Of a stretch of DNA of 40,615 nucleotides, positions 1-40,615 are shown one piece after another. Position 1 is the first letter of the stretch. Every line of letters starts with the position of its first letter. The position numbers and the translations under genes are program-made. Below the pieces are notes generated by a model, which was given only the letters and a program-made list of their open reading frames with translations, was not told where the DNA came from and did no database searches. This stretch comes from Burkholderiales bacterium (lineage in GTDB: Bacteria > Pseudomonadota > Gammaproteobacteria > Burkholderiales > Casimicrobiaceae), in the NCBI GenBank assembly GCA_025354165.1, contig JANXNI010000071.1, forward strand, positions 1 through 40,615. The letters run 5' to 3'.

Positions 1-60
1 CTTGCCGCGACCCACCGCGAACATGCTGCAACCTTGGGTCGCGGCAAGCCGCTCCTACAA
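1..60. repeat. REP-type palindrome, left end cut by the window
   Basis: Bases 1-14 (CTTGCCGCGACCCA) are the exact reverse complement of bases 35-48, leaving a 20-base loop. The right side continues into GCCGCTCCTACAA, the outer arm of the widespread REP family that begins GTAGGAGCGGC. The matching left outer arm should lie just before the window. It sits directly 3' of uppP (minus strand, stop at 90), a usual place for REP elements. Confidence 0.75.
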
Positions 61-89
61 AGAAATCCGCCAATATTGGCAGGCAGGCA

Positions 90-923
90 TCACGCCCCCG
101 GCCAACTCACCCATCCGAAATGGCCCGCCGCGAGGATCGCGACGCCGAAGGCAATGCGATACCAGGCAAAAACCTGAAGCGAGTGATTCGCGACGAAGCT
201 GATCAACCACTTGATCACCAAGAGCGCTACGATGAACGACACCACTGTTCCCACGGCGAAGGCCGGAATGTCGGTGGACGACAACAGTGCCCGCTCTTTG
301 TAGAGCGAATACAAACTGGCTGCGACGAGTGTCGGTACGCCAAGAAAAAACGAAAACTCAGTTGCTGTGCGCCGTGATAGTCCGAACAACATCCCGCCAA
401 TCAGCGTAGAGCCCGAGCGCGACATGCCCGGGAACAAGCCGAAGCACTGCGCGAACCCGATCTTTAATGCATCAAAAGCGCTCATCGAATCAACATCTCG
501 AACGCGGGCGCGCGATTCGCGCAGTTCGCGAGGGCTGTCGCGTTCGATCCACAAAATGACGAGTGCGCCGATGATGGACGCCGCAGCGACGCCATAGGCG
601 TTAAACAGAACGGCCTTGATCGCCGTGTTGAAGAGCAATCCGAGCACTGCAACTGGCAGGAACGCAATGAATAGGTTGACAAAAAATCGCTGACCGTTGC
701 CACGATGAGTTACGTTCGCGAGCGCGGAAAAAAAGCGTTCGCGATACGCCCACACCACCGCGAAAATTGCCCCGATCTGAATCGCGATTTCAAATACTTT
801 GCCGCGTTCGTCATGCACGCCGAGCAGCGAGCCGGCAACGATCAAATGACCCGTGCTGGAAATGGGTAAAAACTCGGTCGCGCCTTCGACGATACCCATG
901 ATCGTCGCATCAAATAAATTCAA
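90..923 (-). CDS. uppP: Undecaprenyl-diphosphatase UppP (BacA family)
   Basis: Integral membrane phosphatase that converts undecaprenyl diphosphate to undecaprenyl phosphate, recycling the lipid carrier for peptidoglycan and other envelope polymers. The 277-residue length is normal for the family. The N-terminal motif EGATEFLPISSTGHL (residues 14-28) and the second motif PGMSRSGSTLIGG carry the conserved acidic, Ser, His and Arg residues of the active site, among several hydrophobic segments. The start is TTG at 921-923: the protein then begins at the usual family position, and an AGGGA ribosome-binding site lies about 8 bases upstream. A REP palindrome follows the stop codon. Confidence 0.96.
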   Translation of the reverse strand: MNLFDATIMGIVEGATEFLPISSTGHLIVAGSLLGVHDERGKVFEIAIQIGAIFAVVWAYRERFFSALANVTHRGNGQRFFVNLFIAFLPVAVLGLLFNTAIKAVLFNAYGVAAASIIGALVILWIERDSPRELRESRARVRDVDSMSAFDALKIGFAQCFGLFPGMSRSGSTLIGGMLFGLSRRTATEFSFFLGVPTLVAASLYSLYKERALLSSTDIPAFAVGTVVSFIVALLVIKWLISFVANHSLQVFAWYRIAFGVAILAAGHFGWVSWPGA

Positions 924-986
924 GAAATATCCCTGTAGTTTTGGAAACCAGCATGAGCATAGTCATGTTCGGCTGAAGCTGCGATG

Positions 987-2567
987 TTAGCTGGCGGGAA
1001 CGCAAAAATTGACGCCTTCACCGGTCCAGCCTTGCGCTACGAAATCGTTGTAGATGCCCACGCTGGTGGTGAATCGATGATTCGGATCATCCGGGAAGCG
1101 GGCCGCGCCCCGAAACAGGCGATAAACCGGGAGCAAACTGCTGTCGCAGAAGCCGCCGACCCCCGGCACAGCAGGAAGGAACGCATATGAATCGACGCCT
1201 TCATTCTGGGCGAACCCCGGTGCAGTGCTTTGTGTCGGATTCTGGTTCGCCAGCGCCACGAGATCGCTGTCCAGCAAAGTGTAGAAGTGGCTGCCGCGCG
1301 TCGCGATGCGAGCGACACGGTCGAAGTAGAACCGAGTGATACTGCGTGTACCGGCTTGTTGCGCGGCATAAACGAGAAACGATGACCCGGTGCGAGCCCA
1401 GCCCGACGTCGCGTCAAGCGTTGTCTTCTCCTCGTCGCGCGAGGTGATGAAGTAGTAGTCCAGCGGTGCAAACCGGTATTCAACCATTTCGCGTTTGGTC
1501 GGTGACAACGTGCCCGTACGGCCTATGCCAGATAGCGTCACCACCGTGCTTGAGGGCGACGCATTGTGCGCAATCGTCAGCGCCCCACTTCGCACACCTG
1601 TGGTCGTCGGAGTGAAGCGCGCCGCTGCTGCACACGACGCTCCGGGCGAAAGCGCCGAGCCCGCGTTACAAGTCGTCGAAATCAGCGAGAAGTCGCTGCC
1701 GGAAACGACGGTGCTGCTGATGAGTAGCGTAGCGCTACCGGTATTGGTGAGTGTCACGCTTTGCCCAGCACTGAACGAACCAACGCTAGTGTCTGCGAAG
1801 GTAAGCGCTGTCAGCGACGAAGACGCGATGGGCGCCGCGGGCGCGCCCGTCGATGCACCATAAAGCGATCGACAGCCTGCAATGTCGTCGGCCTGTAACA
1901 CGGTCAGAGACGTGTACGACGTTGATGGATTGGGCGCGATATTCGGGCCGGACATCACGGCCCCTTCCTGATTGGAATGTTGGAGTCCCAGCAAGTGCCC
2001 GACCTCGTGCGAGAACGTCGCATCGAGATTGGGGTTGAACTGGGAATTGATCACCATGTCGGCCTCGTCCAGCGTCAAGACGGAGCCGGTGAAGCCGCTG
2101 GCTCCGACATAAGTGACACCGGTGGTGTTGCCTGAAAGCGCGCCCCAGGCGATGACGTTGATGCCATCACGTGTGTTGTTGGCGAGGCTCGCTGCATTGC
2201 CGGTTGTGCCGTCGTATACGAATTGAATATTGCAGACGGCCGACCATCGACTCATTGCCGATTGAATTCGTGCAACCGCCGCAGAAGCGCTAGTCACCAA
2301 GGATGCGGGACGACTGGCGTCGTTGTAACGCCAGTGCACGATGCGTCCGCTCCAGCCATTCCAGCCGAACGTCAGGTACTTTTGCGCGTCGTCCGGATCC
2401 GTCGAATCGCTGCGCAGAATGATGTGGAAATCATTGGCGGGCGCGGCTGCGGAAGAAGAGGGAAGGGTATCGCCTGACGGCTCGGCACTCGCGAGAGCGC
2501 TACCGGAAAGTAGCGCGAAAGAGAGTGTCAGGCAGGCACGAGAAAGGTAGTTTGAATACGAATGCAT
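987..2567 (-). CDS. Secreted matrixin-like zinc metalloprotease with SPD-2-like and DUF5648 domains
   Basis: The protein has 526 residues. A signal peptide covers about residues 1-28 (hydrophobic core, ending at SALASA). The catalytic domain (about 45-235) contains the metzincin zinc site HEVGHLLGLQH at 187-197, with the glutamate base at 188, followed by a likely Met-turn at VMSGP (Met205). Residues about 245-350 resemble the ASPM/SPD-2/hydin (choice-of-anchor D) beta-sandwich. The C-terminal part (about 360-526) resembles DUF5648, often found at the end of secreted betaproteobacterial proteins. The likely role is extracellular protein degradation; the substrate is unknown. No copy of the TGTAGG operator was found upstream. 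Confidence 0.85.
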   Translation of the reverse strand: MHSYSNYLSRACLTLSFALLSGSALASAEPSGDTLPSSSAAAPANDFHIILRSDSTDPDDAQKYLTFGWNGWSGRIVHWRYNDASRPASLVTSASAAVARIQSAMSRWSAVCNIQFVYDGTTGNAASLANNTRDGINVIAWGALSGNTTGVTYVGASGFTGSVLTLDEADMVINSQFNPNLDATFSHEVGHLLGLQHSNQEGAVMSGPNIAPNPSTSYTSLTVLQADDIAGCRSLYGASTGAPAAPIASSSLTALTFADTSVGSFSAGQSVTLTNTGSATLLISSTVVSGSDFSLISTTCNAGSALSPGASCAAAARFTPTTTGVRSGALTIAHNASPSSTVVTLSGIGRTGTLSPTKREMVEYRFAPLDYYFITSRDEEKTTLDATSGWARTGSSFLVYAAQQAGTRSITRFYFDRVARIATRGSHFYTLLDSDLVALANQNPTQSTAPGFAQNEGVDSYAFLPAVPGVGGFCDSSLLPVYRLFRGAARFPDDPNHRFTTSVGIYNDFVAQGWTGEGVNFCVPAS

Positions 2568-2648
2568 GGGGGAAAACCATTGTTAGTGCCGGCGCATCAA
2601 GACGATGCGCCAATCACCGCATCATGACAATGCTCAACTCCCCCGAAA

Positions 2649-2672
2649 CCCCGACATTATCATGTGTCGGGG
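2649..2672. terminator. Hairpin downstream of the DUF937 gene
   Basis: CCCCGACA (2649-2656) pairs perfectly with TGTCGGGG (2665-2672) around an 8-base loop. It lies 14 bases beyond the stop of the minus-strand gene at 2687. No strong U-tract follows on the minus strand (GTTTCGG), so it may be a weak terminator or only an mRNA 3' end stabiliser. Confidence 0.5.
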
Positions 2673-2686
2673 ATACGCCAGCGTGA

Positions 2687-3244
2687 CTAGCCGAAGAGGC
2701 CGCCTTTGCCGCCCATCGCGTTTTTGAGTACACCGCCAAGGATCGTTTGCATCATATCGCTGGAGTGTGTTTCCGGAACCTGACCGCCGGGCGTCATGCC
2801 GTCGACGACGCCAGGTAAAACCTTAGCCAGCAATCCCCCAAGCTGATCCTGACCGATGCCGGATTTCGCGAGCAGATCGCCCAGACTGCCACCCGCACCG
2901 TCCTGTGATGGTGCTGCACCGCCCAGCACGCTGCCAAGTAAGCCGCCGAAACCACCGCCCATTCCGCCTGCGGAGGCCTGCTGTTGCCCCGCGCCACCCA
3001 TCATGCCACCGAGCACTTTCATGAGCTCGCCGCCGTCAACTGGCATGTTTTGGCCCGTCCCTTGCCACGAATCGGCGTGCTGCCCGAGTCCGCCCTGCTT
3101 CAACATTGCGAGCAGCCCACCGACGCCACCGGCCTGCTGGATGAGTCCGGAGATAACGCTGGACATCACATCATGTTGCCCGCCGCCGTTGTTGTTATTG
3201 CCACCACCGAGTACTGCGCCCAAAACGCCGTCAAGTAAGCTCAT
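2687..3244 (-). CDS. DUF937 / YidB-like protein
   Basis: The protein has 185 residues and is rich in glycine, glutamine and asparagine. It begins MSLLDGVLGAVLGG and contains repeated LLAK/GGLL segments typical of the DUF937 (YidB) family, whose function is unknown. Low-complexity GGNNNNGGGQ and GGMGGGFGGLLG stretches separate short helices. The ATG at 3242-3244 is preceded by a GGGAG ribosome-binding site. No signal peptide is clear. It appears monocistronic. Confidence 0.75.
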   Translation of the reverse strand: MSLLDGVLGAVLGGGNNNNGGGQHDVMSSVISGLIQQAGGVGGLLAMLKQGGLGQHADSWQGTGQNMPVDGGELMKVLGGMMGGAGQQQASAGGMGGGFGGLLGSVLGGAAPSQDGAGGSLGDLLAKSGIGQDQLGGLLAKVLPGVVDGMTPGGQVPETHSSDMMQTILGGVLKNAMGGKGGLFG

Positions 3245-3369
3245 GATTCTGCTCCCGTATTTTTAAGAAAATTTCATCCGGCACAGTATCACAGCGCTCT
3301 GCTGAGCGCTAGCGCCGACATTCTGAATCTGCGCCAGTGGTCACCAGCCGCTGAGAGTCAACGCGAGCG

Positions 3370-4122
3370 TCAGCGGCGGGGTTGACCCGCGATGCCGGGG
3401 GTCGGGCAGGGCATTTCGACTTCGCGTGCGGACAGCAGATCGCAGAGACGATCCAGATGCGGGTCATCGAGCCCACCGGCGCGCAACGAGGCAGCTGTCT
3501 GGCAGAGATAATCCGCGCCCGATCCGTAGTGACCGCAGCAGGTTGCAAGCTTTTCGACGACCTGTTCGTCCGACAGACGACCAGCGTAGGCGTCGGACGA
3601 ATGATTCATCACGAAGCCGATGGCGGAGATAGGGCCGTTGTCAGTTTTGGCGTTGAGCCATTTCGCTTTGTAGCTGCCACCGAACATTTCGCGCCGCCAC
3701 AACAGCGTCAACTCTTTGCGCGCAACGTCGGCACGCAGCCGATACACCACGCCGCGGCAGGCACCACCGCGATCCAGCGCGAGCACCAGACCGGGATTTT
3801 CCGGCGTGCCGCGATAGACGTTGCTCCATAGGCAAAACCGGCGATGAAAACCGCGCACCGTGGCGGCCGTTCGACCGGCGTGATCCATGCACGGGTTCCA
3901 GATCAGCGAGCCGTAGGCGAAGACGTGAACATCGGTCTTGCCATCCCATCGCTCCAGCATGCCGTCGAGTGATTCGCCGAGCGCAACATCGCACAGAACC
4001 TTGTTCGCGAGCGCTGAATGCTTGATCGCCTCGCGCGCATGATTGTTTTCGATGGCTTCACGGGTGATGCCCGTGAACGAGGCGGTCTGAGGCGTGCTGA
4101 GCGTGTTTAGGTCTGAACTCAC
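3370..4122 (-). CDS. chaC: Glutathione-specific gamma-glutamylcyclotransferase, ChaC family
   Basis: Predicted to cleave glutathione to 5-oxoproline and Cys-Gly in the cytoplasm. The 250-residue protein has the family signature VFAYGSLIWNP, which forms the substrate-binding loop, then the FHRRFCLWS segment and the WRREMFGGSY region expected to hold the catalytic glutamate. The start is GTG at 4120-4122, 23 bases after the fbp stop, so it is probably cotranscribed with fbp. The first 60 residues or so are a poorly conserved extension. Confidence 0.88.
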   Translation of the reverse strand: MSSDLNTLSTPQTASFTGITREAIENNHAREAIKHSALANKVLCDVALGESLDGMLERWDGKTDVHVFAYGSLIWNPCMDHAGRTAATVRGFHRRFCLWSNVYRGTPENPGLVLALDRGGACRGVVYRLRADVARKELTLLWRREMFGGSYKAKWLNAKTDNGPISAIGFVMNHSSDAYAGRLSDEQVVEKLATCCGHYGSGADYLCQTAASLRAGGLDDPHLDRLCDLLSAREVEMPCPTPGIAGQPRR

Positions 4123-4145
4123 GATGGCGGCGGCGAGATACTTTT

Positions 4146-5171
4146 CTAGGCTTTTTCGGTGTGATAGCGCGTCACTAATTCAACTTCGCGCCTGCTTCCA
4201 AGAATAACGCTGACGCGCTCATGAAGTTGACCGGGCTGCACATCAAGAATGCGTTGATGGCCATTTGTTGCTGCGCCGCCCGCCTGTTCGACGATAAAGC
4301 TCATCGGATTGGCCTCGTACATGAGCCGCAGCTTGCCCGGCATGGAAGGTTCGCGTTTGTCGCGCGGGTACAAAAAAACGCCGCCGCGCGTCAAAATTCG
4401 ATGCACGTCGGCGACCATCGAGGCGACCCAGCGCATATTGAAATCCTTACCGCGCGGGCCTGTTTTTCCCTGCAAAAGCTCGTCGATGTAGCGCTTCACG
4501 GGGGTTTCCCAGTGCCGCATGTTGCTCATGTTGATGGCGAATTCCTGCGTTTCCTCGGGAATCATCATGTTCGACTGTGTGAGCACCCACGAGCCCATTT
4601 CGCGATCCAGCGTGAAGCAGTGCACGCCGGTGCCGACGGTCAGTACGAACACGGTGGTCGGACCGTAAACGGCATAACCCGCCGCGACTTGCGTCGTGCC
4701 CGCGAGCAGGAAAGATTTTTCGGTGACTTCACCCATCGCCTCAGGCGCTTTGAGCACCGAGAAAATGGTGCCGATCGACACGTTGACGTCAATGTTTGAC
4801 GAGCCGTCGAGCGGATCGAACAGCAGCAGGTACTCGCCTTTGGGATAACGATTCGGGATCTCGTGAATCGTCTCCATCTCCTCGCTCGCCATGCCCGCGA
4901 GATGGCCGCCCCATTCGTTTGCCTCCATCAGAATATCGTTCGAGATCACATCGAGCTTTTTCTGCGTTTCGCCCTGTACGTTCTCGGTGCCAGCGCTACC
5001 GAGTACACCCGCCAGCGCGCCTTTGCCAACGTTCACTGCAATCGCCTTGCAGGCGCGGGCTACGACTTCGATCAGGAGCCGAAGTTCGGGCTGGATGGCG
5101 TTCGCCGAGCGCTGTTGTTCAACAAGAAACTGGGTCAGCGAGGTGCGGCGCATGGGGGCGAAGGTTTTCAC
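4146..5171 (-). CDS. fbp: Class I fructose-1,6-bisphosphatase
   Basis: Gluconeogenic enzyme that hydrolyses fructose 1,6-bisphosphate to fructose 6-phosphate with Mg2+. The 341-residue length is normal. The metal-binding signature [15 protein letters not shown] and, further on, the substrate-binding region [20 protein letters not shown] are intact. The longest frame starts with GTG at 5171, but ATG at 5153 ([10 protein letters not shown]) matches the usual family N terminus and may be the true start. The upstream gap holds copy A of the 120-bp palindromic element. Confidence 0.95.
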
Positions 5172-5209
5172 AAGCGGGAGATCAGCACAAATTGTACCGC
5201 TCAGAAACA

Positions 5210-5329
5210 GAAAGCTTTTCGCTGAAACGACCGCCGCATTGGGGCTGATTGGAATATTTTACTAAAGTCGACTTGAAGGCCTTTACAAGCTTAGCCCCTA
5301 TGCCAGCGTTGTTTCATGCAAAAGCTATA
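5210..5329. repeat. 120-bp palindromic MITE-like element, copy A
   Basis: The outer arms AGCTTTT (5213-5219) and AAAAGCT (5320-5326), the inner arms GGGGCT (5241-5246) and AGCCCC (5293-5298), and the perfect palindrome AAGTCGACTT (5265-5274) are all symmetric about 5269.5. By hand count about 34 of 60 opposed positions are complementary. It lies between fbp and the end of the first regulator gene. Two more copies of the same length are at 26741 and 38235. It contains no open frame of note. Confidence 0.75.
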
Positions 5330-5338
5330 GACGGGAAA

Positions 5339-7543
5339 CTACGCCCGCGCCAGCTCGAACACCTGACTCAATTGCGCCGCGCGCCGCGACGTATCCTCAC
5401 CGCGCGCCTGAAGGTCGGTAATCACGGAGCGCACCACGTCAGCGGGCAGCCCGTGCGCCACGCTCTTCCTGACGATTTCTTCCGACATAGTTTGATCGGG
5501 CAAACGGATCGCGGCGCGCAGCCCGATCTGCACGGCGCCCGCTGCCTGCGAGCGAAAAAACGCCGCCCGATCTCGCGCAAACGCCTCACGCGAATCCGGC
5601 AGCAGCGGGCCGCGATAGAGCGCCAGCAGTGCCAGCGCCGTATGCGCCTGTGCGGAGTCGCGCGCCAGTGCGTCAGCGGTGGTCGTAACGCTGGCCGCCA
5701 CGCTGCTTTGCGCGGCCGATCCGCCCGCCGCGTTCGCGAAGTCGCGCAACTGCTCAACCTGCGCGAGCACGGCGTGGGTGTCGCACCAGACACGATCCAG
5801 ATCGAAGCCGATCTTGCCATCGTGTCGCGTCAACAGCGCCGCGTCGGGGAGCGATTGCCGCAGTCGTGTGAGCGCCACATCGAGCGAGCGCATCGCCTTA
5901 TCGCCTTCGGCTTCGGGCCATAACGCATCGGCCAGCCGTTGCGCGGAAACGGAGGCGGGAGCGTGGGCGGCGAGGTATTGCAGGATTTGCGTCGTTTTTG
6001 AATCGGCTTTTTTGCTGCCTTCCTGCGCGTTTGTAGCCAGTCCGTCGCAGGCAAAGCCATCGAATAGCCGCACCCGCAGAACCCACGGCCAGCTTACGGG
6101 GCGCGTGTCCGGCGGTGGCAGCGACAGGGTTCGCACATCGGCGGCGAGTGTGTCGTTGCCGAAGCCATGCGCGTAGAGCGCGGCGACCACCCGCTGCGCA
6201 ATCGGCGGGAAAATCTGCGCATGCATGGGCGGCAGTCGCCCGGCGCACACCTGCACATAGTTCTCCAGCGCGGAGCGCACCGCACCATGCTCGGTTTCGT
6301 CGGGCAGATTGTGTGCCGACGCTGCGCCATCCAGCGCCTCAGCCACGTCAATGAGCGCACACACCCGCTCATAGCCCAGACGATGGCCAGGCATGGACTT
6401 CGCGATCATGGACAGATAAATCGCCTTTGCTTCCGCCATGCGATGCAATCCCACCAGACTCGCCGCCGCAGAGTTTTCATAGAGCAACGCAATGGGCTGC
6501 GGCATTTCGAGCGCATGCGCAAGCTCCATGCAGCGCTGCGAATGCGCGAGCGCTGCCGCATACTCATTCGCACGCAGCGCGCGGTTGCCGCGACGGTAAT
6601 GCAACGCCAGCACCTGCGAGGCATCGGCCGGATCAACCAGCGCTTCCAGCTGATCCAGTCGCGTGTTGGTATGCGCTGGATCGCCCGCCCGTGTCGCCTG
6701 CTCAAAGGCAATGCGGCATGTGAAAAAACGCAGCCACTGCATGCCGAGCGCGTCGGCGTCCGCCATGAGCGCAGCGGCGGAAAACGTAAGCCCGCTACCG
6801 CCTTCTACGAGGCTCGCAAAGTAGACGCTGGCCAGTCCGGTAGCGCTGCGAAAAATCAGGCGCGTCACGGCCGGGATCGTCGCGTCATGGGTAAGCGGCG
6901 TGAGCACCTCGGTCGTCCGCCGCAGACGATCCGTATCGCGCGAGTGCTCGAACCACGGCGCAAGCATCGTCGCGGCACGCAGGCGGGCGCGACGGTTCAA
7001 CGTCTCATCGAGCGCCAGTGTGACCACGGCCTCACCGATCGCAGCCGCATCTGCCGTCTGCTGACCGAACAGCATGCGTGCCGCCAGCAGACCTGGTAGG
7101 CATTGGATCGCCTCGTCTTTGCTCAGCCGCGACTGCGTCGCTTCATACAGGGCATTGATGCGCGGGAATGCACGTTGCATCTCACCAAACCCGCTCCACA
7201 GCAACGTGCCGGTCCAATAAATGCCCGACAACGCGCGAAACTCGGCCACCTCATCGCCGCAGGCCTGCGCCGTCTGGGCGATTGCCACGAACGTCGGAAT
7301 CGCCGCCGAGCCCTGCGTCTCGCGCAGCTCATGGGCGGCAGCAAGCGCCTGTGGCAGATCAAGCAGTTGCGCGAGTCCAAGCGCCAGACACCAGGCCTCG
7401 ACCCTCGCGGTGCCGACGTGCGTTGACAGCGGCCCCAGCTCAGTACGTAACAAGTCACGCGCAGCATCCAGCGCACCGATTTGAATCAGCGCGTCAATGG
7501 ATTGCGCAGTACTGTCAATTAGACGCATGGTCACCGGACTCAT
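5339..7543 (-). CDS. SARP/BTAD-type transcriptional regulator with helical N-terminal half (paralogue 1)
   Basis: The protein has 734 residues. Residues about 1-480 are alpha-helical and Ala/Leu-rich, like TPR arrays. Residues about 490-590 form an OmpR-type winged helix as in SARP activators: the pattern RLADALWPEAEGDKAMRSLD, then VALTRLRQ (recognition helix), then a beta wing and a VWCDTHAV segment. Residues about 590-734 resemble the BTAD helical domain. Classical SARPs carry the winged helix at the N terminus, so the order is reversed. ATG 7543 has an AGGGA site upstream. The gene ends a minus-strand string led by the Calx-beta protein and operator 11924-11957. A paralogue lies at 16574. 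Targets are inferred. Confidence 0.8.
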   Translation of the reverse strand: MSPVTMRLIDSTAQSIDALIQIGALDAARDLLRTELGPLSTHVGTARVEAWCLALGLAQLLDLPQALAAAHELRETQGSAAIPTFVAIAQTAQACGDEVAEFRALSGIYWTGTLLWSGFGEMQRAFPRINALYEATQSRLSKDEAIQCLPGLLAARMLFGQQTADAAAIGEAVVTLALDETLNRRARLRAATMLAPWFEHSRDTDRLRRTTEVLTPLTHDATIPAVTRLIFRSATGLASVYFASLVEGGSGLTFSAAALMADADALGMQWLRFFTCRIAFEQATRAGDPAHTNTRLDQLEALVDPADASQVLALHYRRGNRALRANEYAAALAHSQRCMELAHALEMPQPIALLYENSAAASLVGLHRMAEAKAIYLSMIAKSMPGHRLGYERVCALIDVAEALDGAASAHNLPDETEHGAVRSALENYVQVCAGRLPPMHAQIFPPIAQRVVAALYAHGFGNDTLAADVRTLSLPPPDTRPVSWPWVLRVRLFDGFACDGLATNAQEGSKKADSKTTQILQYLAAHAPASVSAQRLADALWPEAEGDKAMRSLDVALTRLRQSLPDAALLTRHDGKIGFDLDRVWCDTHAVLAQVEQLRDFANAAGGSAAQSSVAASVTTTADALARDSAQAHTALALLALYRGPLLPDSREAFARDRAAFFRSQAAGAVQIGLRAAIRLPDQTMSEEIVRKSVAHGLPADVVRSVITDLQARGEDTSRRAAQLSQVFELARA

Positions 7544-7606
7544 AACGATATCCCTGTGATTATCGCGACATCTCGGACATATCTGACGAAAGCGTGTGCA
7601 GGAGGC

Positions 7607-8884
7607 TCAATTGGAAAACCCACCCGGTCCCAATGTTGTAAATAGTGACTGATATTTGCTCTGCGCCAGTTCACGGTTGAATTGCCCGGCAATTTGCAGG
7701 GTGAGCGCTTTCGGGCTGCCGAATTGAGGTTCGAGCACGAGGGTTTTTCCGGTGGCGTAGTAGCTCAACGTGAACCGTTGCCCCTGAATGGTTAGTCCCG
7801 TGACATGCGACATTTGCCTCGATCCGTCCACGGTTGCGCCAAAGTGATCGACCAGAAATGTCATCAACGCGGATTGCATCTCCGGTGTGATCGGTTGCAG
7901 GTTGTAGTTGAAATTTCCGGGCGATGCTGCATTCAAACTGCCGACCCACGGCAAGGGTTTTTGATCTCTTTTCAGCGAAAGTTTCTCGCCGCTCCACTGA
8001 AAATAGTAGTTCATCCACTCGGGCGTGATGTCGTCTAGTGTGGTCAGTCGCGTCTGGCCCACATCAAACGGCACAAGGTAAGCTGAATCGGTCTTCAGAT
8101 CGACCAACTCAAAAGCGAACGACTTGACTTTATCGGCATACGTGTAGCGCACCAGCGCGAACTGCCCTTTTGTGGGCCACCAGACGCGTGCCTGCCCAGT
8201 TGGCGATTCGTCGAAACTGAAGCCGCCAAAGTCTGGGTCGTTGTACACCCACTTGTGTTGCTTCAGCACGGCGTACGTCTGAAATTTAAGTGTGTTCAGA
8301 TCGAGAATGCCGTTGAGTTCCGGCAACATCATGAGCGTTCCTGTCTTGCCGAGATCACGTCCCATCGCTTGCGCATGCGCGCCCGCGTTGAGACCCTGCA
8401 ATTCACCGGGTTGTCCTGCGACGCTATCGAGAAATTGAAAGCGTGTTGCGGGAGCGCCGTTCAGGTGTTGCACCACAGGTTTACCGCTCTGATCGTTAAC
8501 CAGGTAAGTGCCGGTTTCGGTGCATACGAGAACGACAGGCGTGCCTTTGGAATACAGAAAGTGCGCCTCCAGCAAATCTCCGGCCATCCAGTCGCGCTTG
8601 CTGCCGTTGGTTGAATTCGGGCTGAAACTCACGGCGCGCCCGTTGTGCAGGAGTTTGTAGCGCGCATGCTTGTACGAGGCCAGCGGGTTCATGCTTGGAC
8701 CGCCGCCCCAACTTCGCTCGGAGCGAAACTCGATCTCGAATGGGCCAGCTTTGACGCCGGTACCGTTTGCAAGATGCGGGTAAAAACCCAAGGTGATGAG
8801 CGCGGCGAACGCAAGTCGTCGCAACCGCGCCGTCGTGAAAAACACGACGTCGAAAACGGAGTCGCTGAAGGTCGATAAGTTCAT
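7607..8884 (-). CDS. Exported protein of unknown function
   Basis: I do not recognise this 425-residue protein. A hydrophobic segment at about residues 22-41 (ARLRRLAFAALITLGFYP) looks like a signal peptide or anchor. The rest is rich in aromatic and beta-strand-like stretches without cysteine pairs. It starts 19 bases after the globin gene and ends 63 bases before regulator 1, all on the minus strand, so it is probably in the same transcript. Confidence 0.7.
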   Translation of the reverse strand: MNLSTFSDSVFDVVFFTTARLRRLAFAALITLGFYPHLANGTGVKAGPFEIEFRSERSWGGGPSMNPLASYKHARYKLLHNGRAVSFSPNSTNGSKRDWMAGDLLEAHFLYSKGTPVVLVCTETGTYLVNDQSGKPVVQHLNGAPATRFQFLDSVAGQPGELQGLNAGAHAQAMGRDLGKTGTLMMLPELNGILDLNTLKFQTYAVLKQHKWVYNDPDFGGFSFDESPTGQARVWWPTKGQFALVRYTYADKVKSFAFELVDLKTDSAYLVPFDVGQTRLTTLDDITPEWMNYYFQWSGEKLSLKRDQKPLPWVGSLNAASPGNFNYNLQPITPEMQSALMTFLVDHFGATVDGSRQMSHVTGLTIQGQRFTLSYYATGKTLVLEPQFGSPKALTLQIAGQFNRELAQSKYQSLFTTLGPGGFSN

Positions 8885-8903
8885 GACGCCGCCGAGGGCA
8901 AAA

Positions 8904-9329
8904 TTATGCGGCTAACTGTTCAGCGGGTTTGGCTGCGGCCGCTTTCATCGTGTCGGCCAACACGCCATAAACATCAATCCACGCGGCCTTCACTTCCGGC
9001 GTAAACGCGTCGCCCAACCCGCGTTGCAAGGTATCGATCAAGGCCGCTGCGACGGTGTCGTAGTGATGATCTTTGACGCCATAGCCGCCGTGCCGCACAC
9101 CCAAACCTTTGAGGACTGGCATGAGCGTGCCCGGACGATCCAGATTGCCTACTGCGACGCCGATCATGGTCATCAATTTGCCGCCTTGTTCTTTCATATT
9201 GCCTTTGAACAAGGCCTTGAGCGAGGGATCGAGGTCAAATAATTTGGCATAAAACAACTCCGCCGCGAGGTCGCGGATAGGGAGCACTTGTTGCCACGAT
9301 TGCTGGACGATAGGGGTTGACGCGTTCAT
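8904..9329 (-). CDS. Single-domain bacterial globin (Vitreoscilla haemoglobin type)
   Basis: Haem protein of 141 residues predicted to bind O2 or NO in the cytoplasm. The family pattern is clear: an N-terminal SWQQV helix, LFYAKLFDLDPSLKALFK, and the proximal haem histidine His80 in VRHGGYGV, followed by HYDTVAAALIDTL and a final helix with AAWIDVYGVLADTM. There is no reductase domain, so it is not a full flavohaemoglobin. Its place between exported proteins and regulator 1 suggests an oxygen- or NO-related input, which is inference only. Confidence 0.88.
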   Translation of the reverse strand: MNASTPIVQQSWQQVLPIRDLAAELFYAKLFDLDPSLKALFKGNMKEQGGKLMTMIGVAVGNLDRPGTLMPVLKGLGVRHGGYGVKDHHYDTVAAALIDTLQRGLGDAFTPEVKAAWIDVYGVLADTMKAAAAKPAEQLAA

Positions 9330-9412
9330 TGAAATGTTGCTTTCTTTTTTTGATTGAGGGAAGGGTTAGCCGGACGTCGTGCAGGCACGAATCGAGGCGG
9401 CTTCGTCGTGGC

Positions 9413-9742
9413 CTACCAGAATCGCCACCAGGGTTTTTCGGACAAAGTCGCAGTGGTCGAAGCTGATTCGGTCAGCGGATTGCCGATATGAATCGTGTGC
9501 TCCACATCCTCTTTCGGATGCCAGCCATTGTTTAGCCGATCATTGAGATATTGCATGGCCGTTTGCGACTGATAGACGGCATCCTTACGTGTTGCCTTCG
9601 TCGCATCATCGGCGAGCAGGCCTTTAACCATCGCGACGTAGTGTTCGCCGCCACGCGTCAGTTTGACCGACCACATCGTGCCTTCGCGGCTGGGGCCACT
9701 GGGCATTTTGAAATGTGCCGCGAGACCATTCGTCACACTCAT
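9413..9742 (-). CDS. Small protein of unknown function
   Basis: Not recognised. From ATG 9742 the product has 109 residues; a longer frame from 9775 would overlap the end of the Calx-beta gene by 20 bases. The sequence is polar, with no signal peptide, and ends in Lys-Pro-Trp-Trp-Arg-Phe-Trp. Neither start has a convincing ribosome-binding site, so translation may be coupled to the upstream gene. Confidence 0.55.
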   Translation of the reverse strand: MSVTNGLAAHFKMPSGPSREGTMWSVKLTRGGEHYVAMVKGLLADDATKATRKDAVYQSQTAMQYLNDRLNNGWHPKEDVEHTIHIGNPLTESASTTATLSEKPWWRFW

Positions 9743-9755
9743 TGACCAGCGCTGT

Positions 9756-11834
9756 TCAGACACGACGGCCACCATCGATTTGGGTTGCGACTTTGGCTTT
9801 GAGCGCGCGTCGCTCGCACAAAGTAAAGCCGATCACGCCCAGCATCACCAAGAGCAGCGCCCAAGGGCTATCGACCGGAACCGGCGTAGCACCAGTCACT
9901 ACGGTGGGTCGCACAAATACGTCATCGTTGAGGATCGTGCCGGTCGCGGTGGTTTTGGGTGCCAGAGCACCGCTGATCGTGGCGTTGGTTACATTGGTCA
10001 TGGTGACCGTAAACGTTTCGTCCGCTTCCAGTGTGGTGTCACCGATGATGGTGACCGGCAGACTGCCGGCCGTCGCGCCAGCGGCAATCGTTACCGTGCC
10101 CGCGACTACCGCGACGTAATCGCTGCCCGCAGTCGCGGTTCCGTTCGCGGTCGAATAAGTAATGGTGACGCCCCCGACCGGGGCCGCGCTGCTTAATGTG
10201 ATCGGGAAATTCAGCACGCTGGTGCCCGCATTGCCCTCGGTGATGCTGGCGTCGCTTAATGTCAAAACAGGTAGCACGACGGCGTCATCGTTTTGAATCG
10301 TTCCTGTTGCCGTAGCTGTACCAACTGTTGCGTTGGTGGCGTTGCTGATCGTTACGGTGAAGGTTTCGTTGGGTTCGACTGTGGTGTCACCGTTAATGGT
10401 GACAGGCAAGCTGCCCGTAGTGGCGCCTTGCGCAATCGTCACGCTGCCCGCAACCACTGCGACGTAATCGCTCCCGGCGGTTGCCGTTCCGTTCGCGGTT
10501 GAGTAGGTAATCACTACACCACCGGACGGCGCAGCGGCGCTCAAGGTGACCGGGAAGTTGAGCACGCTGGTGCCTGCGTTGCCTTCAACAATGCTGGCGT
10601 TGCCGACGCTCACGACAGGCGCTGTGGGTGCCACAATAGCGCTGGATTCGAAAGCACCGATATCTGCTTGTGCACCCACTACGCGCGGAAAGCCCGTACC
10701 GCGTTGATCGTTAGCCGGGATCGTGCCAGTCGTCGGGCCTGCGTTGATCGCCGGGCTGCCTGCCTGCAGCGCATGGGTTTGTGTTAGGCCACCGTTGTTG
10801 GCAAGTGCGGCGAGCAGCGGATTGCTGTTGATCAAATCGCCCGCTGCGGTGAAACCGCAGGTGTTGCCGCTGTCGAGGTTGTTGCCGCCCGAGTTGGCTG
10901 CGGAAAGCCCAGCGCAATTAATACCTGCTGCAGGATTTGCGACGATACTGCCGCGAATGATGAAAACACCGGTACCGAACCGGCTCAATTGTCCAGAAGT
11001 GCTAACGCTTGAATTAGCCGTAATCGTGGTGAAACTGATCGTCGTGTCGCCACCCGCCACCTCGATACCTGCACCGCTTCCGTCGCCGATAGTGTTGCCC
11101 GAAAACGTCGAGTTCGTAATATTCAGGGTGCCCAGGCTCTCGATGCCGCCTCCACCCGCGCCCACGCTTGACGTGCTGTTACCGCTGATCGTGCTGTTAG
11201 TGATGTTGGCGGTTCCGGTTGCGTTAAGACGGATGCCACCGCCGCCGTTTGCAGCCGAATTATTGGAAACGGTACTGTCGGTCAGGTTCAGCGTGCCAGC
11301 AATGAATAAGCCGCCCCCCTGTTTGCTTGTAAGAGTGGCATTATTGTTGGTGACGAGCACGCGGGTGAGACTGAGAGTGCTGGATGTCGTTGCGAAAATG
11401 CCCGCTCCTTGCGACGAAACACCGCCCGTAATGGTCAAGTCATTCATGGCTACATTGATACCGTTCTGGACGAAAACGAATACCTGAGCGACGCCGTTGC
11501 CGCTAATAATCGTGCTGCCAGTCCCCACGCCGTTGACGGTGATGTTCGACCCCAGACCCAGATTGCTTGCCAGAGTGATCGTGCCGCTCGGCACGTTGAT
11601 CACGTTGGTCCCGCCGATTGAATTCGCCGTCTGGATTGCCGCACGCAGAGTGCAGACACTGCCCGCGGTGGCACAGATGTTGTCAGATGGAATGGCATCT
11701 GCGGCATCGCCCAAATCGTTCACGGTGATGATGGCGGCGTAGAGTTGCATCGAAAGTACCGTGAGCACAAGTGCCGTGAGACGCGTAAGGACGCCGCGCA
11801 TCGACGCGATGCGTGGAAAAGTGTGCAAGGACAT
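9756..11834 (-). CDS. Surface/secreted protein: CSLREA-like start, beta-helix, two Calx-beta repeats, IPTL-CTERM-like tail
   Basis: The protein has 692 residues. A signal peptide covers about residues 1-33. It is followed by a CSLREA-like segment (CTLRAAIQTANS), then Asn/Ser/Thr-rich parallel beta-helix repeats and a choice-of-anchor Q segment (GGLTQTHALQAGSPAINAG). Two nearly identical Calx-beta domains lie at about 405-515 and 520-635; each contains STANGTATAGSDYVAVVAG, and the repeat is visible in the DNA. The C terminus, PVDSPWALLLVMLGVIGF then a basic tail, fits an IPTL-CTERM sorting signal. The likely role is cell-surface adhesion or matrix. Operator 11924-11957 points at it, leaving a leader of about 80-90 bases. 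Confidence 0.85.
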   Translation of the reverse strand: MSLHTFPRIASMRGVLTRLTALVLTVLSMQLYAAIITVNDLGDAADAIPSDNICATAGSVCTLRAAIQTANSIGGTNVINVPSGTITLASNLGLGSNITVNGVGTGSTIISGNGVAQVFVFVQNGINVAMNDLTITGGVSSQGAGIFATTSSTLSLTRVLVTNNNATLTSKQGGGLFIAGTLNLTDSTVSNNSAANGGGGIRLNATGTANITNSTISGNSTSSVGAGGGGIESLGTLNITNSTFSGNTIGDGSGAGIEVAGGDTTISFTTITANSSVSTSGQLSRFGTGVFIIRGSIVANPAAGINCAGLSAANSGGNNLDSGNTCGFTAAGDLINSNPLLAALANNGGLTQTHALQAGSPAINAGPTTGTIPANDQRGTGFPRVVGAQADIGAFESSAIVAPTAPVVSVGNASIVEGNAGTSVLNFPVTLSAAAPSGGVVITYSTANGTATAGSDYVAVVAGSVTIAQGATTGSLPVTINGDTTVEPNETFTVTISNATNATVGTATATGTIQNDDAVVLPVLTLSDASITEGNAGTSVLNFPITLSSAAPVGGVTITYSTANGTATAGSDYVAVVAGTVTIAAGATAGSLPVTIIGDTTLEADETFTVTMTNVTNATISGALAPKTTATGTILNDDVFVRPTVVTGATPVPVDSPWALLLVMLGVIGFTLCERRALKAKVATQIDGGRRV

Positions 11835-11923
11835 GTGAGGATTGCTTTCCGAATTAATGCGAGGCGCTATCAGGCGATGGATTTGTAATCACGCATTGCG
11901 CCGTTCGCGAAATCACAGGCCAA

Positions 11924-11957
11924 ACGTTAGTTGCCGCGACCCTACAAAACTCCTACA
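11924..11957 (-). promoter_or_regulatory. Operator/promoter site 1 of the proposed SARP-like regulon
   Basis: Read on the minus strand: TGTAGGA (11957-11951), 4 bp, TGTAGGG (11946-11940), 9 bp, CTAACGT (11930-11924). Heptamer direct repeats 11 bp apart just upstream of a -10 hexamer (TAACGT) are the layout bound by SARP and other OmpR-type activators. The predicted start lies about 83 bases before the Calx-beta start codon. The same layout recurs at 12017, 14781 and 20227. Confidence 0.65.
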
Positions 11958-12016
11958 GCACAAAAATTGATGCAATCACGAGGCTTTGCGTTTGCACTGA
12001 TCGTGAGCGTCCGGCG

Positions 12017-12050
12017 TGTAGCGGAAACGTAGGGTAGTCACGTTTACTCT
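12017..12050 (+). promoter_or_regulatory. Operator/promoter site 4 (degenerate copy)
   Basis: TGTAGCG (12017-12023), 4 bp, CGTAGGG (12028-12034), 9 bp, TTACTCT (12044-12050). The spacing equals that of the three strong sites, but each element has substitutions; the TA...T positions of the -10 are kept. It points at the four-gene string starting at 12114. The gap 11835-12113 between divergent genes thus holds two back-to-back sites. Confidence 0.5.
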
Positions 12051-12113
12051 AGTTTCACCAGAGCATGAACGAAGAAGCTTTTCTACGAACGCAGTGGCGA
12101 AGGCAAGACGAGA

Positions 12114-12689
12114 ATGAACGCTAGATGTGATGTGAAGAGCAAGCGCGTATTGCTTAACCTGGCAGCGGTCGGTTTTGCCTTGCTCTGCATCGGTTCGACT
12201 TCAAGCCAGACGATAGTGGCGCGACCGTATCAAGTCACATGGCCGGTTGGCTGGGAGGTTAGCTATCTGCCCTCGCCCACGACCAACAGTGGCAAAAGTC
12301 TGGGTGGCGAGCGGGTACGTGTGTTGCTCAAAGCCGATGACACTGCCGTGGTCGCCGCGATTGAGCTCACCTATTTTCCGCGCAGCGACAACGGACGGGC
12401 CAGCCTTCCGGACGAGTTCGATCAGCTCCGCAGCACTATACAAGCGGCCTACGAGCGGCAAAAATTTGAAGTGAATCTCACGCCTGCGCAATTGCTTGCC
12501 ATAGGTGGTCAGTCGGCGCTGACCACCGAGTTATCTGTCGTTAGCGACAGCATGCGCTTGAAGCAGTGGATGGGTGTGGCGCTGTCACCGCAATTTTTAT
12601 ATTCGTTGACTTTCACCGCCAGCGAAGAAAGTTTTGCGCGCTATCGCCCGCAGTTTGACGCCGCCAAGCAGTCAATTCTCTTCAAATAG
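12114..12689 (+). CDS. Exported protein of unknown function, PsbP/DcrB-like fold possible
   Basis: The protein has 191 residues with a signal peptide at about 1-32 (VLLNLAAVGFALLCIGSTSSQ). The mature part runs through PYQVTWPVGWEVSY, a charged middle and a C-terminal segment (SLTFTASEESFARYRPQFDAAKQSI) that recalls PsbP/DcrB or DUF1795-type proteins, in which the final helix follows a beta sheet. This fold call is tentative. It is the first gene of a plus-strand string of four exported proteins, and its stop overlaps the next start by one base. Confidence 0.7.
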   Translation: MNARCDVKSKRVLLNLAAVGFALLCIGSTSSQTIVARPYQVTWPVGWEVSYLPSPTTNSGKSLGGERVRVLLKADDTAVVAAIELTYFPRSDNGRASLPDEFDQLRSTIQAAYERQKFEVNLTPAQLLAIGGQSALTTELSVVSDSMRLKQWMGVALSPQFLYSLTFTASEESFARYRPQFDAAKQSILFK

Positions 12690-13546
12690 TGATCCCACTT
12701 TCTATGTCCACCTTTCGATTTTTGCTCGCTGTGTTTGTCGTTGCAGTTACGCCTGCTGCGCACTCCGAGCCCAAAGTTAGCATCGGCACCTGTGGGGACG
12801 CAGACATCCTGCTCGAATTCAAGGGGGCGACTGCGAAACATCCGTTGATCGAGGAACTAAGCGAGGCGATGAAAGAAAGAAGCGCCGTGAAATTTGCATA
12901 TAACTCGATTGAAGGCGGACATTCATCCCCTTCGCGTTATCTTCGCGACCGACGGACTAAAGCACTGCATCCTGTTGGGACTGACGACTACAAAACACTG
13001 CGTTGCACTGAAAAGCGGGGTGAAACCTATCTCATGATGGCGATGCATTGCGGCGGTTCGGGGTGCGTCTCATACGGCAACCGGCTACTCTGGGTCAATC
13101 GTTGGCGCTATCTCACCAGGAACGGAGAACTGTCTGCCAAAGCGACCGACTGCGAATGGCAGCGTCTGGTGCAAGTGCTTGGCGCCGCATTTGAGATTGA
13201 AGATGAAGCCATCGCAACACTTCTGGAAACGGGGGATATCGCAACGTTCGATACGCCGCCGAAGAAAAAACGGCGCCTACCCGCTAACACGTTGCCGAAG
13301 GGCAAGGAGTGCGAAACGATAGGTGCCATTTACGAAGAGTGCGTGGAGGCGCAACGTGATCACTGTTCAGACCCTGCTGACTTCAATATGAAGCTGTCGA
13401 ATGCCTCCCGTGGAAATTACTACGCGATCGCGGAGCTAAACAAAAAATTCGATAGCGTCGCTTTTGAGGCCGCGTGTTTTGCAGTTTGCAGCAAGGGTAG
13501 AAGACCTCTCACCCAGAAGGCGATCACCGCGAAGTTTTGCGGTTAG
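12689..13546 (+). CDS. Exported cysteine-rich protein of unknown function
   Basis: Not recognised. The frame starts with GTG at 12689 (TAGTG overlap with the previous stop); ATG 12704 (MSTFRFLLAVFVVAV) gives a cleaner signal peptide ending at AHS. The mature part has many cysteines (GTCGD, HCGGSGCVSYG, TDCEW, KECETIGAIYEECVE, DHCSD, CFAVCSKG), fitting a disulphide-rich periplasmic or secreted protein. The basic PPKKKRRLP stretch near the middle is unusual for an exported protein. Confidence 0.7.
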   Translation: MIPLSMSTFRFLLAVFVVAVTPAAHSEPKVSIGTCGDADILLEFKGATAKHPLIEELSEAMKERSAVKFAYNSIEGGHSSPSRYLRDRRTKALHPVGTDDYKTLRCTEKRGETYLMMAMHCGGSGCVSYGNRLLWVNRWRYLTRNGELSAKATDCEWQRLVQVLGAAFEIEDEAIATLLETGDIATFDTPPKKKRRLPANTLPKGKECETIGAIYEECVEAQRDHCSDPADFNMKLSNASRGNYYAIAELNKKFDSVAFEAACFAVCSKGRRPLTQKAITAKFCG

Positions 13547-13570
13547 CGTTACGCATTCACGGATAAAAGT

Positions 13571-14044
13571 ATGTGCACAACACGTCATATCGGACACTTT
13601 TTTGCGGCCGCTCTCGCATCCGTTGCAATATTACTCAGCGCCGAAGGCAACCACATGGACTCCTGGTACACGCCGTCTACCCAGCCCCCAGCGGGATCAA
13701 TCAGCAACCTCCGATTGCACACTGATTTTGAGGTAGTTCAACCGGACAAACTCGCCAGCGTCGAAGCGTTATTGAAAAATCATTCGCTTGTGGAGATTGA
13801 CGCTGCTACCGCTGAATCGCTCGCTGGCAAGAAGATGGTGACCGCAGGCGAACAGCGGCGCTATCTCGTGCGTTCTCTTCATTTCGACGCACACGGCGAA
13901 TACACCGTCGAACGCGATCAAACGTCGCTCCGAATCCATCACCGCTCGCTCGGGTTCGATGCTCCGATAGTTCGTCAAGGTCTGGTGGTATTGCTTGGCG
14001 GGCCGCCCAGGGAAGTATTCGTGTCGTGCTCCATGGCGCGCTAA
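13571..14044 (+). CDS. Small exported protein of unknown function
   Basis: Not recognised. The product has 157 residues, with an N-terminal signal-like segment (HFFAAALASVAILLSAEG) and a polar body of predicted beta strands ending LLGGPPREVFVSCSM. It starts 24 bases after the previous stop, and the next gene begins 2 bases after its own stop, so it is most likely cotranscribed. Confidence 0.62.
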   Translation: MCTTRHIGHFFAAALASVAILLSAEGNHMDSWYTPSTQPPAGSISNLRLHTDFEVVQPDKLASVEALLKNHSLVEIDAATAESLAGKKMVTAGEQRRYLVRSLHFDAHGEYTVERDQTSLRIHHRSLGFDAPIVRQGLVVLLGGPPREVFVSCSMAR

Positions 14045-14046
14045 CG

Positions 14047-14703
14047 ATGTTTGTCTCTCGATTTGCATTCGTTGTGTTTGCCTTCTTTTTGGCGCAGGCA
14101 GATCCCATTAGCGGTGCTGGATACGGTGGTGACCCCGACCTCCTGATCGAGCCCCAAGACGAGGCAACGACACGCCTGGTAGCCGAAGAGGTTCGCACGG
14201 CGATGCCTGCGGGACAAGGGTGGCGTTTCAACTTGGACGTGCGTCATAACGATCAGCAGCATGAATTGCTGGGTCTACACAACGAACAGGAGCCCGTGTT
14301 GAACAAACGTACCTTAGATGTGATCAAGGCGTTTCTCCTTAAGAAGGGACAGCGTTGCACGTACTCCCAGAAATTTAATAACAACCCGTGCTTTACGACC
14401 GAGCACTTCAAGTTCTATCTGAATCCCGATTCGGGCGGCCCGCACCAGCACCCACAGTGGAATATGAATTGTGACCCGGAAAGAGGCGATTTCAACACGC
14501 TAGTTATTCGCCGACGAATGCTCGATGATCGTGACGATGGGCGAAATCAGTACGCCTATATTGCCTTCATCAATGCCGACGATATTCGGGTGGCATCGGC
14601 GTTTGGCGACCATCCGCCCCCTTTGCAGTTGCGCGAATTGGCAGTGAACGCAGTCAAGGAACTGCTGGCATCAATGGCAGTAGAGCGCATAAAGCCGTCG
14701 TAG
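14047..14703 (+). CDS. Exported protein of unknown function
   Basis: Not recognised. From ATG 14047 the product has 218 residues and a signal peptide MFVSRFAFVVFAFFLAQADP; an upstream ATG at 14026 would overlap the previous gene. The mature protein contains CTYSQKFNNNPC, an HQHP segment and a long C-terminal helix (LRELAVNAVKELLASMAVER). It is the last gene of the four-gene string. No terminator hairpin was obvious before the next operator at 14781. Confidence 0.65.
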   Translation: MFVSRFAFVVFAFFLAQADPISGAGYGGDPDLLIEPQDEATTRLVAEEVRTAMPAGQGWRFNLDVRHNDQQHELLGLHNEQEPVLNKRTLDVIKAFLLKKGQRCTYSQKFNNNPCFTTEHFKFYLNPDSGGPHQHPQWNMNCDPERGDFNTLVIRRRMLDDRDDGRNQYAYIAFINADDIRVASAFGDHPPPLQLRELAVNAVKELLASMAVERIKPS

Positions 14704-14780
14704 CTAGCGCGACCCATCTATTTGTGGTGGACGCAGTCAATGACTAACTGAGTACACACGCTCACGCCCAATACGGTCTA

Positions 14781-14814
14781 TGTAGGGGGTTTGTAGGGTG
14801 GCTGGCCCTAACGT
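14781..14814 (+). promoter_or_regulatory. Operator/promoter site 2
   Basis: TGTAGGG (14781-14787), 4 bp, TGTAGGG (14792-14798), 9 bp, CTAACGT (14808-14814). Both heptamers are identical here, making it the cleanest copy. It points at the delta-60 repeat gene. The predicted leader of about 88 bases is close to that of site 1. Confidence 0.68.
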
Positions 14815-14908
14815 TCGCTCGGGACTTGCATTCGCATTTCCTGAAGCGAAGGGGTCAACATTTGGGTTGCCTTTTGTTCCGCTTCTTTATTGCAAGCGGG
14901 AATTTAAT

Positions 14909-16537
14909 ATGGCTTCAGACGCGTCTACATTGTTCGCACGACAGCACTGTCGTCGCGGATTCACCCCGATTTTCGCGACGCTGATCGCGGTAGTTCTGTC
15001 TAGCGCTGTCGCTGCGATTCCTCTGCAGATACCCGGTAACTTCGATCCGGTTTTTACCAAGACCAGTAACTTGGCACTTGGCAATGGGACGGCCCAGGCG
15101 CACGCGACGGCGCTGCAAACGGACGGTAAGATCGTGCTGGTGGGCCAATGCGCAAACGGCGCTAACTTTGATTTTTGCCTCGCGCGACTCCTTACCGACG
15201 GTACGTTGGATCCCGCCTTTACCGGCCCTGGAGCTGCCGCAGCCGGCAGCTTCATGTTGCCGACCGGGGGAGCTGCAGGTGATAGCGGCGCCAACGCGAT
15301 CACGCTCCAACCCGATGGCAAAATCATCGTCGCTGGCGGCTGCTTCAACGGTGGTGCCAACTACGATTTTTGCATCGCGCGGCTCCATCCGAATGGCTCG
15401 CGCGACGCAAGTTTCGTTGGCCCTGGCGGCACGGGCAACGGTTTCTTCCCGTTATCGATTGGCGCTTCAAGCGATTTCGCCAACGCCGTCGCATTGCAGT
15501 CTGACGGAAAAATCGTTCTGGCCGGTCAATGCGCTGGCGTTACTAACACCGACTTCTGCGTGGCGCGGCTCAATTCGGACGGCACCTTTGACGCCAGTTT
15601 CGTCGGCCCGAATGGCAACGGTAACGGCAAATTCTTTTTGCCCATTGGACCGAAAGAAGATGGCGCGCATGCCATTGCTCTGCAGCCCGATGGCAAGATT
15701 GTGCTCGCTGGCACGTGCACTAACAGCACAGACGTTGAAGAGTTTTGTGTGGCGCGGCTATACGCGGACGGCTCGCTCGACATCGGGTTTGACGGCCCCG
15801 GTGTAGCGGGCAACGGGAAATTCACATTTGCTGTGGGCGGCGTTAGTGATGAGGCGAGATCGCTATTGCTGCAACCAGACGGCAACATCGTAATCGGGGG
15901 CGCGTGTGCGGCTCCGTCGGTAGACTTTTGTGCGGCGCGACTGTTGGGTGGCAGTGGCGCGTTCGATACCAGTTTTGTCGGCCCTGCCGGAACCGGCAAC
16001 GGCAAATTCTCATTTCCTGTCGGCGTGAACATAGACATCGCGCAAAGCGCAGCGCTGCAAGCGGACGGCAAGATGCTGCTGGCGGGTAAATGCGTCGTCA
16101 ATGGATTCAACTACTTTTGCCTTGCGCGGCTCAATGGCGACGGATCGCTAGACACCACATTCGACGGTCCATCGGGCGCAGGCAACGGGAAGGTGTTTCT
16201 GTCGATCGGCAGCTCCAACGATGTCGCCACTAGCGTTGCGATTCAGTCCGATGGCAAGATTGTCGTCGCTGGCTATTGCAGCAACAGCGGCGTCGACAAA
16301 TTTTGTATTGCCCGACTGAGTGGTGGCCCGTATGGCAATAAAAACTGCTCAATGGATATTGATGGCGACGGTAAGGTGCTAGCGACGACCGACGCGGTGT
16401 TGCTTGCGCGTGTTGCGCTCGGCGTCACTGGCAATGCGGTGATGGCAGGCGCATTGGGTGTCGGCGCAACCCGCACAACATGGACTGGGATTCGCGACTA
16501 TCTGGTCTCACAATGCGGGATGAACCTCGCTCCGTGA
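14909..16537 (+). CDS. Secreted delta-60 repeat protein with dockerin-like C terminus
   Basis: From ATG 14909 the product has 542 residues. The longer frame from 14798 would start inside operator site 2 and is unlikely. The signal peptide ends near SSAVAAI. Seven delta-60-type repeats follow, each with a core like LQSDGKIVLAGQC, a nearby FCVARL and a closing D..FVGP; the two cysteines in each probably form a disulphide. The last 63 residues hold a dockerin-like Ca2+ loop (DIDGDGKVLATTDAVLLAR) shared with the giant protein at 34180. The fold is a likely beta-propeller at the cell surface; the ligand is unknown. Confidence 0.82.
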   Translation: MASDASTLFARQHCRRGFTPIFATLIAVVLSSAVAAIPLQIPGNFDPVFTKTSNLALGNGTAQAHATALQTDGKIVLVGQCANGANFDFCLARLLTDGTLDPAFTGPGAAAAGSFMLPTGGAAGDSGANAITLQPDGKIIVAGGCFNGGANYDFCIARLHPNGSRDASFVGPGGTGNGFFPLSIGASSDFANAVALQSDGKIVLAGQCAGVTNTDFCVARLNSDGTFDASFVGPNGNGNGKFFLPIGPKEDGAHAIALQPDGKIVLAGTCTNSTDVEEFCVARLYADGSLDIGFDGPGVAGNGKFTFAVGGVSDEARSLLLQPDGNIVIGGACAAPSVDFCAARLLGGSGAFDTSFVGPAGTGNGKFSFPVGVNIDIAQSAALQADGKMLLAGKCVVNGFNYFCLARLNGDGSLDTTFDGPSGAGNGKVFLSIGSSNDVATSVAIQSDGKIVVAGYCSNSGVDKFCIARLSGGPYGNKNCSMDIDGDGKVLATTDAVLLARVALGVTGNAVMAGALGVGATRTTWTGIRDYLVSQCGMNLAP

Positions 16538-16573
16538 TGCGATCAACTTTGCACTTGTACCCGTCGTGAAGAC

Positions 16574-18775
16574 CTAAGCGCGAGCCAATTCAAACACATT
16601 GGTTAGCTGCGCGGCCCGTCGCGATGAGTCATTGCTGCGCGCTTGCAAATCGGTGAGCACTGAGCGCACGACATCGGCGGGCAAGCCGTGCGCGACACTT
16701 TTGCGCACGATCTCTTCAGCCACCGCCGGGTCGGACAATCGAATCGCGGAGCGCAAACCGATCTGCGTCGCTCCCGCCACTTGCGAGCGGAAAAAAGTGG
16801 CGCGCTCCCGCGCAAATGCTTCTCGCGAGTCTGGCAATGCAGGGCCGCGATAGAGGGAGAGCAATGCGAGTGCAGTGTGGGCTTGTGCGTGGTCGCGGAC
16901 GGCATTGGCGTCGGTCATCGCGCTCATTTCCGGGCCCGCTTGAGCACCATTAACGGTTGCGAGCTCGCGTAACTGTTCCACATGTACGAGCGCCGCGTGG
17001 GTGTCGCACCACACACGACTTATGTCAAACCCGATTTTCCCTTCGCTGCGAACCAGCAGCGCAGCATCGGGCAATTGTTGGCGCAAGCGGGTAAGCGCCA
17101 CGTCGAGCGAGCGCATCGCCTTGTCACCTTCGGCCTCTGGCCACAAGCTGTCAGCCATGCGTTGAGCAGAAACCGCAGCCGGGGCATGCGCCGCCAGATA
17201 TTGCAATATTTGCATCGATTTTGATTCGCCCTTTTTGCCACCCTCGTGGGTCACCGTTGTTGCCAGTCCCTCGATGGCAAACCCATCGAACAATCGTATG
17301 CGCAGTAGCCACGGCCAGCACACGGGGCGTGTATCGGGTGGCAAGAGGCCCTGCGATCGCACGCCCTCGGCAAAGGCATCTGTGCCCAGACCGTGCGCGA
17401 ATATTGCCGCCACCAGCCGACTGGCAATTAGCGGCAGCGTCTGCGTTTCCAGCGACATCAATCGGCCGCCACTGATGCGCAAATAGTCGGCGAGCCGAGC
17501 GCGCAACGTGATCAAGCGAGTCTCAGCTAAACGGTCGTCGGTCAACCTCACAAGTTCAAGCTGATCGAGCATCGTGGTGGCGTCAATCAGTGCGCACATT
17601 CTTTCGTGCACCAACCTTTGTCCCGGCATCATGTTGACAAGAATTCCGGTATACATGGCGTGCGCCTCGGTCAGCCGGTTGAGTCCGAGAAGCGCGCTTG
17701 CGACGCCCGCCTGATAAAGCGCCGCCATGGTATCCGGCATCTCCAGTGCCCGTACCAGCTCCATGCAACGCTGTGCCAAGGCGAGCGCCACGGCGTACTC
17801 GCGGGCACGCATCGCATGGCGGCTGCGCCCGTAGCGCACCAGCAATACTTGTGACGGTTCCGCCGGATTCTCGACGGCTTCGAGTTCATTCAATCGTTCG
17901 GCCGCCAGCGCGTGATTGTTGCCACGGCTGGCCAGTTCGAAGGCATTGCGACGCACGAAAAAGCGCAGCCACTGGGGATACCCGGGATCGTCGTCAGTCG
18001 TGCTTTTCGTAGTGCCGACACGACGACCATTGAGCCCGGTATCGCTAGTGCTGACGTAAACACCCAGGTGCGTTTGTGCGAGCGTAATGGCGGCACGATA
18101 AATCACGCGCGTGATCATCGGAATCGATGTATTTGCCTCAAGTGTTGCCAGCGCATCGGCGGTCGTGCTCATGCGCGCAGCGTCGCGCGAGAAGTTAAAC
18201 CAGGGGGCGAGCATCGCCGCAGCACGCAGCCGGGCGGTGCCCGAGAGTCGTTCATCGAAAACAAGTATGACGAGCGCCTCACCGACGAGGGCTGACTCTG
18301 CGGCGCTGGCGCCAAACAACAGGCGGGACACCAGTAATCCTGGCAAACACTCAACCGCCGCCTCGTCGCTTAAGCGTCTGTTTAATTTATCGTAGAGACT
18401 ATTGATGCGCGGGAATTCGCGCTGCATGTCGCCAAAGCCGCTCCACGCTAAAACGCCTGTGCAATAAACGCCGGAGAGCGCACGCAATTCCGCGATCTCG
18501 TCGCCGTGCGCACGTGCCGTCTGTGCAATCGCCATGAACTGGGCAATCGCAGGTGTACCTTGCATTTCGCGAACGACCTGCGCAGCTTCAATCGCCAGCG
18601 GCAAATCAAGCAGCGCGGAGAGCCCAAGCTTCTCGCACCAATGCAATACCTGCGCGCTGCCAAAATGAGTAGAAAGTGGACCCAGCTCGCTGCGCAACAT
18701 GTCCCCGGCGGCTTCGTGCGCGCCCGAATTGATGAGCGCATCAATTGCTTGCGCAGTAGCGTCGATTCGCAGCAT
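16574..18775 (-). CDS. SARP/BTAD-type transcriptional regulator (paralogue 2)
   Basis: This 733-residue protein aligns with the regulator at 5339 along its full length. The winged-helix core is nearly unchanged: GDKAMRSLDVALTRLRQ, containing the recognition helix, is identical. The C terminus SVAHGLPADVVRS and the final FELARA are also shared. The helical N-terminal half is more divergent, as expected if the two sense different inputs but bind the same DNA. It ends a minus-strand string (19301, 18928, then this gene) that begins at operator site 3, giving the same layout as regulator 1. Confidence 0.8.
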   Translation of the reverse strand: MLRIDATAQAIDALINSGAHEAAGDMLRSELGPLSTHFGSAQVLHWCEKLGLSALLDLPLAIEAAQVVREMQGTPAIAQFMAIAQTARAHGDEIAELRALSGVYCTGVLAWSGFGDMQREFPRINSLYDKLNRRLSDEAAVECLPGLLVSRLLFGASAAESALVGEALVILVFDERLSGTARLRAAAMLAPWFNFSRDAARMSTTADALATLEANTSIPMITRVIYRAAITLAQTHLGVYVSTSDTGLNGRRVGTTKSTTDDDPGYPQWLRFFVRRNAFELASRGNNHALAAERLNELEAVENPAEPSQVLLVRYGRSRHAMRAREYAVALALAQRCMELVRALEMPDTMAALYQAGVASALLGLNRLTEAHAMYTGILVNMMPGQRLVHERMCALIDATTMLDQLELVRLTDDRLAETRLITLRARLADYLRISGGRLMSLETQTLPLIASRLVAAIFAHGLGTDAFAEGVRSQGLLPPDTRPVCWPWLLRIRLFDGFAIEGLATTVTHEGGKKGESKSMQILQYLAAHAPAAVSAQRMADSLWPEAEGDKAMRSLDVALTRLRQQLPDAALLVRSEGKIGFDISRVWCDTHAALVHVEQLRELATVNGAQAGPEMSAMTDANAVRDHAQAHTALALLSLYRGPALPDSREAFARERATFFRSQVAGATQIGLRSAIRLSDPAVAEEIVRKSVAHGLPADVVRSVLTDLQARSNDSSRRAAQLTNVFELARA

Positions 18776-18927
18776 AGGTCTTCGGTGATCTGTTTACGGT
18801 CGTACGTCGCCGGCTGCGAGCACGTCATCGCGCCCTGAAAATCAGGCGCGGCCGATTACGTTATAGACGGAATGCCAGCTTCCAACATGACAGAACCCCG
18901 AGGACGGCGGGTGGCGCCCGCTGCGAC

Positions 18928-19194
18928 TTAACGGTCGTATGCTGCCACGGCGATGACGGCGACATTGATGCCGTCGTAGTAAATCGTGGATGCCGGCGTA
19001 GGCGGGGACTGCTCACCGGCGACAAGCCGTATCGCTTCCGCTGGCGTAGATGCAGACACCGTGGCGGTGGTCTGGGCAGGCACTTCATCGGCGTGAACGA
19101 ATTTGGGCGCGAACACCAAGGCGCTGGCGGCTGTGATGGACAAACATGCAATAGCTTTGAAGCTCAAGAAAGTGTGCGAGGTGTGTGATTTCAT
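18928..19194 (-). CDS. Small exported protein of unknown function
   Basis: The product has 88 residues with a clear signal peptide (FKAIACLSITAASALVFAPKFVHA) and a mature part of only about 53 residues that is Ala/Thr/Pro-rich and ends in NVAVIAVAAYDR. It could be a secreted peptide or small periplasmic factor; no family is recognised. It lies between the 19301 gene and regulator 2, which makes a signal or sensor role conceivable but untested. A lone TGTAGGG half-site (19275-19281) lies upstream without a second heptamer. Confidence 0.6.
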   Translation of the reverse strand: MKSHTSHTFLSFKAIACLSITAASALVFAPKFVHADEVPAQTTATVSASTPAEAIRLVAGEQSPPTPASTIYYDGINVAVIAVAAYDR

Positions 19195-19300
19195 GGAAAT
19201 TTGAAGATAGGAGTTGTGAAATTGCTACGTGAGTAGACGTAACGGTTGAGCCTGATATGACAGCGCAGACGCCGCCCTACATGCTTAAGGAGAATTCGAA

Positions 19301-20173
19301 TTAAGGCGCGACAAACCAGACACCCTTGATAAGGCGAAGCGTGTAATTGGACGACTCAGCGCCGTTTTTTGAGCGCTCCGTGAGCTTGGCCTCGGCACTA
19401 TCGGAATCGACTGTGAGGCTGTCGAATTCCGCCGTATTTGGATTCGGTGAAAGCTTCAAAAATTCCAGCAATTGCGCTGCGTTCGGGCCGTCAAGCTGCG
19501 TCGCATGATCAGCCATCAACACCGTTTTGAGCGCGGCTTTGTCGCCTGCTCGGGCAGCGCGCAAATATTCGGCGATCGCCTTGCCTTGAGGTGTCGCCCA
19601 CGCCGTTTCGCCAGCCGCATCAGGCGTGCGCGGCGTCAGCATGGTGGTGTCGAACCGTACATCAAAGCTCAAGGTATTTTTGAATTCGCTGTGCTTGCCG
19701 CCGCTGGTCACATGCCCGGAAAATGCGGTCGGATTGAACCGAGATATCTCCGCTTTGTAGTCGCTCGTATTGGCTCCGCCTTTTAGTGTCCCGACATTGA
19801 AGTCGACGGAGCGAATTGTGTTGCCTGCGTCTAGCGTGAACTCGAGCGTTTGTATGCTGTTGTTACGCATCTCGCTTGAGCGGGCGAAGGTGTCACTGAT
19901 CGCTTTTGCCGACAGCGGCTTGTCGGTGAGCGTCAAAATCGTCTCGGGCTTATTGTCAAAGAGCGACCGCCTCATTACGGCGTAAGCATGATTGAATCCG
20001 GTCAGGTTGCCGTTTACAGTGATGCTGCCGGTGGCTGTGTGGGTGCCGGGCGCGTCGCTCTGCGTGTGCACTTGTTTGCTTAACCCACACAACACCACCA
20101 CGCACAGACATGCGGCGATTTCGCGGGAGAGCGGCGGACGAATGGGTTCACAGTGTTTCATGGGAGCGCTCAT
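19301..20173 (-). CDS. Exported protein of unknown function, possible NTF2-like C-terminal domain
   Basis: The open frame extends to 20347, but operator site 3 lies inside that extension, so the start is ATG 20173 (or 20161), giving about 290 residues. The signal sequence is REIAACLCVVVLCGLSKQVHT. The middle is beta-rich. The final 90 residues or so (AIAEYLRAARAGDKAALKTV, then LTERSKNG and the ending LRLIKGVWFVAP) resemble NTF2-like/DUF4878-type domains. It is the first gene of the string ending in regulator 2. Confidence 0.68.
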   Translation of the reverse strand: MSAPMKHCEPIRPPLSREIAACLCVVVLCGLSKQVHTQSDAPGTHTATGSITVNGNLTGFNHAYAVMRRSLFDNKPETILTLTDKPLSAKAISDTFARSSEMRNNSIQTLEFTLDAGNTIRSVDFNVGTLKGGANTSDYKAEISRFNPTAFSGHVTSGGKHSEFKNTLSFDVRFDTTMLTPRTPDAAGETAWATPQGKAIAEYLRAARAGDKAALKTVLMADHATQLDGPNAAQLLEFLKLSPNPNTAEFDSLTVDSDSAEAKLTERSKNGAESSNYTLRLIKGVWFVAP

Positions 20174-20226
20174 GACAGTGGGGAAAATCGGCGAAATGCG
20201 TCGGAACGGACGTGCCGCATGACCAC

Positions 20227-20260
20227 ACGTTAGGCGGCGCGACCCTACATTCCGCCTACA
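20227..20260 (-). promoter_or_regulatory. Operator/promoter site 3
   Basis: Read on the minus strand: TGTAGGC (20260-20254), 4 bp, TGTAGGG (20249-20243), 9 bp, CTAACGT (20233-20227). It lies 54 bases before ATG 20173 and points at the string 19301-18928-regulator 2. Bases TCGC follow the second heptamer, exactly as in site 1. Confidence 0.67.
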
Positions 20261-20317
20261 ACGCCGCATTGCGACGAAAACGTTGGCGCATTCGTTTGCC
20301 GAATTCGTCTTTGGCTG

Positions 20318-20340
20318 TGTAGGCAACGCGTTGCTGCCAT
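20318..20340 (+). promoter_or_regulatory. Possible half-operator upstream of the 20363 gene
   Basis: TGTAGGC (20318-20324), 9 bp, CTGCCAT (20334-20340), which keeps 4 of 7 positions of CTAACGT. The upstream heptamer is not recognisable (GTCTTTG). This may be a decayed site or chance. Confidence 0.25.
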
Positions 20341-20362
20341 CAATCACTCTAAGGAGAGTTCC

Positions 20363-20815
20363 ATGTTGAAACCACTTTTGGCCGCAGTTGGCGCATTCGG
20401 CCTCACGTTTCTCACAATGGCACCGGTGTTAGCGGTCGCTCCCGCAGCCGAAACAGCGTTTGTTGAAGCTTATAAAAAGGCCATCGAAACCAGCGACAAG
20501 AAAACCTTACAAGGGTTTTTGTACACCGTTGGTGCGAACCCGATGGCACTGGATTTCTACAAGGAAATGGTGACGATGGAGGCAGGCAGCAAAGTGACAG
20601 AAATCACGCTGACCGAGCTTAACGCCGAGGACAAGCAAAAAATCTCCACGCAAAAGGGCCCCGACGGCAAGCCCAGCAAGAGCAACATTCCGATTGTGAA
20701 AAAGCTCAGCTTCAAGACGGAGACCAAATCTGCCAATGGCAGCAGCTCAGGCAACAGCAGCGTGTTCGTCGGTGAAGTGGGTGGCAAGCTTATGATCGCC
20801 GTGCCCGCGAAATAG
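20363..20815 (+). CDS. Small exported protein of unknown function
   Basis: The product has 150 residues, a signal peptide MLKPLLAAVGAFGLTFLTMA and a lysine-rich mature part. Segments AFVEAYKKAIETSDKKTLQG and FVGEVGGKLMIAVPAK suggest a small alpha/beta fold of the NTF2-like kind, similar in layout to the end of the neighbouring 19301 protein. A good AAGGAGAG ribosome-binding site lies at 20351-20358. It is divergent from the 19301 string. Confidence 0.7.
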   Translation: MLKPLLAAVGAFGLTFLTMAPVLAVAPAAETAFVEAYKKAIETSDKKTLQGFLYTVGANPMALDFYKEMVTMEAGSKVTEITLTELNAEDKQKISTQKGPDGKPSKSNIPIVKKLSFKTETKSANGSSSGNSSVFVGEVGGKLMIAVPAK

Positions 20816-20946
20816 GTGTTTTGCACGATACGGCTTTATGATGAAACCGCCTTTGATTGGGGGCTGGTGGTCAATTAGCGCGCAAGTCAATATTTGGCGA
20901 ATATTGCCTGCGGCCCCTATGAAGCGGTGAATCCAGCGAAAAGCTG

Positions 20947-21240
20947 TTATCGCGTTTGAGTTTCCAGCGTGCTCAAAAACTTCATCGCGTGAACTCGCGT
21001 TGCCAGCACGTTCTCGTTCGCGCCGCACATTTCAACCGATGCGCGCAGGCTTGAGCAAACGGCGGGTCGACGCGGGTCGCCGAAGATCTTGCAGCGGTGA
21101 TGGTCGTCCAGCTGAACGCAACGAATGCCCGCCGGTTTTCCCTTAGGCATGCTGGTCGATTTGTTGTCTGGCGAGTCGGGAATGGGCGATGAAATTGACG
21201 GTGCAATGCAACACGCGCCGCAGCCGGCACGGCAGTTCAT
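20947..21240 (-). CDS. YkgJ-family cysteine cluster protein
   Basis: A 97-residue cytoplasmic protein with the YkgJ-type metal-binding pattern: CRAGCGACC near the start, then [25 protein letters not shown] and a later cysteine. The family is thought to bind zinc or iron; its role is undefined. ATG overlaps the Nudix stop by four bases (ATGA), so the two are translationally coupled. Confidence 0.88.
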
Positions 21241-21692
21241 GAACGCTTCAGCAACGCATCAATCACCGTCGCAAATCGCGCGTCCGAGTCGCGGTGCGCG
21301 GCGGCGAATGATCCAGCCAGCGGATGCCAGAAATATTCAAAGACCAGCCCTTCTTCCCCGGGACTGCCCGTCGCCGTATGCGACCAGTGCTCCGGCAGCG
21401 GCTCCACCGCATCAAACCGGAAAATGAACCAGCGCTGCTGCGTCGGCGGCTTGCCCGGAAAAACCTTGCTCGTCGAGCCCGTAAATTTCATCTCGGCAAT
21501 GAGCTGCGGGCTCAAGGGCAAGCGCAGTCCGGACTCCTCGTAAAGCTCGCGCACCACCGCATGCGCGGGCGATTCACCGGGTTCGATTGTCCCCTTGGGC
21601 AATTGCACGCCAGCATTGGTGTGCGGATGAGAAAACACCAACACCCTGCCGCGCTGCACCACGCAGGCGCAGGCTTTTTCAATCAGCGGCAT
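21237..21692 (-). CDS. Nudix hydrolase
   Basis: The 151-residue protein has an intact Nudix box running from [13 protein letters not shown] through VRELYEESG, with the REhxEE metal-binding glutamates present. The substrate is likely a nucleoside diphosphate derivative but cannot be assigned. The C-terminal part has a WRWFIFR-like segment typical of mutator-type members. It lies 3' of pdxH and overlaps the YkgJ-like gene. Confidence 0.9.
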
Positions 21693-21741
21693 CGACGGTT
21701 AAACGAGGGCAATGCGGTCTATTCGCCAACTATTACGAGTG

Positions 21742-22389
21742 CTAGGGTGCCAGCCGCTCAATATGCCAGCCGCCAAATTGCCTCTGGAACATGAGACGAT
21801 CATGCAGACGTGAGCGCCGCCCCTGCCAGAACTCCACCATCTCGGGCACGATGACGTAACCACCCCAGTTGGCCGGGCGCTGCGGGTTATCACCCAGCCT
21901 CGATTGTGCATCGGCAAAGCGAGCCTCCAGCGCTTCGCGACTATCGATTTTTTCGCTTTGCGGCGAGGCATGTGCGCCGATCCGCGATAGCAGCGGGCGC
22001 GACTTGAAATATTCATCGGACACCGCGTCGTCCACTTTCACCACGTGGCCCTCAATGCGCACCTGACGCTCAAGCTCCACCCAGTGAAAGGTCAGTGCCG
22101 CCCACTGCGCCTCGGCCAACTCATGCCCCTTGCGGCTTGCGTAGTTGGTGAAAAACACGAAGCCGTTTTCGTCGAAACTCTTCAGCAAAACGATGCGCGC
22201 TGATGGCCGCGCGTTCGCGCCCACCGTCGCCAGATTCATCGCCGTCGGCTCCGGCAGCTCCGCCTTGATGGCGTCATCCATCCATTTGCCAAATTGCGTG
22301 AACGGGTCCGCCGCCAGATCGCGCTTGCCCAGCGAGGCAAGCTTGTAGTCTTTGCGGAGGTCGGCGAGGGGGGGGGAGATCGTAGTCAT
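21742..22389 (-). CDS. pdxH: Pyridoxamine/pyridoxine 5'-phosphate oxidase
   Basis: FMN-dependent last step of pyridoxal 5'-phosphate synthesis. Starting at ATG 22389 ([15 protein letters not shown]) gives 215 residues, the normal length; a longer frame to 22476 would overlap the divergent moxR gene. Family motifs are intact: [19 protein letters not shown] (FMN phosphate), [30 protein letters not shown], and the C-terminal [13 protein letters not shown] with the substrate-binding Arg and His. Confidence 0.96.
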
Positions 22390-22490
22390 GCGCCGTATCA
22401 TACGAGCTTCACCGTCGCTCTGCCCTGATCGGTCGCAAGCCGCTCGTGGATTGGCGCGAGCATCTAAGCAACCCATTCGAGACTACCGCC

Positions 22491-23336
22491 GTGACCGTCA
22501 AATTCCAGGGCACCGACTCCTATATCACCACCCCCGACCTGCTACTCGCCGTCAACGCCGCGATCACGCTGAAGCGCCCGCTGCTGATCAAAGGCGAACC
22601 CGGCACCGGCAAAACGCTGCTGGCCGAAGAGGTCGCCCGTGCGCTCGGCTGGCCGCTGCTGCAGTGGCACATCAAGAGCACCACCAAAGCGCAGCAAGGC
22701 CTGTACGAATACGATGCCGTCAGCCGCCTGCGCGATTCGCAGCTCGGCGAGGAGAAGGTCAAGGACATCGCCAACTACATCAAGCATGGCGTGCTCTGGG
22801 AAGCGTTCGACAGCGACGTGCCCACCGTCGTGTTAATCGACGAAATCGACAAGGCCGACATCGAATTTCCGAACGACCTGTTGCGCGAGCTCGACCGCAT
22901 GAGCTTCGACGTCTACGAAACCCACAGCACCATCACGGCGAAACATCGCCCGCTGTTCATCATCACCAGCAACAACGAGAAGGATTTGCCCGACGCCTTC
23001 CTGCGCCGCTGCTTCTTCCACTACATCAAATTCCCGAGCAAAGAGACGATGAAACAAATCGTCGACGTGCACTACCCCGCGATCAAGCAGGAGATGGTGA
23101 GCGCCGCGCTGGAGGCGTTCTTTGATCTGCGCGAAATGCCTGGGTTGAAGAAGAAGCCCTCAACGAGCGAGCTGATTGACTGGATCAAACTGCTGCTCGC
23201 AGAGGACATTGATCCCGCGGTGTTGCGCGAGAAAGATCAACGGAAAGTGTTGGCCCCTCTGTATGGGGCTGTCTTGAAGAACGAGCAGGATACGGAGTTG
23301 TTTACGAAGCTGCTTTTCATGGCGCGACGAGGTTAG
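22491..23336 (+). CDS. MoxR-family AAA+ ATPase
   Basis: From GTG 22491 the product has 281 residues; this start matches the usual MoxR N terminus (VKFQGTDSYITTP). Walker A GEPGTGKT is at 35-42 and Walker B VVLIDEID ends near residue 119; the sensor 1 segment ITSNNEKDLPDAFLRRC is present. MoxR ATPases usually act with a VWA-domain (CoxE-like) protein encoded next door. Here the next gene is an abortive-infection-like gene inside an inverted-repeat cassette, and no VWA gene follows in the window. Confidence 0.92.
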   Translation: MTVKFQGTDSYITTPDLLLAVNAAITLKRPLLIKGEPGTGKTLLAEEVARALGWPLLQWHIKSTTKAQQGLYEYDAVSRLRDSQLGEEKVKDIANYIKHGVLWEAFDSDVPTVVLIDEIDKADIEFPNDLLRELDRMSFDVYETHSTITAKHRPLFIITSNNEKDLPDAFLRRCFFHYIKFPSKETMKQIVDVHYPAIKQEMVSAALEAFFDLREMPGLKKKPSTSELIDWIKLLLAEDIDPAVLREKDQRKVLAPLYGAVLKNEQDTELFTKLLFMARRG

Positions 23337-23340
23337 GGGT

Positions 23341-23625
23341 TCTGTCCCCTCGCCCCTTGCGGGAGAGGGTTAGGGTGAGGGGTTTGGTGGAGTGAGGTGG
23401 TTCGTATGCCACAGCCTCATTTCGCCTGAAGGCGAGTCACTTTTGGCATTGCCCAAAAGTAACCAAAAGGCTAGCCCCTACTGCCCGCCTGATCCTCCAG
23501 TGCTCGCGTTGTGCGGGACGCGTCGAACGGCACCCGAATGCTTCGCTGTCGCTACGCAGAGTGTGTGCCGACGACGCATCTACGACCGCACAACGCTGCG
23601 CGCTTCGGGGCGGGCAAAAGGGGCG
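23341..23625. repeat. Left arm of a large inverted repeat
   Basis: Bases 23341-23396 and 23469-23625 are matched in reverse complement by 24843-24897 and 24608-24763. The outer block has about 3 differences over 56 bp; the inner block has about 3 substitutions and one indel over 157 bp. The middle diverges, but both arms contain a hairpin around GGCATTGCCC. This fills most of the 367-base gap after moxR. Small open frames in it are not convincing genes. Confidence 0.85.
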
Positions 23626-23703
23626 TTTGCGCCTCACAAACCGTTGTCCAACGTGATGCAGCAGAATTGCCTACAGATCAAACTAGATTGAGTTGTCAGA
23701 GAT

Positions 23704-24585
23704 ATGCAGTTTTCCAAACTATTCAATGTTTTTTCAAAGCGCCCGGGCTCAAAAACTGACTCGGGCAAGGCGCTTACGGCGACATTCCGCAATAGAGTCT
23801 TCATGCGTTGTAGAGATGTATTCAACGGCACCAATTTTTGGGAGGAAATTCACTCTAAGCTAAGTTACCTGCATGGTCGGCCTACGCTCGTCGATCAAAA
23901 CGCTAATTCGCCGGTCTCGGACGCCTTAAGTTTTTTGCAATCCTGCAACGACATGCATTTTTTGGATTTCCTTGAGTACACCTTCTCCACCAAGGCGTAT
24001 TTTCAGGCTTCTGGCCAATCCAATTTGGTTGCGGATTTCAACGAATTTCTCATCCAAGATCAATTGCCTTATGCGGTCACTGATTTCGTCTGGACCGAAA
24101 GCCGAGATGGCCCATATCCCTCGACGACATTGTCGGCATATCCACATGTCATTTGCAAAGACTCGGAAGTGCTGTACGAGAGGGCAATTCTTCCAACTCT
24201 TCAGTTGCTGCGCGAAGCTGAATTTAGTTCTGCAAACAAAGAATTTCTTGAAGGGCTTGAGGACTTTCGCAAGTCTGACTATGGGGATTGCCTCACCAAG
24301 TGCGGAAGTGCTTTTGAAAGCGTACTTAAGATTATCTGTGCGCGAAAAAAATGGCCATACAGCGCCACGGATACGGCATCGCCGTTGCTAAAGACCGTTG
24401 TCGCAAATTCCGGGCTCGAGTCATTTTTTGAGCAACCTCTGATCCTAATTGCCACGATTCGAAACAAGTTGAGTAAGTCACACGGCGCGGGGCCATCGTC
24501 CCGACAAGTGACAAAGGCAAAAGCGGAATACGCTGTCAACGCAACAGCTGCAGCGATTCTGCTGGTGGTGAGCGAGAGCAGATGA
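23704..24585 (+). CDS. Abortive-infection-like protein with HEPN-type motif
   Basis: The product has 293 residues. The N-terminal half begins LFNVFSKR and continues with RDVFNGTNFWEEIHSKLSYL and a Phe-rich FLDFLEYTF segment, recalling AbiJ-type N-terminal domains. The C-terminal part (about 180-290) resembles the Abi_C domain: FRKSDYGDCLTKCGSAFESV, then RNKLSKSH at 253-260, which fits the RX4-6H signature of HEPN ribonucleases. The likely role is phage defence by RNA cleavage and growth arrest. Base composition is visibly more AT-rich than the neighbours, and the gene is the only one between the inverted repeats, so recent acquisition is likely. Confidence 0.72.
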   Translation: MQFSKLFNVFSKRPGSKTDSGKALTATFRNRVFMRCRDVFNGTNFWEEIHSKLSYLHGRPTLVDQNANSPVSDALSFLQSCNDMHFLDFLEYTFSTKAYFQASGQSNLVADFNEFLIQDQLPYAVTDFVWTESRDGPYPSTTLSAYPHVICKDSEVLYERAILPTLQLLREAEFSSANKEFLEGLEDFRKSDYGDCLTKCGSAFESVLKIICARKKWPYSATDTASPLLKTVVANSGLESFFEQPLILIATIRNKLSKSHGAGPSSRQVTKAKAEYAVNATAAAILLVVSESR

Positions 24586-24607
24586 CCGTGGTTGGGCGCT
24601 TCAAAGC

Positions 24608-24897
24608 CGCCCCTTCTGCCCGCCCCGAAGCGCGCAGTGTTGTGCGGTCGTAGATGCGTCGTCGGCACACACTCTGCGTAGCGACAGCGAAGCATTCGTG
24701 TGCCGTTGACGCGTCCCGCACAACGCGAGCACTGGAGGATCAGGCGGGCAGTAGGGGCTAGCCTCTTTGCCTACTTTCTGGGCAATGCCAGAAAGTAGGT
24801 GGCCCCGCGCGGCCACAGAGCGCGCTGGTGGCAAACTATCCGCTCATTCCACCAAACCCCTCTCCCTGACCCTCTCCCGCAAGGGGCGAGGGGACAG
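24608..24897. repeat. Right arm of the large inverted repeat
   Basis: Reverse complement of the left arm at 23341-23625 (see there). It begins 22 bases after the stop of the defence-like gene and fills most of the 408-base gap up to the serine hydrolase. After 24897 comes a short GATTCCCGGCTGTGCCGAGAATGACG-like hairpin segment of common intergenic type. Confidence 0.85.
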
Positions 24898-24993
24898 ATT
24901 TGCGCTTCGCGAGGGTTACGAACCGGATTCCCGGCTGTGCCGAGAATGACGTCGGTGGAGTGTTGCGCTACTCACCAGCCTTAACATTGGCGC

Positions 24994-26070
24994 ATGAACG
25001 AATTCACCGACGCCATCCAGTTTTCCCAATCACACGAAGTCCCTTGGCCGCGTGACCCACTCGCTGCGCCCGCTAATGGACAAGTTCCGTTCGGCGTCCA
25101 CCACACCGACCCTTCGCCGTGGAACGTCTTGCGTGGCCCGGTGCATGTGCGTGGCGGCGTTTCTGGCGTGATCTTGCAACATGGAAAAGAGATCGCTTCG
25201 TGGGGCGAGCCGGATCGTGCCGATCAGACGTTTAGCGTGGCCAAAACCTATCTTGCGTTGCTCGCGGGCGTGGCGAATGCGCGCGGGTTGCTGCCGGATG
25301 CGGACGAGCCGGTCGTCGCTCGCGTGCCCGGGATTGGTTTCGATTCGGAGCACAACCGCACGATTACTTGGGCGCATCTGCTTGAGCAGACGAGCGAATG
25401 GGAAGGCTCGTGCTTCGGCTTGCCGGACACGGTGGATCGTTACCGCACTGTCTCGCATGACCCGCGTCCGCCGGGTGGCGTGAAGGGCGATGCGCGACCT
25501 TTGCACACGCCCGGCACGTACTGGGAATACAACGATGTGCGCATCAATCAGCTCTCGTTGGCGCTGCTGCATTTGTTCAAACAACCGTTGCCGGAAGTGT
25601 TCCTCGAAACGATTCTTAAGCCACTCGGCGGCGGTGAAAACTTCCGTTGGGAAGGCTACGACGACGCGTGGACTTCGATCCTCGACCACGCGGGCGTAAA
25701 GCGAAAAATGCAAAGCGTTCCCGGCGGTACGCATTGGGGCGGAGGCGTGTCGATCAGTGCGCGGGATCAGGCGCGCGTTGGCCAACTGATGTTGAACGGT
25801 GGTTTGCACGATGGCACGCAAATCGTCCCGAAAGTCTGGACGAAACGCATGACCGAGCCATGTCCGATTGCGCCGTTTTACGGTCGACTCATGTGGCTGA
25901 ACGCCGACGGAAAAAACTTCCCCGGCGCATCGAAAGACGCGAGCTTCATGGTCGGTGCGGGCGGGCATTACACATGGATTGAACCGACGCATGACGCGGT
26001 GATTGTCGTGCGCTGGCTGGATTCGGCGCATGCGGCTGGGTTTATCCAGCGCGTGGTGGGCGCGCTGTAG
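24994..26070 (+). CDS. Serine hydrolase of the class C beta-lactamase/esterase superfamily
   Basis: The protein has 358 residues. The nucleophile motif SVAK (81-84) and the second motif Tyr-Asn-Asp in TYWEYNDVRINQL are present. The third, usually KTG, appears replaced by the GAGGHYTWI region. There is no signal peptide, so it is probably an intracellular esterase or amidase rather than a resistance enzyme. The last codon and the TAG stop lie within the arm of a REP palindrome (26066-26122), which may have set the C terminus. Confidence 0.82.
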   Translation: MNEFTDAIQFSQSHEVPWPRDPLAAPANGQVPFGVHHTDPSPWNVLRGPVHVRGGVSGVILQHGKEIASWGEPDRADQTFSVAKTYLALLAGVANARGLLPDADEPVVARVPGIGFDSEHNRTITWAHLLEQTSEWEGSCFGLPDTVDRYRTVSHDPRPPGGVKGDARPLHTPGTYWEYNDVRINQLSLALLHLFKQPLPEVFLETILKPLGGGENFRWEGYDDAWTSILDHAGVKRKMQSVPGGTHWGGGVSISARDQARVGQLMLNGGLHDGTQIVPKVWTKRMTEPCPIAPFYGRLMWLNADGKNFPGASKDASFMVGAGGHYTWIEPTHDAVIVVRWLDSAHAAGFIQRVVGAL

Positions 26071-26122
26071 GAGCGGCGATAGTCGCGAAAGCCAACGGTT
26101 CGCGGCTCTCGCCGCTCCTACA
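26066..26122. repeat. Complete REP palindrome
   Basis: TGTAGGAGCGGCGA (26066-26079) is the exact reverse complement of 26109-26122. It is the same family as the cut copy at 1-60. It overlaps the stop codon of the upstream gene and may also act as the transcript end. Confidence 0.85.
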
Positions 26123-26150
26123 ATAGTGCTTTTGCATCAAGGAGTTCGTG

Positions 26151-26735
26151 ATGAAACGCATTGTTTTTGGTTTGGTTGCTGTTGCCGCGCTGTTGCTGGC
26201 TGCCTGCGCCCCACTCGTCACGCAAAGCCCGAGCGGCAAATTCTCCCCGGTGAACGCGCAGGCGATTGACGGCAATGAGCGCGTGCTGCTCAAGGGCGCA
26301 GACGTTGTGACCTACTTCACGAAAAACGCTTACACGCAGGGCAATCCGTCGATTAAATCGAACTACGAAAACGTGACCTTCTATTTCTCGTCCGCCGAGA
26401 ACAAAGCGCTGTTTGACAAGGCGCCGACGAAGTATTTGCCCGAGTTTGGCGGCTATTGCGCCAACGGCATCGTGTACTCGATTCCGTGGGGCGGCGACGC
26501 GGACACCTTCGAGATGATCGACGGCAAGCTCTACATCTTTGGCGGTAAAGGCTCGCACGATGCGTTCATGCTCGATGTGCCAAAAAATATGGCGTACGCG
26601 AACAAATACTGGAAGGAAGAAATTAACGGCAATAACGCGTTCACGCACCGCACGCTACGCACCACGATTGGCCGGGTAGCGCACTACAAGTCGGGCGCGG
26701 AGCTGGCGGCGGAAGTGGCGGCCGCGAAGAAGTAG
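26151..26735 (+). CDS. YHS-domain lipoprotein
   Basis: The product has 194 residues from ATG 26151, which follows an AAGGAG ribosome-binding site at 26139-26144. The N terminus MKRIVFGLVAVAALLLAAC is a lipoprotein signal with the acylated cysteine in LLAAC. The YHS domain covers about residues 45-110: GADVVTYFTKNAYTQGN, the FSSAENKALFDKAPTKYLPE segment and GGYCANGIVYS. These domains are thought to bind metal; members of this exported group have no firm function. A strong terminator follows. Confidence 0.88.
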   Translation: MKRIVFGLVAVAALLLAACAPLVTQSPSGKFSPVNAQAIDGNERVLLKGADVVTYFTKNAYTQGNPSIKSNYENVTFYFSSAENKALFDKAPTKYLPEFGGYCANGIVYSIPWGGDADTFEMIDGKLYIFGGKGSHDAFMLDVPKNMAYANKYWKEEINGNNAFTHRTLRTTIGRVAHYKSGAELAAEVAAAKK

Positions 26736-26740
26736 GGCGC

Positions 26741-26860
26741 ATCAGCTTTTACGTCAAAGCCCCACTGCGTTGGGGCTTTATTCATTTTGGATCGTAAGTC
26801 GACTTCTTGAGTATTACGCGTTCAGCCCTCGATAAAACGCCATTGCAGCCGAAAGCTGAT
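26741..26860. repeat. 120-bp palindromic MITE-like element, copy B
   Basis: It runs from ATCAGCTTTT to GAAAGCTGAT, with AAGTCGACTT at 26796-26805, exactly central. It ends 8 bases before the ATG of the transporter fusion, so any promoter or ribosome-binding site of that gene must lie in or very near it. Its left part also contains the terminator of the YHS gene. Confidence 0.75.
26756..26779 (+). terminator. Rho-independent terminator after the YHS lipoprotein gene
   Basis: AAAGCCCCA (26756-26764) pairs with TGGGGCTTT (26771-26779) around a 6-base loop and is followed by ATTCATTTT. It lies within element copy B. Confidence 0.8.
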
Positions 26861-26868
26861 ACGTTGAA

Positions 26869-28647
26869 ATGAAGTCCAATTCTTTCGCTCAGGTGTTGTT
26901 GCTCGGCGCGCTGTGGGGCGCGGCGTTCATGTTCATGCGCGTCGCGGCGCCAGAATTCGGCGCACTGGCGATGGCCGCCGCCCGCGTTGCCGTCGCCTCC
27001 GTCATCATGCTCGTGATTGTTGCGGCGCTGCGGCTACCGCTCGAATTTCGCGCGCGCTGGAAAACCTATCTCGCGATTGGCGCGGTCAACACGACGATCC
27101 CGTTCATCGCCTACAGCTTCGCGGCGCTTCACATCCCGGCCGGATACAGCGCGATTGCCAATTCCACGACGCCAGTGTGGAGCGCGCTGATCATGTGGCT
27201 GTGGTTCAAAGAGAAATTGGGCATCGCCAAGTGGATCGGCATTGTGTTCGCGTTCGCGGGCGTGTTGGTGCTTGTCGGCTTGCAACCGCTGGCACTCACC
27301 CCGATGGTGCTTGCGGGGATCGCGGCCGCAATAGCTGCCGCAGGCATGTACGCCAGCGCCATATTTTTGATCAGGCGATATTTGACCGGCGATTCGGGCT
27401 TTGCCGGCGCGACCGGCATGGTGTGGGGCGCAGCGATGTGGCTCGTGTTGCCCGGACTGTTGTCCGCCCCGACCGTGATGCCATCCGCGAAAGCGTGGGG
27501 CTCGATCCTGGCGCTGGCGGTGTTTTCTACGGCGGCTGGCTATGCGCTGCTGTTTCATCTGATCAAAACCATCGGGCCGCAACGCGCGTCGTCGGTCGCG
27601 TTTTTGTTCCCGGCGTTTGCCGCATTCTGGGGCTGGCTGATTCTGTCCGAGCCGATCACGTTCAACATGGTCGCGGGCATGGTGATCGTGCTGATCGGTA
27701 CCGCGCTGGTGTCGATGGGTGATCAAAGCGCTGACGTCAATCGTCCAAACAGCGCGTGGGAGCGGCTGCGCGATCACGTTTTGCTGCCGTTCACCTTCGC
27801 GCTCTCGCCGATGTTTTTGCGTCAGAGATTGGTCTCATGGATTCGCGGCAATCCGAACATTTTTCGGCTGGAGAGCGCGGCGCTCGTCGGCAATATTCAC
27901 GCGCTGTTGCCGGACGCCGATGCAGAGGCTGCCGCCGCCGATCTGCGTTTCACGCGGCTCGCCGACTATGCCGATTTGTGGGTGTCGCTCACGCGCTCGG
28001 ACGCATGGATGGCGAAGCACCTTAAGGTCGAAGCGCCGGACACTCTGGCCACGCCCGCGCTGTTCGTGACCTTTCATTACGGCGGCGGCTGGTGGCTCAC
28101 GCGCTACCTGCGCTCACGCGGTCAGCGGGTATCGATTGTGATGCGGCACGGGCCCGACGCGACGACGTGGTCGGAGCGCGTGGTGCTCTGGTTTGGCCTG
28201 TTTCGCATGCGTGCGATTGAGCGCGTATGCGGCTCGCCGCTGATCGTCACCGATTGGGGCGGCGCGGCGCGTGCGGTCATGAAAACATGGAAAACCGGCG
28301 CCAGCGTTTTGGGCCTCGTTGATGTACCGCCACCACTCGTGGATCGCACCGCCGCCGTCCCATTTTTTGACCGAACTGCACAATTTCCGCCGGGTTTGAT
28401 CGAGCTCGCCGTCCGCAAAGATTTGCCGATCCATGTCTACATAGGACAATGGAATGCCGAGACTTTGCAACCGCACCTCAAGATAGTGACGATGCCGACT
28501 GCCGCGATGCCAAAGGCGCAAGCGCAGGCGATTTCGCTGCTGGAAACGGCGATTCGCGCCCGCCCCGGTGGCTGGCACGCGTGGGGTGATGCGCCGTTGT
28601 ACTTTGCGACGGCATTTCCGAAAACCGACAAAAGCACCGATATTTGA
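26869..28647 (+). CDS. Fusion of an EamA/DMT transporter with an LpxL-like acyltransferase domain
   Basis: The protein has 592 residues. Residues 1-283 or so form a ten-segment EamA transporter with two repeats; each holds a typical helix end such as IPFIAYSFAALHIPAGYSA and the final ITFNMVAGMVIVLIGTALV. A short polar linker (284-295) leads into a soluble domain related to the lipid A lauroyl/myristoyl acyltransferases (LPLAT); the VPFFDRTAQFPPGLIELAV segment is the best match. The catalytic HX4(D/E) motif of that family appears as His403-Tyr-Gly-Gly-Gly-Trp, lacking the acid. The frame is uninterrupted, so the fusion is real in this sequence. The transported substrate is unknown. Confidence 0.8.
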   Translation: MKSNSFAQVLLLGALWGAAFMFMRVAAPEFGALAMAAARVAVASVIMLVIVAALRLPLEFRARWKTYLAIGAVNTTIPFIAYSFAALHIPAGYSAIANSTTPVWSALIMWLWFKEKLGIAKWIGIVFAFAGVLVLVGLQPLALTPMVLAGIAAAIAAAGMYASAIFLIRRYLTGDSGFAGATGMVWGAAMWLVLPGLLSAPTVMPSAKAWGSILALAVFSTAAGYALLFHLIKTIGPQRASSVAFLFPAFAAFWGWLILSEPITFNMVAGMVIVLIGTALVSMGDQSADVNRPNSAWERLRDHVLLPFTFALSPMFLRQRLVSWIRGNPNIFRLESAALVGNIHALLPDADAEAAAADLRFTRLADYADLWVSLTRSDAWMAKHLKVEAPDTLATPALFVTFHYGGGWWLTRYLRSRGQRVSIVMRHGPDATTWSERVVLWFGLFRMRAIERVCGSPLIVTDWGGAARAVMKTWKTGASVLGLVDVPPPLVDRTAAVPFFDRTAQFPPGLIELAVRKDLPIHVYIGQWNAETLQPHLKIVTMPTAAMPKAQAQAISLLETAIRARPGGWHAWGDAPLYFATAFPKTDKSTDI

Positions 28648-28675
28648 GACTAGAACACTCGTTTTAGCTAAAAAA

Positions 28676-28694
28676 TGCCGCTCATTAAGCGGCA
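28676..28694 (-). terminator. Hairpin after the transporter fusion
   Basis: TGCCGCT (28676-28682) pairs with AGCGGCA (28688-28694) around CATTA. The run of A before it becomes a U-tract only on minus-strand RNA, yet the gene it follows is on the plus strand; its direction of action is unclear. Confidence 0.45.
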
Positions 28695-28830
28695 CTAGCC
28701 CAGAACTGTCTGATTGCTGTCGTGGCCATCGGTTACCATCAATTCAACCAGCAACGCTCGACACTCTGCACGGTTTTCGCCGGATCCGCAAGCGCTACGG
28801 CCCAATCACTCAGCTTACTCAGAAACGCGC

Positions 28831-29967
28831 ATGCAAACCAAGTGGTTCCGCCCTGTCCAAACGAGCACGTTAAACGTCGCTGGCGATAGCGGCGCGACTG
28901 CGTCAACGCCGAAGCGGTCGGACACCATCACTCAAGGCGAACACGCGCTGATGGCGGAGGCGCTACTGCGCGCAACCGTTGGCCTGCTGGACCGCGTCGA
29001 TCCGACGGCGGTGGTCGAACAATTCTGCCGTCATATGGTCGAAGCGTCGCCGCATATTCCGCTCGTCTGGGCCTGGTTTGGGGATCCGCATGCGTTGACC
29101 CTTAAGCCGCAGGTGGTGGTCGGCCCGGCGCGCGCGGTGGCGGGTGAGCTCGTCGTTGCCCGCGATTTCCTGACACAAAACGCTGAAGCGCCCCGCTTTG
29201 CCTATGACGAACCGACCCGATCGTTCGAAATTTCGCCGCTGTCGATGCACGGGCCGTGGCGTCGCGCGGCGATGCAGTACGGCGCGCGCAGCGTGCTTGT
29301 GGTGCCGATTGCTGCTGCCGGCGACCAGCGTGGATTGTTGACGTTGTACTCATCGCGGTCAAAGTATTTTGAAGCGATGGGCACGGGACTGTTTGAGGCG
29401 CTGGGGCCGATTTTTCACGCCGTTCTGATACGTGCTCAAGCGCGCCGCGACGACAGCGCTGACGACGCCGCGCTGGATCGGTTGACCGGGTTGCCGTCGC
29501 GCAGCCATGCGCAGCGCATGATCGATGATCTTTGGCGGCGGGAGTCGGTAAGCGACAACCGGGGCGTGTTGCTGATCGCCAATATCGACGAGTTTCAGCG
29601 CATCAACGCGGCGTGCGGTCGTCGCGTCGGTGACATCGCGCTGCGCCATGTCTCGCAACTGTTCGAGCAGACGTTGCGGCGCAGCGATTTGCTCACGCGC
29701 TGGCGCAATGATGAATTTCTGGCATGGTTACCGGCCTTGCCAGGCACGGTTGCGTTTGCCACAGCGGAACAGTTGCGCCTTCGCGTCGCGGAGTCGTCGC
29801 TCGACGCGCTGGACGGGCTCGACCTGCCGCTGCATATCTCCATCGGCGCAACGCCGGTACCTGCCAACAACTCATTCGCAACCGCACTGGAGCGGGCGGA
29901 CCGCGCGTTAACGCGGGCCAAACAAAATGGCCGCAATTGCGTGGTGGTGGCGCGTCCGGACGCGTAA
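28831..29967 (+). CDS. GAF plus degenerate GGDEF protein, probable c-di-GMP effector
   Basis: From ATG 28831 the product has 378 residues; a longer frame from 28714 lacks support. The GAF domain covers about residues 40-200 (SVLVVPIAAAGDQRGLLTLY). The GGDEF domain (about 215-370) keeps DRLTGLPSR, but the active site reads RNDEF (292-296) instead of GGDEF, and the first metal-binding Asp is Asn in ANIDEF. The inhibitory c-di-GMP site RXXD is intact as RRSD (283-286) at the usual 5-residue distance. This fits a c-di-GMP binder rather than a synthase. There are no membrane segments or EAL domain. Confidence 0.8.
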   Translation: MQTKWFRPVQTSTLNVAGDSGATASTPKRSDTITQGEHALMAEALLRATVGLLDRVDPTAVVEQFCRHMVEASPHIPLVWAWFGDPHALTLKPQVVVGPARAVAGELVVARDFLTQNAEAPRFAYDEPTRSFEISPLSMHGPWRRAAMQYGARSVLVVPIAAAGDQRGLLTLYSSRSKYFEAMGTGLFEALGPIFHAVLIRAQARRDDSADDAALDRLTGLPSRSHAQRMIDDLWRRESVSDNRGVLLIANIDEFQRINAACGRRVGDIALRHVSQLFEQTLRRSDLLTRWRNDEFLAWLPALPGTVAFATAEQLRLRVAESSLDALDGLDLPLHISIGATPVPANNSFATALERADRALTRAKQNGRNCVVVARPDA

Positions 29968-30118
29968 CGTTTCGGTTGTTTTGCTAGCCGTTTGGCGGCA
30001 CACGCCGCAAACCTGATCGACGCACGAGACTTTGACGTGAGTCAAACGCATTCACAACTCGGCGGCCTCTCCGCAGTCGCTGGCGTATGATGATTTCAAA
30101 CTTCATTCAGAGAGCATC

Positions 30119-30880
30119 GTGAAACTCGCGCTTCTTTCGGATATTCATTCCAACGTGCAGGCGTTCGATACCTGCGTCGCTGACGCCACTGCGCGCGGGG
30201 CCACGCAGTTCGCGTTGCTCGGCGACTTTGTGGGTTATGGCGCTAATCCGTCTGCCATCGTCCAGCGTGTGATGACGATGGTGGATGCAGGCGCGTGGGC
30301 GATCAAAGGTAATCACGACGACATGGCCTGTCATGTACCGACAGCGACATCCGTCCCAACGCGAGGCGAGATCACCGCAGCGTGGACGCACGCGCAACTG
30401 AGCGAAAGTGAACGCGCGTTTCTCGACGCGCTGCCGCTCACGCATCAGGACGGTTCGCTGCTGCTGGTGCACGCCAGCGCCGATTCGCCTGAGCGCTGGC
30501 GCTATGTCTACGACGCGCGAGGGGCGGCTGCCAGTCTCGCCGCCGCAGTGGGATTGAGCGCGGACAGTCGCTATGTGTTCGGAGGCCATGTGCACGAACA
30601 GACGCTTTACTACCAGGGGCGAGGGCACGACTTGCTGCGATTCATGCCGACACCCAACGTACCGATTCCGTTGCCGCCGCATCGCCGCTGGCTGGCCACC
30701 ATTGGCTCGGTGGGCCAGCCCCGCGATGGGCGAGCCGAGGCGATGTACGCTCTGTTTGACCGCGATGCATCAGCGCTCACGTTCGTGCGCGTGCCGTACG
30801 ACCACAGCGCGGCGGCCGCGGCGATTCGTGCCGCAGGGTTGCCCGACTTCTTTGCTGATCGACTGGCGAGAGGCGAATGA
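30119..30880 (+). CDS. Calcineurin-like metallophosphoesterase
   Basis: The protein has 253 residues and starts with GTG at 30119. The metal-binding motifs are complete: DIH (8-10), GD (35-36), GNHD (64-67), the His in VHASAD and GGHVH. The IGSVGQPRDG motif near the C terminus is typical of the YfcE/MJ0936-type group, whose members act as phosphodiesterases or protein phosphatases. It overlaps the kinase gene by four bases (ATGA), implying coordinated amounts of the two proteins. Confidence 0.9.
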   Translation: MKLALLSDIHSNVQAFDTCVADATARGATQFALLGDFVGYGANPSAIVQRVMTMVDAGAWAIKGNHDDMACHVPTATSVPTRGEITAAWTHAQLSESERAFLDALPLTHQDGSLLLVHASADSPERWRYVYDARGAAASLAAAVGLSADSRYVFGGHVHEQTLYYQGRGHDLLRFMPTPNVPIPLPPHRRWLATIGSVGQPRDGRAEAMYALFDRDASALTFVRVPYDHSAAAAAIRAAGLPDFFADRLARGE

Positions 30881-32322
30881 AGCTGCTTGAGCCGGGCGCC
30901 ACGCTGGATGGATTTGTCGTAGATGCCTGCATTCACTCGGGCGGCATGGCGCACATTTACAGCGTTCATTACGCCACCACTGCGACCAGTGGACCGAGCG
31001 ATCCCGGTTTTCCGATGGCGATGAAAGTGCCGCGCATGACCGCCGGAGATGGCGCGGAAAACATCGTCGGTTTTGAGGTGGAGCAGCAGATTCTGCGCTC
31101 GCTCAAGGGCTCGCATGTGCCGCGCTTTGTGGCGGCGGGCGATCTCACGCGCGTGCCCTATCTGGTGATGGAATACGTGCAGGCGAAACAGTTGCAGCAC
31201 TGGTTAGACGAGGCGCGAGAAACCCGGCGGCCGCTTGATCCGGCAACGATTGCGCGCCTCGGTGAAGCCGTTGCCCGAGGCGTGCACAGCCTGCATCAGC
31301 AAAACGTAGTGCATCATGATTTGAAGCCTGCCAACGTGCTCATTCGCGATGATGGGTCGGCGGTGCTGCTGGATTTTGGATTGAGCTATCACGGCCACTT
31401 TCCCGACCTGCTCGCTGAGGAATTGCGCAAGGCAATTGGCTCGCCAACGTGGATGGCACCGGAGCAGGTGGTCGGCGTGCGCGGCGATCCGCGCAGCGAT
31501 ATTTTTGCTATTGGCGTGATGCTCTATGAGCTCGCGACCGGCGAGCTACCGTTCGGCAACCCGCAAACTAGCGGCGGTTTGCGTCAGCGCTTGTGGATGG
31601 ATCCGACGCCACCGCGTCAGCACCGGCCCGATCTGCCGCCGTGGATGCAGGAAGTGATATTGCGCTGCCTCGCGCCCGAAGCGGCGGGTCGCTATGCATC
31701 AGCAGCGCATCTCGCGGGCGAGTTGGCCAATCCCGAACAGATTCGCGTGACCGAGCGTGGCACGCGCAGCAAGGGAACGTCGTGGCGTGTCCATTTCAAG
31801 CGCTGGATCAAGGCCGTCGGCATGGCCTACAAGCCAAGCCCGCTGCCAACCGTACAAATCGACGAAGTGCCGATTGTCATGGTCGCCGTGCCGTTCAAGG
31901 GCGCGACCGACGTCACGCTCTATTCGTTGCGCGCGGCCGCCCAGCGCTCATTGGGCTCGCGCGCCGGCGCAAGGCTCGCCTGCGTCACCGTCATTTCGCC
32001 ATCAGAAACGAGCGGCACCGAAGCGGCAAAAAGCGAAGCCAGCGTCCACACCCGCTACCTCGAATTACTGCGACAGTGGGCGCAAGGTATCGACACCGAA
32101 AAGCACCAGCTCTCGCTGCACGTACTCGAAGCGGGCGACGTCGCCCAGGCGCTGCTCGACTACGCGCGCGGTAACCAGGTCAACGTCATCGTGATGGGTG
32201 CCGCCACCCACGGCCTCGCGCTGCAACGCATCGTGCAGACGGTGCCGATGAGAGTGGCGATGGACGCGCCAAGCACGGTGATTCTGGTGAAAGCGGAGTT
32301 GCCGTTTAGCGCGCTGGCGTAG
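30877..32322 (+). CDS. Ser/Thr protein kinase fused to a universal stress protein domain
   Basis: The protein has 481 residues. The kinase domain (about 10-290) has the P-loop HSGGMAHIYSV, Lys50 in MAMK, a catalytic loop HHDLKPAN (146-153; HHD in place of HRD), DFG at 166-168 and a MAPEQ segment. A linker leads to a UspA domain (about 325-475) with VIVMGAATHG and a final STVILVKAE strand; the last GS of the ATP-binding motif is replaced (QT), so nucleotide binding is uncertain. There is no transmembrane segment, unlike PknB-type kinases. The coupled phosphoesterase upstream may reverse its phosphorylation (inference). Confidence 0.88.
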   Translation: MKLLEPGATLDGFVVDACIHSGGMAHIYSVHYATTATSGPSDPGFPMAMKVPRMTAGDGAENIVGFEVEQQILRSLKGSHVPRFVAAGDLTRVPYLVMEYVQAKQLQHWLDEARETRRPLDPATIARLGEAVARGVHSLHQQNVVHHDLKPANVLIRDDGSAVLLDFGLSYHGHFPDLLAEELRKAIGSPTWMAPEQVVGVRGDPRSDIFAIGVMLYELATGELPFGNPQTSGGLRQRLWMDPTPPRQHRPDLPPWMQEVILRCLAPEAAGRYASAAHLAGELANPEQIRVTERGTRSKGTSWRVHFKRWIKAVGMAYKPSPLPTVQIDEVPIVMVAVPFKGATDVTLYSLRAAAQRSLGSRAGARLACVTVISPSETSGTEAAKSEASVHTRYLELLRQWAQGIDTEKHQLSLHVLEAGDVAQALLDYARGNQVNVIVMGAATHGLALQRIVQTVPMRVAMDAPSTVILVKAELPFSALA

Positions 32323-32346
32323 GTGCGGGCGGTTCGAGGCGCAACG

Positions 32347-33030
32347 CTAAGCGACAACTACACCCATCAGCACCCGCTGCGCCAGCTGTCTGGTAAGCAC
32401 GTTCGCGGCGGGCAGCTCCATCGGCAGCCCGTCAAACGCGCCGTCGATCAGCAAGTTGCTCAATCCGTGCGCGAAGCTCCAGCAAACCAGCGCCAGCTCG
32501 GAGCCATTCTTTGCATCGTGAGCGCGCGCCGCAGCGTGCACGAGTCCGAATGCGCTTTCAGCGGCCACTTTCAGCGGCGGAAACTCGGTCTTGCGCGCCA
32601 GTAGCGGCCCGAACATCAGCCGAAACTGCGCCGGATTGGCGCGCGCGCTACTCACATAAATTTCGGCTATCTGGAGCAGCCGTTCGCCTGTATCAACTGC
32701 CTGCGCGCGTTCTGCCATCGCCTCTCTCAGCCGCAAAAAGCCACGCTCCGCCACGGCGGCGAGCATGTCGTCGAGGCTCGCAAAGTGGTGATAAGGAGCG
32801 GCGTGTGACACCCCGGCCTCCTTCGCCACTTCACGCAACGTGATGCCCAATGCACCCTCGCGCGCGAGCACGGTGTCGGCGGCTTCGAGCAGCGATTCGC
32901 GCAAATTGCCGTGGTGGTAGGGCTTCGGCTCAGGCCCTGGCGCTTGCTTGCCAGCCTTTGCGGGCAGTGCTGTTTTCGAAGTTTTGATCGCTGGTTTGCG
33001 AGCGGTCGATGCGGCTTTTACTGGTTTCAT
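32347..33030 (-). CDS. TetR/AcrR-family regulator
   Basis: From ATG 33030 (preceded by AAGGG) the product has 227 residues. A Lys/Ala/Pro-rich tail (about 1-40) leads to a typical HTH: YHHGNLRESLLEAADTVLA, then ITLREVAKEAGVSHAAPYHH. The ligand domain is of the TetR_C type with a SARANPAQFRLMFGPLL segment. It is divergent from the 33118 gene with 87 bases between starts and probably controls that gene and itself. Confidence 0.9.
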   Translation of the reverse strand: MKPVKAASTARKPAIKTSKTALPAKAGKQAPGPEPKPYHHGNLRESLLEAADTVLAREGALGITLREVAKEAGVSHAAPYHHFASLDDMLAAVAERGFLRLREAMAERAQAVDTGERLLQIAEIYVSSARANPAQFRLMFGPLLARKTEFPPLKVAAESAFGLVHAAARAHDAKNGSELALVCWSFAHGLSNLLIDGAFDGLPMELPAANVLTRQLAQRVLMGVVVA

Positions 33031-33117
33031 ACCCTTAATCTTGACACGAGAAGGATTGTGATGGACCAATGCGCCAAATCTTTCTCTTGTAAAGATTATC
33101 AATTAAGGATTGAAATT

Positions 33118-33531
33118 ATGCTCGCGTCCATGCTCATCGCTGCCAGCGCCCTCATCACCGGCCTGCTTGGCAGCATTCATCTGCTGTTCACCTTTAACGG
33201 GCCCAAATTGCATCCGCGTGACAAAAACGTCATGCTCGCAATGGAGCACACCTTTCCCGTGATTACCAAAGAAACGACCGTGTGGCGCGCAACCGTCGGA
33301 TTCAACGCGAGCCACAGCATGGGCCTGATGCTGTTCGGCGTCATCTATCCCTACCTTGCCTTCGCGCAGCCGGTCGTGTTCTGGCAATCGACATTGCTCA
33401 CCACGCTGGGATTGGTTGTGCTGCTCGCTTACCTCACGCTGGCGAAACTGTACTGGTTCAGCGTGCCGTTTCGCGGCGTTGCGCTGGCGACGGCGCTCTA
33501 CATCGCCGGTCTGATCGCGCACGCGATTTGA
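33118..33531 (+). CDS. Small four-helix membrane protein
   Basis: From ATG 33118, with AAGGA upstream, the product has 137 residues and four hydrophobic segments (SMLIAASALITGLLGSIHL, GLMLFGVIYPYLAFA, LLTTLGLVVLLAYLTLA, GVALATALYIAGLIAHAI). The loop FTFNGPKLHPRD and the motif VGFNASHS are probably conserved. I know no function. It is divergent from the TetR gene and likely under its control. Confidence 0.75.
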   Translation: MLASMLIAASALITGLLGSIHLLFTFNGPKLHPRDKNVMLAMEHTFPVITKETTVWRATVGFNASHSMGLMLFGVIYPYLAFAQPVVFWQSTLLTTLGLVVLLAYLTLAKLYWFSVPFRGVALATALYIAGLIAHAI

Positions 33532-33553
33532 CGCGCCGCACCAAGGACTCGCC

Positions 33554-34009
33554 ATGTATCACTTCATCGTCAAACAAAAGCTGCGTCGCGCGTTCCGCGA
33601 CATCAACGCCGGACGCTACGAGCGCATCCTGCCGCAGTTCGGCGCAAAGCACCGTCACATCATGTACGGCGAGCACGCGCTCGGCGGCGAGCGCAACACG
33701 CTCGCATCGACCACGCAGTGGTACGCGCGGCTGCAACGCCTCTTGCCCGACCTCTGCTTCAATTTGCAAGCAGTCGCTGTCACCGGCTGGCCGTGGAACA
33801 CGGTAGCAACCGTGACCTGGAACGATCGCTTCACACTGCCCGATGGCAGCCCCGGAAGCAATCAGGGCGTGCACGTATTTGGTCTCGCGTGGGGACGCGT
33901 GACCTCGCTCGCCGTGCATTGCGATACGGGGAAGTTTGAGGGGTATTGTCAGCGCATGGCGGAGACCGGACGCGAAGAAGCAATCGCAGCGCCCATCACG
34001 GATCGCTGA
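33554..34009 (+). CDS. SnoaL/NTF2-like protein
   Basis: The 151-residue cytoplasmic protein resembles the SnoaL-like group of NTF2 folds: an N-terminal FRDINAGRYERIL helix, ALGGERNT, a WYARLQRLLPDLCF helix, then strands VTGWPWNTVATVTW and QGVHVFGLAWG. Such proteins act as small isomerases, cyclases or binding proteins. It starts 22 bases after the membrane protein gene with an AAGGA site, so they form one transcript. Its stop is directly followed, in the same frame, by a dehydrogenase remnant. Confidence 0.75.
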   Translation: MYHFIVKQKLRRAFRDINAGRYERILPQFGAKHRHIMYGEHALGGERNTLASTTQWYARLQRLLPDLCFNLQAVAVTGWPWNTVATVTWNDRFTLPDGSPGSNQGVHVFGLAWGRVTSLAVHCDTGKFEGYCQRMAETGREEAIAAPITDR

Positions 34010-34183
34010 ACTGATTGGCGAGACCGCATCTCGAAGATCAGTCGCTGGGTGACGTCGAAAAAAATCGCGCGGCCGATTGTGTCGCTCGTCTCGAACGAAG
34101 CTGTCTTTACCTCCGGCGCAACGCTTTTGCTCGATGGTGGACTGTCGCTCAGGCAACAACTTATAACGCGTGCGTCGCCCTAG
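34010..34183 (+). pseudogene. 3' remnant of a short-chain dehydrogenase/reductase gene
   Basis: Reading from 34010 to the TAG at 34181-34183 gives a 57-residue tail with no start of its own. KKIARPIVSLVSNEA followed by VFTSGATLLLDGGLSL matches the C-terminal end of SDR enzymes (the 'xxIAxxVxFLxSxxAxFxTGxTLxxDGGxS' region). The catalytic YxxxK and the NAD site are absent. Its end overlaps the stop of the convergent giant gene by 4 bases. Confidence 0.7.
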
Positions 34184-37100
34184 TTGAGCGTGAAGGAGCA
34201 CGTGTTGTTCAGATAGCCCAAAATGTCTGCGGCTGTCTTTCTCGCGGCGTTGTCGCCGATGGCATTTGCAATGAGCGCGTCACCTCGGAAACCCAGAATC
34301 GCCCGCAGCAGCAGCACGCCATCGGTTTCCGCACGCGTTTGTCCATCACCGTCGAGATCAAATCCTGAAAGACTAATCGCTGATGTGATGCCTGCTGCAG
34401 ATCGCGGCGCGCAAGCGTTCGTTGCACCGGTTATAAGCGCCGCGCCCGTCAGCCCAAGCATGCGCCGCAAAATCAGTATGCCATCGGTCATGGCCAGTCG
34501 CGCGCCGTCTCCGTCCACGTCAGCGCTACAAGCGCTACGGACCAATGCGTAGGGTTGATAAATACTGTCAGTTACCGCGCCGTTCACATTGGAGAAAAGC
34601 AGCGGCGACGTCGGAAAAAATAGCGGAGTTACTGACGTTGACGGAATAAAAAAGACTTGTCCCGTCATGCCGACCGGACCGACGCATTGCCAGTTGTAGC
34701 CGTTCGATTGGAGGACGCTACAGGTTACGCCTGGCGTCGGTGAACACACGGTTTCCAAATTAAATAGTCCGCTGCCGCGCAAGACGGCTCCATTCGTGAT
34801 ATTCACCGTCGGCGTCGCTGCGCTCGTCGAGAGCAGATCGTTGCTGCCCGCAAAATTGACGACAAAACTCAAACTGCCCACTGAAGTCGACGTAATTTCG
34901 CAGGCCCAGTAATTTCCCGAAAAGGAAAAATTGGCGCACGGCGCTCCGGTGATCACAAATTGATTACTGGTCACGTACTGCGAAACGTTGAGCGAACCCA
35001 CTCTTAGCGTGACACGGAGCTTGAAGCGATCACCCGCAACGTTGGTGTTGTCCGGGTCGAGTGCCACCTGCAACGTTGGTGTCACCTTGGTGACAGGCAG
35101 GATTAGGGGGGTCGCTGTCGAGCTTGAGTAGCGTGCATCAAACGAATTGAACTGGGCGGTGAGCGGAAATGCAGTGCTAGACACTAGAACATCGCACTCG
35201 AACGTGGCTAATGGCGACGTATAGGATGATTGCGACACGCAATTTGTCGTGTTATTGCCGTTGGCTAGTCGCGGGCCGTCCACATTCCCAGACAAGAGCC
35301 GATTAATCGGCGACGCCGGGCCCTGAACTGCGGCGCGCACTCGTACGGTCGAGAACGCTGCGTACGGGGCCACAGTAGCCACCGAAAGCGTCGTCGTCGT
35401 GGTCGCGGTCATGAAGCCAAACGCGGAAGAAACAACGCTCGCAAAGCCGTCAGCGCCTGCTGTGACGGTCACACCCGTTTCCATCACATCGTAGCGCGAG
35501 TCTGCGACTGTGCATTCGCTTGCACCGATGGCAATAGTGCAAGTCAGTGACCCGTCCAAATTGCCCGTGCCGTTGCCCAATGCCATGACGACCGCAATCG
35601 GAGTGGTTGCATTCAGCGCCGCATCTGCCGCTGTACGAAGCCCAATCCGCACCGGAAATGGCTCGTGATAACCCACCAACGCGCTGGGTACTTCAAGGAA
35701 TTTCAGGCGCAGCGATGAGCCAAGCGTTGCTACGTTGATGCGGCGCACGGTAGCCTCGCGTGGCCCGAGCGAATTCGGCGGCGCTTCGCCGAGTACCAGC
35801 AGCTTGTCGTCAGCATCAATCGCAAGCTCCGCCGCCGCCGCAAACGGTGAACTGAGCACACCGCTATGCCGCCAGCGCTCAATGCCCGCCGACGTGAACG
35901 ACCACAACACAGGCGCACGTGTCGTGACGCTCGACGAGGTCGCGGCGTAGACATTGTTGCTGCTGTCGGTTGCGATTGACGTGATGCATTCGGGTGCGCC
36001 ACCGATCAGATCGGACTGCGCTGTCCAGCGCTCGGTGCCTGCTGCTGTCCACGACGCGATGAGTGAAATACCGCTAGCAATCTCCGTGGCGGTGTACCCG
36101 CGAAACGCACAACCAGCGGTGTAAATGTTGCCTGCTGCATCCAGATGAAGCGCATTCAACTGCACGTACGGCCGCAGTGTTGTGCCGCTCACGATTCGTT
36201 GCCACGCGATTTGACCAGCCGCGTTTATCTTGAACAGACGCCCCTCGTTGCATGACTGTGTTGCCACCAACATCTCATCGTTTGTTGTCAGGCGAGCGGA
36301 CATGATGCCATCTGTGCAAGCAGGCGCATTGACGGGAATCGACCAAAGCAAAGTTCCGCCCGGAGAAATTTTGCTGACGTAGCCGTCCGACCCGACATAG
36401 CCCGCAACTACCCACGCGTTGTCGGTGCTGTCAACCGCAACATAGCGCGGGTTGGCGCGGTTGGTTTCCGTTTCAAAGGCAATCGTGCCTGTTGCGGAAA
36501 CTCGCCCGAGCAAGCTGCCGACGAGATAAGTTGTGACGTCGTTGCCAGAGACAACTTGCAGGGGTTGCTGACTGTAGCTCGCCGGATTGATCACGCTGGC
36601 CGCCTGCCACGTTGTCGCGCCGCTCGGGTCAACTTTTTTTGCGCGCGGCGAGTCATTACCGATGATGATTTGGCTGCCATCGGTGGTAATCGGCGCACCC
36701 GCACCGACGGCTGACAGTGCAGTGCGTGCCTTGATTTCACCTGAACCGGGAAGGAAAGTTGTCCAGTCAGATAGCGCAGCCACGTTTGGTGTCAACTGAG
36801 TCCTGGCCCACCAAATCGACGGGCTTGATCGCGCCAAGCGCGGCATTAAGGAATCACTCTGAGCGATGCTGACGGGCGGGCGCTCTTGCGCAACTAGAAC
36901 CCATCGATTGCCCGGAAAGCTACCCAGAAAGATCGACGTGCCCGTAAGCAGATGCGGATAACTTGAATAGGGTGCCAACGGGTTATTGTTCTGAAACGCA
37001 GCCAACACACCCTCGGACGTTGCAAACCAGTCTGACGGCGCAAAAGAATCAGCACGCGAGTAGATAGTAGGACTGCCAAGCGCGCCGTCCGCGATGGAAA

Positions 37101-38157
37101 TCGGAAAAATATAGGAGTCGCTGGTCGAAGCCGTAGTGTCACTTCGGATAGCCAGCAATCCGTTGCCCGAATCGACGATTCGACGCACCTTGGCGTAGTG
37201 CTTTTGCCACAGGATCGAACCAGTGGATGACAGCTTTGCCACCTGACTATCGCCCTCGATGGAGGCAGTTCGCACGACATAAACACCATCGTTATCGGCC
37301 GCGATGATCGCGACAGGATCGCTCGACCCAGCAACGGGGAACACAAGATCGCGCGACCACGTCAACGTGCCGCCAGCGGTGTAACGGGCGACGTTCGCAG
37401 TGACCGCATTCGATGGCGTCGCGACGGTGCGAATGACTACGACCTCATTACCAGAGCGGGCGACTGCTTTGTTAGCCCAGTAGTACTGAGTTGAATTCAA
37501 ACCCAGCATCGCGACATCGGCAATCTTTGTTCCGTTCGCGGCACTCCAGATTCGCAAACGATTACTACTCACCTCGAAGTAGTCCCCAGCGGAGTTCACT
37601 CCCGTTGCGAAATTTCCGCTGTACGTTGCATTCAGATCAGTCTGATCCCAGCGGACTACGCCAGCGGATGAGATTTTTCTCAGATTTTGGTGATATTCCG
37701 ACGTCAGATACACATCGCCATCACTCGCTAGTGTTGCGCGGGCGTCATTACCTGAGGCCAAACATTGTTTGAATTGGTTAGCGCCGGCTGCCGAAAAATT
37801 CTCGAAACACGCACCGTCATTTGCGCCATACGCCACGGTCGCGGAATTGTCAGGGTGAACGACTAACGGTGTCTTTGACGCGACGTAAAGCCCGCCCGTC
37901 CATCGCACCCACAGCACGGTGCCATTTGCGGCGATTCGCGAAAGGCGAATGCGCGTGCTGTCGGCGTCCGTGACGCTCCCGACGGTGTACACCGATCCAT
38001 CTGGCGCGCTCGCTGCAAACTGCTGCGTTAACGTAATCGGCGCTGCCGCCGCGTTCAATGAGATTTGCCATTCCACCTGCGCCTGCGCCGGTGTATTCAG
38101 GCTCAACGCCACGCCTGCCCACGCCGCAATCAGCGCGAGTCCTTTTTTGTAAATCAT
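34180..38157 (-). CDS. Giant secreted propeller protein with dockerin-like C-terminal repeats
   Basis: From ATG 38157 (GGAAC upstream) the product has 1325 residues; a longer frame from 38208 is less likely. The signal peptide is MIYKKGLALIAAWAGVALSL to AQA. About the first two thirds consist of repeated blades of the kind SSTGSILWQKHYAKV and SPGGTLLWSIPV, resembling PQQ-type or SBBP beta-propellers. Several Ig-like/beta-sandwich segments with cysteine pairs follow. The last 116 residues contain two dockerin-like loops (DVDGDGARLAMTDGILILRR and DLDGDGQTRAETDGVLLLRA). The role is probably at the cell surface; the ligand is unknown. Confidence 0.82.
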   Translation of the reverse strand: MIYKKGLALIAAWAGVALSLNTPAQAQVEWQISLNAAAAPITLTQQFAASAPDGSVYTVGSVTDADSTRIRLSRIAANGTVLWVRWTGGLYVASKTPLVVHPDNSATVAYGANDGACFENFSAAGANQFKQCLASGNDARATLASDGDVYLTSEYHQNLRKISSAGVVRWDQTDLNATYSGNFATGVNSAGDYFEVSSNRLRIWSAANGTKIADVAMLGLNSTQYYWANKAVARSGNEVVVIRTVATPSNAVTANVARYTAGGTLTWSRDLVFPVAGSSDPVAIIAADNDGVYVVRTASIEGDSQVAKLSSTGSILWQKHYAKVRRIVDSGNGLLAIRSDTTASTSDSYIFPISIADGALGSPTIYSRADSFAPSDWFATSEGVLAAFQNNNPLAPYSSYPHLLTGTSIFLGSFPGNRWVLVAQERPPVSIAQSDSLMPRLARSSPSIWWARTQLTPNVAALSDWTTFLPGSGEIKARTALSAVGAGAPITTDGSQIIIGNDSPRAKKVDPSGATTWQAASVINPASYSQQPLQVVSGNDVTTYLVGSLLGRVSATGTIAFETETNRANPRYVAVDSTDNAWVVAGYVGSDGYVSKISPGGTLLWSIPVNAPACTDGIMSARLTTNDEMLVATQSCNEGRLFKINAAGQIAWQRIVSGTTLRPYVQLNALHLDAAGNIYTAGCAFRGYTATEIASGISLIASWTAAGTERWTAQSDLIGGAPECITSIATDSSNNVYAATSSSVTTRAPVLWSFTSAGIERWRHSGVLSSPFAAAAELAIDADDKLLVLGEAPPNSLGPREATVRRINVATLGSSLRLKFLEVPSALVGYHEPFPVRIGLRTAADAALNATTPIAVVMALGNGTGNLDGSLTCTIAIGASECTVADSRYDVMETGVTVTAGADGFASVVSSAFGFMTATTTTTLSVATVAPYAAFSTVRVRAAVQGPASPINRLLSGNVDGPRLANGNNTTNCVSQSSYTSPLATFECDVLVSSTAFPLTAQFNSFDARYSSSTATPLILPVTKVTPTLQVALDPDNTNVAGDRFKLRVTLRVGSLNVSQYVTSNQFVITGAPCANFSFSGNYWACEITSTSVGSLSFVVNFAGSNDLLSTSAATPTVNITNGAVLRGSGLFNLETVCSPTPGVTCSVLQSNGYNWQCVGPVGMTGQVFFIPSTSVTPLFFPTSPLLFSNVNGAVTDSIYQPYALVRSACSADVDGDGARLAMTDGILILRRMLGLTGAALITGATNACAPRSAAGITSAISLSGFDLDGDGQTRAETDGVLLLRAILGFRGDALIANAIGDNAARKTAADILGYLNNTCSFTLN

Positions 38158-38234
38158 GTTCCGCTCAATATTTTCTGTAGCAATTTCAGCCGATTTCACC
38201 AGATGCATCGAGATGGTGCAATCATTTTCGGGGA

Positions 38235-38354
38235 AACAGCTTTTTTCTAAAAGCTAGTCCGCACTGGGGCCATACCGAATATTCGTTTAAAGTCGACTAA
38301 TGGCCTAAATCGTACTTAGCCCCAATTCAATAAAGCTTGCAGCCAAAAGCTGAT
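38235..38354. repeat. 120-bp palindromic MITE-like element, copy C
   Basis: It runs from AACAGCTTTT to AAAAGCTGAT, with central AAGTCGACTA at 38290-38299. It lies upstream of the giant gene and 6 bases beyond the end of phoR. The left part forms an extra small hairpin (AGCTTTT/AAAAGCT at 38238-38255). Confidence 0.75.
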
Positions 38355-38360
38355 AGCAGA

Positions 38361-39749
38361 CTACGTTGCCGAAATCGTAGGAAATCGCAACCGAAACGTG
38401 CTGCCGTGGTTCGCTCCGCTGACTTCGCTTTCGATCTCCAGCTTGGCGCGGTGTCGCTGCGCTACGTGCTTGACGATGGCGAGGCCGAGGCCGGTGCCAC
38501 CGGTCTCGCGGGATCGCGAGCGATCAACGCGGTAGAAGCGTTCGGTGAGTCGCGGCAGATGCTCGGGGGCGATGCCTGCGCCGGTGTCTTTGACTTCTAC
38601 TTTCACTTCGTCGGCGACCGTTACGGTGAGCGCGATGCGCCCGCCGGGGGGCGTGTAGCGCACGGCGTTCGACAGCAGATTGCCGAGCGCGGAGCGGAGT
38701 TCGTTGGCGCTGCCAAGCACGGTGGCGGGCGCGATATTGGCGACGAAAGTATGGGTTCCGGCCGACAGCGCTTCGGCGTCGGCCAGCACGTCGCGGGCGA
38801 TGCACGCGAGATCGGTCGGCACCGATTCGGGCGGCATCTGGTCGTTTTCCATGCGCGCGAGCGTGAGCAAATCCTCCACCAGCCGCTGCATGTTGCCGGT
38901 TTGATTGGCGATCAAATTCAGGTAACGCGCGCGCTCCGTTTCGTCTAACGGCAAATCGGTGATGGTCTCCACAAATCCCCCGACAACCGTCAGCGGCGTG
39001 CGCAGTTCATGCGACACGTTGGCCACAAAATCACGCCGCATGCGATCCAGTTTTTCGCGCTCGGTGACGTCGCGCGTGAGTAGCAGACGCGCGCCTTCGG
39101 TGCCATCGTCGCTGCGTTCAAGGTGAAACAAAATCGAGCGCCCGCCGAGCGCAATCACCGGCTCCGAACGCGCATCGTCTTCGAGATAAGCCGCGAATTC
39201 CGGCGAACGGATGAGCTGCGCAATGGGTTTGCCGACATCGCGAAACGCATCCAGCTCATGCATCACGAGGGCGGCGCGATTGCACCACACGATGCGGTTC
39301 GCGGCGTCGAGCAGGAAAAGTCCGTCCGGCACCGCGTTGGTAATTTGTTTGCGCTGAACGATTTCGGCGTCGCGATCCTTGACGATCTGCTCGCCCTCTT
39401 TCAGACGCGAACGCACGCTGCTCATCACGTCGGCAAACGGGCGCTCCACCGCGTTGGCGTCACGCATCAGGTCGTTCGCGTCGCGCTCCCGTGATTGCAC
39501 GAGTAGGGTGAGCCAAATGCAGAGCGCGGCGAGCGCGACTGCGGCGACCCACGGCGTCCAGACAAAGGACAGCACCACGGCGCACACGGTCACAGCGCCA
39601 ACAAGTTGTGGCAGTCGTTTCATGGGCGCGAGTGTAGTGCGCGCCGCCGCTGAGCCGATGTCGGCACCGTTAAGGCCGGCAATATCATCAGCAATGTGCT
39701 CGGTCAGGTCGCCCAGACCATACAAGGGTCGCGAATCGAGCGGAATCAC
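38361..39749 (-). CDS. phoR: Phosphate-regulon sensor histidine kinase PhoR
   Basis: The frame from GTG 39749 gives 462 residues and overlaps the phoB stop by four bases (GTGA), which would couple the two. ATG 39623 gives a 420-residue protein beginning MKRLPQLVG, directly before the two membrane helices; either may be used. A PAS domain follows (about 135-230), then HisKA with the phosphorylated His247 in FVANVSHELRTPL, and HATPase with NLLSNAVRYTP, DTGAGIAPEHLPRLTERFYR and GTGLGLAIVKH. With PhoB it forms the two-component system for phosphate starvation. Confidence 0.93.
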   Translation of the reverse strand: MIPLDSRPLYGLGDLTEHIADDIAGLNGADIGSAAARTTLAPMKRLPQLVGAVTVCAVVLSFVWTPWVAAVALAALCIWLTLLVQSRERDANDLMRDANAVERPFADVMSSVRSRLKEGEQIVKDRDAEIVQRKQITNAVPDGLFLLDAANRIVWCNRAALVMHELDAFRDVGKPIAQLIRSPEFAAYLEDDARSEPVIALGGRSILFHLERSDDGTEGARLLLTRDVTEREKLDRMRRDFVANVSHELRTPLTVVGGFVETITDLPLDETERARYLNLIANQTGNMQRLVEDLLTLARMENDQMPPESVPTDLACIARDVLADAEALSAGTHTFVANIAPATVLGSANELRSALGNLLSNAVRYTPPGGRIALTVTVADEVKVEVKDTGAGIAPEHLPRLTERFYRVDRSRSRETGGTGLGLAIVKHVAQRHRAKLEIESEVSGANHGSTFRLRFPTISAT

Positions 39750-40432
39750 CGCTTGCGCAAACGATATCCGCCGCCGCGCACTGTTTCCACCAGCGCATCA
39801 TGACCCGTCGGTTCCAGCGCAATTCGAAGGCGGCGCACATGCACGTCCACGGTTCGCTCCTCGATGAACACATGATCGCCCCACACGCCGTCGAGCAGCG
39901 CTTGCCGCGTCATCACGCGATCCGGGCGCGACATCAAAAATCGCAGCAAACGGAATTCTGTCGGCCCGACTTTGAGCTCGGCTCCGTTGCCGGAAACCCG
40001 ATGCGCCGCAGGCTCCAGACGTAATCCCGCGACTTCTATCGGCTCTTCGCTCGACTCCGGCGCCGCGCGACGCAATAACGCCTTGATGCGTGCAATCAGC
40101 TCTTTCGGCGAGAACGGTTTGGTCACGTAGTCATCCGCGCCGACCTCAAGGCCGCGCACTTTGTCGTCCTCAGCCGCGCGCGCGGTGAGCATCAAAATAG
40201 GCAGGTCTCGGGTGCGGTCGTCTTTCCGCAATTCGCGTGCGAAATCGATGCCCGATTTGTCCGGCAGCATCCAGTCGAGCACGATCAAATCCGGCAAGGC
40301 TTCATCGACGATATCTCGCGCATCCAGCACGGCATGCGCCACTTTCACGCTGTAACCTGCGTGTTTACAGTGGAGGGAAACCAGCTCCGCAATCGCGGGC
40401 TCGTCTTCAACAATCAAGATGGTGGCTGGCAT
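39746..40432 (-). CDS. phoB: Phosphate-regulon response regulator PhoB
   Basis: This 228-residue OmpR-family protein has a receiver with the acidic pair Glu9/Asp10, the phosphorylated Asp53 in VLDWMLPD and the Lys in YVTKPFSPKEL. The C-terminal winged helix holds FRLLRFLMSRPDRVMTRQ, LLDGVWGDHVFIEERTVDVH and VETVRGGGYRLRKR. A Pho box lies 15 bases upstream of the start, implying autoregulation. Confidence 0.96.
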   Translation of the reverse strand: MPATILIVEDEPAIAELVSLHCKHAGYSVKVAHAVLDARDIVDEALPDLIVLDWMLPDKSGIDFARELRKDDRTRDLPILMLTARAAEDDKVRGLEVGADDYVTKPFSPKELIARIKALLRRAAPESSEEPIEVAGLRLEPAAHRVSGNGAELKVGPTEFRLLRFLMSRPDRVMTRQALLDGVWGDHVFIEERTVDVHVRRLRIALEPTGHDALVETVRGGGYRLRKR

Positions 40433-40446
40433 AAGACTGATGTTTT

Positions 40447-40475
40447 ATGACAAGGATGTTACGGGGATGTGACAA
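40447..40475 (-). promoter_or_regulatory. Pho box upstream of phoB
   Basis: On the minus strand: TTGTCAC (40475-40469), 4 bp (ATCC), CCGTAAC (40464-40458), 4 bp (ATCC), TTGTCAT (40453-40447). The outer units match the CTGTCAT half-site in 6 and 5 of 7 positions, at the required 11-bp period. Ten bases after the second unit is TAAAAC, a possible -10, placing the transcript start within a few bases of the phoB ATG. The remaining bases 40476-40615 show no gene or site I can support. Confidence 0.75.
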
Positions 40476-40615
40476 CAGCTTGCGACGGCCAATGTTTTGA
40501 ACGCGGAGAAATCCGGCGGGGGTGTCGCCGGTGAGCCAGCTCGCTAGCCATCGGTTGGCAGACCAATTGCGCCGGATATTCTGAGTCGCCGAATGAAAAG
40601 AGTTATTCCATTTGC

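Follow-up and report, generated by a model that had tools for sequence, protein, structure and literature searches.

The DNA analysed here, a 40,615-nt stretch from a Casimicrobiaceae genome (the window), very probably carries a SARP-kind switch in a new form, with a predicted regulon of exported and surface proteins. Its two regulators, R1 and R2, are very probably SARP-like activators that use paired TGTAGG half-sites to switch on genes whose products are exported or lie at the surface. Related sites beside many distant relatives of the regulators suggest that the switch is of the type best known from antibiotic-making Streptomyces. In the parts of the literature consulted, SARPs are treated as Streptomyces antibiotic switches, and no description of a Gram-negative SARP operator was found, judged by titles and the first lines of abstracts.

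Promoter Sites and the Genes Behind Them

Three sites in the window match TGTAGGNNNNNTGTAGGGNNNNNNNNNCTAACGT exactly, with the consensus TGTAGG-N5-TGTAGGG-N9-CTAACGT, and a fourth resembles them.

11924..11957 (-): operator/promoter A, exact match; repeats 11951-11957 and 11940-11946, -10 TAACGT at 11924-11929; precedes 9756-11834
14781..14814 (+): operator/promoter B, exact match; repeats 14781-14787 and 14792-14798, -10 TAACGT at 14809-14814; precedes 14909-16537
20227..20260 (-): operator/promoter C, exact match; repeats 20254-20260 and 20243-20249, -10 TAACGT at 20227-20232; precedes 19301-20173
12017..12050 (+): decayed operator D; precedes the DUF4946 gene, with TANNNT kept as TACTCT (TAACGT in sites A-C)

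The initial annotation proposed a family of four operators, and the family is real. The pattern had 0 matches in 100 dinucleotide shuffles, and an unbiased window scan for any hexamer repeated 11 bp apart with TANNNT at a fixed place returned exactly sites A, B, and C. These scans and shuffles rule out a chance family of sites. The absence of a further full copy was also borne out: a search of the whole window that allowed up to 3 mismatches gave no additional site. The four sites are not equal, however. Site D has 6 mismatches among 20 fixed bases and was missed by a profile built from 13 strong sites. Decay is the best reading of this copy, since its ortholog in the sister genome G016 (L054 11517-11550, -) is strong, with 2 mismatches; the G016 orthologs of operators A and C have 1 mismatch each.

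TGTAGGG and TANNNT are separated by 10 bp, the second half-site and the -10 element begin 17 bases apart, and positions T1, A2, and T6 of the -10 are invariant in 14/14 sites. If transcription starts 7 nt past the -10, the predicted leaders are 83, 88, 47, and 57 nt long, near the 50-90 bases first estimated. The repeats overlap the -35 position, and a -35 hexamer of good quality is absent, by reading, from these promoters, which therefore look activator-dependent. The overlap would also suit repression, in which R1 and R2 bind the sites and the repeats over -35 block the polymerase. This alternative is quite improbable, given the lack of a good -35 hexamer and the activation exerted by SARPs of the same geometry, as described in the portions of two studies consulted (PMC10936776, PMC10972967).

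The genes under the putative control of these promoters, and their neighbours, are as follows.

9756..11834 (-): exported protein with a CSLREA-like N end (below the curated cut-off), choice-of-anchor Q, two Calx-beta domains, and a CTERM-like tail; behind operator A
9413..9775 (-): small gene, function not predicted; behind operator A, kept in G016
8904..9329 (-): globin (Pfam PF00042); behind operator A
7607..8884 (-): gene of unknown family; behind operator A; G016 ortholog (76%), distant copies in 2 others of the 64 family genomes
12114..12689 (+): exported DUF4946 protein (Pfam PF16304); first gene behind site D
12689-13546, 13571-14044, 14026-14703 (+): three string genes with signal-peptide-like starts, from their translations; no Pfam matches
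14909..16537 (+): exported protein of delta-60 repeats (DUF5122), its tail dockerin-like by reading; behind operator B, start codon picked by reading
19301..20173 (-): exported protein; behind operator C, its G016 counterpart also behind a site
18928..19194 (-): 88-aa peptide whose start resembles a signal peptide; lies between R1 and the operator C gene, with a G016 counterpart
20363..20815 (+): 150-aa exported protein; the window copy is preceded by one half-site only

Orthologs of the 150-aa gene have a site directly in front in G016 and G010, and the gene is present without a site before it in G008. The predicted targets are exported proteins, not an antibiotic cluster.

Two Divergent SARP-Like Regulators

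Two regulators are encoded in the block, as initially claimed; they are 60% identical and have the same recognition helix.

16574..18775 (-): regulator R1, 733 aa; helical N-terminal part of ~480 aa, winged helix at ~490-590, C-terminal BTAD-like part
5339..7543 (-): regulator R2, 734 aa; ends the gene string that operator A precedes

An OmpR-type winged helix (PF00486) scores above cut-off in 5/5 close regulators and spans 518-571 in R1. Among these proteins, the winged helix-turn-helix (wHTH) domain is 66-84% identical vs. 38-63% in the N-terminal part, and the recognition helix reaches 82-100%. The BTAD domain (PF03704) has no Pfam call in any of the five. In hhalign, the close regulators align with a wider-family profile, A4, at a probability of 99.6 across the wHTH and the beginning of the BTAD, and 26/26 members of A4 match PF03704. 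The wHTH of R1 follows the helical domain, at about 490-590 of 733, rather than occupying the N-terminal position of SARPs. Judged from sequence, R1 and R2 are SARP-like but divergent, their DNA-binding domain lying towards the C end. The earlier assignment to a SARP/OmpR-type system holds for repeat geometry and the winged helix; it calls for caution over domain order, which is reversed relative to Streptomyces SARPs, and over the BTAD, which Pfam does not call. No receiver domain was matched by Pfam in R1, R2, or their 3 orthologs, or in the 20 window proteins scanned. The profile of the five close regulators matched no solved structure, and the AlphaFold model of R1 is poor over the wHTH and usable only for the helical N- and C-terminal parts.

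Relation to Known Regulators

PhoB/OmpR response regulators have the wHTH fold and 11-bp direct repeats; they differ in their receiver domain, which is unmatched in R1 and R2. HilA of Salmonella likewise combines an OmpR-type wHTH with a C-terminal part that is helical, and its hexamer repeats are spaced by 5 bases. The closest likeness is to AfsR, a Streptomyces SARP, with which R1 and R2 share an OmpR-type wHTH and perhaps a BTAD, their own C-terminal part being BTAD-like but without a Pfam call; profile A4 matches AfsR chains 8hvr, 8k60, and 8jke over both domains.

According to the parts of the publications consulted, SARP operators are built of directly repeated heptamers, in units of 11 bp that overlap -35 (PMC10972967, PMC10936776), an arrangement also found in the window sites. 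In SARP promoters the 3' repeat stands 8 bp from the -10, compared with 10 bp here; counted as 11-bp units from -40 to -19, the window sites would equal the AfsR box (afs box) (PMC10936776). The sites share with AfsR the 11-bp direct repeats over -35, the poor -35, and, with a start 7 nt past the -10, the box at about -40 to -19. AfsR R92 contacts T-38 (PMC10936776, as excerpted). The T of TGT at that place is invariant in 14/14 sites, and the arginine aligned by eye with R92 is invariant in the five close regulators. Unlike AfsR, this system has the half-site TGTAGG, Gram-negative hosts, and exported-protein targets instead of antibiotic clusters. R1 and R2 also depart from Streptomyces SARPs in their reversed domain order, the DNA-binding domain lying near the C end after a helical part of ~480 aa. 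EmbR of Mycobacterium shares the wHTH-BTAD core, matched by profile A4 (2fez), but differs in a C-terminal FHA domain (PMC10936776) and in its targets.

Proposed Mechanism

Two wHTH domains would bind side by side on the two TGTAGG half-sites, 11 bp (one helical turn) apart, covering the place of the missing -35 element, and the bound regulator would recruit RNA polymerase to the TANNNT -10. The genes switched on would be those for the CSLREA-like/choice-of-anchor, delta-60-repeat, and DUF4946 proteins and an IPTL-CTERM-type giant. Operator A heads the string that ends in R2, and operator C lies ahead of R1, so autoregulation of both genes is probable. Sensing is likely to be the task of the helical N-terminal domain. 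If this mechanism is correct, Gram-negative SARP-like regulators gain a readable operator, and sequence alone suffices to predict the genes they control, which here encode surface and exported proteins of unknown function.

The Motif Beyond the Window

The initial annotation took the regulon to be self-contained. This is wrong because a further perfect repeat core, the fourth of the genome, precedes a large exported protein on contig C93; G016 likewise has sites outside the block, on C117, C207, and C225. Chance matches are rare, with 4 perfect repeat cores in the whole genome vs. about 0.14 expected. All four precede genes read as exported proteins, which upholds the exported targets first suggested.

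A search of 64 family genomes for the motif, with at most 3 mismatches, located it in 4 and in none of the other 60, and those 4 are also the genomes that encode a full-length close relative of the regulator (Fisher 1.6e-6, without tree correction); the motif was thus not lost from any genome that keeps a full-length close regulator. This co-occurrence rests on 4 genomes, and significance is out of reach for an independent-pairs test. In a LeuA tree (one gene, 13 genomes), the 4 motif genomes form two groups, with a single clade rejected; the tree needs 2 changes, of which the well-supported branches force only 1. Elsewhere in the 64 genomes, the 13-site profile gave no hit with an E-value under 0.09.

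Of the genomes that lack a close regulator, 9 retain the 150-aa target gene, and the motif is found in 0/9, which for this gene rules out that the motif tracks target genes rather than the regulator. The same result bears on whether the sites arose as duplicates of a single promoter that no dedicated regulator serves. Such an origin would fit the spacer bases TCGCG common to some sites and the orthology of several sites in G000 and its sister genome G016. It is nonetheless extremely improbable, as the motif is missing where this gene persists without a close regulator, and flanks vary while half-sites and -10 bases persist, including in G008, G010, C117, and C207.

A Related Operator in the Wider Family

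Distant relatives of the regulators have the operator TGTA[A/G]-N6-TGTA[A/G], with the same -10 spacing as the window sites. It was recovered by a looser TGTA scan; in 11 pairs of related loci, no exact repeated hexamer with TANNNT was common to both members. The operator was defined on 78 loci and then checked on 74 others, which contained 43 TGTA pairs at 11 bp vs. 6-15 at other spacings and, when a -10 was required, 15 vs. 0-1. A clear intergenic operator is present in 14/78 and 20/74 loci, and related operators occur near distant regulator relatives in other families and phyla. The window alone could not have revealed these.

Direct repeats of six bases at 11 bp are common for OmpR-family response regulators, and the sites might belong to another regulator of the OmpR/PhoB type, with R1 and R2 its mere neighbours or its targets. 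This is improbable, however. The motif tracks R1/R2-type regulators across the 64 genomes, the 20 window proteins scanned have no matched receiver domain, and, in unrelated bacteria, members of the wider SARP-like family have an excess of related operators around them, with the regulator as the selected constant.

Beyond the activation by R1 and R2 favoured here, the evidence tips slightly towards a DNA code shared by Gram-negative SARP-like regulators. In such a code, two direct copies of TGTA[A/G]G would be spaced by one helical turn and set at a constant distance from the -10, and the residue just before the recognition-helix RLR would help to determine the half-site. Many of these regulators would adjoin and activate large exported or surface proteins, and the window would represent the TGTAGG branch. 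Among the matches listed, this genome's other SARP-like regulators have no related operator nearby. Perfect TGTAGG cores among the distant relatives occur only at L085/L094, a weak observation on its own; the genomes of these loci have no second perfect core and therefore no larger regulon. A threonine just before the RLR pairs with TGTAG in 6/6 loci from three lineages, and a histidine in that place pairs with TGTAA in 18/19, a count that left out loci with mixed or other half-sites (TGTAC, TGTAT). If the proposed mechanism is correct, this putative specificity residue is directly testable.

Operator sites in the window

Three operator sites in the window match the motif TGTAGGNNNNNTGTAGGGNNNNNNNNNCTAACGT exactly, as the initial annotation had placed them, and all mismatches below are counted against this pattern:

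11924-11957, minus strand: operator A, exact match to the motif
14781-14814, plus strand: operator B, exact match to the motif
20227-20260, minus strand: operator C, exact match to the motif

The observation of the sites stands. No further place in the window has three or fewer mismatches, and 100 shuffles of the window give no match. A sequence-blind scan of the 40.6 kb for any hexamer repeated at 11 bp with TANNNT at a fixed place returns operators A, B, and C only. The weaker site proposed at 12017 (plus strand; operator D) has six mismatches, and a profile built from the strong sites does not recover it. Its ortholog in the sister genome G016 is strong, and operator D is therefore read as a decayed copy of a site.

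The 14 sites compared include the weak one. In them, TGTA is invariant in the first repeat except for one C at the first base, and in the second except for two. T1, A2, and T6 of the TANNNT -10 element are invariant; on reading, a good -35 element is absent at the sites. If transcription is assumed to start 7 nt after the -10 element, the first repeat begins at -40 and the predicted leaders are 83, 88, 47, and 57 nt. The string behind operator A ends with the gene for the SARP-like regulator R2, and its paralog R1 is encoded behind operator C, an arrangement suggestive of positive feedback. A globin gene (8904-9329), kept in G016, lies among the exported-protein genes of the operator A string.

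The regulator proteins

The SARP-like reading of the regulators and their operator is well supported. Pfam places PF00486 at about 515-570 in R1 and R2 and calls no BTAD in the five close regulators, which form an isolated, fully supported clade on a long branch. Their winged helix-turn-helix (wHTH) is 66-84% identical vs. 38-63% for the N-terminal part; the recognition helix is 82-100% identical, and the same in R1, R2, and the G016 protein. A profile of the five matches no solved structure. By hhalign, it aligns with a 26-member family (probability 99.6, E 4.8e-25), the alignment covering the wHTH and the beginning of the BTAD. BTAD is present in 26/26 members of this family, and the family's profile has matches to the solved structures of AfsR and EmbR. 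An AlphaFold model of the regulator (mean pLDDT 69.5) is helical in its N-terminal and C-terminal parts; its wHTH region is unreliable.

Co-occurrence of regulator and motif

Among 64 genomes of the family, the window's own (G000) included, full-length close relatives of R1 and R2 occur besides G000 in G016, G008, and G010 (50-62% identity to R1). Seven further genomes have distant, mostly partial matches (24-40% identity). With up to three mismatches, the motif is found in exactly the four genomes with close regulators (4, 7, 1, and 1 sites in G000, G016, G008, and G010) and in 0/60 others; the reversed motif matches three times, in two other genomes. Loss of the motif where close regulators are kept, named beforehand as a refutation, is not seen in these genomes, and the proposed scan of whole and related genomes yields few random matches. 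A sequence-only profile of the 13 sites recovers 13 matches with E below 0.001 across the 64 genomes. All lie in the four genomes with close regulators, which follows by construction for a profile built from these sites; the next best match has E 0.09.

A sample of 399 genomes of the order, which overlaps the family set, includes G000 and G010 and leaves out G008 and G016. Only G000 and G010 have matches with at most two mismatches. Six other genomes have one three-mismatch match each; these are noise, because the reversed control matches about 37 genomes (our count from the table).

In a LeuA tree of 13 of the 17 genomes of the genus (one without a LeuA match and three with fragments were left out), the motif genomes split into two groups; the AU test rejects grouping them as one clade. 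The well-supported branches of this one-gene tree, which is not a species tree, force only one change. With so few independent events, an independent-pairs sign test cannot reach significance.

Extent of the predicted regulon and its targets

The 4.72 Mb draft genome to which the window (contig C40) belongs has four sites with up to three mismatches. The fourth (C93, 2572-2605; two mismatches) precedes the gene of a large exported protein, so the regulon reaches beyond the block and is not self-contained as first described. Four exact copies of the 13-base repeat core occur in the genome vs. about 0.14 expected. The G016 counterpart of the C93 protein, which shares its neighbour and its start, matches choice-of-anchor U; it also has an IPTL-CTERM match above the Pfam and below the NCBIfam cut-off.

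Predicted targets in the window are a CSLREA-like/choice-of-anchor Q/Calx-beta protein, a delta-60-repeat protein, a DUF4946 protein, and small exported proteins, export being judged by reading signal-peptide-like starts. Relatives add a CSLREA protein (G010) and an IPTL-CTERM-type giant (G016). In G008 and G010, the regulator gene is immediately followed by the site, and the next gene has a signal-peptide-like start. The G016 contig that carries genes in common with the window has neither R1 nor the delta-60-repeat gene between them. The gene for a 150-aa exported protein (20363-20815), another predicted target, is present in 13/64 genomes, nine of them without close regulator or motif; two of the nine, G017 and G018, have distant regulators. 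A site directly precedes it in G016 and G010, a single half-site in the window, and no site in G008, though G008 has a close regulator.

Further observations concern single loci. In G016, a site precedes an ankyrin-like membrane gene (L057, C117, 6529-7694) adjoining genes read as VgrG-like (type VI secretion), and the counterpart of the CSLREA-like gene (L054, C98, 11765-12148) is short or degraded with its operator intact. Similar dockerin-like C-terminal tails occur on otherwise different exported proteins (window 14909-16537, L203 4902-6629, L058 5399-7006); the first two genes are near SARP-like regulators, and the third shares its contig with a site.

A related operator near distant regulators

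The more interesting result lies outside the window, where a related operator occurs near distant SARP-like regulators of Gram-negative bacteria. No description of it was found in the open-access literature searched, most subscription journals being outside the scope, which is weak evidence of novelty. Two short peptide patterns, scanned against 84,980 species represented by a single genome each, gave 74 loci (three known close relatives and 71 distant); with seven more fetched from the family, 78 loci entered the operator count as set 1. TGTA[AG]-N6-TGTA[AG] occurs 13 times, 11 of them with A2 and T6 of a -10 element at the window's spacing. TGTA[CT] pairs occur eight times (four with -10), and 22 control permutations together 114 times (five with -10; our sums).

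Because this pattern had been noticed after looking, a second set was tested. The profile of the 26-member family matched 64/369 genomes of the class, with 105 listed matches by our count. Regions covering 82 of these (the first 78 plus four more) were fetched, 80 in all; after six that overlapped earlier loci were dropped, 74 loci remained (0.91 Mb). TGTA[AG] pairs occur 27 times (12 with -10), TGTA[CT] pairs four times (none), and controls 134 times (13). At spacings 8-14, all TGTA pairs number 9, 10, 10, 43, 15, 6, and 11, and those with a -10 element 0, 0, 1, 15, 0, 1, and 1. If the -10 element may also lie one base nearer, a choice made after set 2 was seen, intergenic sites at spacing 11 number 15 (set 1) and 22 (set 2) vs. 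0-2 at other spacings from 8 to 15. T stands at the first -10 base, which the search did not demand, in 9/15 and 17/22 of these.

Such sites are held by 14/78 and 20/74 loci, several of which are near relatives of one another. Set 2 contains 30 intergenic pairs; by our count, 11 of them have a called regulator gene no more than 125 bp away, and for 13 the script, whose gene calls are crude, called no regulator gene. The stretches fetched around four other SARP-like regulators of G000 (L235, L250, L257, L287) contain no intergenic pair. At L201 2959 and L202 8654, in G017 and G018 of the same genus, TGTAAT-N5-TGTAAG sites accompany distant SARP-like regulators and precede large exported proteins.

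A candidate specificity residue

The residue before RLR (RAR in L085 and L094) was compared with the half-site type. Loci with two TGTAG half-sites have T in 6/7 cases (window, L061, L063, L085, L094, L105) and H in the seventh (L224), and loci with two TGTAA half-sites have H in 18/20 and L in 2/20. Fisher's test gives 4e-5 when loci are counted and about 0.009 for hand-grouped lineages. Loci whose helix could not be read were left out, as were those with mixed or other half-sites (L064, L065, L066, L081, L088, L111, L116, L226, L248, L280). Since several left-out loci carry H, this residue is not limited to TGTAA half-sites. On this exploratory comparison, the position is a possible specificity residue. 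Aligned by eye, it corresponds to AfsR S91, which touches the template-strand phosphate at -35 according to PMC10936776. The same paper reports that the neighbouring R92 contacts T-38 and that T88 contacts template-strand G-36. The exception, at L224 8916 (G587), is a TGTAGG-type site with TAACGT 40 bp behind the gene of a SARP-like regulator of 1160 aa, with H at this position of its helix.
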